Of a stretch of 64,000 nt of DNA, positions 1-64,000 are shown piece after piece. The first letter of the stretch is position 1, and every line of letters starts with the position of its first letter. A program made the position numbers and the translations under genes. This stretch comes from Roseivivax sediminis (GTDB lineage Bacteria > Pseudomonadota > Alphaproteobacteria > Rhodobacterales > Rhodobacteraceae), in NCBI RefSeq assembly GCF_900112685.1, contig NZ_FOMS01000015.1, positions 1 through 64,000 on the forward strand, in the 5' to 3' direction. Below the pieces are notes generated by a model, which was given only the letters and a program-made list of their open reading frames with translations, searched no databases and had not been told where the DNA came from.

Positions 1-318
1 GCCGCCGTCGTCGGCTACCCGCACGAGGTCAAGGGCCAGGGCATCTACTGCTACGTGACGCTGATGAACGGGGTCGAGCCCTCCGACGAGCTCAAGGCCG
101 AATTGCAGGCCTGGGTGCGCCAGGAAATCGGCCCGATCGCCAAGCCCGACCTCATCCAGTGGGCCCCCGGCCTGCCCAAGACCCGCTCGGGCAAGATCAT
201 GCGCCGCATCCTGCGCAAGATCGCCGAGAACGACCACGGATCCCTCGGCGACACATCCACCCTCGCCGACCCCTCCGTCGTCGACAACCTCATCGAACAC
301 CGCGAAAACAGGGGCTGA
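1..318 (+). CDS. acs: Acetyl-CoA synthetase, C-terminal fragment
   Basis: The last 105 codons of an AMP-forming acetyl-CoA synthetase; the gene begins before the window. The frame is open from base 1 and stops with TGA at 316-318. The visible part is the small C-terminal domain of the ANL superfamily. It carries the [11 protein letters not shown] motif (residues 59-69 of the fragment), whose second lysine is the catalytic and acetylation-controlled lysine in this family. The enzyme makes acetyl-CoA from acetate, ATP and CoA and releases AMP and pyrophosphate. Adenylate kinase starts 5 bases downstream and a symporter follows, which fits acetate assimilation. A propionyl-CoA synthetase is the main alternative, because the substrate pocket lies outside the window. 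Confidence 0.93.
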
Positions 319-322
319 GGGG

Positions 323-1009
323 ATGCACGGCGACACCACCGTGACCACCGCGCCCGTGTTCATCCTGCTCGGCCCACCGGGGGCCGGCAAGGGCACGCAG
401 GCGCGGCTCCTGCAGGACCGCTTCGGCCTTCTGCAGCTTTCCACCGGCGACCTTCTGCGCAAGGCGGTCAAGGACGGCACTCCGGCTGGCCGCACCGCGA
501 AGGAGGTCATGGACCGCGGCGATCTCGTTTCCGACGATATCGTGGTGGCCATCCTGCGCGAGCGTCTGGCCGAGCCCGACACCCGGACGGGTGTCATCCT
601 CGACGGTTTCCCACGCACCGCGGCGCAGGCCGAGGCGCTCGACGGGCTGCTCTCCGAGGGCGGGCAGAAGATCGACGCCGCGATCAGCCTCGAGGTCGAC
701 GACGCGGAGATGGTCGAGCGCATCTCGGGCCGCTTCACCTGCGCGAAATGCGGCGAGGGCTACCACGACACGTTCAAGCCCACCGCCAAGCCCGACACCT
801 GCGACAAGTGCGGCGGCACGGAGATGACCCGCCGCGCCGACGACAAGGCGGAAACCGTGGCCACACGGCTCGAGGCCTACCACGCCCAGACCGCCCCCCT
901 CATCGCCCATTACGAGGCGCAGGGGGCGCTCGTCCGCGTCGGCGCGATGGGAGAGATCGGCGATATCGCCGACCGGATCGGCGCGGTGATCCGCGCCGCG
1001 CGCCACTGA
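323..1009 (+). CDS. adk: Adenylate kinase with zinc-type LID
   Basis: Long-type adenylate kinase of 228 residues, converting ATP plus AMP to two ADP. The P-loop GPPGAGKGT is at residues 17-25. The LID carries four cysteines at about 140, 143, 160 and 163 (C-x2-C-x16-C-x2-C), the structural zinc arrangement known from some bacterial adenylate kinases. Family members usually begin a few residues before the P-loop, so the N-terminus is about 10 residues long; GTG codons at 341 and 356 are alternative starts, and the ATG used here sits very close to GAGGGG. It follows acs by only 4 bases, which makes sense because Acs produces AMP. In many alphaproteobacteria adk lies in a ribosomal-protein operon, so this may be a second copy. 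Confidence 0.95.
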   Translation: MHGDTTVTTAPVFILLGPPGAGKGTQARLLQDRFGLLQLSTGDLLRKAVKDGTPAGRTAKEVMDRGDLVSDDIVVAILRERLAEPDTRTGVILDGFPRTAAQAEALDGLLSEGGQKIDAAISLEVDDAEMVERISGRFTCAKCGEGYHDTFKPTAKPDTCDKCGGTEMTRRADDKAETVATRLEAYHAQTAPLIAHYEAQGALVRVGAMGEIGDIADRIGAVIRAARH

Positions 1010-1103
1010 AACGACCGGCAGAGCGCGCCCCGCGCGCCCTGCCCCAGCCGGGCCCGCGCCAGACGCGGACCCGATCATTGACCAGGAGGAGGACCCGCAC
1101 ACA

Positions 1104-1388
1104 ATGTCGGATCAATCGCACGGCACGCCCCGCAGGGCGTCCGACGGAGTGGCCTACTGGAAGGCCAACATCCGTCTCATCATCGGCTCCCTCATCGTCT
1201 GGGCGCTGGTATCCTTCGGCTTCGGCATCCTGCTGCGGCCGCTGCTCTCGGGCATTTCCGTCGGCGGGACGGATCTGGGCTTCTGGTTCGCCCAGCAGGG
1301 ATCGATCATCGTCTTTCTCTGCCTGATCTTCTTCTACGCCTGGCGGATGAACAAGCTCGACCGTGATTTCGGCGTGGACGAGGAGTAA
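1104..1388 (+). CDS. DUF4212 small subunit of sodium/solute symporter
   Basis: A 94-residue membrane protein of the DUF4212 family, small partner of a class of sodium:solute symporters. Two hydrophobic segments are visible, at about residues 24-44 and 55-78, followed by a short charged tail. A strong Shine-Dalgarno (AGGAGGAGG at 1084-1092) precedes the ATG. The large SSS subunit begins 6 bases after the stop, so the two are almost certainly co-translated. The family association with SSS proteins is established knowledge; the substrate is not shown by the sequence. The position behind acs points to acetate or another short carboxylate. Confidence 0.9.
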   Translation: MSDQSHGTPRRASDGVAYWKANIRLIIGSLIVWALVSFGFGILLRPLLSGISVGGTDLGFWFAQQGSIIVFLCLIFFYAWRMNKLDRDFGVDEE

Positions 1389-1394
1389 CGCGTC

Positions 1395-3179
1395 ATGGAT
1401 CAGACGATCATCAACATCATCTTCGTGGGGCTCAGCTTCGCGATCTATATCGGCATCGCCATCTGGGCGCGTGCGGGCACCACGAGCGAATTCTACGCCG
1501 CGGGGCGCGGCGTGCATCCCGTCACCAACGGCATGGCCACGGCGGCGGACTGGATGTCGGCGGCCTCGTTCATCTCCATGGCCGGGCTGATCGCCTTCAC
1601 CGGCTACGACAACTCCACCTACCTCATGGGCTGGACCGGCGGCTACGTGCTCTTGGCGCTGCTGCTCGCGCCCTACCTGCGGAAGTTCGGTAAGTACACG
1701 GTCAGCGAGTTCATCGGCGACCGGTTCTACAGCCCGACGGCGCGGCTCGTCGCGGTGATCTGCCTCATCGTCGCCTCGGTGACCTACGTGATCGGGCAGA
1801 TGACCGGCGTCGGCGTGGCCTTCGGCCGCTTCCTCGAGGTCGACGCGACCACCGGCCTTCTTCTCGGCGCGGTGATCGTGTTCGCCTACGCGGTGTTCGG
1901 CGGCATGAAGGGCGTGACCTACACGCAGGTGGCGCAATACGTCGTGCTGATCTTCGCCTACACGATCCCGGCGATCTTCATCTCGCTGCAGCTCACCGGC
2001 AACCCGATCCCCGCGCTCGGCCTCTTCGGCGAACACCAGGCATCGGGCGAACCGCTGCTGGCGCGTCTGGACCAGGTGGTGACGGATCTCGGCTTCAGCG
2101 AATACACCGCGCACAATGGCGACACGTTCAACATGGTGCTGTTCACGCTGTCGCTGATGATCGGCACGGCGGGTCTGCCGCACGTCATCATGCGCTTCTT
2201 CACCGTCCCGAAGGTGAGCGACGCGCGCTGGTCGGCCGGCTGGGCACTCGTCTTCATCGCACTGCTGTATTTCACCGCCCCCGCGGTGGGCGCGATGGCG
2301 CGGCTGAACATCACGGAGCTCTTCTGGCCCAACGGCACGGACGGCGAAGCGGTGGCGATCGAGACCATCGAGACCGATCCGGCCTATGACTGGATGCCGA
2401 CCTGGCAGCAGACCGGCCTTCTGGGCTGGGAAGACAAGAACGGCGACGGCCGGATCCAGTATTACAACGACGGCGACGCAGACATGCAGGCGCGGGCCGA
2501 GGAGGCCGGCTGGGAAGGCAACGAGCTGACCAACTTCAACAACGACATCCTCGTTCTCGCCAACCCCGAGATCGCCAACCTGCCCGGCTGGGTCATCGGC
2601 CTCGTCGCAGCAGGCGGTATCGCGGCGGCTCTGTCGACGGCGGCGGGCCTTCTGCTCGCCATCTCCTCGGCGGTTAGCCACGATCTCGTGAAAGGCGCGA
2701 TCAACCCGAGCATCTCGGAGAAGGGCGAGCTTCTGACCGCCCGGATCGCGATGGCGGTGTCGATCGCGATCGCAACGTGGCTGGGGCTCAATCCGCCGGG
2801 CTTCGCGGCGCAGACGGTGGCACTGGCCTTCGGCCTCGCGGCATCTTCGATCTTCCCGGCGCTGATGATGGGCATCTTCTCGACCCGCATCAACAATACC
2901 GGCGCCGTGGCGGGGATGCTCGCAGGGCTCGGCACGACCCTGCTCTACATCTTCCTGCACAAGGGCTGGTTCTTCATCCCCGATACCAACATGTTTACCG
3001 ACGCGGAGCCGATGATCGGCACGATCAAGTCGACCTCCTTCGGCGCGGTCGGGGCGGCGATCAACTTCACGGTGGCCTTCATCGTGGCGTCGATGACCAA
3101 GCCGGTGCCGGACGACATCAAGGAACTGGTCGAGAGCGTCCGCGTACCGCGCGGCGCGGGCACGGCCCAGTCGCATTGA
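1395..3179 (+). CDS. Sodium:solute symporter (ActP-like large subunit)
   Basis: Sodium:solute symporter (SSS/SLC5 family) of 594 residues with many transmembrane helices, the type that pairs with DUF4212 proteins. The N-terminal region reads F-Y-A-A-G-R-G-V-H-P followed by T-A-A-D-W-M-S-A-A-S, the sodium-site region typical of acetate permease ActP relatives. A soluble insertion around residues 320-400 contains an EF-hand-like loop, DKNGDGRIQYYN (residues 347-358), which may bind calcium. It probably imports acetate or a related monocarboxylate with sodium and feeds the upstream acetyl-CoA synthetase. The substrate is inferred from context only; propionate, lactate or pyruvate remain possible. 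Confidence 0.88.
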   Translation: MDQTIINIIFVGLSFAIYIGIAIWARAGTTSEFYAAGRGVHPVTNGMATAADWMSAASFISMAGLIAFTGYDNSTYLMGWTGGYVLLALLLAPYLRKFGKYTVSEFIGDRFYSPTARLVAVICLIVASVTYVIGQMTGVGVAFGRFLEVDATTGLLLGAVIVFAYAVFGGMKGVTYTQVAQYVVLIFAYTIPAIFISLQLTGNPIPALGLFGEHQASGEPLLARLDQVVTDLGFSEYTAHNGDTFNMVLFTLSLMIGTAGLPHVIMRFFTVPKVSDARWSAGWALVFIALLYFTAPAVGAMARLNITELFWPNGTDGEAVAIETIETDPAYDWMPTWQQTGLLGWEDKNGDGRIQYYNDGDADMQARAEEAGWEGNELTNFNNDILVLANPEIANLPGWVIGLVAAGGIAAALSTAAGLLLAISSAVSHDLVKGAINPSISEKGELLTARIAMAVSIAIATWLGLNPPGFAAQTVALAFGLAASSIFPALMMGIFSTRINNTGAVAGMLAGLGTTLLYIFLHKGWFFIPDTNMFTDAEPMIGTIKSTSFGAVGAAINFTVAFIVASMTKPVPDDIKELVESVRVPRGAGTAQSH

Positions 3180-3278
3180 TGCGACCGGGGGGCGGCAGCA
3201 CCCCGCTGCCCCCTTTGCAACGGTCCCGTCCGCGCGGCATAACGCGGGCGGGACCACCTGTTTCTGATGGAGCGCGCG

Positions 3279-5102
3279 ATGCCGCTCGATGACGACGCCC
3301 TGCTCGATTTTCTGTCCACTTTCGACCCGTACGCGGCGCTGCCGCTGCCGGCGCGGCGAGACCTCGTGCAGCAGTTCCGGCAGCAGCAGGTGCCGGCCGG
3401 GGCGACCGTCTACACCTTCGGAGACCGGCTCGACGGGCTCTACGTCGTGGCCTCCGGCGAGATCGAGGTGCGCGACCAACATGGCGCGCAGATCTCGCAA
3501 CTCGGACCGCGAAATTCCTTTGGCGAACGCGGACTTGGCCGCGACGGCGTTGCCGCGACGACCGCGACGGCCCGCACGGATGCCACGCTGCTGTTGCTGC
3601 CCGCCGAGTCCTACCACGCCCTCCGCGCGGCGCATGACAACGTTCGCCGCTTCTTCGACCGGCGCCGGCGCGACCGACCCGAGCGCAACGACCTTGCCAC
3701 CAGCCGGGTCGAGACGCTGATGAACCGCACCCTCCTGACCCGCTCCCCCGACGCTACCGCACAGGAGGCGGCGGAGGCGATGCGGGCGGCGCGCGTCTCC
3801 TCGCTTTGCGTGACCACGAAGGAGCGGCTTGAGGGGATCGTCACGCTGCGCGACATCTCGGGCAAGATCGTCGCGGCGGCGCGTCCCATAGACACGCCGC
3901 TCCGCGAGATCATGACACCCGATCCGATCACGCTGCCGCCCTCGGCGCTCGGTTCCGATGTGCTGCACGCGATGATGGAGCACCGCATCGGCCACCTGCC
4001 GATCTGCGACGGTGTGCGGCTTGTCGGGATGGTCACGCAAACCGACCTGACGCGATACCAGGCGGTCACCTCGGCCGACCTCGTCGGGCAGATCGCGGAC
4101 GCCGAGAGCGCCGGGGCGATGGCAGCCGTTACCGCACGCATCCCGCAGCTCCTGGCGCAGCTCGTGGCCTCGGGCAACCGCCACGAGGTCACGACGCGGC
4201 TCATCACGGATATCGCCGACGCCGCGACGCGCCGGCTGCTGGCGCTGGCGGAGGCCGAACTCGGCCCGCCGCCGGTCCCGTATCTCTGGCTCGCCTGCGG
4301 TAGTCAGGGCCGGCAGGAACAGACCGGCGTGTCCGATCAGGACAATTGCCTGATCCTCGACGACTCGGTGACCGACGGCGACAAGCCCTATTTCGAACGG
4401 CTCGCACGCCGGGTGAGCGACGGCCTGCACGCCTGCGGCTACGTCTACTGCCCGGGCGACATGATGGCGACGAACCCGCGCTGGCGGCAACCGCTGCGTG
4501 TCTGGCGCGACTATTTCCAGCGCTGGATCGACCGGCCCGACCCCGAGGCGCAGATGCTCGCCTCGGTCATGTTCGACCTGCGCGCCATCGGCGGAACGCG
4601 GTCGCTGTTCGACAGCCTTCGTGAAGACACGCTCGCAAGCGCACAGAAAAACTCGATTTTCGTGTCGCACATGGTGTCGAATTCGCTCAAGCACACGCCA
4701 CCGCTCGGGCTTATCCGCGGCTTCGCCCTGATCCGTTCAGGCGAGCACAAGAACACGCTCGATCTCAAGCATTCCGGTGTGGTGCCGGTCACCGATCTCG
4801 CCCGCATTTACGCGCTGCAGGGGCGGCTTTTGCCGGTGAACACCCGCGCTCGGCTCTCCGCGGCGCGGGCCGCCGGAGTGATATCCGAGCGCGGCGGCCA
4901 GGACCTGATCGACGCCTACGACCATATAGCGGAGACGCGCCTTGCCCACCAGGCGCGGCAGGTCCGGCGCGGCGCGGCGCCGGACAATTTCCTTGCGCCG
5001 GCGGAGTTGTCGGATTTTGATCGGGCGCATCTGCGTGACGCTTTCGTGGTGGTCAAGGGGATGCAATCGGCGGCAGGCCACGGGCGCGGCATGCTGAGCT
5101 GA
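3279..5102 (+). CDS. cNMP-binding/CBS/DUF294 putative nucleotidyltransferase
   Basis: Signalling protein of 607 residues from this start. Domains in order: a cyclic-nucleotide-binding-like domain (about 10-120), a CBS pair (about 150-260), and a DUF294 nucleotidyltransferase-like region with the GSQGRQEQT stretch starting at about residue 341 and acidic residues D353 and D355 (S-D-Q-D), then a DUF294 C-terminal domain. The arrangement resembles GlnD-type nucleotidyltransferases coupled to ligand sensors. An in-frame ATG at 3267 exists, but GGAG at 3269-3272 is well spaced only for the ATG at 3279. From general knowledge, DUF294 proteins often sit beside acetate symporters and a DnaQ-like exonuclease, as here. 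Target and ligand are unknown. Confidence 0.88.
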   Translation: MPLDDDALLDFLSTFDPYAALPLPARRDLVQQFRQQQVPAGATVYTFGDRLDGLYVVASGEIEVRDQHGAQISQLGPRNSFGERGLGRDGVAATTATARTDATLLLLPAESYHALRAAHDNVRRFFDRRRRDRPERNDLATSRVETLMNRTLLTRSPDATAQEAAEAMRAARVSSLCVTTKERLEGIVTLRDISGKIVAAARPIDTPLREIMTPDPITLPPSALGSDVLHAMMEHRIGHLPICDGVRLVGMVTQTDLTRYQAVTSADLVGQIADAESAGAMAAVTARIPQLLAQLVASGNRHEVTTRLITDIADAATRRLLALAEAELGPPPVPYLWLACGSQGRQEQTGVSDQDNCLILDDSVTDGDKPYFERLARRVSDGLHACGYVYCPGDMMATNPRWRQPLRVWRDYFQRWIDRPDPEAQMLASVMFDLRAIGGTRSLFDSLREDTLASAQKNSIFVSHMVSNSLKHTPPLGLIRGFALIRSGEHKNTLDLKHSGVVPVTDLARIYALQGRLLPVNTRARLSAARAAGVISERGGQDLIDAYDHIAETRLAHQARQVRRGAAPDNFLAPAELSDFDRAHLRDAFVVVKGMQSAAGHGRGMLS

Positions 5103-5130
5103 CGACGCGGCATCGCGAAGGGGAGGAACG

Positions 5131-5631
5131 ATGATCTTCGAATTGATCGCGGTGGTCGTGGCAGGTTTCGCCGGCGCCGGCATCATGCTGCTGATCGCCC
5201 GGCTGGCCGGCGACCGGGTGCCGCGCTGGCTCGTGCCGGTGGCGGCCGGCGCCGCCATGCTCGCCGCGGCGGTATCCAGCGAATACGCGTGGTACCAACG
5301 CACGAGCAGCGCGCTGCCCGAAGAGATGGTCGTCGCGGAGGCGGCCCGGGGCACGAGCTGGTGGCGCCCCTGGACCTACGCGGTGCCGATGGTGGAGCGC
5401 TTCGTCGCGCTCGATACCGGCAACCTGCGCGCTAACCGCGAAGCCGAGGGACATTACCTCGCCGACCTTTACTTTTTCGGCCGGTGGCGCGCGACGCAGG
5501 CGGTGCAGATCATGGTCGATTGCCCCGGCGCCCGACGCGCCGATCCGTTCCGCGGCGATGGAGGTGAGCCGGTCTGGCGCGAGGTCGGCCCCGACGATCC
5601 GATCGTCGCCTCGGTCTGCCGGGCGGTCTGA
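5131..5631 (+). CDS. Small membrane protein of unknown function
   Basis: A 166-residue protein I do not recognise. Two hydrophobic segments, about residues 1-24 and 32-50, are followed by a soluble part of about 110 residues with several aromatic residues (S-W-W-R-P-W) and two cysteines. A good Shine-Dalgarno (GGGGAGG) precedes the ATG. It lies 28 bases after the DUF294 gene and 5 bases before the exonuclease gene, so it is probably translated with them and may anchor or regulate one of them at the membrane. That role is inference from position only. Confidence 0.75.
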   Translation: MIFELIAVVVAGFAGAGIMLLIARLAGDRVPRWLVPVAAGAAMLAAAVSSEYAWYQRTSSALPEEMVVAEAARGTSWWRPWTYAVPMVERFVALDTGNLRANREAEGHYLADLYFFGRWRATQAVQIMVDCPGARRADPFRGDGGEPVWREVGPDDPIVASVCRAV

Positions 5632-5636
5632 GGCCG

Positions 5637-7028
5637 ATGCGCGCGTCGTTCCGCCTCCGCGTCTTCGCGATGTTCGCCGCGCTGGCGGCCGGCGCGATCG
5701 CAGTCGTCGGCGGGGCCATCGCGCTCGGCGCAGGGCGCGACAGCGGCGGCTACCTGTTCGCCTTCGTTGTGTCGGGCTTCCTTCTGCTTGGACTCTGCAC
5801 CCTCTTCTGGTGGCTGTTCGATACCAATGTCGCGAAACCGTTGGAGAAACTGGCGGCGGATCTGCGGGTGCGCGCGCATTCCGGCAGCACACGGGCGCTG
5901 GATCTCGGTGCCAGTCGCCACCTCGGCGATCTGGCGCCCGCGGCCGATGCGATCACGCGTGCGCTCGGCGAGTCGGCCTTCGCGACCGCGGAGGCGGTGG
6001 CCACCGAGACCGCGAAGATCGAGGCGGAACGCGCGCGGCTCACCGCGCTGCTCACGGAGATCCCGGTGGCCACGATACTGGTCAATGCCGAGGATCGCAT
6101 CGTGCTCTACGACGGGCAGGCGGCGGAAGTTCTGGCCCAGGTGGCGCCGCCCCGGCTCGGCGCCCGGATGTCGGATTACTTCGAAGCGGCTGCGCTGCGC
6201 AGGATTCGCAGGACGCTCGGACGCACCGGCCTGGCGAGCGAGATCCGGCTGCCCTCCCGCGACTGCGCTCAGGACTTCGCGGCTCAGGTCAAGCCTATGG
6301 ACGGTGACGGGTACCTTCTGATCATCGACGCGGCCGAGACACGGCTCGATCCGAACGCCGCGCGGCCCATCGTCTACGATTTCGGGCTGGACGGCGGCAC
6401 GCCCGAGACCGATGATATCGCACAGGCACCTCTCTCTGCGCTGACCTATTGCGTCTTCGACACCGAGACGACCGGACTCCTGCCGCATCGCGACGACGTG
6501 GTGCAGATCGGCGCGGTGCGCGTTGTGAACGGGCGCATCGTGCCGGGCGAACGGTTCGAGACGCTGGTCGATCCCGGCCGGCCGATCCCCGAGGCAGCGA
6601 CCCGTGTACACGGGATCTCGGATCACATGGTCGCCGGCGCGCCGGACATGCTGCGCGCCTCCCGGGACTTTCACGGCTTTGCCACGGGGGCGGTGATCGT
6701 GGCCCACAACGCGCCGTTCGACATGGCCTTCCTGCACCGGCATGCGCCGGCGGCAGGCGTAACCTGGGACCACCCGATCCTCGATACCGTGCTCCTCTCC
6801 GCCATCCTGTTCGGCACGACCGAGACACATACGCTCGACGCGCTGGCCGAGCGACTCGGTATCGACGTGCCCGCGGCGGGGCGCCACACGGCCATGGGGG
6901 ACGCCGCGGTGACCGCGCAGGTATTCCTGCGCATGCGCGCGATGCTCGAAGGGCGTGGCGTCACGACCTTCGGTGCGCTTCTGGCAGAGACCCGGCGTCA
7001 CGGACGCCTGCTCGAGGATCTCAACTAG
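5637..7028 (+). CDS. Membrane-anchored PAS-like/DnaQ-family 3'-5' exonuclease
   Basis: A 463-residue protein with a DEDDh exonuclease domain (about 268-440). Catalytic residues are visible: D275 and E277 in FDTETTG, D362 in HNAPFD, H417 and D422 in HTAMGD. The N-terminus has two transmembrane helices (about 10-32 and 39-61), a HAMP-like linker and a coiled stretch (about 62-135), then a PAS-like region (about 136-235). This is the layout of a sensor kinase with the kinase replaced by a nuclease. It is therefore not the replicative epsilon subunit. Its TAG stop shares the palindrome CTAG with the convergent lacI stop. The natural substrate is unknown; RNA, DNA or a signalling oligonucleotide are all possible. 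Confidence 0.88.
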   Translation: MRASFRLRVFAMFAALAAGAIAVVGGAIALGAGRDSGGYLFAFVVSGFLLLGLCTLFWWLFDTNVAKPLEKLAADLRVRAHSGSTRALDLGASRHLGDLAPAADAITRALGESAFATAEAVATETAKIEAERARLTALLTEIPVATILVNAEDRIVLYDGQAAEVLAQVAPPRLGARMSDYFEAAALRRIRRTLGRTGLASEIRLPSRDCAQDFAAQVKPMDGDGYLLIIDAAETRLDPNAARPIVYDFGLDGGTPETDDIAQAPLSALTYCVFDTETTGLLPHRDDVVQIGAVRVVNGRIVPGERFETLVDPGRPIPEAATRVHGISDHMVAGAPDMLRASRDFHGFATGAVIVAHNAPFDMAFLHRHAPAAGVTWDHPILDTVLLSAILFGTTETHTLDALAERLGIDVPAAGRHTAMGDAAVTAQVFLRMRAMLEGRGVTTFGALLAETRRHGRLLEDLN

Positions 7029-7951
7029 CCGTCACATCGCGGCGTTGTGAGCCAAACCGGTGCAACGATATCTTCCGCTCCGGGCGGGCCGCCAGACATC
7101 CGGTCGAGAAGCCTGCGCCCGATCGTCTGCCCCAGCGCCCGACCATCAAAGCAGAGTGCGGCGCAATCGCCAGTCCGTTCGGCGTCGCCGAGTACTACGA
7201 GCCGAGCGCGCGGTACACCTACGGCACGGCAGAGCCGCCCGATTGCCGGATCGGTACAGATTATCCCGTCCGCCGGCGTGGCTGTTTGACCAAGCCGCTC
7301 CATGAATTCCGTGGCGCCCGGATGATCGAGACGCAGATGGACGGGGTCCTGACCCGCTCCCGGGACGAGAATCTCCGGCCTTCCTGCCAAAACGAAGCGC
7401 GTCGCCCCCTGCTGCTCCAGGTACTCCGTCGCGAGCCGTAGGGCCTGCGCGCCATCGAGCTGCGCGGACATCATCCCCGGCGGCGTTCCGAACAGCGCCA
7501 TCGTCGGCACACCGCCGGGCGTGGTTCCGAACGGGCCGTCCCGCGCGTCGATCAGCATCGCGGACGCTCCTTCGGCATGCAGGAGGAAAGCCGTGTCTCC
7601 GCCCGCGCCCCGACGTCCCCCGAAACAGACCAGGAGCGCCTGACCCGCCTTCCCGGCCACTTCCGACAAGCCGGACAGGACCCCTGCGGAAAGCGGATCG
7701 CCGGCACCGCGCAGGGCCACCCCGAGCGGACCCGGGCGCCCCTGCCGGAACCTCACCGCGCGCGGATCGTACACGTAGTTCATCCGCGCCATGGCTGCGC
7801 GAACGGTCTCGGCTGTCTGCGGCCGGACAGAGGCCGATTCGCGCAGGACCAGCGAGACGGTCAATTTCGACACGCCGGCCAGCCGCGCCACATCGCGAAT
7901 GGTGGGCCGGGCCGCACTTTCCCCGGCATTCAGAACTGCGCCGTTGCCCAT
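7025..7951 (-). CDS. LacI-family transcriptional regulator
   Basis: LacI-type repressor of about 308 residues. The N-terminal helix-turn-helix is clear (T-I-R-D-V-A-R-L-A-G-V-S-K, then L-T-V-S-L-V-L-R), followed by a periplasmic-binding-like sensor domain. I place the start at the ATG at 7951 because GGAG lies six bases upstream; an ATG at 7963 and a TTG at 7978 are also in frame. It lies 67 bases downstream of uvrA on the same strand and converges on the exonuclease gene. No sugar gene adjoins it, so its ligand and targets cannot be deduced. The effector domain is rather short and lacks obvious specificity marks. Confidence 0.85.
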   Translation of the reverse strand: MGNGAVLNAGESAARPTIRDVARLAGVSKLTVSLVLRESASVRPQTAETVRAAMARMNYVYDPRAVRFRQGRPGPLGVALRGAGDPLSAGVLSGLSEVAGKAGQALLVCFGGRRGAGGDTAFLLHAEGASAMLIDARDGPFGTTPGGVPTMALFGTPPGMMSAQLDGAQALRLATEYLEQQGATRFVLAGRPEILVPGAGQDPVHLRLDHPGATEFMERLGQTATPADGIICTDPAIGRLCRAVGVPRARLVVLGDAERTGDCAALCFDGRALGQTIGRRLLDRMSGGPPGAEDIVAPVWLTTPRCDG

Positions 7952-8018
7952 CGCCGTCTCCATCGCGCTCGTTGCCAAGAAAACGACGAAGATGCTGATA
8001 TTCGATTAACGGCGGCCC

Positions 8019-10883
<2,865 letters not shown>

Positions 10884-10951
10884 GTCCGCTCTCATTCCTG
10901 GGGCAATGCCGGCATGTAGGCGCGTTTTGCCGACATGCCAATCGCACTTTG

Positions 10952-10966
10952 GAACGATTCGGGAAC
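10952..10966 (-). promoter_or_regulatory. SOS (LexA) box upstream of uvrA
   Basis: On the plus strand the sequence is GAAC-N7-GAAC, which reads GTTC-N7-GTTC in the direction of uvrA. This direct repeat is the LexA-binding consensus established for Rhodobacter and other alphaproteobacteria. It sits about 70 bases before the uvrA start, a normal promoter position. Match and position are seen directly; LexA binding is inferred. Confidence 0.8.
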
Positions 10967-11030
10967 ATTTACCATCAATTTACTTTTCCGTGCCAAAGAT
11001 GCGGTCGATCCCATGCGCTGTACCTGCTCA

Positions 11031-11055
11031 CCATTGCCGCGGCCCGCGGCAATGG
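11031..11055. repeat. Perfect 11-bp hairpin in uvrA-VWA intergenic region
   Basis: Arms CCATTGCCGCG (11031-11041) and CGCGGCAATGG (11045-11055) with a 3-base loop. No T-run follows on either strand, so it is not a classical terminator. It lies about 105 bases before the VWA gene start and could be a leader structure or a regulator site. Confidence 0.5.
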
Positions 11056-11159
11056 CGGACGCCGGTGGGATTCCGGACTTGGCCTCTTCGCCGGGCCTTG
11101 GCAGAACCGGGGCGCGCTGTAGTCTCGGCGCTGCCATTCCGATGACGGAGCCTTCTGCC

Positions 11160-13343
11160 ATGCGCCGCCTTGCCGCTCTCGCCCTTACCGCCTTCTGCCT
11201 CGCTCGGACCGCTCAGGCGCAGGAGCAGGAGCAGACGATCCTCGTGCTCGATGGCTCCGGGTCCATGTGGGGGCAGATCGACGGAACCGCGAAGATCACC
11301 ATCGCGCAGGACGTCGTGGGCGATCTGATGGAGAGCCTGCCAGAGGGCCGGGCATTGGGACTCGCCGCCTACGGGCACCGTGAGCGCGGCGACTGCACCG
11401 ATATCGAAACGATGGTGCCGCCGGGGCGCGAGACGCGGGGCGCCATCTCTGCGGCGGTGGGTTCGATCCAGCCGAAAGGCAAGACGCCGATGACCGACGC
11501 GGTCATCGCGGCCGCGGAGGCGCTGCGCTACACGCAGGAGAAGGCGACCGTGATCCTGGTGTCCGACGGCATCGAGACCTGCCATCCCGATCCCTGCGCC
11601 GCCGCCCGTACCCTGGAAGAAACCGGACTCGACTTCACCGCCCACGTGATCGGTTTCGACGTGGAGGACAGCGACGCCATCGGCCAGATGCGCTGCCTCG
11701 CCGAAGAGACAGGCGGCCGGTTCCTCGCAGCCGCGGATGCCTCGGAACTTGGCGCGGCGCTCCAGCAAGTCGCGGCGGCAGAGCCGCAGACGACCGAGGT
11801 CACCTTTCGCGCGACGCTGGGCGAGAACGGGCCCGAGGTGACCGATCCGCTGATCTGGGACATCACCGGCGAGGGCGAGTTGCCGGATCCGGCCGAGGGC
11901 GCGATGCTCACCCTGCCCCTGCCTCCGGGTGAGTACCGCGCCACCGCGACACGCGCCTCGGACGAGGAAAGCGCCGGTGCGGATTTCACAGTGGAGGCGG
12001 GGGCCGAGGCGACCGTGACCGTGGTGCTGCCGGCGCCGCTGCCCGGCGCCACGCTCGCGGCGGCAGAAGACGCCGTTGCGGGCGCGACGATCCCGGTCAC
12101 CTGGACCGGTCCGGACGCGGCGTCGGACTACATCGCCGTCTCGCAGCCGGACGACGCGGGCTACGTCAACTACACCTACACGCGCGACGGCTCCCCCCTG
12201 AACCTGACGATGCCGCCGCATTCGGGGACATATGAGCTGCGCTACATCCTGGCCGACGGCGACGCCGTGCTGGCGACCCGCGCCATCACCGTGACGCCGG
12301 TCGAAGCGGAGCTCGAGGCGGACGAGATCGCCGACGCCGGCGCGACGATCCCGGTGGTCTGGCTCGGCCCGGATTACCGCAACGATTACGTGGCCGTGGC
12401 CGTACCGGGAGAGGACGGCTATGTGAACTACACCTACACCCGGGACGGCTCCCCCCTGCGGCTGCAGATGCCCGCCGAGCCGGGTGACTACGAGTTGCGC
12501 TACGTGATGGCCCAGGACAGCACCGTCCTGACCACACGCGCGGTCCGGGTGGACCCGGTGACGGCGCGGCTCTACGCCGACGCGCGCGCCAATGCCGGCG
12601 CGACCCTGTCGGTAGACTGGGACGGCCCGGACTATGGCAACGACTATATCGCCATCGCGCGGCCCGAGGATACAGGCTACGAGACCTACAGCTACACCCG
12701 CGACGGCGCCCCGCTCGACGTGACCGTGCCACTGGAGCCGGGCCGCTACGAGCTGCGCTACGTCATGGCGCAGGAGAAGACGGTCCTCGCCGCGCAGCCG
12801 CTGGAGGTGGTGGATGTCACCGCCACGCTGAACGCGCCCGAGACCGCGCGCGCCGGCGCCCCGGTGCTGGTGACCTGGGAGGGGCCGGGCTATGACAAGG
12901 ACTATGTGAGCGTGTCCTTCCCGGGCGATCCGGGTTACGCGGCATTCCGCTATACCCGCGACGGCTCCCCGCTCGTGCTCGACATGCCGACCGCGGCAGG
13001 AGAGTACGAACTGCGCTATGTCGCCGCCAGTGTGGGCGAACAGGTGCTCGCCCGCCGCGCCATCACGCTTGAGCCTGTTTCCGCAGCCATCGACGCGCCT
13101 GACACCGTAGCTCCAGCCGCCAACATCCCCGTCACCTGGGAGGGGCCGGATTATCGCCGCGACTTCGTCGGCATCGTCGGGGCCGGTGCACCGGACGGCG
13201 AGTACATCCGCTACGTCTACACCAGCGAGGACAGCCCCGTGGTTCTGGCAGCGCCGGACGCGCCGGGCGACTACGAGCTGCGCTACCACCTCGGGCGCGA
13301 CAGCTCGGTCATCGCCCGCACACCGATAACGGTGGCGGAGTGA
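11160..13343 (+). CDS. Secreted VWA-domain protein with five tandem repeats
   Basis: A 727-residue exported protein. The ATG at 11160 starts a typical signal peptide (M-R-R-L-A-A-L-A-L-T ending A-Q-A-Q) with GGAG nine bases upstream; the longer in-frame extension is unlikely. A von Willebrand factor A domain follows at once (about 24-200) with the MIDAS motif DGSGSM. A linker domain (about 210-295) resembles a beta-sandwich. Residues 299 to the end are five repeats of 86, 86, 86, 87 and 84 residues, each with G-P-D-Y-x-x-D-Y, Y-T-R-D-G-S-P-L and Y-E-L-R-Y. VWA proteins bind partners through a metal ion. The repeats look like small beta domains for extracellular or periplasmic binding. The specific role is unknown. 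Confidence 0.9.
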   Translation: MRRLAALALTAFCLARTAQAQEQEQTILVLDGSGSMWGQIDGTAKITIAQDVVGDLMESLPEGRALGLAAYGHRERGDCTDIETMVPPGRETRGAISAAVGSIQPKGKTPMTDAVIAAAEALRYTQEKATVILVSDGIETCHPDPCAAARTLEETGLDFTAHVIGFDVEDSDAIGQMRCLAEETGGRFLAAADASELGAALQQVAAAEPQTTEVTFRATLGENGPEVTDPLIWDITGEGELPDPAEGAMLTLPLPPGEYRATATRASDEESAGADFTVEAGAEATVTVVLPAPLPGATLAAAEDAVAGATIPVTWTGPDAASDYIAVSQPDDAGYVNYTYTRDGSPLNLTMPPHSGTYELRYILADGDAVLATRAITVTPVEAELEADEIADAGATIPVVWLGPDYRNDYVAVAVPGEDGYVNYTYTRDGSPLRLQMPAEPGDYELRYVMAQDSTVLTTRAVRVDPVTARLYADARANAGATLSVDWDGPDYGNDYIAIARPEDTGYETYSYTRDGAPLDVTVPLEPGRYELRYVMAQEKTVLAAQPLEVVDVTATLNAPETARAGAPVLVTWEGPGYDKDYVSVSFPGDPGYAAFRYTRDGSPLVLDMPTAAGEYELRYVAASVGEQVLARRAITLEPVSAAIDAPDTVAPAANIPVTWEGPDYRRDFVGIVGAGAPDGEYIRYVYTSEDSPVVLAAPDAPGDYELRYHLGRDSSVIARTPITVAE
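12054..13340 (+). repeat. Five tandem ~258-bp coding repeats
   Basis: Units begin at 12054, 12312, 12570, 12828 and 13089, giving lengths of 258, 258, 258, 261 and 252 bases. Each encodes a conserved block, including G-D/T-Y-E-L-R-Y near the end and Y-T-R-D-G-S/A-P-L in the middle. The last unit is the most diverged (Y-T-S-E-D-S-P-V). Near-constant length and strong similarity point to duplication within the gene. Confidence 0.9.
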
Positions 13344-13353
13344 ACGTCGTCCC

Positions 13354-14439
13354 CTAGCGATAGAGCATCGAGCGTCCCTCGTGGAAGAGGTGTACATTCT
13401 GCGGCGCCGCGGACAGCTTCACACTGCGCCCGCGCAGTTCGGCATGCACACCCGGCAGCTTGCCGATCACCGGCTGGTCCGAGCCGGTCTCGAAATAGAG
13501 CAGCGTCACCTCGCCCAGCGCCTCGGTGATGTCGACTTTGCCCTCGTAGATGTAATCGCCGTCCGTCTCCTCGAAATCCTCGGGCCGGACGCCGACATTG
13601 ACCCGCTTGCCCTGATCGCCCGCCTCCGTCGCGACGGAGGATGCCGCGGTGCCGCCCCCCTCCATCTTCACGACCGTCTCAGCCCCGGTTTCGACGATCT
13701 CGCCCGGCAATAGGTTCATCGCGGGCGAGCCGATGAACTGCGCCACGAACTCGCTGTTCGGGGTCTGGTAGAGCTCCAGCGGCGTGCCCACCTGGGCGAT
13801 GCCCTTGTTGGCGAGCACCACGATGCGGCTCGCCAGCGTCATCGCCTCGATCTGGTCGTGGGTGACGTAGATCATCGTGGAGTCGGGCATCTTCTCCTTG
13901 AGTTGCGCGATCTCGATCCGGGTCGCCACGCGCAAGGCGGCGTCGAGGTTCGACAGCGGCTCGTCGAAGAGGTAGACCTTGGGATCGCGGACGATCGACC
14001 GGCCGATGGCGACGCGCTGGCGCTGCCCGCCCGAGAGCGCCTTGGGCAGACGGTCGAGATAGGGTTCGAGCTGCAGCATCCTGGCGGCATTGGCGACGGC
14101 GTCGTCGATCTCCGTCTTCGACTTCTTGGCGATCTTGAGGGCGAAGCTCATGTTGTCGCGCACGGTCATGTGCGGGTAGAGCGCGTAGGACTGGAACACC
14201 ATGGCGATCCCGCGCTGCGCCGGGGGCACATCGTTGACCTTCTGGCCGTCGATCTCGAGCGTGCCCGAGGAGATCTTTTCCAGCCCCGCGATCATCCGCA
14301 ACAGCGTGGACTTGCCGCACCCCGACGGGCCGACGAAGACCACAAGCTCCCCCTGCCGGATGTCGAGGTCGATGTTCTTCAGAACCTCCACCGTGCCGCC
14401 GTATGTCTTGCCGACATCGGTGAGTTTCAGGTTCGCCAT
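13354..14439 (-). CDS. aglK: Alpha-glucoside ABC transporter ATP-binding protein
   Basis: MalK/UgpC-type ATPase of 361 residues. Walker A GPSGCGKST (about 37-45), a Q-loop in F-Q-S-Y-A-L-Y-P-H, signature LSGGQRQR and Walker [11 protein letters not shown] are all intact, and a C-terminal OB-type regulatory domain runs from about residue 235. A strong GGGAGGAG precedes the ATG. It is the last gene of aglE-F-G-A-K, an order known from rhizobial alpha-glucoside loci, and energises import through AglF and AglG. Its stop lies 10 bases from the convergent VWA gene stop. Confidence 0.92.
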   Translation of the reverse strand: MANLKLTDVGKTYGGTVEVLKNIDLDIRQGELVVFVGPSGCGKSTLLRMIAGLEKISSGTLEIDGQKVNDVPPAQRGIAMVFQSYALYPHMTVRDNMSFALKIAKKSKTEIDDAVANAARMLQLEPYLDRLPKALSGGQRQRVAIGRSIVRDPKVYLFDEPLSNLDAALRVATRIEIAQLKEKMPDSTMIYVTHDQIEAMTLASRIVVLANKGIAQVGTPLELYQTPNSEFVAQFIGSPAMNLLPGEIVETGAETVVKMEGGGTAASSVATEAGDQGKRVNVGVRPEDFEETDGDYIYEGKVDITEALGEVTLLYFETGSDQPVIGKLPGVHAELRGRSVKLSAAPQNVHLFHEGRSMLYR

Positions 14440-14464
14440 GGCCGGTCTCCTCCCGTTTTCCTCG

Positions 14465-16117
14465 TCACGCGGCCTTCATCAGCAGCGCCGGCTGCCACGG
14501 GCCGAGGTGAAGCCGTCCGTCCGGCGCCGGGCCGGCCGAGCCCAGCTCGATGCCGATCTGGCGCCACTCACCCTCGGGCATCGCCAGGAGCCCCGGCTCC
14601 GGCGACAGGTTGAAGGCGCAGAAGATCGTCTCCTCCCCCTCGGACCGCGTGAACGTCAGCACGTCGCCCTCGGCCTGCATCCCGGTCTGCTCCCCGGTCA
14701 TCAGCGCACGGTGCGCGTGCCGGAAGGCGATGGCGCGGCGGTAGTGATGCAGGATTGCCGCCGGATCCTGTTCCTGCGTGGACACCGCGCGGTTGAGGTG
14801 CTCGTGGCTGACCGGCAGCCACGGGTGACCCGCGGAAAAGCCGCCGTTCTGGTTCGAGGGTTCCCACACCATCGGCGTGCGGCAGCCGTCGCGGCCCTTG
14901 AAGGCGGGCCAGAACTTCTTGCCATACGGGTCCTGCAGGTCATCGAAGGCGATCTCCGCTTCAGGCAGGGCCAGCTCCTCGCCTTGGTAGATGCAGCACG
15001 ATCCGCGCAGGCACATCATCAGCGTGTTGAAGCAGCGCGCGCCGGCCTCCGACATCTTCCAGCGCGACAGGTGCCGCGGCACGTCGTGGTTGGAGAACGC
15101 CCAGCAGGCCCAGCCCTGGGCGGCCACTGCCTCCACCTGTTCGAAGACGCCGGCGATATAGGCGGCCGTCGGCATCTTGTCGGACAAAAGCTCGAAGGCG
15201 TAGCTCATCTGGATCTTGTCGTCGCCGCCGGTATATTCGCCCAGCACCTCGAGCCCGCGCAGATCCTCGCCGACCTCGCCCACGGCGGCGGCGTTGTATT
15301 CGTTCATCAGCACCCGCAGCTTCTTGAGGAATTCCAGGTTCTCGGGCTGCGTCTTGTCGTAGAGGTGGTTCTGCCAGGTATAGGGGTTCACCGCCGGCGC
15401 GGTGATCGGGTTGCGCTCGCCCTCCGGCAGGGGCGGGTTGTCGCGCAATTCCTTGTCGTGGACGTAGAAGTTGATCGTGTCGAGGCGGAAGCCGTCGACC
15501 CCGCGCCCCAGCCAGAAGCGCGCGATCTTCAGAAGCGCCTCCTGCACATCCATGCAGTGGAAGTTCAGGTCCGGCTGCTCCACGAGGAAGTTGTGCATGT
15601 AGTACTGCATCCGCGTGCCGTCCCATTGCCACGCGGAGCCGCCGAAAATCGACAGCCAGTTGTTGGGCGGCGTGCCGTCCGGCTTGGGATCGGCCCAGAC
15701 ATACCAGTCGGCCTTCTCGTTGTCGCGCGAGGTCCGCGAGAGCTTGAACCAGGGATGCTCCTCGGAGGTGTGCGACAGCACCAGGTCGATGAACACCTTG
15801 AGCCCCAGCCGGTGCGCAGTGGAAATCAGGATGTCGAAATCGGCGAGACTGCCGAACATCGGGTCGACGTCGCAGTAATCGCTGACGTCGTAGCCGAAAT
15901 CCTTCATCGGAGAGGTGAAGAAGGGCGAGATCCACACCGCGTCGACACCCAGCGAGGCGACATGCGGCAGCCGCTGCGCGATCCCCAGAAGATCCCCGAT
16001 CCCGTCGCCGTTGGAATCCTGGAACGAGCGCGGGTAGATCTGGTAGATCACCGCCCCGCGCCACCATTCGGTGTTCGTGTCGTCGCGGGTGGGCTGAACC
16101 GCCGAAGCCACATTCAT
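14465..16117 (-). CDS. aglA: Alpha-glucosidase, GH13
   Basis: Cytoplasmic GH13 alpha-glucosidase of 550 residues without a signal peptide. It opens with the exo-glucosidase pattern W-W-R-G-A-V-I-Y-Q-I-Y-P-R-S-F. The nucleophile is D213 in G-F-R-L-D-T, the acid/base glutamate lies in V-G-E-V-G-E, and the third aspartate is in N-H-D-V-P-R. I use the ATG at 16117 with AAGGA upstream; upstream in-frame codons are not conserved-looking. It sits between aglG and aglK, 26 bases from the latter. It should hydrolyse imported maltose, sucrose, trehalose or similar alpha-glucosides to glucose, which the nearby glucokinase can phosphorylate. Exact specificity is not readable. Confidence 0.92.
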   Translation of the reverse strand: MNVASAVQPTRDDTNTEWWRGAVIYQIYPRSFQDSNGDGIGDLLGIAQRLPHVASLGVDAVWISPFFTSPMKDFGYDVSDYCDVDPMFGSLADFDILISTAHRLGLKVFIDLVLSHTSEEHPWFKLSRTSRDNEKADWYVWADPKPDGTPPNNWLSIFGGSAWQWDGTRMQYYMHNFLVEQPDLNFHCMDVQEALLKIARFWLGRGVDGFRLDTINFYVHDKELRDNPPLPEGERNPITAPAVNPYTWQNHLYDKTQPENLEFLKKLRVLMNEYNAAAVGEVGEDLRGLEVLGEYTGGDDKIQMSYAFELLSDKMPTAAYIAGVFEQVEAVAAQGWACWAFSNHDVPRHLSRWKMSEAGARCFNTLMMCLRGSCCIYQGEELALPEAEIAFDDLQDPYGKKFWPAFKGRDGCRTPMVWEPSNQNGGFSAGHPWLPVSHEHLNRAVSTQEQDPAAILHHYRRAIAFRHAHRALMTGEQTGMQAEGDVLTFTRSEGEETIFCAFNLSPEPGLLAMPEGEWRQIGIELGSAGPAPDGRLHLGPWQPALLMKAA

Positions 16118-16229
16118 CCGCGTATTCCTTTTTGCTTGGCGCGTCCCGCGCGCCTTATGGTCAGGTCTCGCCGCCTCCACGCGCACCGGGCGCGCCTCCC
16201 TTCCGGCGTCGAGTGCACCGTCCTCCCGG

Positions 16230-17492
16230 TTACTTCACGGACCCGGCAAGCAGGCCGCGCACAAGATACTTCTGCATCGCGAAGAACACCGCGAGCGGCA
16301 CCGCGATCGACACGAAGGCCGCCGCCGCGAGGATCCCCCAATCGCCGCCCCGCGATCCCAGCAGGTCGTCTGCGATCTTCACCGTCATCACCCAGTAGTC
16401 GGATTGCGACGGCAGGAAGACCTTCGCCACGAGCAGGTCGTTCCACGTCCAGAGGAACTGGAAGATGGCGAAACTGGCAAGGGCCGGGAACGACAGCGGC
16501 AGCACAATCTTGGTGAAGATCTGGAAATCGGTCGCCCCGTCCACCTTCGCGCATTCGATGATGTCGCGCGGCAGGCCGATCATGTAGTTTCGCAAGAGAT
16601 ATATCGCGAGCGGCATCCCGAAGGCGGTGTGCGCCAGCCATACACCGAGGAAGCTCTGCCCGATCCCGACCGCGTTGTGCAGCGTCAGAAGCGGCACAAG
16701 CGCGATCTGCAAGGGCACCACCAGCAGCCCCACGACCATCGCGATCATGAAACCGCGGGCGGCGAAATCCATCCATGCCAGCGCATAGGCTGCGAACGCC
16801 GCCACCACGATGGGGATGATCGTTGCCGGAATCGCCACGGTCAGCGTGTTGATGAAGGCCTGGTCCATGTTGTCGGAGGTCAGGATCTGCTCGTAATTGT
16901 CGAGCGTGAACTCCGGCGGCTGCGGTGCGGTGATGTAGACCGAAGGCGCGCGGTCTATCTCGTCCACGTCGACGTAACGGAAATCGCCGTTCTCCTGCAC
17001 CATGAGAGAGCGATCGAAGACCGGCGCGGGATCGGACAGGATCTCGTTGCCGTCCTCGTCGGTCTCGGGAAATTCCGGCTCGCCATCCGCAGGATAGGCG
17101 ATCTCGAGATTGGTGTCGTCCTGCTCTCCGTCCTCCATGATGAAGACTTCGTAGCGCGCGTAGGTCTGGCCGGGATCGGCCGCCCCGGGATCGCGCGACG
17201 TGAGGCCGAAACCCGACACGGAGCCGGACCCTTCCTTGTCGCCGAAGAGGTTGCCCTCCAGCACCCAAAGGTCGCCCTCCTGCACCGCCCCCTCGGCCGA
17301 AGGCGAGACGCGGTAGGCCTGGCTCACGCTGAAGGCCGCGCGCCACCAGCCGGACTCGGAGATCTGTTCGCGTTCCCGGAACGACGAGACCAGAAGCCCC
17401 ACTGTCGGGATCAGCCAGATCAGCACCAGCGCGATCACGCTGAGGTTGGTGGCGATGGACAGGCCCGATCTTTTTCCTGCGATATTGTCCAT
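16230..17492 (-). CDS. aglG: Alpha-glucoside ABC transporter permease with large periplasmic loop
   Basis: MalG-type permease of 420 residues, longer than the usual 280-380. After the first helix (about 16-36) comes an acidic soluble segment of about 165 residues (about 38-205), rich in D, E and G, then the permease core. The ATPase-contact EAA loop is present as E-C-A-K-V-D-G-A-T-D-F-Q-I-F near the C-terminal third. The ATG at 17492 follows G-rich SD-like sequence and lies 13 bases after aglF. Longer AglG proteins are known, but the extent of this insertion is notable. Confidence 0.92.
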   Translation of the reverse strand: MDNIAGKRSGLSIATNLSVIALVLIWLIPTVGLLVSSFREREQISESGWWRAAFSVSQAYRVSPSAEGAVQEGDLWVLEGNLFGDKEGSGSVSGFGLTSRDPGAADPGQTYARYEVFIMEDGEQDDTNLEIAYPADGEPEFPETDEDGNEILSDPAPVFDRSLMVQENGDFRYVDVDEIDRAPSVYITAPQPPEFTLDNYEQILTSDNMDQAFINTLTVAIPATIIPIVVAAFAAYALAWMDFAARGFMIAMVVGLLVVPLQIALVPLLTLHNAVGIGQSFLGVWLAHTAFGMPLAIYLLRNYMIGLPRDIIECAKVDGATDFQIFTKIVLPLSFPALASFAIFQFLWTWNDLLVAKVFLPSQSDYWVMTVKIADDLLGSRGGDWGILAAAAFVSIAVPLAVFFAMQKYLVRGLLAGSVK

Positions 17493-17505
17493 GTCCCTGC
17501 CCCTC

Positions 17506-18483
17506 TCAGCGCATCTCGCGGCGGGCCTGGACGATGTTCCAGACCATGACCGGGGTGACGATGACCATGATGACGAAGGCGACCGCGGTCGCGCGCCCGT
17601 CGTCGCGGAACATGTAATCCATCATGTAGGACGGCAGGATCTCGGTATCGAAGTTGCCGCCGGTCATCGCGTAGACGATGTCGAAGACCTTCAGCACCAG
17701 GATCGTGATCGTCGTCCAGACGACCAGGATCGTCGGCGTGATCTGCGGCACCTTGATCTTGAAGAAGATCTGGAACGGGTTCGCGCCGTCGATGATCGCC
17801 GCCTCGATGGTTTCCTCGGGAATGCCGCGAAGCGCCGCCGACAGGATCACCATGGCGAAGCCGGTCTGCATCCAGACCATGATGAACATGATGAAGAAGT
17901 TGTTCCAGAACGCGATCTGCAGCACGTCGATGGGCTGCATCCCGAAGAAATCCCGCACCGCGTTGATGATGCCGATGTCGGGGTCGTTGGCGTAGACGAA
18001 CTTCCAGATCAGCGAAGCGCCGACGAAGCTTATCGCCATCGGCATGAAGATCAGCGACTTGGCGATGTTGCCCCATTTCAGCCGGTCGGTGAGCTGCGCC
18101 ACCAGCAGCCCCATGAAGGTCGCCGCCGCGGGCACGAAGATCACCCACAGGATGTTGTTGAAGAAGGCCACGCGGAACCCTTCCTCCGCGAACATCTGCG
18201 CGTAGTTGCCGAGGCCGACGAACTGCTCGCCCGAGCGGTTGAAGAGCGAGCGCCAGAACGAGCCGACAACCGGGTAGATCAGGTAGAGCGACAGGAAGAA
18301 CGCCGCCGGGAAGATGAAAAGCCACGGCCGCACCATCGTCGCGCGCGAGATGTTGCGCCCCTGGTCGTCTGTCCGCGGCGGAAAGACCAGCCGGTCGAGC
18401 ACCCAGTTGGAGGCGTAGAAATATCCCGCGCAGCCGGCGACGGCGATCACGATGGTGATCAGTCCCTGGAACAACGGTGGCAT
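17506..18483 (-). CDS. aglF: Alpha-glucoside ABC transporter permease
   Basis: MalF-type permease of 325 residues. A GGAGGA Shine-Dalgarno precedes the ATG at 18483; the open frame extends further upstream but has no membrane-protein character there. About seven to eight hydrophobic segments are visible, with the EAA loop as E-A-A-I-I-D-G-A-N-P-F-Q-I-F-F. It forms the membrane channel with AglG. It follows aglE after an 88-base gap containing a strong hairpin. Confidence 0.93.
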   Translation of the reverse strand: MPPLFQGLITIVIAVAGCAGYFYASNWVLDRLVFPPRTDDQGRNISRATMVRPWLFIFPAAFFLSLYLIYPVVGSFWRSLFNRSGEQFVGLGNYAQMFAEEGFRVAFFNNILWVIFVPAAATFMGLLVAQLTDRLKWGNIAKSLIFMPMAISFVGASLIWKFVYANDPDIGIINAVRDFFGMQPIDVLQIAFWNNFFIMFIMVWMQTGFAMVILSAALRGIPEETIEAAIIDGANPFQIFFKIKVPQITPTILVVWTTITILVLKVFDIVYAMTGGNFDTEILPSYMMDYMFRDDGRATAVAFVIMVIVTPVMVWNIVQARREMR

Positions 18484-18532
18484 GAGGGGCCTCCTCCGAT
18501 GCTGGTACCGCCGTGTCGCCGGGCGGTCGCGG

Positions 18533-18559
18533 CGCGCGGCCCGCGTGCGGGGCCGCGCG
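18533..18559 (-). terminator. Hairpin between aglE and aglF
   Basis: Ten-base perfect arms (18533-18542 and 18550-18559) around a 7-base loop, lying just after the aglE stop in transcription order. There is no T-run, so complete termination is unlikely. In binding-protein operons such hairpins commonly protect the upstream message or cause partial termination, giving more binding protein than permease. Confidence 0.55.
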
Positions 18560-18571
18560 TCTGTCAGGCGC

Positions 18572-19924
18572 TCAGTTGAGCGTATCCCAGCGGCTCTGGA
18601 TGTCGGCGGCGACATCCGCGGCCTCGGCCCCGGTCACGTAGTCGACCATGCCGGTCCAGAACGCGCCCGCGCCGATCTCTGCCGGCATCAGGTCCGAAGC
18701 ATCGAAGCGGAAGGTCGTCGCCTCCTGCAGGATCTCCGCCTGCTGCTTCAGCGCGTCGTTGGCGTAAAGATCGTTGTTCACACCCAGATGCGCGGTCAGG
18801 AAGGCGTCCTGCGCCATCCAGATCTCGTGCGCGATGGGCAACTTGAGGAACTCGATCATCGCCGAGGCGCCCTCGGACGGGTTGGTGATCGCGAACAGCG
18901 TGCCGGCGCCCAGAAGCGGCTGGCCGAGGTCGGCCTCCTCGAAGGACGGCAGGTAGAAGAAATCCACGTTCTCGCCCTGCTCGGCGTCATCGGGGAAGAA
19001 CGCAGGGATGAACGAAGCCTGCCGGTGCATCGCGCATTCCGGCGGAATGGTGAACAGGCCCGCCGGGCTGTCGCGGAAGTCGGTCGTCGCCGCGTTCTCG
19101 GCGCCGCCGGCAACGAAATCGTCGTTCTTGGCGTACCAGCCGAATTCCTCGATCGCCTCGACCACCTGCGGGTCGTCGAACGGGATCTCGTTGGCCACCC
19201 ACTGGTCGTAGACCTCCGGCTCATGCAGGCGCAGCATCATGTCCTCGACCCAGTCGGTCGCCGGCCAGCCGGTCGCCGCGCCGGAGCCGAGGCCGATGCA
19301 CCAGGGCGTCAGCCCCTCGTCGGCCATGTCCTCGGTCAGCTCCTTCAGCTCTTCCATGCTCTCGGGCACGTCGAAACCGAACTCGTCGAAGGTGATCGGA
19401 TTGTACCAGACGAGGCTCTTCACATCGATCCTGTAGAACATGCCGTAGAGGTCTTCCTCGCCGTCCTCACCCTCGTATGTGCCGAGACTCACGAGGCTGT
19501 CGCCCGCGGCGTAGTTTTCGGCCACCCAGTCACCGAGCCCGTCGGGGAGCGGCTCCAGGTGACCCTGACTGGCCATGTCGGCGGCGAGCCCCGGCTGCGG
19601 GAAGACCGCGAGGTTCGGCGCGGAGCCCGAGCGCGCCGAGATCACGATGTCCTGTTCGAAGCTGTCGGAGCCGGAGTAGTTCACGCTCGCGCCGGTCGCT
19701 TCCTCGAAATAGCGGAAGACCTCGTCGACCTTGGCTTTCTCGTTGCCTGTCCAGGGGCCGGTGATGGTCACCGTCTCGCCCGACAGGTCGGTGGCGTCGG
19801 CAAAGTCCTGATACCCGTCCCAGGTGTAGTCGCCTTCGCCGATCGGGGTGTAGAGGTCCTGCGCGTGCGCCGCGCCGGCCAGAAGCCCCAGCGTCGTCGC
19901 GCTCGCGGTCAGTGCTCGTTTCAT
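18572..19924 (-). CDS. aglE: Alpha-glucoside ABC transporter substrate-binding protein
   Basis: Family-1 extracellular solute-binding protein of 450 residues. The ATG at 19924 begins a clean signal peptide (M-K-R-A-L-T-A-S-A-T, cleavage after A-H-A) and is preceded by GGGAGGA; the longer frame is rejected. The mature part has the aromatic-rich surface expected of an oligosaccharide binder. It is the first gene of aglE-F-G-A-K and faces the divergent aglR across a 247-base region with two operator-like palindromes. Confidence 0.93.
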   Translation of the reverse strand: MKRALTASATTLGLLAGAAHAQDLYTPIGEGDYTWDGYQDFADATDLSGETVTITGPWTGNEKAKVDEVFRYFEEATGASVNYSGSDSFEQDIVISARSGSAPNLAVFPQPGLAADMASQGHLEPLPDGLGDWVAENYAAGDSLVSLGTYEGEDGEEDLYGMFYRIDVKSLVWYNPITFDEFGFDVPESMEELKELTEDMADEGLTPWCIGLGSGAATGWPATDWVEDMMLRLHEPEVYDQWVANEIPFDDPQVVEAIEEFGWYAKNDDFVAGGAENAATTDFRDSPAGLFTIPPECAMHRQASFIPAFFPDDAEQGENVDFFYLPSFEEADLGQPLLGAGTLFAITNPSEGASAMIEFLKLPIAHEIWMAQDAFLTAHLGVNNDLYANDALKQQAEILQEATTFRFDASDLMPAEIGAGAFWTGMVDYVTGAEAADVAADIQSRWDTLN

Positions 19925-19990
19925 GTGTCCAGATCCTCCCGTGATCCATGGCGCCGATGTTCCGGATACCGACGCTGACAACGCCTTCTC

Positions 19991-20002
19991 CAAAGCGCTT
20001 TG
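19991..20002. promoter_or_regulatory. AglR operator candidate O1 (aglE side)
   Basis: The perfect palindrome CAAAGCGCTTTG lies 67 bases upstream of the aglE start. The central AAAGCGCTTT is a LacI-family type core and recurs at 20150-20159, next to the divergent regulator gene. Binding by AglR is inferred. Confidence 0.7.
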
Positions 20003-20149
20003 ACGAGGTTACGCTCCCGCGTTTGTTCCACCGTGTCAACGGGAACAGAGGCGGAAAAGGGCGAAATCCCTTGCCGCGCCGCGGCATTACCGGATCGCGA
20101 CGCCCCCTTTTCCCGCTCGGTGTTTTGCGGCTATCCTTCCGGCCAATTG

Positions 20150-20159
20150 AAAGCGCTTT
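20150..20159. promoter_or_regulatory. AglR operator candidate O2 (aglR side)
   Basis: AAAGCGCTTT, identical to the core of O1, ends 12 bases before the aglR ATG. Binding here would block aglR transcription, so autorepression is likely. The two sites are about 158 bases apart, which would permit looping. Confidence 0.7.
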
Positions 20160-20171
20160 GGATGGCCGGAG

Positions 20172-21197
20172 ATGAACCTCAAGGAGCTTGCGGACCACTT
20201 GGGTCTGAGCCCGACCACGGTCAGCCGGGCGCTGAACGGCTATCCCGAGGTTAAGGAGGCGACGCGCCTTCGGGTGCAGGCGGCGGCGCGAGCGCACAAC
20301 TATACGCCGAACGCCTGGGCCAAGGGGCTGGCCACCGGGCGGGCTATGTCGATCGGCCACGTGATCCCGGTGTCGAAGACGCACGAGATGGTCAATCCGG
20401 TTTTCGGCGACTTCATCACCGGCGCGTCCGAAGCCTACGTAAAGACCGGCTATGATCTCAAGCTCACGCTGGTCAGCGACGCCGACGAAGCCGAACGCTA
20501 CCGTTCGCTCTCGGCGCGCGGCAATATCGACGGAATCATCCTGCACGGCCCGCATCTCAGCGACCGTCGCATCGAGCTCTTGCGCACCCTCGACCTGCCC
20601 TTCGTTGTGCATGGTCGCGCCTCCGAGATGAAGATGGATTATTCCTGGATCGACATGAACAACACGCGCGCGTTCGAGCGCGCGACCGAGCTGCTGATCG
20701 AGCTCGGGCATCGTCGCATCGCGCTGGTGAACGGGCAGGAGCACATGGATTTCGCCTTCCGCCGACGCGAGGGCTTCGTCGCGGCGCTGATACGTGCCGG
20801 AATAGACCCCGATCCCGGGCTGATGCGCGCTGGCGAGATGACCGAGGAACTAGGCTACCGCGCCGCCAGCGACATGCTGCAGCGTCCCTACCCGCCCACG
20901 GCCTTCCTTGCCTCCTCCATGGTCACCGCGCTCGGCATCCGCCGGGCGCTGGAGGGGCGCGGGCTGCGGCTTGGCACCGACGTGTCGGTCATCACCCATG
21001 ACGACGATCTGGGCTATCTCCGGAACGGCACGGACGTTCCGATCTTTACCGCCACCCGCGCCTCCGTCCGCGACGCGGGGCGGCAGGCGGCCGAGATGCT
21101 GCTGCAGATGATCCGCGATCCGTCTTGCGCCCCGCTGCAAACCCTGATCGAAGCTGAACTCATCCTCGGACAATCGACCGGCCCGGCGCCGGGTTAA
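20172..21197 (+). CDS. aglR: LacI-family regulator of alpha-glucoside genes
   Basis: LacI/GalR repressor of 341 residues. It starts directly with the helix-turn-helix (N-L-K-E-L-A-D-H-L-G-L-S-P-T-T-V-S-R-A-L-N-G-Y), so the ATG at 20172 is close to the only possible start. GGAG lies immediately next to this ATG with no spacer, so the usual ribosome-binding spacing is missing. The sensor domain is of the sugar-binding type (D-G-I-I-L-H-G-P-H). It is divergent from aglE and precedes bglA and glk. Alpha-glucoside control is inferred from position and operators. Confidence 0.9.
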   Translation: MNLKELADHLGLSPTTVSRALNGYPEVKEATRLRVQAAARAHNYTPNAWAKGLATGRAMSIGHVIPVSKTHEMVNPVFGDFITGASEAYVKTGYDLKLTLVSDADEAERYRSLSARGNIDGIILHGPHLSDRRIELLRTLDLPFVVHGRASEMKMDYSWIDMNNTRAFERATELLIELGHRRIALVNGQEHMDFAFRRREGFVAALIRAGIDPDPGLMRAGEMTEELGYRAASDMLQRPYPPTAFLASSMVTALGIRRALEGRGLRLGTDVSVITHDDDLGYLRNGTDVPIFTATRASVRDAGRQAAEMLLQMIRDPSCAPLQTLIEAELILGQSTGPAPG

Positions 21198-21212
21198 GGA
21201 ACGGAGACGGGC

Positions 21213-22544
21213 ATGCGCCATACCCGCCAGGATTTCCCGAAAGGCTTCCTTTTCGGGACAGCCACGTCGAGCTACCAGATCGAGGGTCACGCCTACGGCG
21301 GCGCCGGCCCGACCCACTGGGACACCTTTGCCGCCACGCCCGGCAACGTCGTCCGGGCCGAGAATGGCGATGTCGCCTGCGACCATTACCACCGCTACGA
21401 GGAAGACCTCGACCTTGTCGCCGGCGCGGGCTTCGACGCCTACCGCTTCTCGACCTCCTGGGCGCGCGTGCTGCCCGAGGGGACCGGCACTCCGAACCAG
21501 GATGGACTCGATTTCTACGACCGGCTCGTCGACGCGATGCTGGAGCGGAACCTCAAACCCTGCGCGACTCTCTACCATTGGGAACTGCCCTCGGCGCTGG
21601 CCGACCGCGGCGGCTGGACCAATCGCGACGTCGCCGGCTGGTTCGCCGATTTCACCGAAGTCATCATGTCTCGCATCGGCGACCGCGTCTTTTCGGTCGC
21701 GCCGATCAACGAGCCGTGGTGCGTCGGCTGGATGTCCCATTTCCTCGGCCTGCACGCGCCGGGCCTGCGCGACATCCGCGCCACCGCCCGCGCGATGCAC
21801 CACGTCCTTCTGGCGCACGGGAGGTCGATCGAGGCGATGCGCGCCATGGGCATGGGCAACCTCGGCGGCGTGTTCAACATGGAATGGCCCGAGCCCGTCG
21901 ATGACAGCCCCGAGGCCGCCCGCGCCGCCGCGACCTATGACGGCTATTACAACCGCTTCTTCCTCGACGGGATCTTCAAGGGCGCCTATCCCGACACGGT
22001 GCTGACAGGCTTCGCGCCGCACCTGCCGACCAATTACCAGGACGATTTTCCGATCATTGGCCAGAAGCTCGACTGGTGCGGGATCAACTACTACACGCGC
22101 AAGGTTCTGGCGCCCAACGATGGGCCGTGGCCCTCGCTCGACGAGGTCGGGGGGCCGCTGCCCAAGACCTTCATGGACTGGGAGATTTATCCGGAGGGGC
22201 TCTATCGCTTCCTCAAGCGCACGGCAGAGGACTATACCGGCGATCTGCCCCTATTCGTGACCGAGAACGGCATGGCCGCCCCTGACGTGATCGACGGCGG
22301 CGGCGTGGACGATCCGAACCGCATCGCCTTCCTCGACGATCACATGGACGCCATCCGCCGCGCGCAGGCCGAGGGCGTGCCTGTCGCCGGCTATTTCATC
22401 TGGTCGTGCTTCGACAATTACGAATGGGCGCTCGGCTACGAGAAGCGCTTCGGGCTCGTCCATGTCGATTTCGAGACGCTTGAACGCACGCCAAAAGCCT
22501 CCTGGCACGCGCTCCGCGCCGCGCTCGGGGGTGCCGATGGCTAA
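21213..22544 (+). CDS. bglA: Beta-glucosidase, GH1
   Basis: GH1 beta-glucosidase of 443 residues, cytoplasmic. The family opening F-L-F-G-T-A-T-S-S-Y-Q-I-E-G is present, the acid/base is E167 in I-N-E-P-W, and the nucleophile is E351 in V-T-E-N-G. It lies 15 bases after aglR with AAGGA/GGAG sequences upstream, and its end overlaps glucokinase by 8 bases. Its presence in an alpha-glucoside locus suggests mixed glucosides are processed there; the glucose product goes to the adjoining kinase. 6-Phospho-beta-glucosidase is less likely without PTS genes. Confidence 0.94.
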   Translation: MRHTRQDFPKGFLFGTATSSYQIEGHAYGGAGPTHWDTFAATPGNVVRAENGDVACDHYHRYEEDLDLVAGAGFDAYRFSTSWARVLPEGTGTPNQDGLDFYDRLVDAMLERNLKPCATLYHWELPSALADRGGWTNRDVAGWFADFTEVIMSRIGDRVFSVAPINEPWCVGWMSHFLGLHAPGLRDIRATARAMHHVLLAHGRSIEAMRAMGMGNLGGVFNMEWPEPVDDSPEAARAAATYDGYYNRFFLDGIFKGAYPDTVLTGFAPHLPTNYQDDFPIIGQKLDWCGINYYTRKVLAPNDGPWPSLDEVGGPLPKTFMDWEIYPEGLYRFLKRTAEDYTGDLPLFVTENGMAAPDVIDGGGVDDPNRIAFLDDHMDAIRRAQAEGVPVAGYFIWSCFDNYEWALGYEKRFGLVHVDFETLERTPKASWHALRAALGGADG

Positions 22545-23484
22545 GCTTGCCGTCGTCGCCGATATCGGCGGGACCAATACGCGCGTGGCGCTGGCCCGGG
22601 GGCCGGAGGTCGATCCCAACTCCGTCGCACGGTTCCGCAACGCCGACCATTCCGGCCTGACCGAGGTGCTGCGCCACTACCTGTCGGACCGGAACGCACG
22701 CCCCGCCGCCGCCTGCGTCGCCATGGCCGGCCCGGTGCGCGATGGGGTCGGCACGCTGACCAACCTCGACTGGACGGTGGACCGTGCCGTGGTGGCCGAG
22801 GCGACGGGCGCCACCACCGTCGCCGTCCTGAACGATCTGCAGGCGCAGGGCCACGCGGTCGACCATCTTGCGCCGGAGCACCTCACGCGCATCCTGCCGG
22901 GCGCGCCCGGCAACGAGCACGCGGCGAAACTGGTGATCGGCGTCGGCACCGGGCTCAACGCGGCGCCGGTCTTCCGACTCGGCGGACAGACGCTGGTGCC
23001 GCCGTCGGAATCGGGCCACGTCTCTCTCCCGGCGCAAAGCGCCGAGGACCTCGCCCTGCGCGACTGGCTGGTCGAAGCCCACGGCTCCGCCGGCGCCGAA
23101 GAGGCGCTCTCGGGTCGCGGGTTCGAGCGCATCCACGCCTGGCTCTGCGACCGCGACGGCGGCACGCCCCTCGAGGCCGAGGCGATCATGGCCGCCCATG
23201 CCGCCGGCGACCCTCGCGCCACGCACGCCATGCGGGTCTTCGCGACGCTGCTCGGCCGCGTCGCGGGCAACCTAGCGCTGACCCTCCTGCCCTTCGGCGG
23301 CATTTACCTCTGCGGCGGCGTCGCGCGGCATTTCGGCCCGCATCTGACGGCGCTGGGCTTTGACGCCGGGTTCCGCGACAAAGGCCGGTTTACCGAGTTC
23401 ATGGACCAGTTCGGGGTCCAGCTCGTCACCGACGACTACGCTGCGCTCACCGGCTCGGCCGCGCATCTGGCAGAGTTGACCTGA
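22537..23484 (+). CDS. glk: Glucokinase
   Basis: Glucokinase of 315 residues (bacterial Glk family rather than ROK). The phosphate-1 motif A-D-I-G-G-T-N-T-R is at the N-terminus, N-D-L-Q-A-Q-G-H-A-V holds the catalytic region, and a glycine-rich G-G-I-Y-L-C-G-G-V motif is near the C-terminus. The ATG at 22537 lies inside the end of bglA, giving an 8-base overlap and likely translational coupling. It phosphorylates glucose released by AglA and BglA. Confidence 0.93.
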   Translation: MAKLAVVADIGGTNTRVALARGPEVDPNSVARFRNADHSGLTEVLRHYLSDRNARPAAACVAMAGPVRDGVGTLTNLDWTVDRAVVAEATGATTVAVLNDLQAQGHAVDHLAPEHLTRILPGAPGNEHAAKLVIGVGTGLNAAPVFRLGGQTLVPPSESGHVSLPAQSAEDLALRDWLVEAHGSAGAEEALSGRGFERIHAWLCDRDGGTPLEAEAIMAAHAAGDPRATHAMRVFATLLGRVAGNLALTLLPFGGIYLCGGVARHFGPHLTALGFDAGFRDKGRFTEFMDQFGVQLVTDDYAALTGSAAHLAELT

Positions 23485-23634
23485 CCCACGGCCCCAATTC
23501 TGCGCAGCCCACGGCCGACCGGGCCGTCCGGCCATCACGATCGGGCTTTTTCATGGTCTCTGTCTTGCAATGCGCACCGGTCTGCGCTTGATCACCGAAA
23601 AGCGGAGGAGCCCTTTCTCCCCGAGGAGACCGAC

Positions 23635-26028
23635 ATGAACATCGCAACGCTGCCGACCGTCTCGAGCGACAACCTCCGCGACGCGATCCTGAACCATCTC
23701 GCCTACAGCTTCGGCAAGACGCCCGAGGCCGCGCAGACCGAGGACTGGCGCATGGCGCTCAGCTTCGCGATCCGCGACCGCATGGTCGAAGCGTGGTTCG
23801 CCGCCACCCGCCGCACCTACGAGGCCGGCGCGAAACGGGTCTACTACCTGTCGATGGAATTCCTGATCGGCCGCCTTCTGGAGGACGGTATCGTCAACCT
23901 GCGCCTCGCCGACCAGGCGCGCGCGGCGCTGACCGATCTGGGCCTCGACTACGACGCGGTTCTGGCCGACGAGCCGGACGCGGCGCTCGGCAATGGCGGG
24001 CTCGGTCGGCTCGCCGCCTGTTTCCTGGAATCGCTGTCGACGCTGTCCTGCCCCGCGATGGGCTATGGCATCCGCTACGAACACGGCCTGTTCCGCCAGT
24101 CCTTCCAGGGCGGCCGGCAGGTCGAAAGCCCCGAAACCTGGCTCCTTCAGCGTCACGCCTGGGAATTCGAACGGCCCGAGGCGCGCTACCGCATCGGTTT
24201 CGGCGGCGAGGTGCGCGAGGACAGGGGCCGCTCCGTCTGGACCCCCTCCGAACAGGTCGACGCGGAGGCTTTCGACACGCCCATCGCCGGCTGGCAGGGC
24301 AAGTGGGTGAACACGCTGCGCCTGTGGTCGGCCAAGGCGGTCGCGCCGTTCGACCTCGACAGCTTCAACCGCGGCGATTTCGCCGCCGCCGCCGCGCCCG
24401 AGGCGCTGGCGCGCACGATCTCCCGCGTGCTCTACCCCGACGACACCACCGAACAAGGCAAGGAGCTGCGGCTCAAGCAGGAGTTCTTCTTCACCGCCGC
24501 CGCGCTGCGCGACATCCTGCGCCGCTTCGACAGCGAATACGACGACCTGTCGCAACTGCCCGCGAAGGTGGCGATCCAGCTCAACGACACCCACCCGGCC
24601 ATCGCCGGGCCGGAGCTTGTCCGGCTGCTGCACGACGAACGCGGCCTGCCCTTCGACCGGGCGATGGAGATCGCGCAGGGCTGCCTCAACTACACCAACC
24701 ACACGCTCCTGCCGGAAGCGCTGGAGTCCTGGCACGAAGGCGTCTTCGGCAAGCTCCTGCCTCGCCACCTGCAGATCGTCGACCGGATCGACGACGCGCA
24801 CGGCAAGGCGCACCCGTCACGCAGCTTCTCCATGCGCGCCGACAGCCAGGTGAAAATGGGCGAGCTCAGCTTCGTCATGGCCAACCGCGTGAACGGCGTC
24901 TCCGCCCTCCACACCGGCCTGATGAAAGAGACAGTATTCGCGGAGCTTCACGCCCTCCACCCCGACAAGATCGTCAACGAAACGAACGGCGTCACCCCGC
25001 GCCGGTGGCTTCTTTCGTGCAATCCGCGCCTGTCGAACCTCGTCACCGACACGATCGGCGACGGCTGGGTCGACGACCTCGAACGGCTGAAGGAACTCGA
25101 ATCCCACGTGGACGATGCCGGCTGGCGCGACCGCTTCGCCGCCGCCAAGCGCGACAACAAGGCCGACCTGTCGAACTGGCTGGCCGAGACGCAGGGCGTG
25201 AGTGTCGATCCCGAGGCGATGTTCGACATCCAGATCAAGCGCATGCACGAATACAAGCGCCAGCATCTCAACATACTCGAAGCCATCGCCCATTGGCAGG
25301 AAATCAAGGACGACCCGAACGCCGGGTGGACACCGCGGATCAAGATTTTCGCGGGCAAGGCCGCGCCCGGCTACTTTTTCGCCAAGGACATCATCCGCCT
25401 GATCAACGACGTCGCCCGCGTGGTGAACGCCGATACCGCGACCCGCGACAAGCTGCAGGTCGCCTTCCTGCCCAACTACAACGTCACCCTGGCCGAGCGC
25501 CTGATCCCGGCCGCCGACCTCTCGGAACAGATCTCCACCGCCGGCAAGGAAGCCTCCGGCACCGGCAACATGAAGTTCGCCCTGAACGGTGCGCCAACCG
25601 TCGGCACGCTCGATGGCGCCAACGTGGAAATCCGCGAGCATGTCGGCGCCGACAACTTCTTCCTTTTCGGCATGACGGCACCGGAGGTCACCGAACGCCG
25701 CATGCTGGACGGCCACGCCCGCGCCGCCATCGAGGCCGATCCGCGCCTCGCCCGCGCGCTCGACGCGATTCGCGACGGCACCTTCTCGCCCGATGACCCC
25801 GACCGCTATGCCGGCATCATCGAGAACCTGGCCGGCCACGACTATTTCCTCGTGTGCTCGGACTTCACCGACTACTGGCGGGCGCAGCGCGAGGTCGACG
25901 CGGCCTACGCCGATCCCGCGCGCTGGGCAGGCATGGCCGCCCTGAATACCGCCCGCTCCGGCTGGTTCTCCTCCGACCGCACGATCCGCGGCTACATGTC
26001 GGACATCTGGGGGGCCGCCAGCCTCTGA
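23635..26028 (+). CDS. glgP: Glycogen phosphorylase, GT35
   Basis: Glycogen/maltodextrin phosphorylase of 797 residues, releasing glucose 1-phosphate from glycogen with phosphate. The PLP lysine is K647 in G-T-G-N-M-K-F, within E-A-S-G-T-G-N. Family blocks Y-Y-L-S-M-E-F-L-I-G-R near residue 70 and R-M-H-E-Y-K-R-Q near 535 are intact. GAGGAG precedes the ATG. It begins the glycogen region, 150 bases after glk, with glgB 177 bases downstream. Confidence 0.96.
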   Translation: MNIATLPTVSSDNLRDAILNHLAYSFGKTPEAAQTEDWRMALSFAIRDRMVEAWFAATRRTYEAGAKRVYYLSMEFLIGRLLEDGIVNLRLADQARAALTDLGLDYDAVLADEPDAALGNGGLGRLAACFLESLSTLSCPAMGYGIRYEHGLFRQSFQGGRQVESPETWLLQRHAWEFERPEARYRIGFGGEVREDRGRSVWTPSEQVDAEAFDTPIAGWQGKWVNTLRLWSAKAVAPFDLDSFNRGDFAAAAAPEALARTISRVLYPDDTTEQGKELRLKQEFFFTAAALRDILRRFDSEYDDLSQLPAKVAIQLNDTHPAIAGPELVRLLHDERGLPFDRAMEIAQGCLNYTNHTLLPEALESWHEGVFGKLLPRHLQIVDRIDDAHGKAHPSRSFSMRADSQVKMGELSFVMANRVNGVSALHTGLMKETVFAELHALHPDKIVNETNGVTPRRWLLSCNPRLSNLVTDTIGDGWVDDLERLKELESHVDDAGWRDRFAAAKRDNKADLSNWLAETQGVSVDPEAMFDIQIKRMHEYKRQHLNILEAIAHWQEIKDDPNAGWTPRIKIFAGKAAPGYFFAKDIIRLINDVARVVNADTATRDKLQVAFLPNYNVTLAERLIPAADLSEQISTAGKEASGTGNMKFALNGAPTVGTLDGANVEIREHVGADNFFLFGMTAPEVTERRMLDGHARAAIEADPRLARALDAIRDGTFSPDDPDRYAGIIENLAGHDYFLVCSDFTDYWRAQREVDAAYADPARWAGMAALNTARSGWFSSDRTIRGYMSDIWGAASL

Positions 26029-26067
26029 CGGCGGCCCGCCCGCCCTTCATCTGGCCAGGCAACCCCT

Positions 26068-26099
26068 GGGGAGCGCAAAGGGCTAGCCCCTCGCTCCCC
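26068..26099. repeat. Inverted repeat between glgP and glgB
   Basis: GGGGAGCG (26068-26075) pairs with CGCTCCCC (26092-26099), and an inner palindrome GGGCTAGCCC lies at 26080-26089. It falls 40 bases after the glgP stop and may be a weak terminator or RNA stabiliser. There is no T-run. Confidence 0.4.
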
Positions 26100-26205
26100 C
26101 GCGCGGTGCCGGACGCGCCCGAATAAACCGCACATCCCGTGCCGCGAGCGCTCGCAAGGAAACGGCGCTATTGAACCGGCGCGCGGCCTGCCTACTCTGC
26201 CTGAC

Positions 26206-28389
26206 ATGGCAGCCGCATCCCTCCCCCCGCTCGAACTTCTGCAACGCATCCCAGCAGGGCAATGCGATGATCCCTTCGCAGCGCTCGGCCCGCACACGGA
26301 GGACGGCAGCCGCCACGTCGCCGCCTTCGATCCGCATGCCGCGCAGGTCTTCGCGGTGATCGGCGCGGACGAACATCCGCTCACCCCCGTGGACCGCGCG
26401 CCAGGCGTGTTCCGCGGGCCGGTGCCCGGAGATGCGCCCTACGGTCTGCGCGGCGTTGCCGCAGACGGCACGACCTGGGACATGGAGGATCCCTACCGCT
26501 TCGCCCCGGTCCTGGGCGAGATCGACGAATACTTGCTCGGCGAAGGCACGCATCACCGGCTATGGTCCGCGCTCGGCGCGCACGTGATGCACCATGAGGG
26601 CGTCTACGGCACGCATTTCGCCGTCTGGGCGCCGAATGCCCGCCGCGTGTCGGTCGTCGGCCCGTTCAACGCCTGGGACGGGCGGCGCCACGTGATGCGC
26701 CGCCGCGGCGCCACCGGCGTGTGGGAGCTTTTCCTGCCCGGCCTCGCCGAAGGCGCCGTCTACAAGTACGAGATCCTCGGCGCGCATGGCGAGATCCTGC
26801 CGCTCAAGGCCGATCCGGTCGGCTTCGGCTCCCAGCACCCGCCCGAGAACGCCTCGGTGGTTCGTGACATCGCTGGATATGGCTGGCACGATTCGGACTG
26901 GATGCAGACCCGCGCGGAGCGCAATGCGCGCTCGGCGCCGGTCTCGGTCTACGAGGTCCACCTCGGCAGCTGGACCCGCAAGGCGCGCAACCGCCGCATC
27001 TCCTACGTCGAGGCGGCCGAGGAGCTGGTGGCCTATGTCCGCGACATGGGCTTCACCCATATCGAGCTCATGCCGATCTCCGAGTTTCCCTTCGACGGCT
27101 CTTGGGGCTACCAGCCGGTCGGGCTCTATGCCCCGACGGTCCGGCACGGGCCGCCGCACGAATTCCGCGATCTCATCGACGCCGCGCACCGCGCCGGGAT
27201 CGGCATCATCCTCGACTGGGTGCCGGGGCACTTCCCCGTCGACCCGCACGGACTGGGCCAGTTCGACGGCACCGCGCTCTATGAACATGCCGACCCGCGC
27301 GAAGGCTTCCACCAGGACTGGAACACGCTGATCTACAATTACGGGCGTCGCGAGGTGCTCAATTACCTCACTGCCAACGCCCTTTACTGGCTGGAGGAAT
27401 ACCATGCCGACGGGCTGCGCGTGGATGCCGTCGCCTCGATGCTCTACCGCGATTATTCCCGCCAGGACGGCGAGTGGGTGCCGAACAAGGACGGCGGGCG
27501 CGAGAATTACGAGGCGATCGCCATGCTGCGCGAGATGAACGCGCTGACCTACGGCGAATGCCCCGGCATAATGACGGTGGCCGAGGAGTCCACGTCCTAT
27601 CCGCAGGTCTCGCGCCCGGTGCACGAAGGCGGGCTCGGCTTCGGTTACAAGTGGAACATGGGCTGGATGAACGACACGCTCGAATACATCAAGCTCGACC
27701 CGATCCACCGCAAGCACCATCATCACAAGCTCACCTTCGGGTTGTCCTACGCCTTCTCGGAGAACTTCGTACTGCCGATCAGCCACGACGAGGTCGTGCA
27801 CGGCAAAGGGTCCATGCTCGGGCGTATGCCCGGGTCCGACTGGGAAAGGTTCGCGAATCTACGGGCCTATTACGGCTTCATGTGGGGCCATCCGGGCAAG
27901 AAGCTGTTGTTCATGGGGCAGGAATTCGCACAAGCGCACGAATGGAACTTTGAGACATCCCTGGATTGGGAGATGGCAAAGCGGCCTGCGCATGCCGGAA
28001 TGCAGTCGCTCGTGCGAGATCTCAACCGGCTTTACGCTGCGCAGCCGGCGCTCCATGCCAAGGATTGCGAGCCCGAGGGGTTCCAGTGGATCGAGGCGGA
28101 CGATGCCGACAGATCCGTAGTCGCCTGGATCCGTCGCGGCGCCCCCGGCGATCCCGAAGTGGTGGTGCTGGTCAACTTCACTCCGGTGGCGCAAGACGCC
28201 TACAGGATGGGTCTGCCCTCCGCCGGCAGGTGGCGCGAGGCGCTCAATACCGATGCCGCGCTCTATGGCGGCGGCGACCGCGGCAACATGGGCGCGGTCG
28301 ATGCGGCAGCAGAGCCGAGCCACGGGCAGGCGGCGTCCGCCACGGTCGTCATCCCACCGCTTTCGGCCGTCTTCCTCGTGAAGGATTGA
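26206..28389 (+). CDS. glgB: 1,4-alpha-glucan branching enzyme, GH13
   Basis: Branching enzyme of 727 residues, making alpha-1,6 branches in glycogen. An N-terminal domain precedes a CBM48 module ([12 protein letters not shown] near 140). The catalytic barrel has [10 protein letters not shown] (nucleophile), V-A-E-E-S-T (acid/base) and [11 protein letters not shown]. The length matches long-type GlgB. The ATG has no obvious Shine-Dalgarno, unlike its neighbours. It converges with the chemoreceptor gene, which separates it from glgC. Confidence 0.96.
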
Positions 28390-28466
28390 CCTCCCCTTCC
28401 TCGTGAAAGACCGATCCCACCGTGGGCGCCGCTTGTGCACCGCATGCGGGCGCAAGGCGGACCCTC

Positions 28467-28485
28467 CGGCCGGCGTGCCCGGCCG
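28467..28485. terminator. Hairpin between convergent glgB and chemoreceptor genes
   Basis: CGGCCGG (28467-28473) pairs with CCGGCCG (28479-28485) around a 5-base loop, directly after the chemoreceptor stop. No T-run is present. It could serve as a terminator for one or both genes. Confidence 0.35.
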
Positions 28486-28487
28486 CC

Positions 28488-30554
28488 TCAGGCGCGGGCG
28501 CGATATGCACCCTGCTTGGCGCGCGGGTGCGAATCGCCGTCATCCACGACGTCGAAATAGGAAAGCTCCTGATGGACCTGCTTGACGAGCCGTTCGAGAG
28601 TCTCGATCCCGGCCGACGTCTCTTCGGCCATTGCGGCGTTCTGTTGGGTCGCGCGGTCGAGCGTGCTGACGGAGGCGTTCATGTCCCGGATCTTTCCGGA
28701 CTGACCCTGGGCGGTCTGCGCGATCTTCTCGATGCTGTCGGAAATTTCTTTGACGCGCGTGTCGATCTGCGTCAGCGCACTGCCCGTGTCGCCGACGAGG
28801 CTCACGCCGGAACGCACCTGTTCGGTCGATTCCGTGATCAGGGTGGCGATCTCGCGAGCGGCGTCCGAGGATCGTTGCGCCAGCGCCCGAACCTCGGAGG
28901 CAACAACCGCGAAGCCACGGCCGGCATCCCCCGCCCGCGCCGCCTCCACCCCGGCGTTGAGGGCGAGCAGATTGGTCTGGAAAGCGATGTCGTCGATCAC
29001 GGAGGTGATTGAGGAGATCTTGTTGGAGGACTCGGAGATCGCATCCATCGCTGCCATCGCCTTCTCGACGATGCGACGGGAGCGACCGGTCTCGTCGATG
29101 GATTCGCTCGCCTGCTCGCGCGCCTGCATGGCGGACTGGGCCGTACTCTCGACGGATGTCGTGATCTCCTGCAGCGCCGCCGCGCTTTCCTCCAGCGTCG
29201 CCGCCTGGTGCTGCGTGCGCTGCGCGAGCTGGTGGGTGGCCGAGGTGATCGCGCCCGCCTCGGCCGTCACGTCCGACGATTGCTGAACGACCTGCAGGAT
29301 CACGTTGCGTATCTTGCTCGCGGCGGAGTTGAAATTCGTACGAATCTCGTCGAGTTCGCCCAGGTTCTGCGTCAGTTCGACGCTCAGTCGGCCCGCGGCA
29401 AGGTCTGCCAGCCCTTGTCGCATGACCTCGGCCGTGCGCTCGAACGTGGTGGTGTCCATGGCGAATTTGACGATCTTCGTCACGCGACCCGAGGCATCGT
29501 AGACGGGGTTGTAGCTGGCCCGAATGTGGACACGCTTGCCGTTCTTGCCGATCCGAAGGTAATCTCCGCTCGCCTCCTTGCCGGCCGCGAGGTCGCGCCA
29601 GAAAGTCTCATATCCGTCGCCGGACATCTCCTGCTCGCTCAGGAATATGCGGTGATGGCGCCCGACGATCTCGGACAGCTCGTAGCCAAGAACGCTGCAG
29701 AACAGATCGTTCGCCCGCAAGATCCTGCCGTCCGGATCGAACTCGATGACCGCCTGCACCTTCTGGATCGCGTCGATCTGGCTCTGCGCTTCGGAGGCCG
29801 CGTTCTTGGCGGCGGTGATGTCGAAGGCGTATTTCACCACCTTGAATGGCCGTCCATCGCCATCGCGCAGGGTCTCGTACGTCGCTTCGAGCCACAGCGG
29901 CTCCCCCGATTTGGAGATCCGCCGCACCTGGCCGTTTTCCGACGCACCTGAGGACAGGCGCTCCCAGAAGGCGAGATAGGCGCTGGACTGCGCTTCTTCG
30001 GGCGGCATGAAGATCCGGTGGTGCTTGCCGACGATTTCGTCGAGGCGATAACCGGTCGCGCGGCAGAAATTGTCATTCGCATCAAGAATGTGTCCGTCGA
30101 GGTCGAACTCGATCACCGCCATGCTGAGCTTGGTGGCATCGACATGTCCGCGATTGTCGCGGTTGCGCAGGTGGTGGTCGGTAACGTCACGGCCGACGAC
30201 CAGGCATTCCCCCTCCTCGCCCGGCATGCGGCAAAAGCTGAGGGACAGCCACCGCTCCTCCCGCGAATGAGAGAGTACCGGAGTGATGCGGAACGTATCC
30301 TCGCCGCGGCGAACCCGACTGACGATCTGTTCCAGCCACGGCGCCCGCCGATCGTCGGGCCGCAACAGGTCGGTGAACTTCAGGCCCTCGAGCCCGCCTT
30401 CCGCGTAGCCGAGCGCATCATGGGCGGCGGCGTTGGCCGCAACGATGGTTCCCCCCGCATCGAGGCGCATGAGCACATGCGTGCGGTCCACCGCCTCCAT
30501 CTGCTCTGCGCGCCCATCCGGCGCGGGAACGGTCTTTGGCCAAAAACGACCCAT
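28488..30554 (-). CDS. Soluble methyl-accepting chemotaxis protein with three PAS domains
   Basis: Chemoreceptor of 688 residues with no transmembrane helix, so probably cytoplasmic. Three PAS domains are visible (about 18-130, 140-255, 262-375). The second and third are close relatives, both with G-Y-x-L-x-E-I-V-G-x-H-H-R-I-F. A short linker leads to the signalling coiled coil. The kinase-control tip is intact, with I-A-F-Q-T-N-L-L-A-L-N-A followed by E-A-A-R-A-G. GGAG lies nine bases before the ATG. The PAS domains may sense redox or a small ligand; no haem or flavin residues can be assigned by eye. It sits antisense in the glycogen cluster with no che gene nearby. Confidence 0.93.
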   Translation of the reverse strand: MGRFWPKTVPAPDGRAEQMEAVDRTHVLMRLDAGGTIVAANAAAHDALGYAEGGLEGLKFTDLLRPDDRRAPWLEQIVSRVRRGEDTFRITPVLSHSREERWLSLSFCRMPGEEGECLVVGRDVTDHHLRNRDNRGHVDATKLSMAVIEFDLDGHILDANDNFCRATGYRLDEIVGKHHRIFMPPEEAQSSAYLAFWERLSSGASENGQVRRISKSGEPLWLEATYETLRDGDGRPFKVVKYAFDITAAKNAASEAQSQIDAIQKVQAVIEFDPDGRILRANDLFCSVLGYELSEIVGRHHRIFLSEQEMSGDGYETFWRDLAAGKEASGDYLRIGKNGKRVHIRASYNPVYDASGRVTKIVKFAMDTTTFERTAEVMRQGLADLAAGRLSVELTQNLGELDEIRTNFNSAASKIRNVILQVVQQSSDVTAEAGAITSATHQLAQRTQHQAATLEESAAALQEITTSVESTAQSAMQAREQASESIDETGRSRRIVEKAMAAMDAISESSNKISSITSVIDDIAFQTNLLALNAGVEAARAGDAGRGFAVVASEVRALAQRSSDAAREIATLITESTEQVRSGVSLVGDTGSALTQIDTRVKEISDSIEKIAQTAQGQSGKIRDMNASVSTLDRATQQNAAMAEETSAGIETLERLVKQVHQELSYFDVVDDGDSHPRAKQGAYRARA

Positions 30555-30727
30555 TTCACAATCTCCATTGAGGCCCGGAAGGACTTTCCGGCGGGATATG
30601 GCACAGGAGGAATTAACGCCCGTCTAACGCCGACTGCCGTGGGGACGCGCGCGGCCTCTAGCCTAGGGCGGTGCGGCCTGCCAAACTTCCCGCACGACCG
30701 GGCCCGGAGACCCAAGGGAGGAGTCAC

Positions 30728-31987
30728 ATGCCGTCCACCACGCGCCTTGCGCACAGATCCATGGCCTTCGTGCTGGCCGGCGGGCGCGGATCGCGCCTGC
30801 GCGAGCTGACCGACCGACGGGTGAAACCGGCCGTCTATTTCGGCGGCAAGACGCGGATCATCGACTTCGCGCTGTCGAACGCATTGAATTCCGGCATCCG
30901 CAAGATCTCGGTCGCCACGCAGTACAAGGCGCACAGCCTGATCCGCCACTGTCAGCGCGGCTGGAACTTCTTCCGGGCCGAGCGCAACGAATTTCTCGAC
31001 ATCCTGCCCGCCTCACAGCGCTACGACGAGAGCATGTGGTACCGCGGCACCGCCGACGCGGTGGCGCAGAACATCGACATCGTCGACAGCTACGGCGTCG
31101 ATTACGTGCTCATCCTCGCCGGGGATCACATCTACAAGATGGATTACGAGCGGATGATCGAGCATCACGTGGACTCGGGCGCAGACGTCACCATCGGCTG
31201 CCTGACAGTGCCGCGGGCCGAGGCGTCGGCCTTCGGCGTGATGGCGATCGACGAGAATGACGTGATCACCTCGTTTCTGGAGAAACCCAAGGACCCGCCG
31301 GGTACGCCGGACGATCCCGACGTCACGCTCGCTTCCATGGGCATCTACGTCTTCAAGTGGGACTTTCTGCGCGACCTTCTCGTGCGCGACATGGAGGATG
31401 CGACCTCCTCCCACGATTTCGGAAACGACCTGATCCCCCAGATCGTCAAGAACGGGAGGGCGCAGGCACACCGGTTCACCGACAGCTGCGTGCGCGCCTC
31501 GTCCGAGGCGCCGGCCTACTGGCGCGACGTCGGCACCGTCGATGCGTTCTGGAAGGCCAATCTGGACCTGACGAACTTCGCGCCGGATCTCGACCTCTGG
31601 GACAACGACTGGCCGATCTGGACCTATTCGGAGAGCGTGCCGCCGGCCAAGTTCATCCATGACGAAGAGAACCGACGGGGCCTTGCGATTTCCAGCCTGA
31701 TCTCGGGCGGCTGCATCATCTCGGGCACCGAGATCCGCGAGTCGCTTCTGTTCACCATGGTGCACACCAATTCGTATTCCAGCCTGGAGCGGGCGGTGGT
31801 GCTGCCGCGCGCCTACATCTCGCGCAATGCGCGGCTGAAGAACGTGGTGATCGACCGCGGCGTCTGCATACCCGAAGGGCTCGTCGTCGGAGAGGACCCC
31901 GAAGAGGATGCCAAATGGTTCCGCGTGACCGACGGAGGCGTCACGCTGATCACCCAGGACATGCTCGACCGGCGGGCGGAGGGCTGA
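30728..31987 (+). CDS. glgC: Glucose-1-phosphate adenylyltransferase
   Basis: ADP-glucose pyrophosphorylase of 419 residues, the committed step of glycogen synthesis. The nucleotide-binding motif [11 protein letters not shown] is at about residues 18-28, followed by the allosteric-site region R-R-V-K-P-A-V. A C-terminal left-handed helix region follows. GGGAGGAG precedes the ATG at 30728, so the longer frame is rejected. Its TGA overlaps the glgA ATG by one base, the first coupling in glgC-A-X-malQ-pgm. Confidence 0.95.
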
Positions 31988-33390
31988 TGCGCGTCCTCTC
32001 GGTCGCTTCGGAATGCGTGCCGCTGGTCAAGACCGGCGGCCTGGCGGACGTGGCCGGCGCGCTTCCGGGTGCGCTGGCCCACGCGGGGGTGGAGATGCGC
32101 ACGCTCCTTCCGGGTTACCCTTCGGTGATGGCGGCGGCGGATGGCGCGGTGCACGAGCTGGGCGATCTCTTCGGCGGCCCGGCGCGGATCGTCGAGGGGC
32201 GGCTGGGCGACACGGTGCTCTACGCGCTTGACGCCCCGCACCTCTACGACCGGGCCGGGTCGATCTACCTCGGCCCGGACGGGCGCGACTGGCCGGACAA
32301 CCCGCAGCGCTTCGCGGCGCTGTCGATGGCAGCGGCGCGTCTCGGGGCCGAGGGTATCGGCGGCTGGCATCCGCAGCTTCTGCACTTGCACGACTGGCAG
32401 GCCGGGTGGACGCCGATATACCTCCGCGCGCTCGGCGCGGCGGACCGGGTGGCAACGCTGGTCACCGTGCACAACGTCGCCTTCCAGGGTGTCGCGGACG
32501 CCGACATGATCGGCCCGCTGAAGTTGCCGCCCGAGGGGTTCACGCCCGACGGTTACGAATATTGGGGCCGGATCAGCGCGCTCAAGGCCGCGCTGATCCA
32601 TGTGGACGCGATCAATACCGTCAGCCCGACCTACGCCAGCGAGCTTCTGACGCCGGAGTTCGGCATGGGCCTCGATGGCGTGCTGCGGGCGCGACGCGGC
32701 GATCTGTGCGGGATCCTCAACGGCATCGACGAGGCGATCTGGACGCCGCCCTACAAGGCGCCGCGCGGCAAGGGCAAGCACACCCGTGCCCTGCGCGAGG
32801 AGCTTGGGCTGCCGCAGAAGGACGGCCCGCTCGCCATCGTCATATCGCGCCTGACCGAGCAGAAGGGTCTCGACCTCCTCCTCGCCGCGTTGCCGGCGCT
32901 GATCGACACCGGCGGGCAGCTGGCGCTCCTCGGTTCGGGCGATCCCAAGCTCGAGGCCGCCTTCCGCGATGCCGCGGCCGCCCTGCCCGACGTGTCGGTG
33001 CGCATCGGCTACGACGAGGCGCTGTCGCGGCGGATGATGGCCGGAGGCGACGCGATCCTCGTGCCATCGCGGTTCGAACCCTGCGGGCTGACCCAGCTTT
33101 ACGGGCTGCGCTACGGCACGCTGCCGGTGGTGGCGCTGACCGGCGGACTTGCCGACACGGTCATCAACGCCAGCCCCGCGGGCCTTGCCGCCGGGGCCGC
33201 CACGGGACTTCAGTTCTATCCGATCAACGCCGACACGCTGGCGCAGGCGCTGGTCAAGCTCACAACGCTCTGGGGCGACCAAGCGGTCTGGCAAAGGATG
33301 ATGCGCAACGCTATGGCTCATCCGGTGGGCTGGGACGTGTCGGCCCGCGCCTATGCCGACCTCATGAAAAGCCTCGACAAGTCCATATGA
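31987..33390 (+). CDS. glgA: Glycogen synthase, GT5
   Basis: ADP-glucose-dependent glycogen synthase of 467 residues. The K-T-G-G-L-A-D-V motif near residue 15 binds ADP-glucose, and the C-terminal R-F-E-P-C-G-L-T-Q-L region holds the catalytic glutamate. The ATG shares an A with the glgC stop (TGATG), so translation is probably coupled. It extends alpha-1,4 chains from the product of GlgC. Confidence 0.96.
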   Translation: MRVLSVASECVPLVKTGGLADVAGALPGALAHAGVEMRTLLPGYPSVMAAADGAVHELGDLFGGPARIVEGRLGDTVLYALDAPHLYDRAGSIYLGPDGRDWPDNPQRFAALSMAAARLGAEGIGGWHPQLLHLHDWQAGWTPIYLRALGAADRVATLVTVHNVAFQGVADADMIGPLKLPPEGFTPDGYEYWGRISALKAALIHVDAINTVSPTYASELLTPEFGMGLDGVLRARRGDLCGILNGIDEAIWTPPYKAPRGKGKHTRALREELGLPQKDGPLAIVISRLTEQKGLDLLLAALPALIDTGGQLALLGSGDPKLEAAFRDAAAALPDVSVRIGYDEALSRRMMAGGDAILVPSRFEPCGLTQLYGLRYGTLPVVALTGGLADTVINASPAGLAAGAATGLQFYPINADTLAQALVKLTTLWGDQAVWQRMMRNAMAHPVGWDVSARAYADLMKSLDKSI

Positions 33391-35480
33391 CCAATCCCCT
33401 CAATCCCGGTCCGGGCCGCGCCCGCCCGCTGGGCGCGACCTTCGACGGCGCGGGCGTGAACTTCGCGATCTTCTCTCAGAACGCGACCAAGATGGTGCTG
33501 TGCCTCTTCTCGGACGACGGCAAGACGGAGACCGCGCGCATCCCCCTGCCCGAGCGTGACGGCGACGTCTGGCACGGCTACCTGCCCGGCATCCGGCCCG
33601 GTCAGCTTTACGGCTACCGTGCCGAAGGGCCTTTCGCGCCGGAAGAGGGACACCGCTTCAACCCGCACAAGCTGCTGATCGACCCCTATGCAAAGCGGCT
33701 GACGGGCCATCCTGAATGGAACGACGCGCTCTACGGCTACGAGGTCGGGCACGACGATGCCGATCTCAGCTTCGACACACGCGACAGCGCGCCCTTCATG
33801 CCCAAATGCGTGGTGGAGGATCCGTGCTTCGACTGGGGCCGCTCGCGCCGCCCCGAGACCGAGATGCACGACAGCATCGTCTACGAGGCGCATGTGAAGG
33901 GCGCCACGCAGCGCTTCGACGGCGCGGGCCCCAAGGGCGGCTTTCTCGCGATGGCCTCCGAGCCGATGCTTGACTACCTGACCGGCCTCGGCGTCACGGC
34001 GGTGGAACTTCTGCCGGTCCACGCCTTCGTCAATGACCGCTTTCTGGTCGACAAGGGGCTGACGAACTACTGGGGCTACCAGTCGATCGGCTTCTTCGCG
34101 CCCGATCCGCGCTACCTCGATCGCGCGCGGCTGTGGGAATTTCAGTACATGGTGGCGCGCCTCCATGCCGCCGGGATCGAGGTCATCCTCGACGTGGTCT
34201 ACAACCACACCGGCGAGGGCGACGAGATGGGCCCGACGCTGGCCTTCCGCGGTCTCGACAACGCCGCCTATTACCGGCTGTCCGAGGAGAACCCGCGCCA
34301 CTGCATCAACGACACCGGTACCGGAAATACGATCAACATGAGCCACCCGATGGTGCTGCGCATGGTGATGGACTCGCTGCGGTACTGGGTAGAGGTGATG
34401 GGCGTCGACGGCTTCCGCTTCGATCTCTGCGCCACGCTCGGGCGCACCGACACCGGCTTCGATCCCGGCGCGCCGTTCTTCGACGCGATCCGGCAGGATC
34501 CGGTGCTGGCGGACGTCAAGCTGATCGCGGAGCCCTGGGACATCGGCCCCGGCGGCTACCAGGTGGGCGCCTTCCCGCCGCCCTTCTCCGAATGGAACGA
34601 CAAGTTCCGCGACGACGTGCGCCGCTATTGGCGCGGCGAGGACGGCACCGCGCCGGCGCTGGCCGACCGGATCACCGGCTCGGCGCTGCAATTCGACCAT
34701 TCCGGGCGTCCGGCGACGTCCTCGGTGAACCTCGTCACCGCCCATGACGGCTACACGCTCGCCGACGTGACCTCCTACGAGGAGCGGCACAACGAGGCGA
34801 ACGGTGAGGACAACCGTGACGGCCACGGCGCCAACCATTCCGACAATTTCGGCGTGGAGGGGCCGAGCGACGATCCCCTGATCGTCGCCGCCCGCGCGCA
34901 AAGGCGGCGCAACATGCTGGCGACGCTCCTCCTCAGTCAGGGCACGCCGATGCTGCTGGCCGGCGACGAGTTCGGCAATTCGCAGGGCGGCAACAACAAC
35001 GCCTATTGCCAGGACAACGAGATCGGCTGGCTCGACTGGTCCGCGGCGGACGAGGATCTGCAGGACTTCACCCGCCGGCTGATCGCTTTCCGCAAGGCGC
35101 ATCCGATCCTGCGGCAGAAACGCTTCCTGCACGCGCGCGAGCGCATCGTCGACGGGATCGAGGATCTGTTCTGGTGGCGCGAGGACGGCGCCCAGATGGA
35201 GGATGCCGACTGGGAGGATCCCGCCCGACGGCTGGTCTGCGCCGAGATGCGCATGGCCTCGGGCACGCCACCCTACGCGCAGCGCGAAGAGGCGCTGCTC
35301 ATCGCGTTCAACAGCGGCGCGGCGCTCGACCTGACGCTGCCCGAACTGCCCGAGGGCCGCGTCTGGGTGCGCCATCTCGACACCGCAGATCCCGACGCCG
35401 AGCCGGTCCCGGCCGACGCGACCGTCGCGCTGGCCGGCGACAGCGTGCAGGTCTTCGTTCAGGAGCCACGCGATGGCTGA
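33387..35480 (+). CDS. glgX: Glycogen debranching enzyme, GH13
   Basis: GlgX-type debranching enzyme of 697 residues, removing alpha-1,6 branches from glycogen trimmed by GlgP. An N-terminal CBM48 (F-D-G-A-G-V-N-F-A-I-F near 20) is followed by the GH13 barrel with V-D-G-F-R-F-D-L (nucleophile), I-A-E-P-W-D (acid/base) and V-T-A-H-D-G-Y. The ATGA overlap with glgA fixes the start at 33387; the open frame upstream lies inside glgA. It overlaps malQ by 8 bases. Confidence 0.96.
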   Translation: MTNPLNPGPGRARPLGATFDGAGVNFAIFSQNATKMVLCLFSDDGKTETARIPLPERDGDVWHGYLPGIRPGQLYGYRAEGPFAPEEGHRFNPHKLLIDPYAKRLTGHPEWNDALYGYEVGHDDADLSFDTRDSAPFMPKCVVEDPCFDWGRSRRPETEMHDSIVYEAHVKGATQRFDGAGPKGGFLAMASEPMLDYLTGLGVTAVELLPVHAFVNDRFLVDKGLTNYWGYQSIGFFAPDPRYLDRARLWEFQYMVARLHAAGIEVILDVVYNHTGEGDEMGPTLAFRGLDNAAYYRLSEENPRHCINDTGTGNTINMSHPMVLRMVMDSLRYWVEVMGVDGFRFDLCATLGRTDTGFDPGAPFFDAIRQDPVLADVKLIAEPWDIGPGGYQVGAFPPPFSEWNDKFRDDVRRYWRGEDGTAPALADRITGSALQFDHSGRPATSSVNLVTAHDGYTLADVTSYEERHNEANGEDNRDGHGANHSDNFGVEGPSDDPLIVAARAQRRRNMLATLLLSQGTPMLLAGDEFGNSQGGNNNAYCQDNEIGWLDWSAADEDLQDFTRRLIAFRKAHPILRQKRFLHARERIVDGIEDLFWWREDGAQMEDADWEDPARRLVCAEMRMASGTPPYAQREEALLIAFNSGAALDLTLPELPEGRVWVRHLDTADPDAEPVPADATVALAGDSVQVFVQEPRDG

Positions 35481-37356
35481 GGCGCTGGACCGCCTCGCCT
35501 CCCTCGCCGGGATCCTGCCCGGCTATACCGACGTGACCGGCCAGTATCGGCCGACCGCACCCGAGACGCGCGATGCGCTCCTCGCCGCGATGGGCCTGCC
35601 GGCAACGACGACAGAAGCGGCCGAGTGGCTGGCCGCGGAGCCTGCGCGCGATTTGCCGGAATGGACTGTGTCGGTGGACGATACCGCGCCCGACCTGACC
35701 CCTCCGGGGCCGTGGCGGCTGACGCGCGAGGACGGACACGAAGCGGAGGGCGCCGGCCCCCTGCCCGTCCTGCCGCTCGGCCGGCACCGGCTGGAGGCGG
35801 CGGGCGAGACCTGCTGGATCCTTTCGGCGCCGCCGCGCCTGCCGCTGCCGCCGCGCGGCTGGGGGCTGATGGTGCCGCTCTACGGGCTGAGGTCCGCGGC
35901 ACGCGGCGGCATCGGCGACTATGCCGACCTCGCGGAGATGGGCAGCGAGCTGGCGCCGCACGGCGCGGGGTTCCTCGGGCTCAACCCGGTCCATGCCGGG
36001 TTTCCCACCGATCCGGACGCCGCCTCGCCCTACACGCCCTCGCATCGCCGGCGCCTCGCGACGCTGCACGTGGCCACCGGGCGCGCCGCGCCGCCAGCCG
36101 GGGACGGGCCCATCGACTACGCCGCGCTGATCCCGGCGCAGACCGCCGCCCTGCGCGACTCCTTCGAGGCGTTCGAGGCCGCCGGCGGCGATCCGGCCTT
36201 CGAGGCATGGCGCGCAGCCGAAGGCGCGGGCCTCGACCGCTTCGCCCTCCATCAGGCGCTGTCCGAGCGGCACGGCCCCTACTGGCACGCCTGGCCTGCA
36301 CCCTTGCAGGACGCGGCCAGCCCCGAGACGCAAGCCGCCGCCGCAGAGCTCGCGCCCGACATGCGCTTTCATGCCTGGGCGCAGTGGATGGCTGAGACGC
36401 AGCTTCGCGCGGCGCAGGAGGCCGCGAAAGCCGCGGGGATGACCGAAGGGCTCTACCTCGATCTCGCCGTCGGCACGCATCCCCACGGCGCCGAGACCTG
36501 GGAGGATCCCGCGAGCTTTGCGAGCGGCGCCTCGCTCGGCGCGCCGCCAGACGCCTTCTCGGCCGAGGGGCAGAACTGGAACCTCGCCCCGTTCAACCCG
36601 CGCGCCCTGATCGCCGCCGGCTTTGCACCGCTGGCCGAAACGCTGGCGCGGCAGCTCCGTCTTTCCGGCCTTCTCCGGATCGACCATATCCTCGGCTTCG
36701 AGCGTGCGTTCTGGGTGCCGAACGGCGCCCCCGGCGGCTACGTGCAGATGCCGCGCGAAGCGATGCTTGCCGTGGCCCGGATCGAAGCGGCGCGCGCCGG
36801 CGCGACCATCGTCGGCGAGGATCTCGGCAACATTCCCGACGGGCTCGGCCACGCGCTCGACGCCTCTGGCATCCTCGGGTGCCGGCTGACGATGTTCGAA
36901 AGCGGTGCGGACGGCGCCCCGCGCCCGCCCGGCGACTATCCCGAAGCGGTGGTCGCCAGCTTCTCCACCCACGATCTGCCAACCTGGAAAGGCTGGCGCG
37001 CGGGCCGCGACATCGACAGCCGCACCGCGCTCGGCCACCTCTCCCCGGATCAGGCCGAGGACGCGCGGCAAGCGCGGACCGAGGCGGTCGCGGCCCTCGA
37101 CCGCGCGAGCGCAGAGAGCACCTCGCTGCCCGCCGCCACGGCGGAGGCGATGCACGCCCACCTGGCACAGACCCGTGCCCGGCTCGTCGCCGTGCAGGTG
37201 GAAAACGTGCTGGGCATGCCAGACCAGCCCAACCTGCCGGGCACCGTGACCGAATATCCCAACTGGCGCCAGCGCCTGCCGGCCGGACCTGCGGAGATCG
37301 CCGCCGATCCGCGCCTCGCCGCGACCGCCCGGATCATGCAAGACAACGGACGATAG
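35473..37356 (+). CDS. malQ: 4-alpha-glucanotransferase, GH77
   Basis: Amylomaltase of 627 residues, transferring glucan segments between maltodextrins. Motifs L-R-I-D-H-I-L-G-F (nucleophile), I-V-G-E-D-L-G (acid/base) and S-T-H-D-L-P-T are intact. AGGAG precedes the ATG inside the end of glgX. It would lengthen short oligosaccharides left by GlgX or produced by alpha-glucoside breakdown so GlgP can use them. The N-terminal 100 residues look less conserved, as is usual for bacterial MalQ. Confidence 0.95.
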   Translation: MAEALDRLASLAGILPGYTDVTGQYRPTAPETRDALLAAMGLPATTTEAAEWLAAEPARDLPEWTVSVDDTAPDLTPPGPWRLTREDGHEAEGAGPLPVLPLGRHRLEAAGETCWILSAPPRLPLPPRGWGLMVPLYGLRSAARGGIGDYADLAEMGSELAPHGAGFLGLNPVHAGFPTDPDAASPYTPSHRRRLATLHVATGRAAPPAGDGPIDYAALIPAQTAALRDSFEAFEAAGGDPAFEAWRAAEGAGLDRFALHQALSERHGPYWHAWPAPLQDAASPETQAAAAELAPDMRFHAWAQWMAETQLRAAQEAAKAAGMTEGLYLDLAVGTHPHGAETWEDPASFASGASLGAPPDAFSAEGQNWNLAPFNPRALIAAGFAPLAETLARQLRLSGLLRIDHILGFERAFWVPNGAPGGYVQMPREAMLAVARIEAARAGATIVGEDLGNIPDGLGHALDASGILGCRLTMFESGADGAPRPPGDYPEAVVASFSTHDLPTWKGWRAGRDIDSRTALGHLSPDQAEDARQARTEAVAALDRASAESTSLPAATAEAMHAHLAQTRARLVAVQVENVLGMPDQPNLPGTVTEYPNWRQRLPAGPAEIAADPRLAATARIMQDNGR

Positions 37357-38997
<1,641 letters not shown>

Positions 38998-39020
38998 GGG
39001 GCGGCGAACGGGCCCCGGAA

Positions 39021-39055
39021 TCGCAGATGCTGCGAGCGGGCAAAGCCCTGCCCGC
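39021..39055 (+). terminator. Paired hairpins after pgm
   Basis: TCGCA/TGCGA (39021-39035) and GCGGGCA/TGCCCGC (39036-39055, 6-base loop) stand side by side 24 bases after the pgm stop. They lack a T-run, so termination is tentative; they mark the end of the glg cluster. Confidence 0.4.
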
Positions 39056-39187
39056 ACGTTGGCCCATATGCCGGCTGCAACGACGCCGACGAAGTGGTGG
39101 CGGTTTGGACCGCGATCACGGCACGGCGCCGCGGTCCTTGCCCGGGAGGGCCCATTGATTACGTTCGATGACGATAGAGCAATGCCC

Positions 39188-39366
39188 CACCCGCCCGAAC
39201 AGCACCGCAGATGCCGGGCGCGCGCCGGACCGTCCCCACGGTCTGGCGCGATGTCACCCTCGTGCGACGTTCATATTGCGGAGGGATGTGTCCGGGATAA
39301 AGCGATGACCTCGGAAGTCGCAGCGCCAGCCCCCGGTCCGGTGCGCGCCCGGCACCTGCGGTAGCC
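39188..39366 (-). repeat. Palindromic intergenic repeat, copy A
   Basis: Copy A of a three-member family, inverted relative to copies B and C. Read on the minus strand it has a left arm starting ACCGCAGGTGCC, a core with CGCTTTATCCCGG and CTCCGCAATA, a right arm ending CTGCGGT, and the shared tail TTCGGGCGGGTGG. Arms pair over about 28 bases with few mismatches. The rest of the 584-base gap between pgm and the downstream hydrolase shows no gene: before the element are two hairpins, after it a C-rich stretch with a small palindrome CTGACCGTCAG at 39454-39464 that may belong to the downstream promoter. Confidence 0.85.
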
Positions 39367-39581
39367 CTCGCCAATTGTCGCGCATAACACCATCGCGCTG
39401 ACGAAACCCGCCGAACCCGGCGTGACACCAGCACCACGCCCATCAAATCCGCACTGACCGTCAGCCCCGCGCGATCCGCCCCCTGTCCTCTTGCCGCCCG
39501 CGTCCCAGTGACCCACGATCTGGTCCCACGCCGGCCCGCTCTACATCGCACCGACGAACCGAAACGACCCGAGGATCGCCC

Positions 39582-41951
39582 ATGTCGCTCGCCGACCGCA
39601 TCGTCTTCGATGAAGCCGCCGCCACCGCCCGTGCCGAAGCCTGCGAAAGGATCCTCACCGAAGCGCCCTCGCGCTTCGAAGCCGAGCAGGAGATCGCCCG
39701 CGGACTCGGCGGCCAGATCGACGCAGACGGCCTTGCCAGCTTCGGCTTCTGGGTGCCCGAGTTGCAGGATTACCGCGTGCCCTCGGGCGACATCTTCCTG
39801 GAGATCCTCAGCCCCACGGAGCCGCTCGACCTCACGCGCGCGCACCAGGATATCCGGTTCGAACGGACCTACGTGCCCGCCATCCGCCTCGAATCGCACG
39901 CCTTCGCCTGCGTGCGCGGCATGAAGGCCGGCACGCGCGACGAGGTGGGCGATTTCTACGCGCTGGTCTGGCGCGACGCCGATGATGCGTGGCACCGCAT
40001 CCTCGACCCCCTGGCGATGTCCCTGCCCTTCGGCGCCATGGCCCCGGCCGAGCTTTACGATGTGGACCGAATGCTCGCAGAGCGCGGCGACAAGGGCTAC
40101 TGGCAGGCGCTCGCCAGCCCCGAGCCGCACAAGTTCGGCCCGGTCACCAACATCCTGCAGCTGCACATTCCGACCGCCACGGCCGGCGGCACCATCGCCT
40201 CGCTCACCCGCCAGTTCGAACGGCTCGCCGCGCGGGTGGAGGCGGGCCTGCCGATGGATCCGGCCGACCAGATCTACCTCGGTTACGACGCCGTGCAGCC
40301 CCTGCCGGTGGAGCCGACGACGGTCTACGAGGCCGGCCCGGATTTCTGGCAGGAAAGCGAGTCCTCGGACACCGGCGTGACTGTCTCGCTCCTCAGGCCG
40401 GACACGACGAACTGGGGCTACGACAACGTCATTGCAGGCATGGCCACGGTGAACCCCGTGCTGCTGGAATCGGGGCGCCCGGACGAGCTTATCGACCTTG
40501 CGACCGTGCTGCACAACTTCCCCGGCAAGCCCAAGCGGCTGATCTTCGACGTGGTCTACGGCCATTCGGACAATCAGGGCCTGCGCGTCCTCAACGGGCA
40601 CTTCTTCGGCGGGCCGAACATGTACGGCCAGAACCTCGCCTACCAGACGCCCGCCGTCCGCGCGATCCTTCTGGAGATGCAGCGCCGCAAGGTGAATTTC
40701 GGCGCCGACGGCGTGCGCGTCGACGGCGCGCAGGACTTCAAGTGGTGGGACGCCGGCGCGCAGGAGCTCAAGCATGACGACGAGTACCTGCAAAGCATGG
40801 CCGACGTCGTGCAGGAGGTCGCCGGCACGCGATACCGCCCTTGGTTCATCTTCGAGGACGGCCGCCCCTGGCCCAACGAGGACTGGGAGCTGAGCTCCAC
40901 CTACCGCTGGGTGACCGAGCACCAGCGCGATCCGGACGTGTTCCAGTGGGGGCCGCTGACCTTCGCGCACAACACGCCGTTCCTCTATACCTTCTGGCTG
41001 GGCAAGTACTGGCGGATCCGCGAATGCCTGAACGTGGGCTCCCACTGGATCTCGGGCACGTCGAACCACGACACGCTGCGCCGGGGCACGCAGGTTAGCC
41101 CGAAGATGAACATCAACACCCGCCTCGGCCAGACGCGGATGGAGATCCTCGACAAGGCCTACGACAACCCCGCCGCGCACACGCTGACCTATGTCGCGCT
41201 GCCCGGCGTGCCAATGGATTTCCTCAACGCCATGGCCCGCGCCTCCTGGGGCTTCGTGCGCAACCAGGACGACAAGTACGGCGTGAAGGTCATGGCCGAG
41301 GAGGCGATTTCCCTGCGCTGGCAGGTGGACGAGTATTCCTATTCCATGCCCGCCAACTTCTCGCGGCTGAAGGCGCTGGGGTTCGAAACGCGCGCCGATC
41401 TTGCCCGCCTCTGCACCTTCCTGCCCGCGCTGGTGGAGGTCACCGACTACGATCTCGAGGATATCGCGCGGCTGCTGAACACCACCGAGCCGAAGCTTGC
41501 CGGCCCGCTCTACACACCCGAGACGCTGAAGGCGGTGGCGCGGGCGTGGATGGACGACATGCACGATTACTGCAACATCGGGCACTCGCTGGGGTCGCTC
41601 GACCCGGTGCAATCGTCCTTCGCGCTCGGCCTTCGGGACTTCCGCGCAGCGCGGCCGTGGCTGCGCGACAATTACGGGCCGAAGGACCGTTTCAGCTATC
41701 TCGACCCGATCGACGGGCGCTGCGTCTTCACCTCGCTGCGGCATGGGCCGGACGGCGAACAGGTCTTCTCGATCATACACATGGAGGGGAAGGAGACCGA
41801 GGATTTCGACCCGCTGCGCCTGAAGATCCCCGGTCTCGAAGGGTTCAACTGGGAATGCGTCCTGCGCGCGCCGGGGATCGGGGAGGATTACGTCTCAGGT
41901 CCGCTGGTCCTGCGCGATTCCATGGCGCTGGTGTTCACGCGGAAGGTTTGA
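39582..41951 (+). CDS. Clan GH-H hydrolase, glucosylglycerol hydrolase-like
   Basis: A 789-residue cytoplasmic enzyme of the alpha-amylase superfamily. Conserved regions: D-V-V-Y-G-H with D323 (region I), V-R-V-D-G-A-Q with D381 (likely nucleophile), F-I-F-E-D-G with E425 (likely acid/base), and S-N-H-D-T with D497. An N-terminal domain of about 250 residues and a long C-terminal domain surround the barrel. It does not look like an ordinary amylase, glucosidase or sucrose phosphorylase; overall character recalls the glucosylglycerol hydrolase group from osmolyte-producing bacteria. GAGGA precedes the ATG. It would link the compatible solute glucosylglycerol to the glucose and glycogen genes upstream. 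Fold confident, substrate moderate. Confidence 0.7.
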   Translation: MSLADRIVFDEAAATARAEACERILTEAPSRFEAEQEIARGLGGQIDADGLASFGFWVPELQDYRVPSGDIFLEILSPTEPLDLTRAHQDIRFERTYVPAIRLESHAFACVRGMKAGTRDEVGDFYALVWRDADDAWHRILDPLAMSLPFGAMAPAELYDVDRMLAERGDKGYWQALASPEPHKFGPVTNILQLHIPTATAGGTIASLTRQFERLAARVEAGLPMDPADQIYLGYDAVQPLPVEPTTVYEAGPDFWQESESSDTGVTVSLLRPDTTNWGYDNVIAGMATVNPVLLESGRPDELIDLATVLHNFPGKPKRLIFDVVYGHSDNQGLRVLNGHFFGGPNMYGQNLAYQTPAVRAILLEMQRRKVNFGADGVRVDGAQDFKWWDAGAQELKHDDEYLQSMADVVQEVAGTRYRPWFIFEDGRPWPNEDWELSSTYRWVTEHQRDPDVFQWGPLTFAHNTPFLYTFWLGKYWRIRECLNVGSHWISGTSNHDTLRRGTQVSPKMNINTRLGQTRMEILDKAYDNPAAHTLTYVALPGVPMDFLNAMARASWGFVRNQDDKYGVKVMAEEAISLRWQVDEYSYSMPANFSRLKALGFETRADLARLCTFLPALVEVTDYDLEDIARLLNTTEPKLAGPLYTPETLKAVARAWMDDMHDYCNIGHSLGSLDPVQSSFALGLRDFRAARPWLRDNYGPKDRFSYLDPIDGRCVFTSLRHGPDGEQVFSIIHMEGKETEDFDPLRLKIPGLEGFNWECVLRAPGIGEDYVSGPLVLRDSMALVFTRKV

Positions 41952-42008
41952 GGTCGTTCGGTCGCCGGCGCCAGCGCTCCCTCTGCGGTGGGTCTCATGG
42001 TTACTTTC

Positions 42009-42194
42009 GGTCGGAGCAACCGAAGGTGCCGGGCGCGCGCCGGACCGGGGGCTGGCGCCGCGACCTCCGAGGTCATCGCTTTATCCCGGCCAAGCACCTC
42101 CGCAATACGAACTTCGCAAGAGGATGACATCGCGCCAGACCGCCGGGCCGGTCCGGCGCGCGCCCGGCACCTGCGGTGCTGTTCGGGCGGGTGG
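42009..42194 (+). repeat. Palindromic intergenic repeat, copy B
   Basis: The most complete copy, between two convergent genes. The first 30 bases from ACCGAAGGTGCC and the last 30 up to CTGCGGT are reverse complements with one mismatch. Inside them CTGGCGC pairs with GCGCCAG. The core again has CGCTTTATCCCGG and CTCCGCAATACGAAC. Flanks GGTCGGAGCA on the left and TTCGGGCGGGTGG on the right are shared with copy C. It could act as a bidirectional terminator, but the family is much more conserved than a terminator needs. Confidence 0.88.
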
Positions 42195-42243
42195 AGCCTT
42201 GGCCCAAGCCTCGCCCTGAGATGAGCGGCCCAGCAGACCACCT

Positions 42244-43506
42244 TCACCCGAACATGTCCGCCGTGATCTCGTCGTACCAGCCGAGGCTCTCGCGGTAAGT
42301 ATCGGCGCGCGTCTCGGCATCCTCGCCAAGCTCCGAGATGAACCCGTCCACGCGCGCGATCTTCTCCTCCGTCGCCTCGTAGGACGCGCCGACCTTCACC
42401 CCGTCATCGGGCGCGATCAGCGACCAGCAGGTATTGGCGTAGACCGCCGGGAAGACGCGCGCATCCGTGAGCGCGCCCAGCACCGCGCTCGCGCAGACCC
42501 GCGCCTGGCTGTTGGCCGAGAACGCCGATTTCGGCATGTCCCCCTGCGCCGCGGCATCCCCCAGAACATGCACCGCCGGATCGAGGCGGGAGGACATGTC
42601 GGCGGCGTTCACCGGCGCCCAGTCGCCCTCGGTCAGGCCGGCCTCGTGCGCGACGCGGCCCGCCCGCTGCGCGGGGATGACGTTGCAGACGTCCACGTCC
42701 TCCACGATACCGTCGATGTCGATGCGCATGGCGGCGGGGTCCACCGACACCGCCGCGCCGCCGAAGTCCGGGCCGATGCGCTCGATCATGCCGCCGTAGT
42801 GCCGCTGCCAGCCCTCCTCGAAAAGCGCCTGCTTGGAGAACCCCTCCTTGGGATCGACGATCAGGATCTTGGCCCTTGGGTTCATCGCCTTGAGCGTCGT
42901 CGCGACCATGGAGATCCGCTCATAGGGGCCCGGCGGGCAGCGATAGGGATCGGGCGGCGCGATCATCGCGAATGTGCCGCCCTCGGGCATGGCGAGGATC
43001 TGCGACTTCAGGAGCTCCGCCTGCGTGCCGCCGCGATAGGCGTGCGGCATGTCGTCCTGCGCCGTGACATCCCAGCCGGGCACCGCACCGTTCTTGAAGT
43101 CGATGCCGGGCGACAGGATCAGCCGGTCATACGGCACCGACGCGCCGGAGGCGAGCGCCACCACGCGCGCATCCCTGTCCACGGCGACGGCCCAGTCGTG
43201 CACGACGTTTATGCCGTATTCGGCGGCGAGCGTCCCGTAGCCGTGCCCGAGGCTCTGCATGTCCCGCAGACCACCGATATAGAGGTTGGAGAAGAAGCAG
43301 GTGAAATAGCTGCGCGAGGGCTCGATCAGGGTGACCTCGACCGCCCCGCCGGACTCCAGAGCGAGATAGCGCGCCGCCGTGGCACCGCCGGCGCCGCCGC
43401 CGACGACCACCACGCGCGGCACCCCTTGCGCCATGACCATCGGCGCCGCGAACGCGGCGCTGCCGGCCGCGAGGCCGCCGAGGACAGTCCGTCTGTGATG
43501 GGTCAT
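42244..43506 (-). CDS. soxF: Flavocytochrome c sulfide dehydrogenase flavoprotein subunit
   Basis: FAD-dependent sulfide dehydrogenase flavoprotein (FccB/SoxF type) of 420 residues. A Tat-type signal (T-H-H-R-R-T-V-L-G-G) leads to the FAD motif V-V-V-G-G-G-A-G-G-A-T-A. Cysteines in Y-F-T-C-F-F, Y-R-C-P-P and N-T-C-W-S fit the redox disulfide expected in the family. The ATG at 43506 has GGGAGAGGGAG upstream. It follows soxZ by 47 bases. No FccA cytochrome gene adjoins it. It should oxidise sulfide or a SoxY-bound sulfur species in the periplasm. Confidence 0.88.
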   Translation of the reverse strand: MTHHRRTVLGGLAAGSAAFAAPMVMAQGVPRVVVVGGGAGGATAARYLALESGGAVEVTLIEPSRSYFTCFFSNLYIGGLRDMQSLGHGYGTLAAEYGINVVHDWAVAVDRDARVVALASGASVPYDRLILSPGIDFKNGAVPGWDVTAQDDMPHAYRGGTQAELLKSQILAMPEGGTFAMIAPPDPYRCPPGPYERISMVATTLKAMNPRAKILIVDPKEGFSKQALFEEGWQRHYGGMIERIGPDFGGAAVSVDPAAMRIDIDGIVEDVDVCNVIPAQRAGRVAHEAGLTEGDWAPVNAADMSSRLDPAVHVLGDAAAQGDMPKSAFSANSQARVCASAVLGALTDARVFPAVYANTCWSLIAPDDGVKVGASYEATEEKIARVDGFISELGEDAETRADTYRESLGWYDEITADMFG

Positions 43507-43553
43507 GCCGCTCCCTCTCCCTGTGTGGAACGCCGTGTCGGCACCGGACCCGG

Positions 43554-43883
43554 TCATTCCACAACGATCTCGCGTGCCTCTTCGTAGATCGATCCGTCAT
43601 CGTCGTACCAGGCGAAGGTCATCGTCCCGCTTTCGGGGACGCGCGCATCGAACTCGAAGAACGGATTGGTGGAGATCGCCGGCTCCATCGCCACGTCGAT
43701 CACCGTCTCTCCGTTGAAGCGCGCGACGAAGCGGTGGATGATCGAGCGCGGCACGCGCCGGCCGGCTTCATCCCTGCGCTCACCCGATTCCATCCGGTGG
43801 CTGATCAGCGTCTTGATCGTCACCACCTCTCCGGCGGTGGCGGTCGCGGGCACGCGCACCCGGGGGGTCACGTTCTCGGCCAT
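43554..43883 (-). CDS. soxZ: Sulfur-oxidation carrier partner SoxZ
   Basis: SoxZ of 109 residues, a small beta-sandwich protein that pairs with SoxY. It has the family sequence feel T-A-G-E-V-V-T-I-K-T-L-I-S-H and F-A-W-Y-D-D-D-G, and no signal peptide of its own; in known systems it is exported bound to SoxY through the Tat pathway. AAAGGA precedes the ATG. It starts 16 bases after soxY. Confidence 0.92.
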   Translation of the reverse strand: MAENVTPRVRVPATATAGEVVTIKTLISHRMESGERRDEAGRRVPRSIIHRFVARFNGETVIDVAMEPAISTNPFFEFDARVPESGTMTFAWYDDDGSIYEEAREIVVE

Positions 43884-43899
43884 CGCGGTCCTTTCGCGC

Positions 43900-44325
43900 T
43901 CATGTCGGCGCCCCGCAGCCGCCGAGCGTCACCTCCACCGACCGCCGCGCCTCGATGTACCGGCCGCCGTCCATGCGGGCGATCGCGATCACCTCTTGCG
44001 ACTGGGCCAGCCGGATGCGGGTCGAGGCGCGCTGCGCGCCGGACAGCGGGCCGAAGGTGAAGGTCGCGACTTCCGGGTTCGGGTTCGCCGGGGCGAGGAC
44101 GAGAATGGCCTCCGCCCCCGGCGCAGCGACCTCGATCGGCACGGTGAAGCCGTTCTCCGCGATCTCGGGCAGGATCAACGTGACGTCCCCGGGCGCGATG
44201 TTCGCGCCGCCCGTGAACGCGGCGATCGCGGCCTCGGCCTTCGTCGCCGCGCCCTCCCCGAACGCCGTCCCGGCCGCTGCGCCGAGCCCGAGCGCCAGGG
44301 ACGTCCGGCGCGAGATGGGCCTCAT
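43900..44325 (-). CDS. soxY: Sulfur-carrier protein SoxY
   Basis: SoxY of 141 residues. A Tat signal (I-S-R-R-T-S-L-A-L-G) precedes the carrier domain. The C-terminal swinging arm ends G-G-C-G-A-P-T, where C137 would carry the sulfur intermediate. The common ending is G-G-C-G-G, so the last residues differ. The ATG at 44325 has no Shine-Dalgarno of its own and overlaps the stop of an upstream 25-codon ORF as ATGA, so coupled translation is likely. SoxXA, SoxB and SoxCD are not in this window. Confidence 0.9.
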   Translation of the reverse strand: MRPISRRTSLALGLGAAAGTAFGEGAATKAEAAIAAFTGGANIAPGDVTLILPEIAENGFTVPIEVAAPGAEAILVLAPANPNPEVATFTFGPLSGAQRASTRIRLAQSQEVIAIARMDGGRYIEARRSVEVTLGGCGAPT

Positions 44326-44399
44326 GCCGAGACACCGATGCCGCGGCAGACCGGCGCGGGCCGGTCCGGCCCGGACCTCAGCGGGTACGATCCTCGCAT
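44322..44399 (-). CDS. 25-codon upstream ORF coupled to soxY
   Basis: A short frame starting at ATG 44399 with a very strong GGGAGGAGG Shine-Dalgarno four bases upstream. It encodes 25 residues (begins M-R-G-S-Y-P-L-R, contains one cysteine) and ends with a TGA that overlaps the soxY ATG. The strong ribosome site here and the lack of one at soxY suggest ribosomes reach soxY by reinitiation. It may be a leader peptide; conservation is untested. Confidence 0.55.
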   Translation of the reverse strand: MRGSYPLRSGPDRPAPVCRGIGVSA

Positions 44400-44671
44400 C
44401 TTGCCTCCTCCCCAGGGCCGTGCAGGTGAGGCAAAGGCTACACGCCCCGGGCGGCCACACGCAACGACGGTGCCGCAAACGTGTGCGCATGTCGGGAAAA
44501 TCGCGGCAAACGGTACGAGGCCGATCCGGTGAACGTCATCTCTACTGGAACGCCACCGACTCGTGGCGCGAGCCGTCGGGGGTTCGTTGGCTGTTGGACC
44601 TGCCCAAGGTGACAAGGTCGGCACGGCGGTTCGTCACGCGCAGGCATCCGCGGCGCCCCCGGGCCCGTGCC
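44400..44671. other. Region upstream of soxY, no gene recognised
   Basis: Between the upstream ORF and the hmuV stop. Apart from the ribosome-binding site at 44401-44414, I see no gene, tRNA or clear operator here. It should carry the sox promoter, read on the minus strand. Confidence 0.5.
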
Positions 44672-45454
44672 TCAGTCGGCCTGCGCCATGTGCGGCAGGA
44701 TGAAGGAGGCCGCCTCTCCCGGCACCGCGTTCACCCGCACCCGGCAGCGATAGGCGCGCGAAAGCGTGGCGTCGGTCATCACCTCGCCCGGCGCGCCCTC
44801 GGCTATGATCCGGCCCTCGGAGAGGCACAGCATCCTGTCGCCGAACATGGCCGACAGGTTCAGATCGTGCATCACGGCGATCACGCCCCCGCCGGCATCG
44901 GCGAAATCGCGCGCCACCTGCATCACCTCGATCTGGTGACCGATGTCGAGGCTCGACACCGGCTCGTCGAGGAAGAGCCAGCGCGGCCCATCCTCCGTCA
45001 CCGGCTCCCACACCTGGGCCAAAACGCGGGCGAGCTGGACGCGCTGCTGCTCTCCGCCCGACAGCTCTTGGTAGGATCGCTCGGCATAGCCCGCGAGGCC
45101 GACGCGCCCGAGCGCAGCGGCGGCGATCTCGGCGTGCTCTCCTGCATCGCCCGCGCGCAGGCCGATGCGCACGACCTCGGTCACGGTGAAGGGAAAGGCG
45201 AGCGTCGCGGCCTGCGGCAGCACCCCGCGCAGCGCCGCCAGCTCCCATGCGCGCAGGCGCGCGGTGTCGCGGCCGTTGATCGAGACGGTCCCGTCATGCC
45301 GCGCGTCCCCCGTCAAGGCGCGCAGCAGCGTCGTCTTGCCCGACCCGTTCGGGCCGACGATGCAGGACAGCGCGCCGGGCGCGGCCCGAAGGTCCACACT
45401 GTGAAGGATCTCGCGCCGACCCAGCGCCACCCTTATCCCATGCGCCTCGAGCAT
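44672..45454 (-). CDS. hmuV: Haemin ABC transporter ATP-binding protein
   Basis: HmuV-type ATPase of 260 residues. Walker A GPNGSGKTT (about 35-43), signature L-S-G-G-E-Q-Q-R and Walker B L-F-L-D-E-P-V-S-S-L-D are intact. Its ATG overlaps the hmuU TGA by one base. It powers haem or iron-complex import through HmuU. Vitamin B12 transport is the usual alternative for this family, but HmuS in the operon argues for haem. Confidence 0.93.
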   Translation of the reverse strand: MLEAHGIRVALGRREILHSVDLRAAPGALSCIVGPNGSGKTTLLRALTGDARHDGTVSINGRDTARLRAWELAALRGVLPQAATLAFPFTVTEVVRIGLRAGDAGEHAEIAAAALGRVGLAGYAERSYQELSGGEQQRVQLARVLAQVWEPVTEDGPRWLFLDEPVSSLDIGHQIEVMQVARDFADAGGGVIAVMHDLNLSAMFGDRMLCLSEGRIIAEGAPGEVMTDATLSRAYRCRVRVNAVPGEAASFILPHMAQAD

Positions 45455-46488
45455 CAGAGGTCCACCAGCCCGCGGCGGCGCAGCAGGATCCACAGGAAGA
45501 CCGGCGCGCCAAGGATCGCGGTCAGGATGCCGATCGGAAGCTCGGCCGGTGCCACGATTACCCGCGCCGCCGTATCCGCGGCCACCAGAAGCGCCGCGCC
45601 GCAGAGCGCGGAGTTGACCAGCAGCGCGCGGTGGTCCGGCCCGGTGGCCAGGCGCAGAAGATGCGGCACGACGATGCCGACGAAACCGATCCCGCCCGAG
45701 ACCGCCACCGCCGCTCCGGTGCCGAGCGCCACCGACAGGATTGCCAGCGTTTTCACCCGCTCGACCTCGAAGCCGACATGCGCCGCCGTCGCCTCCCCCA
45801 AGGCCAGCGCGTTCAGCGCCGGGCCAAGCGTGCAGGCCGCGACGATGGCGAGCGCGATGGCCGGGCCGGAGGCGGCAAGCTTGACCCAGCTCGCCCCGGC
45901 GAGCGAGCCGAGGTTCCAGAAGGTCAGGTCGCGCAATTGCTGGTCGTCGGCCATGAAGATGAACACCCCCGCCAGCGCTGCGGCGAGCGCGGCCACCGCG
46001 ATGCCCGCCAGCAGCATGGTGGCGACCGAGGTGCGACCGCCCCGCGTCGACACGCGGTAGAGGCCGAAGGTCACGCCCCAGGCACCGAGGAACGCCGCCA
46101 CCGGCACCGCGTAGGCGCCGCTCGGGATCAGCGCCACCGACCCGCCCAGCACGATCACCGTGATCGCGCCAAGCCCGGCACCCGCGCTCACCCCGATGAT
46201 GCCCGGATCGGCGAGTGGATTGCGGAAGAGCCCTTGCAGCAGCGCCCCCGACACCGCGAGCGCCGCGCCCACGGCAATACCGGTCAGAAGCCGCGGCAGG
46301 CGGATGTCGTAGAGCACCACGCGCTCGATCTCCTCCAGCGCGTGGGCGCCCGACAGCGCACCCAGGACATCCCCCAGCGTCAGGCCCGTCGCGCCGATGC
46401 CGAGGCTCGTCAGCGACACCGCCGCCAGCAGCGCAGCAAAGACCGCGTGCAGCGCCCGCGCGCGCGCCAGCCGGTCGCCGTGCCGCAT
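45454..46488 (-). CDS. hmuU: Haemin ABC transporter permease
   Basis: FecCD/BtuC-type permease of 344 residues from this ATG, with about ten hydrophobic helices and conserved stretches such as L-Q-G-L-F-R-N-P-L-A-D-P. The open frame continues upstream to a TTG at 46527 that would overlap hmuT by 4 bases; GTG codons lie between. Neither region shows a good Shine-Dalgarno, so the start is uncertain by up to 13 residues. It lies between hmuT and hmuV. Confidence 0.92.
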   Translation of the reverse strand: MRHGDRLARARALHAVFAALLAAVSLTSLGIGATGLTLGDVLGALSGAHALEEIERVVLYDIRLPRLLTGIAVGAALAVSGALLQGLFRNPLADPGIIGVSAGAGLGAITVIVLGGSVALIPSGAYAVPVAAFLGAWGVTFGLYRVSTRGGRTSVATMLLAGIAVAALAAALAGVFIFMADDQQLRDLTFWNLGSLAGASWVKLAASGPAIALAIVAACTLGPALNALALGEATAAHVGFEVERVKTLAILSVALGTGAAVAVSGGIGFVGIVVPHLLRLATGPDHRALLVNSALCGAALLVAADTAARVIVAPAELPIGILTAILGAPVFLWILLRRRGLVDL

Positions 46489-46523
46489 CCCGCGGCCGAG
46501 GTCGGAGGCGACGGCCACCCGCC

Positions 46524-47432
46524 TCAATCCCCGTAGAGCGCGGTGGAAAGCTCGGCCGCCACCTCGGCCGTGCGCGGACCGAAGCCCAGGAGCTTCAGAC
46601 CGTCCATGCGGATCACGCGGCCGTCCCGCGCCGCCGGCGTCGTTCGCAGGGCGGGCGAGCCGAACAGCGTTTCGTCCGAAACCGCGTGCTCGCCGCCCCG
46701 GTCCATCATCAGCACGGCCTCCGGCGCCGCGGCCGCGACCGCCTCGTCCGAGACCTGCTTGTAGCCCTGAAAGCCCCTCATCGCGTTCTCGGCGCCCGCC
46801 ATGCGGATGATGCCATCGGCCGCGGTCCCCACGCCCGCCGCCATCAGGCGCCCGCCTTCGGCGCTCATCACGAAGAGGACGCGGCGCGCCGGGCCGTCGT
46901 GCGCCGCTGCCCGTTCCGAGGCGTCCCGAAGCGCGGTGCGCGTGCGCTCGGCCAGCTCGGCCGCCCTATCGGGACGGCCAAGGGCCGCGCCCACCGTCTC
47001 GATCTTCGTCAGCACCGCTTCGGCGTCGAAGCCGCCGGGCACAGTGACGAATTCGACATTCGCGGCACGCAGGACCTCCACGGCCTCGGGCGGGCCGGCG
47101 CCCTCTTCCGCGAGGATGAGGTCGGGGCTCACCGACAACACCCCTTCGGGCGAGAGCGCGCGCACATAACCCACGTCGGGCAACTCCGTCGCGTCCGGCG
47201 GCCAGGTGGACGTGCTGTCGCGCCCGACCAGGCGGTCGCCCTCGCCCAGGGCATAGACGATCTCGGTCACCGCGCCGCCGAGCGACAGAACGCGGCTTTC
47301 GCCTTCGGCGGCATTTGCCATCGGGAGCGTCGCCACCGCCCAGGCGAACGCCGTGGCGATCCCGGCGGTCATCAGGGAGAGGATCGCAACGAGGCGGCCG
47401 TCGGTGCCGCGGGTCTTGCGGGTCCGGAACAT
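46524..47432 (-). CDS. hmuT: Haemin-binding periplasmic protein
   Basis: Periplasmic haem-binding protein of 302 residues (TroA-like fold). The ATG at 47432 has AAAGGA upstream; the much longer open frame beyond it is a shadow of hmuS. A hydrophobic signal (about 15-40, ending A-N-A-A-E) precedes the mature domain, which begins V-L-S-L-G-G-A-V-T-E-I-V-Y-A-L-G. It delivers haem from the outer-membrane receptor to HmuUV. Confidence 0.92.
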   Translation of the reverse strand: MFRTRKTRGTDGRLVAILSLMTAGIATAFAWAVATLPMANAAEGESRVLSLGGAVTEIVYALGEGDRLVGRDSTSTWPPDATELPDVGYVRALSPEGVLSVSPDLILAEEGAGPPEAVEVLRAANVEFVTVPGGFDAEAVLTKIETVGAALGRPDRAAELAERTRTALRDASERAAAHDGPARRVLFVMSAEGGRLMAAGVGTAADGIIRMAGAENAMRGFQGYKQVSDEAVAAAAPEAVLMMDRGGEHAVSDETLFGSPALRTTPAARDGRVIRMDGLKLLGFGPRTAEVAAELSTALYGD

Positions 47433-47467
47433 GGGAATGTCCTTTCGGTTGGGATGGGCCGGGCCGG

Positions 47468-48520
47468 TCACTCTGCGGGCTCGACGCCGGCGAGGCCGCC
47501 CAGCCCCTCCACGATGCGGCCCCAGGCCGGTCGGCTGTCGCGGCCTTCCTTGCCGACGCCGAAGACCTGGAAGATCAGCGCGCCGTCCGCGTCGAAGGCC
47601 TCCACCGACACCGCCGGGCCGCGCTGGGTCGGCTTCTCGACCGCCCAGACCTCGGCCACGTGATCGGCGCGCAGGTGCAGGTTGAACCCCGGATCTAGGA
47701 TGTTCTGCCAAGGCCCCATCGGCTTCAGCGTATGGACCGGCCCCGAATGGATCTGGATGCAGCCGCGATTTCCGACGAAGAGCATGATCTCGATCCCCTC
47801 GTCGCGCACGCGCTCCAGCATCTGCGTCACCGCCGCCGGCGCCAGCGGCCGGACAAAGGGCGCTCCCGCGATGCGATAGGCGCCGAGCCGGTTCATCTTC
47901 AGCTTGGAGCACAGCCGCAGGAATTGGTGCGTGTCGGTCAGGCGCCGCCACTCCTTCTGCAGGATCTCCAGCTTCGCGGGGTCGGATTTCGGCGCCTCGG
48001 CCGGCACGCGGTCCGCGACGTCGAGCCTGTCGGACGCCTCCCCGGTCGCGAGCTCGCCGACCGCCCGGTCCCAGGCCGAAAGGTCGCTTTCCGGGCGCAG
48101 GAACACCTTGTGCACGGCATCGCCCGCGGCATCGAAGACCTGCAGGCTGCGGCGGATCCCGGCCTCCGTCTCCTTCTCCACGGCAAAGGCATGGACCCAG
48201 TGCTTGGGAAACATCCGCAGGTCGATCGCCTCTGCCAGCACCATCGCCGCGTGCTCGCCCGGATGGTAGCCGCTGTAGCGGCCCACCTTCTCGTGCACGG
48301 CGGAGGGGTTGCGCGTCAGGGCCATGACCTCTCCGCAGGTCTCGGCCGCGGGCATGAGGCGATCGGGATGCGCCGCGATGCGGGTGACGCCGTCGCCGCT
48401 GAACGCGGCGATGAGCTGCGCCTCGGCGATGCCGAGCTGCGCCGCGAGGTCGCGCTCGCGCGTTGCGGTCTGCTGCCGGGCCTCGGCACGGATGTCGGAG
48501 GGGGTGAGGGACGTGGTCAT
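47468..48520 (-). CDS. hmuS: Haem-degrading/haem-trafficking protein HmuS
   Basis: HmuS/ChuS/HemS family protein of 350 residues, with two similar halves (about 30-170 and 200-340). It handles haem after import and may release iron from it. Histidine-containing segments such as S-A-V-H-E-K-V-G-R-Y and the second-half V-G-N-R-G-C-I-Q-I-H are visible. AAGGAG precedes the ATG. It is the first gene of hmuSTUV and is divergent from the TonB receptor. Confidence 0.92.
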   Translation of the reverse strand: MTTSLTPSDIRAEARQQTATRERDLAAQLGIAEAQLIAAFSGDGVTRIAAHPDRLMPAAETCGEVMALTRNPSAVHEKVGRYSGYHPGEHAAMVLAEAIDLRMFPKHWVHAFAVEKETEAGIRRSLQVFDAAGDAVHKVFLRPESDLSAWDRAVGELATGEASDRLDVADRVPAEAPKSDPAKLEILQKEWRRLTDTHQFLRLCSKLKMNRLGAYRIAGAPFVRPLAPAAVTQMLERVRDEGIEIMLFVGNRGCIQIHSGPVHTLKPMGPWQNILDPGFNLHLRADHVAEVWAVEKPTQRGPAVSVEAFDADGALIFQVFGVGKEGRDSRPAWGRIVEGLGGLAGVEPAE

Positions 48521-48590
48521 GCGGCTCCTTCGGCATGCTGAAGTGGAGACTTCGCTGACGCACGGGAGCGGCGCTGGCTTGTTTTATACT

Positions 48591-48625
48591 TGACCATTTT
48601 AGTCAGCTTGAATAGCCAACTCAAG
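48591..48625. promoter_or_regulatory. Candidate iron-response operator region between hmuS and hmuR
   Basis: The AT-rich patch in this otherwise GC-rich divergent region holds TGAC-N7-GTCA (48591-48605) and CTTGA-N9-TCAAG (48607-48625). Both are inverted repeats of the sort bound by iron regulators in alphaproteobacteria. The regulator cannot be named from sequence alone. Confidence 0.5.
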
Positions 48626-48717
48626 ACCGGATCGACAGAAATGTCCGGCCAGATACCAGCCACGCCAGCCCCGATCCGCAAGCACGGCACGAATTCACGC
48701 TTGTCAGGGGCAGTCTC

Positions 48718-50763
48718 ATGTCATCATCAGGAATCCTGCGCGGCGGCACCGCGCTTGCACTCGTGCTTGCCGCGGCGCCGGCCCTCGCCCAGTCCGAGGA
48801 CAGTTTTACGCTCGACCCGCTCGTCATCGAAGGCTCCAAGCGCGAGGTCGCCACCGGCACCGCCGCCCCGGTCACGGTCATCGACGAGACCGAGATCCGC
48901 GACCGCCAGGCCGGCACCATCGCGGAGCTGATCGACAGCGTGCCGGGTGTGGCGCTGGTCAACGGGTCGACGCCCACGGGGTCGGGCATCTCGATCCGCG
49001 GCTACGGCGCGACCTCCACCTACGGCACCGACCAGAAGGTGCAGGTGATCGTCGACGAGGCCATCACCGGCTCCGAGGAGATTTATCGCCTCGGCACGCA
49101 GCTTTTCACCGACCCCGCGCTCTACCGCTCGGTCGAGGTGCTACGCGGCACCGTCGGCAGCTTCGAATACGGCTCCGGCATCGTCGGCGGCGTGGTCAAG
49201 GCCGAGACCAAGAACGCCTCGGACTTCACCGGCGGCGTGCCCGGCTTCCGCCTGCGCGAGACGCTGGAATATTCCTCCAACGGCGACGGCTTCGCGACCT
49301 CGACGATCCTGGCATGGCAGCCGACCGACCGGGCCGAATTCCTCGCCAACTACACGCTGCGCAAGCAGGATGCGCAGGTCGACGGATCGGGAACCACGAT
49401 CGGCAACAGCCAGTTCGAAACGCCCTCCTGGCTGCTCAAGGGGCGCGTCTACCTCGACGAGGCAAAGGAACATTCGCTGACGCTGTCCTACACCGACACC
49501 AGCACCGCCGAGCGGGACGTGCCCTACGATTCCTTCGACACGAGCGGCGGCATGTTCGGCAACGTGGACCGCGACATCGACAGCCGGACCGCGACGCTGG
49601 TCTACAATTTCGCGCCGCAGACCAATCCGCTGATCGATTTCGACGTGATCCTCTCCTATGCCGACCAGCAGATCGATCAGAGCTACATTCCCGGCTCGTC
49701 GGACGCGCCCTTCGCCCCGCCGGGCGGCTTTCCCACCGTCAACGCCGATCACCGGTACGAGACGACGCGGCTGGCCTTCAAGAACACGGCGCGGTTCGGG
49801 ACCGGCATGGTGGACCACGAGCTTCGGACGGGCCTCGAATTCATCCGCAAGGAGCGCGAGAGCGCCGAAAGCGCCCCGGGCGGCACCGACCGGCGCGTCG
49901 CGCTCTATGCCATCGACGAGATGCGCTTCGGCAACTGGACCGTGACGCCGGCGCTGCGCTACGAGACGCAGGAGATCGAGGACGGCACCGGTTTCGGCGG
50001 TCCGGACACCTACGACAACGACGCCCTGATGGGCGGGATCTCAGCGCGTTACGCCTTCGCCAACGGCGTCAGCCTTTTCGCGAGCGCCGCCTATACCGAG
50101 AGCCTGCCGATCCTCGACGATCTTTACGGGACGGATCGCGGCATGTCGGGCCCGGTCGCGCAGCGCGAGCTGATGTCCACCAGCGAGAAATCCCATACCT
50201 TCGAGCTGGGCGGCGCCTACGACGCCGCCGTCGTCTTCGGTACCGAGGACGAGCTGGCATTCAAGGCAACGGCCTATGCCACGACACTGTGGGACGTCAC
50301 CTCCTACACGGTGCCGGACGTGACCGGGGTCCATGTCGACGAGGTCGAGACGCACGGCCTGGAACTGGAAGCCAGCTACAGCATGGAATCGGGCTTCTAT
50401 TCGGACCTCAACCTCGCCGTGGCGCGGGGTGAGGAGTCCTATCCCGGCGGCCTCGGCGATGCCGACTGGCGCGCCCTGCCCGGCGACAGCGCGCGTCTGA
50501 CCCTCGGCAAGCGGTTCGGCGACACGCTCGACATGAGCTGGGAAGTGGTCGCCTTCGACGACATCGAGGTGGACGACGACGAGACGCCGGGCTTCTCGGT
50601 CCACAACCTGCGCGCCACCTATACGCCGCAGGAAGGCGTGCTAGCGGGCACGGAGATGCGCTTCGGTCTCGAGAACGCCTTCGACCGGGATTACCAGCCC
50701 CGCCGCTCCACCCGCCGGGCGCCGGGGCGCAACTTCAAGGTTTCGCTCGCCAAGACGTTCTGA
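48718..50763 (+). CDS. hmuR: TonB-dependent haem receptor
   Basis: Outer-membrane TonB-dependent receptor of 681 residues. Signal peptide (cleavage after A-L-A), a TonB-box-like segment (D-P-L-V-I-E-G), a plug domain (about 40-150) and a 22-strand barrel ending in aromatic F (S-L-A-K-T-F). AGGGG precedes the ATG. It is divergent from hmuSTUV across 197 bases, so haem is the likely ligand. The symbol follows that context; no haem-ligand histidine motif could be confirmed by eye. Confidence 0.9.
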   Translation: MSSSGILRGGTALALVLAAAPALAQSEDSFTLDPLVIEGSKREVATGTAAPVTVIDETEIRDRQAGTIAELIDSVPGVALVNGSTPTGSGISIRGYGATSTYGTDQKVQVIVDEAITGSEEIYRLGTQLFTDPALYRSVEVLRGTVGSFEYGSGIVGGVVKAETKNASDFTGGVPGFRLRETLEYSSNGDGFATSTILAWQPTDRAEFLANYTLRKQDAQVDGSGTTIGNSQFETPSWLLKGRVYLDEAKEHSLTLSYTDTSTAERDVPYDSFDTSGGMFGNVDRDIDSRTATLVYNFAPQTNPLIDFDVILSYADQQIDQSYIPGSSDAPFAPPGGFPTVNADHRYETTRLAFKNTARFGTGMVDHELRTGLEFIRKERESAESAPGGTDRRVALYAIDEMRFGNWTVTPALRYETQEIEDGTGFGGPDTYDNDALMGGISARYAFANGVSLFASAAYTESLPILDDLYGTDRGMSGPVAQRELMSTSEKSHTFELGGAYDAAVVFGTEDELAFKATAYATTLWDVTSYTVPDVTGVHVDEVETHGLELEASYSMESGFYSDLNLAVARGEESYPGGLGDADWRALPGDSARLTLGKRFGDTLDMSWEVVAFDDIEVDDDETPGFSVHNLRATYTPQEGVLAGTEMRFGLENAFDRDYQPRRSTRRAPGRNFKVSLAKTF

Positions 50764-50789
50764 GGCACGGACCGATCCGGGCGAACGGG

Positions 50790-50820
50790 GGGCGCCGCGG
50801 GTAACCGCGGCGCCCTTTCT
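50790..50820 (+). terminator. Intrinsic terminator after hmuR
   Basis: Perfect 11-bp stem (50790-50800 with 50805-50815), GTAA loop, followed by TTTCT. It lies 26 bases after the hmuR stop. The best terminator in the window. Confidence 0.85.
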
Positions 50821-50887
50821 CATTGCAGGTCGCACCGCGCCTCCCGCCACCTTGCGACCGATAGCATGATGACAATGCCCAGTTTAT

Positions 50888-50903
50888 TGACTAACGATAG
50901 TCA
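50888..50903. promoter_or_regulatory. Operator candidate upstream of xylose-locus regulator
   Basis: TGACTAACGATAGTCA, six-base perfect arms with a central ACGA, 27 bases before the lacI ATG. It matches the site at 52003-52018 in 14 of 20 positions when four 3' bases are included. The central CG is typical of LacI-family sites. Confidence 0.6.
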
Positions 50904-50930
50904 TACTTTGAACTAAAGCAGGGGAACCGA

Positions 50931-51959
50931 ATGAGCCGCCCGACGATACACGATGTCGCCCGTGTCGCCGGCGTCAGCCTGTCCACGGTCGACCGGGTGC
51001 TCAACGGCCGGGTCGGTGTCCGCGAAGGCACCCAGCTGCGTGTCGCCGAGGCCATGCGGACGCTCGGTTACGAACGCAATGTCGCGGCCGCCAACCTCTC
51101 GCGCCGCCGGCAATACCGGCTGCGTTTCTTCCTGCCCTCGGGTTCCAACTCCTTCATGCGCGGGCTCGAAGACCGGGTGCGAGAGCGCATGGCCGTGGCG
51201 GGTCGCGACTCCACCGTGATCGAGGTGACCACGGTCCCGCCCTTCGACGCCCCCGCGCTCGCTGCCGAGCTGCGCGGCCTCTGTGCGGATGCTGTCGACG
51301 GCGTCGCCATCGTCGCTACGGACGCCACCGCCATCCGCGTCGCCGTGCAGGACCTTCGAGCCCGCGGCATCGCGGTCGTCACGCTGGTATCGGACCTGCC
51401 CTCTTCGGAGCGCCAGCATTTCGTGGGAATCGACAACGTTCAGGCCGGCCGCACCGCGGCGAGCCTTCTCGGCCGGTTCTGCCGCTGGCGGCCCGGCCGG
51501 ATCGCGCTCGTGGCCGGGTCCATGCTGGTGCGCGACCACGTCGAACGCCGGCTCGGCTTCGAGCAGGTGCTGCGCGCCGAGTTCCCGGACCAGGCGATCG
51601 GCGCCACGATCGAGGGCCTCGACGATCAGGACATCGTGGAGGAGCGTCTTCGCACGATTTTGGCCGAAGACCCCGGGATCACGGGGATCTACAGTTTCGG
51701 CGCCGGCAACCGGGGTGTCGCGCGGGCCGTGTCCGGGCTCTCCCCGGACCGTCGCCCTGCTGTGGTCGTCCACGAACTGACACATTATTCGCGCGACGCC
51801 CTGCTCGACGGCGTGTTCGACGCCGTCATCCATCAGGACGACGCTCGCGAAGTCGATGTCGCCATTCGCACCCTGCGTGCGCTCGCTGACGGCGAAAGTC
51901 CCGACGGGGCCGCCGAGCGCATCGGGGTCGAGGTCTTTCTGCGCGACAACCTGCCCTGA
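50931..51959 (+). CDS. LacI-family regulator of xyloside genes
   Basis: LacI-type regulator of 342 residues. Helix-turn-helix T-I-H-D-V-A-R-V-A-G-V-S-L-S-T-V-D-R-V-L-N-G-R at the N-terminus, then a type-1 periplasmic-binding-like sensor domain with D-G-V-A-I-V-A-T-D. AGGGG precedes the ATG. It begins the xylose/xyloside locus and has a palindromic site just upstream, suggesting autoregulation. The sugar recognised is inferred from neighbours (GH43, XylA). Confidence 0.88.
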   Translation: MSRPTIHDVARVAGVSLSTVDRVLNGRVGVREGTQLRVAEAMRTLGYERNVAAANLSRRRQYRLRFFLPSGSNSFMRGLEDRVRERMAVAGRDSTVIEVTTVPPFDAPALAAELRGLCADAVDGVAIVATDATAIRVAVQDLRARGIAVVTLVSDLPSSERQHFVGIDNVQAGRTAASLLGRFCRWRPGRIALVAGSMLVRDHVERRLGFEQVLRAEFPDQAIGATIEGLDDQDIVEERLRTILAEDPGITGIYSFGAGNRGVARAVSGLSPDRRPAVVVHELTHYSRDALLDGVFDAVIHQDDAREVDVAIRTLRALADGESPDGAAERIGVEVFLRDNLP

Positions 51960-52002
51960 CGGTGACTCGCCTTCGGCGGGTCCTTTGAGGTGTGAGCAAA
52001 AA

Positions 52003-52018
52003 TGAGGTACGTTAATCA
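52003..52018. promoter_or_regulatory. Operator candidate upstream of xyloside binding protein
   Basis: TGAGGTACGTTAATCA, an imperfect palindrome centred on ACGT, 55 bases before the binding-protein ATG. Together with the site at 50888 it defines a TGA-N3-ACG-N-TA-N-TCATAC pattern, probably bound by the adjoining LacI protein. Confidence 0.6.
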
Positions 52019-52073
52019 TACGATGCGATTCGAGGCGCGGAGGGCGCCTGGAAGACACGGATGGGAGGACTTC

Positions 52074-53333
52074 ATGAGACACAGCGTTGCGACTCTCGCG
52101 CTGCTCGCCGGCACGGCTCTTGCCGGCACGGCCGCGGCCCAGACCGAGATCAGCATCCTGCGCGTTGCCGTGAACGACGAGCAGGAACAATATTACGAGG
52201 AAATCGCCCAGGCCTTCGAGGCCGAGCACGAGGGCGTCGACGTCAATTTCGAATACATCGCGAACGAGGCCTACAAGTCGAAGCTGCCGACGCTGCTTCA
52301 GTCTGACGCCCGCCCCGACGTGTTCTACAGCTGGGGCGGCGAGACGCTGCGCCAGCAATCCGAGGCCGGCTTCCTGAAGGATATCTCGGACCTGCTGCCC
52401 GACGGCTTCCGCGAGACGATGCCCGAGGCCGCGCTCAACGCCTACTCGGTCGACGGCACGCTCTACGGGTTGCCGCTCTACGCGACCGAGGTCGTACTCT
52501 GGGTCAACACCAACTTGACCGAAGAGGCCGGCGTCGATGTCGACGCGATCGAGACCTGGGAAGATTTCCTCGGCGCGGTGCAGACGCTCAAGGACGCAGG
52601 CGTCACGCCCATCGTCGCGGGCGGGCAGGACAAGTGGCCCCTGCACTTCTACTGGAGCTACCTCGCGCTGCGCGAAGGCGGCCCGGACGTCGTGACCCAG
52701 GCGATGGGCGGCGAAGGCGACGGGTTCGAGGCCGAGGCCTTCATCGAGGCCGGCCGCGAGTTCCAGAAGCTCACCGAGATGGAGCCGTTCCAGGACGGGT
52801 TCATGGGCACCACCTACGAAACCTCCAGCGGCATGTTCGCCGACGGCGCCGGCGCCTTCTACCTGATGGGCGACTGGGATTACCTGCCGATGCGCGAGCG
52901 CTCGACCGATGGCGGTCTGTCGGACGAGGAGCTACGGATCATCTCCTTCCCGACCATCGCCGACCCGGTGACCGAGGGCGGCGACGGCGCCACTCTGGGC
53001 GGGATCAACGGCTGGGCGGTGTCGTCCACGGCGGAGCCCGAAGCGGTGGAATTCCTCGCCTTCATGCTGAACGAGGAAAACCAGCGCCAGGCGGCCAGCC
53101 AGGAGATCTTCATTCCGGTGGCCAAGGGCACCTCGGACGCGCTGCAGAATCCATTCTACCGCCAGGTCGCCGAACATATCGAGGCAAGCAGCTATCACCA
53201 GATCTTCCTCGACCAGTTCCTCGGCGCATCGGTCGGGGCGACGGTGAACGACGTCTCGGCGGACCTCGCGCAGGGAGCGATCACGCCCGAGGACGGGGCA
53301 GCGCAGGTCCAGGAGGCCTGGGACTTCCGCTGA
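52074..53333 (+). CDS. Xyloside/sugar ABC transporter substrate-binding protein
   Basis: Family-1 solute-binding protein of 419 residues. ATG 52074 has GGGAGGA upstream and a clean signal peptide (M-R-H-S-V-A-T-L-A-L, cleavage near A-A-A-Q); a longer frame from 52002 is rejected. It captures oligosaccharides for the two permeases that follow. Given GH43 and XylA, xylo-oligosaccharide or xylose is likely. A strong hairpin separates it from the first permease. Confidence 0.92.
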   Translation: MRHSVATLALLAGTALAGTAAAQTEISILRVAVNDEQEQYYEEIAQAFEAEHEGVDVNFEYIANEAYKSKLPTLLQSDARPDVFYSWGGETLRQQSEAGFLKDISDLLPDGFRETMPEAALNAYSVDGTLYGLPLYATEVVLWVNTNLTEEAGVDVDAIETWEDFLGAVQTLKDAGVTPIVAGGQDKWPLHFYWSYLALREGGPDVVTQAMGGEGDGFEAEAFIEAGREFQKLTEMEPFQDGFMGTTYETSSGMFADGAGAFYLMGDWDYLPMRERSTDGGLSDEELRIISFPTIADPVTEGGDGATLGGINGWAVSSTAEPEAVEFLAFMLNEENQRQAASQEIFIPVAKGTSDALQNPFYRQVAEHIEASSYHQIFLDQFLGASVGATVNDVSADLAQGAITPEDGAAQVQEAWDFR

Positions 53334-53340
53334 CCCGCAG

Positions 53341-53373
53341 CGGCCGGCGCGCAACTCCTCCGCGCGCCGGCCG
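53341..53373 (+). terminator. Hairpin between binding-protein and permease genes
   Basis: Twelve-base perfect arms (53341-53352 and 53362-53373) with a 9-base loop, 7 bases after the binding-protein stop. No T-run, so probably an RNA-stabilising or partial termination structure. It matches the position of the hairpin after aglE. Confidence 0.6.
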
Positions 53374-53403
53374 TCGTCCGAATTCCGCTATCGGAGACAT
53401 CGC

Positions 53404-54327
53404 ATGGCCACCGCCGAGACCCGGCGCCTGACGGCACCGGACCGCCTGCGCCGCAGCCTGTCGAACGGCCGGGTGAGCGCCGCGCTGATCCTGCTGCCGC
53501 CCGCACTGATCCTGTTCACCCTGTTCGTGATGCTGCCCCTGGGCGAATCCGTCTGGTATTCGTTCTTCAGCTGGAACGGCTACGGCACGCCGACCGACTA
53601 TGTCGGCCTTGAGAATTACCAGCGCATCGCGGGGCATTCGGTGTTTCACACGGCGGTGGGCAACACGCTGAAAATCGTCGCGATCTCGATCCTGCTGCAG
53701 ATGCCGCTGGCGCTGCTTCTGGCGCTGCTGATCTACCGCAAGACGCCGACCAACGCGGTGTTCCGGCTGATCTTCTTCGTGCCCTACATCCTCGCCGAGG
53801 TCGCCGCCGGCCTGATCTGGAGCTTCGTCTTCGACGGCAATTACGGCGTCACCGCCTCCATCGCGCAAAGCCTCGGGACAGAGAGCTTCTTCATTCTCGC
53901 GGACCGCGACTGGGCCTTCGTCGCGGTGATGACGGTGATCGTCTGGAAGTATTTCGGCTTTCACATGATGATCTACATCGCCGCCCTCCAATCTGTGCCC
54001 GAGGACCTGATCGAGGCCGCGCGGATCGAGGGCGCGAAGCGCCGGCAGATCGTCCGCTATGTGCAGATCCCGCACATCAAGCCAGCCATCATTGTCTCGG
54101 CCTTCTTCGCCATCATCGGCGCGCTGCAGGTCTTCGACATCATCATCCCGCTGACGAACGGCGGCCCGTCGAACCAGACGCACACCATCGTCACCTACCT
54201 CTACACCTTCGGGCTGACCCGGCTGAACATCGGGTTCGGCAGCGCGGTGGGCGTGATCCTCTTCATCGCGGCGATCACGGTAGCGGTCTTCTACCAGCGC
54301 TTCTTCATGCAAAGGGGGCAGGCATGA
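53404..54327 (+). CDS. Sugar ABC transporter permease (MalF type)
   Basis: Permease of 307 residues with six hydrophobic helices and the ATPase-contact loop E-A-A-R-I-E-G-A-K-R-R-Q-I. CGGAG precedes the ATG. It overlaps the next permease gene by 4 bases (ATGA), so the two are translated as a pair. Confidence 0.94.
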   Translation: MATAETRRLTAPDRLRRSLSNGRVSAALILLPPALILFTLFVMLPLGESVWYSFFSWNGYGTPTDYVGLENYQRIAGHSVFHTAVGNTLKIVAISILLQMPLALLLALLIYRKTPTNAVFRLIFFVPYILAEVAAGLIWSFVFDGNYGVTASIAQSLGTESFFILADRDWAFVAVMTVIVWKYFGFHMMIYIAALQSVPEDLIEAARIEGAKRRQIVRYVQIPHIKPAIIVSAFFAIIGALQVFDIIIPLTNGGPSNQTHTIVTYLYTFGLTRLNIGFGSAVGVILFIAAITVAVFYQRFFMQRGQA

Positions 54328-55154
54328 CCCGCGGGCATCTCATCCGCAACATCCTGCGCGTGGCCTTCCTGTGCATCGTGGCGAGCTTCGTGCTCGCTCC
54401 GATGCTCGCCACCGTTCTCGGCGGATTCAAGACGAACGCGGAGATCCGCACCTCGGCCTTCGCCCTGCCCGAAAGCTGGAACTGGGAGTTCTACGGCTCC
54501 ATCGCCACCGACCCGATGTTCTGGCGCTATCTCGGCAACTCGCTCCTGATCTCCATCTCGGCGGTGGCTCTGACGCTCATCGTCGGGGCGGCGGCGGCCT
54601 ACGTCTTCGCGCAGATCCGGTTCTTCGGGTCGCGGATGCTGTTTTCCTACCTGCTGCTGGGGCTGATGTTCCCCTTCGCCACCGCGATCCTGCCGCTCTT
54701 CATCAAGGTGCGGGATGTGGGACTGCTCGACACCTACTGGGCGGTGATCCTGCCGCAGGCGGCGTTCAGCCTGTCGCTCGCCATCCTGCTGTTCCGGACG
54801 TTCTTCGAACAGCTTCCGAAGGAGCTCTTCGAGGCGGCCTATATCGACGGCTGCGGCTACGTGCGCTTCTTCTGGCGCTTCACCTTGCCGCTCTCGGCGC
54901 CGATCCTGGCGACCGTGGGCGTCTTCGTCTTCGTGCAGAGCTGGAACAACTTCCTGCTGCCGCTGGTGGTGCTCAACAGCCGCGAGGTCTTCACCTGGCC
55001 GCTCGGCATGATGCAGTTCCGCGGCGAATACGTGACCGAGTGGAACCGCACGCTGGCCTTCGTGACGCTGACCATCGTGCCGGCCATCGTCTTCTTCCTC
55101 GCCGCCCAGAAATACATCGTCGCCGGACTGACCGGGGGCGCCGTCAAGGGATGA
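54324..55154 (+). CDS. Sugar ABC transporter permease (MalG type)
   Basis: Second permease, 276 residues with six helices. EAA loop E-A-A-Y-I-D-G-C-G-Y-V-R-F-F; it is of standard length, unlike AglG. Its end meets the GH43 gene start. Confidence 0.94.
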   Translation: MTRGHLIRNILRVAFLCIVASFVLAPMLATVLGGFKTNAEIRTSAFALPESWNWEFYGSIATDPMFWRYLGNSLLISISAVALTLIVGAAAAYVFAQIRFFGSRMLFSYLLLGLMFPFATAILPLFIKVRDVGLLDTYWAVILPQAAFSLSLAILLFRTFFEQLPKELFEAAYIDGCGYVRFFWRFTLPLSAPILATVGVFVFVQSWNNFLLPLVVLNSREVFTWPLGMMQFRGEYVTEWNRTLAFVTLTIVPAIVFFLAAQKYIVAGLTGGAVKG

Positions 55155-55156
55155 CC

Positions 55157-56794
55157 ATGACCGAGATCCAGAACCCGATCCTGCCCGGCTTCAACCCCGA
55201 CCCCTCGATCGTGCGGGTGGCCGAGGATTACTACATCGCCACCTCGACCTTCGAATGGTACCCGGGCGTGCAGATCCACCATTCGCGCGACCTCGTGCAC
55301 TGGCAACTCGTGACCCGGCCGCTCGACCGCGCGGCGCAGCTCGACATGCGGGGCGATCCGGATTCGGGCGGGGTCTGGGCACCCTGCCTGACCTGGGCCG
55401 ACGACCGGTTCTGGCTGATCTACACCGACATGAAGCGGCGCGACGGCGCGTGGAAGGACAGCCACAACTACCTCGTCACCGCGCCGACGATCGAAGGGCC
55501 GTGGTCGGACCCGGTCTACCTAAATTCCTCGGGCTTCGATCCGTCGCTCTTTCACGACGAGGACGGGCGCAAGTGGCTCCTGAACATGATCTGGGACCAC
55601 AACCAGACCGGCGGCGACCGCTTCGGCGGGATCGTCTGCCAGGAATATTCGGTGGGCGAAAAGCGGCTGGTGGGAGAGGTGCGCAACATCTACCGCGGCA
55701 CCGACCACAAGCTGACAGAGGGGCCGCACCTCTATCGCCGGGACGGCTGGTATTACCTGCTGACGGCCGAGGGCGGCACGGGCTACGAGCACGCGGTGAC
55801 GATGGCGCGTTCGCGCGACCTCTTCGGCCCCTACGAGACGGACCCCGCCAAGCACATCCTGACGGCCAAGGACGCGCCCGAGGCCGAGCTGCAACGCGCC
55901 GGACACGCCGACATCGTCCAGACGCAGACCGGCGAGGTCTACATGGTGCACCTGTGCTCGCGTCCGCTGGCGGAGACGCGGGGCGCGCCGGTTCAGGAGC
56001 GCTACCACATCCACACCGACGACAGCCGCCGCTCGCCGCTCGGGCGCGAGACGGCGATCCAGAAACTCGTCTGGCCCGAGGGGGAGTTTCCCCGCCTCGC
56101 CCATGGCGGCTGTGTCCCGGCGGCCCGCGTCGAAGCGCCGAACATGCCGGCCTACCCGGTGACGCCGGTCCCGGCCCTGCGTACCTTCGAGGACGGTCTG
56201 CCGCCCGAATTCCAGTGGCTGCGCAATCCGCACCGGGACCGGCTCTTCTCGCTCACCGCGCGGCCCGGCGCGCTGCGCCTCTTCGGTCGGGAATCCCCCG
56301 GCTCGCAATTCGAACACGCGCTGGTCGCGCGCAGGCAGGAGCATATCGCCTTCGCCGCGGAAACGGAGATCGACGTCGCCCCCGGCGACTATCAGCACTT
56401 CGCCGGGCTCATCTCCTGGTATGGCCGGTTCAAGTTCCACTACCTCGCCGTGACGGCGGACGCCGATGGCGCGCGCGCCCTGACGATCTATTCCTGCCCC
56501 GCCGACTGGCCGGACGCGCGCGTCGAGATCCCGGTGGAGCCGATCCCCCTGCCCGCCAGTGGCCCGATCAAGCTTGGTTGCGATATCGACGGCGCGCGGC
56601 TGACCTTCCGCTTTTCCACCGGCGGCGACTGGCAGTCGCTGGGCGTCACGCTCGACCAGTCCGCGATCTCGGACGAGGCCGGCAACGGGCCGGGCAACAA
56701 CTTCACCGGCGCCTTCGTCGGCATGTGCGCGCACGACACATCGGGCCGCGGCCGTCCCGCCGATTTCCTCAGCTTCCGCTACGAGGCCAAGTGA
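55157..56794 (+). CDS. Beta-xylosidase/alpha-arabinofuranosidase, GH43
   Basis: GH43 enzyme of 545 residues without a signal peptide, so intracellular. It begins N-P-I-L-P-G-F-N-P-D-P-S, whose aspartate is the general base; D in G-F-D-P-S-L-F and E in T-E-G-P-H-L-Y are the other catalytic positions. A C-terminal beta-sandwich (from about 320) is typical of GH43 xylosidases. AAGGG lies six bases before the ATG at 55157; the ATG at 55151 overlaps the permease stop and is possible. It would cut imported xylo-oligosaccharides to xylose for XylA. Confidence 0.9.
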   Translation: MTEIQNPILPGFNPDPSIVRVAEDYYIATSTFEWYPGVQIHHSRDLVHWQLVTRPLDRAAQLDMRGDPDSGGVWAPCLTWADDRFWLIYTDMKRRDGAWKDSHNYLVTAPTIEGPWSDPVYLNSSGFDPSLFHDEDGRKWLLNMIWDHNQTGGDRFGGIVCQEYSVGEKRLVGEVRNIYRGTDHKLTEGPHLYRRDGWYYLLTAEGGTGYEHAVTMARSRDLFGPYETDPAKHILTAKDAPEAELQRAGHADIVQTQTGEVYMVHLCSRPLAETRGAPVQERYHIHTDDSRRSPLGRETAIQKLVWPEGEFPRLAHGGCVPAARVEAPNMPAYPVTPVPALRTFEDGLPPEFQWLRNPHRDRLFSLTARPGALRLFGRESPGSQFEHALVARRQEHIAFAAETEIDVAPGDYQHFAGLISWYGRFKFHYLAVTADADGARALTIYSCPADWPDARVEIPVEPIPLPASGPIKLGCDIDGARLTFRFSTGGDWQSLGVTLDQSAISDEAGNGPGNNFTGAFVGMCAHDTSGRGRPADFLSFRYEAK

Positions 56795-56815
56795 TGGACC
56801 AAAGGACCAAGACCC

Positions 56816-57823
<1,008 letters not shown>

Positions 57824-57867
57824 CCCGCCTGCCGGCCCTTCCAACCAAAAAAGACAGAGACACAGAC

Positions 57868-59169
57868 ATGACCGACTTCTTCCGCGACATCCCGACGATC
57901 GAGTACCGCGGCCCGGGCGCGGACACCGAATTCGCCTACCGCCACTACGATCCGGACGAGACGGTGATGGGCAAGCGGCTGGAGGATCACCTGCGGTTCG
58001 CCGTGGCGTACTGGCACAGCTTTGCCTGGGAAGGTGGCGATCCGTTTGGCGGGCAGACCTTCGACCGGCCGTGGTTCGGCGGCACGATGGAAGACGCCAA
58101 GCTCAAGGCCGACGCCGCCTTCGAGCTGTTCGCTTTGCTCGGCCAGCCGTTCTTCTGCTTCCACGACGCCGACGTGCGCCCCGAAGGGGACAGCTTTGCC
58201 GAAAGCCGCCGCAACCTCGAAGAGATCACCGACTATTTCGGCACCAAGATGGAGGAGACGGGCACCCGGCTCCTCTGGGGCACCGCCAACATGTTCTCGC
58301 ACCGCCGGTTCATGTCGGGTGCGGCGACGAACCCCGATCCTGAGGTCTTTGCCTGGTCGGCGGCCTCGGTGAAGGCATGCATGGACGCGACCCAGAAGCT
58401 TGGCGGCGCGAACTACGTGCTCTGGGGCGGGCGCGAAGGCTACGAGACGCTGCTCAACACCGACATGGGGCGCGAGCGCCAGCAGGCCGGCCGGTTCCTG
58501 ACCATGGTCGTTGACTACGCCAAGAAGATCGGCTTCGACGGCACCATCCTGATCGAGCCCAAGCCACAGGAGCCGACGAAGCATCAATACGATTACGACG
58601 TCGCGACGATCTACGGCTTCCTCAAGGATTTCGGGCTGGAGAACGAGGTCAAGCTGAACATCGAACAGGGCCACGCGATCCTCGCCGGACACAGCTTCGA
58701 GCACGAGCTGGCACTGGCGCGCGAGCTGGGGATCCTCGGTTCCATCGACATGAACCGCAACGATTACCAGTCCGGCTGGGACACCGACCAGTTTCCCAAC
58801 AACGTGCCCGAGGTCGCGCTGGCCTATTACGAGGTGCTGCGCGCGGGCGGCTTCGGCACCGGCGGGACGAACTTCGACGCGAAGCTGCGGCGCCAGTCGC
58901 TCGACCCCGAGGATCTGGTGCTGGCGCATGTCGGCGCCATGGACATCTGCGCGCGCGGGCTCAAGGCCGCGGCGGCGATGCTGGAGGATGGCGGGCTCGA
59001 AGCCGCGCGGGCCGAACGCTATGCCGGCTGGGACCGGCCCGAGAACGCGGCGATGCTGACCTCGGACCTGTCCACCATCGCCGCGCGTGTGGAATCGGAC
59101 GCACTGAATCCCGAGCCGCGCTCGGGCAAGCAGGAGCGTCTGGAGAACTGGGTCAGCCGGTTCGTGTGA
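57868..59169 (+). CDS. xylA: Xylose isomerase
   Basis: Class II xylose isomerase of 433 residues, converting D-xylose to D-xylulose. Characteristic blocks include [24 protein letters not shown] and the metal-site [14 protein letters not shown]. Length is normal. It is the last gene of the locus; xylulokinase does not follow, so xylB must be elsewhere. A perfect hairpin follows the stop. Confidence 0.96.
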
Positions 59170-59177
59170 TCCCGAGG

Positions 59178-59203
59178 ATCGGGCGCGCGACGGCGCGCCC
59201 GAT
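59178..59203 (+). terminator. Terminator-like hairpin after xylA
   Basis: Perfect 11-bp arms (59178-59188 and 59193-59203) with a GACG loop, 8 bases after the xylA stop. There is no T-run. It is the likely end of the xyloside transcript, just before repeat copy C. Confidence 0.6.
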
Positions 59204-59223
59204 CACGCCCGCAAATTCCCGGT

Positions 59224-59369
59224 GGTCGGAGCAACCGCAGGTGACGGGCGCGCGCTGGACCGGGGTCTGGCGCCGCGCCCTCCGAAGTCTGCGCTTTATG
59301 CCGGTCACGCTCCTCCGCAATACGAGCGGACCGCGCGCGCGTCACCTGCGGTGCTATTCGGGCGGGTGG
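59224..59369 (+). repeat. Palindromic intergenic repeat, copy C
   Basis: Third copy, again between convergent genes. It shares left flank GGTCGGAGCA, core CGCTTTATGCCGG and CTCCGCAATACGA, and tail TTCGGGCGGGTGG, but lacks about 31-33 bases right of the core. Its left arm has GGTGAC where B has GGTGCC, and its right arm has GTCACC where B has GGCACC: a compensatory pair. The rest of the 348-base gap, 59370-59517, shows no gene. Confidence 0.85.
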
Positions 59370-59517
59370 TGCGTGGCCAGACCGTAGCGGGACCAATGCG
59401 AGACGGAACTACACGCGACGACAGGCCGAACCGCGTTTGTCACGGCGCAGCGCCTCACTGGACCGGTGCAAATCATCTTCCTGAGCATCGAGGCTCATGC
59501 GGCAAAGGCCTTCGCCG

Positions 59518-63144
<3,627 letters not shown>

Positions 63145-63178
63145 CGCCGCACCCTTCCCTGACTTTTCGCTTACAAAT

Positions 63179-63197
63179 CGTTGACAAATTGTCGACG
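63179..63197. promoter_or_regulatory. Palindrome in hydantoinase-dctP divergent region
   Basis: CGTTGAC-N5-GTCGACG, one mismatch between arms, containing the perfect core GACAA-A-TTGTC (63183-63193). It lies centrally in the 135-base divergent promoter region, so a regulator could control both genes. The palindrome is seen; the regulator is unknown. Confidence 0.5.
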
Positions 63198-63279
63198 TCT
63201 GGTCAAGCTTTCCCTGTCCGGGGCGACGGCGGCCGGCCCGGACGGTCGGAAAAACGCCGTCGAGACAGGGATATTCGCC

Positions 63280-64000
63280 ATGACCATGACTTCGTTCCGC
63301 GGTCTTTCCGCGGCCCTCGCCGCTGCCATGTTCGCGCTGCCCGCCGCGGCGGCAAGCTGGGACATGCCCACGCCCTACGGCGACAGCGTCTTTCACACGC
63401 AGAACATCCAGACCTTCGCGGAAGACGTGGCATCGGCCACTGACGGCGAGGTCGAGATCACCGTGCATTCGGCCGGCTCGCTCTTTGCGCATCCCGAGAT
63501 CAAGGATTCCGTGCGCCGCGGCCTCGCGCCCATCGGCGAGGTGCTGATGTCGCGCCTCGCGAACGAGGATCCGGTCTTCGCGATCGATTCGATCCCCTTC
63601 CTCGCGTCGAGCTACGAAGAGGCCCAGGCCCTTTGGGAGGCCTCCCGCCCGGTCGTGGAGGAACGGCTCGCCGAACAGGGGCTGACGCTCCTCTTCGCGG
63701 TGCCGTGGCCGGGCCAGAGCCTTTATACACAGGCCGAGGTGGCGCAAGCCTCTGACCTCGAAGGCGCGTCCTTCCGCGCCTACAACGCCGCGACCGAGCG
63801 ACTCGCGCAGTTGATGGGCGCGGTGCCGACGCAGATCGAGACCGGCGACATTCCCACCGCCTTCGCAACCGGAAGGGTCGATGCGATGATCACCTCGCCC
63901 TCGACAGGCGTGTCGAGCCAGGCTTGGGACTTCACCTCGCACTACACCGACACGCAGGCTTGGCTTCCCAAGAACATGGTGATCGTGAACACCCAGGCCT
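63280..64000 (+). CDS. dctP: TRAP transporter substrate-binding protein, partial
   Basis: DctP-type binding protein, cut by the window end after 240 codons. A signal peptide ([10 protein letters not shown], cleavage near A-A-A-S) leads to a mature start W-D-M-P-T-P-Y, then G-E-V-L-M-S-R. A second ATG at 63286 is possible; AGGG lies upstream of both. Such proteins feed a DctQM pair, probably just beyond the window. Divergence from the hydantoinase suggests the imported compound is its substrate or a relative. Confidence 0.9.

What the first reader, a model, noticed from the sequence alone, without database searches (positions are those of the whole stretch)
39188..59369. Three-copy palindromic element with compensatory change in its arms
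Copies A (39188-39366, inverted), B (42009-42194) and C (59224-59369) share flanks, core and tail. Each folds into one long hairpin: B's outer 30-base arms pair with one mismatch. In C the left arm reads GGTGAC and the right arm GTCACC, while B reads GGTGCC and GGCACC, so both sides changed together. Pairing has thus been kept, which points to a functional structured RNA, a DNA hairpin site or a MITE-like element with long terminal inverted repeats. C has lost about 31-33 bases from the middle yet keeps the ends. No protein explains it.
Basis: seen in the sequence. Interest (0 to 1): 0.75.

Follow-up and report, generated by a model that had tools for sequence, protein, structure and literature searches.

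The report
High-copy hairpin repeat at gene ends
The three look-alike palindromes are copies of a strongly folded DNA repeat, not found in the RNA family library searched, that sits in the gaps after genes in many bacteria of one family, in one relative in more than a hundred places, and whose folded shape appears to be protected by evolution.

Summary
A, B and C are copies of one dispersed repeat of about 188 bp (C is a 148-bp deletion form); 34 places in this genome carry it. A congener shows 120 distinct places in a cut list, two congeners none. Across the family 216 of 394 genomes match; the 4 positives of a 289-genome class draw are all of this family. Compensatory change is real: 21 of 30 stem pairs in 51 copies, 94.3% of cells paired against 34-38% when slid. 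The 30 copies examined lie between genes; convergent gaps are enriched, divergent ones avoided. In six copies shared by two species the arms differ at 4.5% of sites, intergenic flanks at 21%. G.T exceeds A.C 36 to 12 in the main stem, hinting at one folded strand. It is not RAYT-driven here, not in Rfam, and shows no T-tract or target duplication. Best reading: an ERIC-like, non-autonomous structured repeat kept as hairpins at transcript ends. Transcription and the mobiliser remain untested.

The parts
39179..39366 (-). Copy A, full length (188 nt), between phosphoglucomutase gene 37366-38997 (+) and GHL5-type glycoside hydrolase gene 39582-41951 (+)
   Evidence: R1 206.9 bits; gene calls; Pfam; not found in the same gap in 8 of 8 congeners
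42015..42202 (+). Copy B, full length (188 nt), between convergent genes 39582-41951 (+) and 42244-43506 (-, flavocytochrome c sulphide dehydrogenase-like)
   Evidence: R1 206.6 bits; fold z -3.9; genes
42023..42058 (+). Copy B left arm (outer stem plus inner stem strand ending GGCTGGCGC)
   Evidence: paired with the right arm
42059..42131 (+). Copy B central loop with the family-wide CTTTAT..GCCA block; varies between copies mostly without length change
42132..42172 (+). Copy B right arm (GCGCCAG..GGCACCT)
42162..42188 (+). Copy B possible alternative 3' hairpin: right-arm GCCCG can also pair with downstream CGGGC
   Evidence: weak: 79.1% of cells paired, 72.1% when slid by one column; one of six pairs carries most of the covariation
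59230..59377 (+). Copy C, shortened (148 nt): 40 nt lost from the 3' part of the loop and the inner right arm, outer arms kept; between convergent genes 57868-59169 (+) and 59518-63144 (-, hydantoinase A/B)

Best explanation
It is a family of non-autonomous, dispersed palindromic repeats (ERIC-like in size and placement) found in over half of the sampled genera of one family. Shown: many copies, very uneven copy number between congeners, intergenic placement with a preference for gene 3' ends, strong covariation of one long hairpin, slower change of the arms than of loop and flanks in copies shared by two species. Inferred: each copy is transcribed as part of the 3' region of the neighbouring gene(s), where the long G+C-rich hairpin acts as a two-sided barrier that shields mRNA ends from 3'-5' exonucleases and keeps convergent transcripts apart. 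Inferred: it spreads by an unidentified enzyme that recognises the folded single strand rather than fixed terminal sequences.
For: Copies: 34 distinct places at E <= 2.1e-10 in G000. Congeners by R2: G006 150 matches (scoring cap; 120 distinct places visible in the cut list), then 43, 30, 8, 4, 4, 0 and 0. Breadth: 216 of 394 family genomes, 215 of 393 genera. Fold. Context: 30 of 30 best copies between genes (4 overlap a predicted gene end by 5-11 nt), 16 convergent, 12 tandem, 2 divergent; gap-length background from 61 other gaps of this genome 17.8/42.4/39.8%, p = 1e-5 for convergent, 1e-4 for divergent. In tandem gaps 26 of 38 copies lie nearer the upstream stop than the downstream start (p = 0.03). 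Strand: G.T 36 versus A.C 12 in the main stem of A4 (p = 0.0007 by cells; 18 genomes versus 7). Constraint: in the six G005/G007 pairings whose loops are closer than in any of 288 other pairs the arms differ at 18 of 404 sites, the loop at 72 of 439, 70-bp flanks at 150 of 714 (summed by hand); arms of unrelated copies differ by 23% on average, so this is not mere uniformity. Gain: the gap of site A is 584 bp here, 17-195 bp in 7 congeners and 809 bp in the eighth, none with the element.
Against: No RNA-seq; no promoter-like or terminator-like site at the copies. RNAalifold scores both strands almost alike (-109.1 and -110.8). In the wider set of 138 copies the G.T excess is smaller, 89 versus 57 on the main stem (hand sum), and 218 versus 206 over all predicted pairs. 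Orientation relative to tandem genes is not clearly biased: 9 same, 3 opposite here, 14 and 12 in relatives. In relatives alone the nearness to the upstream stop is not significant (16 of 26, p = 0.33). At about 11 of 18 shared G005/G007 places the two copies are not clearly the same copy. Over 13 same-orientation pairings the arm/flank contrast is milder, 12.7% versus 23.7%. No mobiliser was found. Template-switch repair between palindrome arms could produce paired changes without selection (general knowledge).
Confidence: 0.55

Rival explanations
1. Purely selfish mobile DNA: a MITE/REPIN-like parasite whose hairpin arms are kept only because a transposase must recognise them; its place at gene ends only reflects purging from promoters and genes.
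For: Copy number from 0 matches to at least 120 distinct places within one genus; in 9 of 12 genomes with three or more copies the copies resemble each other more than those of any other genome; local clustering, 6 gaps under 5 kb against 1.2 expected, P = 0.0005; a 246-bp unit about 98% identical at two unrelated places in G081; absence at site A in congeners; different copies in the same gap of two species.
Against: In six copies shared by G005 and G007 the arms changed at 4.5% of sites while flanks changed at 21%, unexpected for dead copies; no Y1 transposase in the genome and no association across the family with R1, 5 of 36 versus 7 of 84 (p = 0.34); no target duplication.
Confidence: 0.27
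2. Bidirectional intrinsic transcription terminators that have been multiplied.
For: Placement in convergent gaps and after stop codons; very stable hairpins.
Against: No T-tract: 0 terminator-like sites around A, B, C. A hairpin with T-tract stands after a long open frame on contig C11 beside an element remnant, so the genome uses ordinary terminators too.
Confidence: 0.08
3. Structure without function: paired changes come from template-switch repair of quasi-palindromes, and copies drift.
For: Strong palindromes are prone to such repair (general knowledge, no call).
Against: G.T exceeds A.C on one strand of the main stem; arms of shared copies evolve more slowly than loop and flanks; 65 of 66 anchored G006 copies keep exactly 160 nt between landmarks despite 13.6% mean difference, though these were taken from the best-scoring places.
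Confidence: 0.1

Closest known systems
ERIC (enterobacterial repetitive intergenic consensus)
   Same: Long imperfect palindrome over 100 bp, many copies, intergenic, mobiliser not established (ERIC features recalled, no call).
   Different: No match of copy B in 20,395 E. coli records at E 0.01; other bacterial family; about 188 bp; four related stem segments.
REP / REPIN with RAYT transposases
   Same: Inverted palindromic units around a spacer; the local hairpins also covary; tandem and clustered copies; genome-specific flavours in 9 of 12 genomes.
   Different: No RAYT-type domain in this genome; no fixed GTAG or CGTC tag; several times longer than the 20-40 bp given for REPs in the start of the abstract of PMC3733652.
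MITEs
   Same: Short, non-coding, multi-copy, inverted arms.
   Different: Tips poorly conserved, no target duplication detected, no related insertion sequence seen.

Membership tests
REP/REPIN | RAYT (Y1_Tnp, PF01797) in the genome or associated with the repeat | tested here: not met
   0 in G000; Y1_Tnp in 5 of 36 R1-positive versus 7 of 84 R1-negative genomes, p = 0.34. With the more sensitive R2 at least 8 of the 12 Y1_Tnp genomes are positive, against 216 of 394 overall. G006 was not tested for Y1_Tnp.
REP/REPIN | GTAG or CGTC tetranucleotide at the foot of the palindrome | tested here: not met
   in 30 copies any one tag, read in either sense, occurs in a 50-60-nt end window in at most 10; tag definition from passages of PMC3733652
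REP/REPIN | two inverted hairpin units | tested here: met
   local hairpins 90.1% paired cells, 8 of 17 pairs with double changes
MITE | conserved terminal inverted repeats | tested here: not met
   conservation falls off gradually at both ends
MITE | target-site duplication | tested here: not met
   65 G006 copies, best z 3.5 in 16,450 tests; one genome only
MITE | related autonomous transposon | not tested
   no systematic search; one orphan arm looked at is a remnant
ERIC | intergenic long palindrome, many copies | tested here: met
ERIC | ERIC sequence | tested here: not met
   no match in E. coli records at E 0.01; that these genomes hold ERIC is recalled
Intrinsic terminator | hairpin followed by T-tract | tested here: not met
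   0 sites at A, B and C
Known Rfam RNA family | match at gathering score | tested here: not met
   0 in the window; six sub-threshold matches in three loci, none over the element
Structured RNA | covariation of stems | tested here: met
   the structure was taken from a consensus fold of the same alignment, which favours it in the slid control
Structured RNA | transcription | not testable with these tools
   no RNA-seq available

The most novel reading that the evidence does not exclude
A family-wide RNA switch dispersed in over a hundred copies in some genomes: the right arm is kept so that it can pair either with the left arm or with a downstream strand. One triple of positions (23, 166 and 194 of A4) changes together, 12 double changes with 1 failure for the second helix. 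Forming the long hairpin or the 3' hairpin would then set transcript ends or decay of many genes together. Against it: the second helix is only 79.1% paired, 72.1% when slid by one column, and two of its five measures do not exceed the shuffles.
Probability: 0.12. Interest if true: 0.85.

Novelty: new variant of a known kind. Interest (0 to 1): 0.55.

Why it matters
A covariation-supported repeat present in over half of the sampled genera of one family, without an Rfam match, and ranging from no match to over a hundred places between congeners is a natural experiment: the same genes can be compared with and without the element. It also offers a clean case for separating host function from selfish spread in palindromic repeats, since the RAYT transposase that explains REPs is missing from this genome.

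Tried and rejected
Protein coding: 0 Pfam families in 5 ORFs over the copies, and the gene finder calls no gene across any of 30 copies. RAYT-driven REP: not supported. Intrinsic terminator: not supported. Guide-like loop matching the insertion flanks: no signal in 65 copies, mean longest match 7.08 own versus 7.03 other on the left, 7.02 versus 7.03 on the right. Target duplication: none detected. Base pairing of the conserved CTTT with AAAG of the right arm: judged by eye only; it does not follow when AAAGCGCC becomes AAATCGCC. Element inverted in place between G005 and G007 (L255/L335): the two copies are of different type, so not an inversion of one copy. Named-organism scan of genome contigs: 8 stretches, 6 of them one MAG; the pattern was too strict. 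Literature: searches showed 20 of 414, 15 of 58, 8 of 8, 12 of 1,856 and 12 of 18 papers; from titles and starts of abstracts none is about such a repeat in this family. I saw passages of PMC12306157, PMC4809877 and PMC3733652 and read no paper whole; PMC11578231 on Paracoccus yeei, in the list, was not opened.

Rows dropped before counts: of 65 model matches, 46 were used (antisense duplicates, a duplicate locus and partial matches left out) and 45; of 76, 63 were used; A4 holds 51 of 138 copies, capped per genome, three copies with long inserts left out; context was read for the best 30 of 34 own places; 68 G006 copies were taken from the best-scoring places, 66 could be anchored, 65 have the 160-nt core. 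The first arm-versus-flank test used 3 of 18 pairings (arms 1.9%, loop 12.8%, coding flank 8.9%, intergenic flank 16.2%); on checking I repeated it on all 18 pairings and report that.

Full report
Check. The three copies exist and match as stated. The model places them at A 39179-39366 (-), B 42015-42202 (+) and C 59230-59377 (+). Folding gives z -3.9, -3.6 and -2.8 for B, A and C, with 0, 0 and 2 of 200 shuffles as good. Against B, C lacks 40 nt from the 3' part of the loop and the inner right arm, not 31-33 nt from the middle. No protein family matches five ORFs across the copies.

Copies in this genome. Blastn with copy B gives 74 matches in the 4.62-Mb assembly, many of them one arm matching the other. 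A covariance model of 24 copies (R1) gives 65 matches, antisense ones included; 34 distinct places remain at E <= 2.1e-10. They cluster: 6 neighbouring gaps are under 5 kb against 1.2 expected, P = 0.0005, and five lie on the 58.8-kb contig C18 (the null ignores contig ends). Some copies carry a further hairpin of about 25-37 nt in the right arm.

Breadth. Blastn finds the repeat in 15 of 61 genomes, this one counted, R1 in 36 of 120 family genomes, and R2, built from 51 copies of 31 genomes, in 216 of 394. In a class-wide draw of 289 genomes the 4 positives are all of this family; such large searches use stricter filters that lose weak matches. Within the genus, R2 match numbers are 76 here (antisense included), 150 in G006 (the scoring cap; I count 120 distinct places in the cut list), 43, 30, 8, 4, 4, 0 and 0. 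Mean identity is 0.65 within G000 and 0.73 within G006, but 0.56 between them; in 9 of 12 genomes with three or more copies the within-genome mean exceeds every between-genome mean, the exceptions being G005, G007 and G019.

Fold. The long hairpin (30 pairs) has 94.3% paired cells against 34-38% when slid by 1-3 columns, 21 pairs with changes on both sides, and no shuffle in 500 reaching any of the five measures; the structure came from a consensus fold of the same alignment. The local hairpins of the four related stem segments and a helix between the right arm and a downstream strand also covary, more weakly; for the latter two of five measures do not exceed the shuffles and a slide by one column still pairs 72.1%. 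On the strand as read, G.T exceeds A.C in the main stem 36 to 12 in A4 (p = 0.0007 by cells, which are not independent; 18 genomes against 7) and 89 to 57 in 138 copies (hand sum; binomial p), but 218 to 206 over all pairs predicted there. This favours, without proving, a folded single strand of that sense. Consensus folding energies do not separate the strands.

Place. The 30 copies examined of 34 are intergenic: 16 convergent, 12 tandem, 2 divergent (gene finder trained on the window); four overlap a predicted gene end by 5-11 nt. Against 61 other gaps of this genome weighted by length, of which only 4 are convergent, convergent gaps are enriched (p = 1e-5) and divergent ones avoided (p = 1e-4). 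In relatives 46 copies gave 14 convergent, 26 tandem, 1 divergent and 5 undecided. In tandem gaps the copy lies nearer the upstream stop in 10 of 12 here and in 16 of 26 relatives, 26 of 38 together (p = 0.03).

Gain and constraint. At site A no element was found in 8 of 8 congeners; seven have gaps of 17-195 bp, the eighth 809 bp. By contrast, the GHL5 gene before copy B is also followed by elements in G005 (one) and G007 (two), in the other orientation, and by none within the stretch searched in the other six. G005 and G007 share 18 element-bearing pairings of gaps. In six of them the loops are closer than in any of 288 other pairs, so these are the same copies by descent; there the arms differ at 18 of 404 sites (4.5%), the loop at 72 of 439 (16.4%) and the 70-bp flanks at 150 of 714 (21.0%) (sums). 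Unrelated copies differ by 23% in the arms, so homogenisation alone does not explain this. Over 13 same-orientation pairings the figures are 12.7%, 28.5% and 23.7%. At about 11 of the 18 the copies are not clearly the same, and four are in opposite orientation, which points to repeated arrival or replacement in the same gaps. In G006, 65 of 66 anchored copies, taken from the best-scoring places, have exactly the same core length although they differ by 13.6% on average. A 246-bp unit with the element is about 98% identical at two unrelated places in G081, which suggests recent duplication; its ends lie outside the arms and I could not tell transposition from recombination.

What it is not. There is no Y1 transposase here and no association in the family with R1, no fixed GTAG/CGTC tag, no target duplication detected, no T-tract terminator at A-C, no Rfam family, and no match in E. 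coli or, for the copy L090, in phages.

Conclusion. The best reading is an ERIC-like family of non-autonomous structured repeats, so far seen in one family, spread by an unknown route and kept as single-strand hairpins near gene 3' ends, most likely as barriers at transcript ends. Existence, breadth, fold and placement are shown; the function and the mobiliser are inferred. The strongest rival is a selfish element without host function; the shared-copy result speaks against it but rests on six pairs from one pair of species.

Noticed in passing
G000 contig C18, 26007-50830 (L234, L235): Four copies at E <= 1e-30 or so plus weaker ones, five at E <= 2.1e-10, in 25 kb, several about 4 kb apart, against 0.4 expected on the contig; cause unknown.
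   Followed up: partly
L165 and L166 (G081), about 971-1216: Nearly identical 246-bp unit around the element at two unrelated places; its ends may touch another repeat.
   Followed up: partly
G005/G007 shared gaps, e.g. L255/L335, L345/L343, L354/L367: The same gap holds elements of different type, some in opposite orientation, in two related species.
   Followed up: partly
L075, L080, L083, L084, L086: Copies with an additional small hairpin inserted in the right arm, of two different types.
   Followed up: no
L127, L123, L130, L142, L144, L151, L094, L045: Two same-oriented copies in a row with short spacers, sometimes with repeated 5' flanks.
   Followed up: no
window 12053-13150: Five repeats spaced 258-261 bp in a gene with an N-terminal VWA domain.
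   Followed up: partly
window 13354-14439 and 56816-57823: Two genes seen as a 72-78% inverted repeat pair, probably paralogues; not studied.
   Followed up: no
L232 about 4175: Remnant right arm of the element after a long open frame (at least 1337 codons, cut at the locus start, of rpoC size), just beyond a hairpin with T-tract.
   Followed up: no
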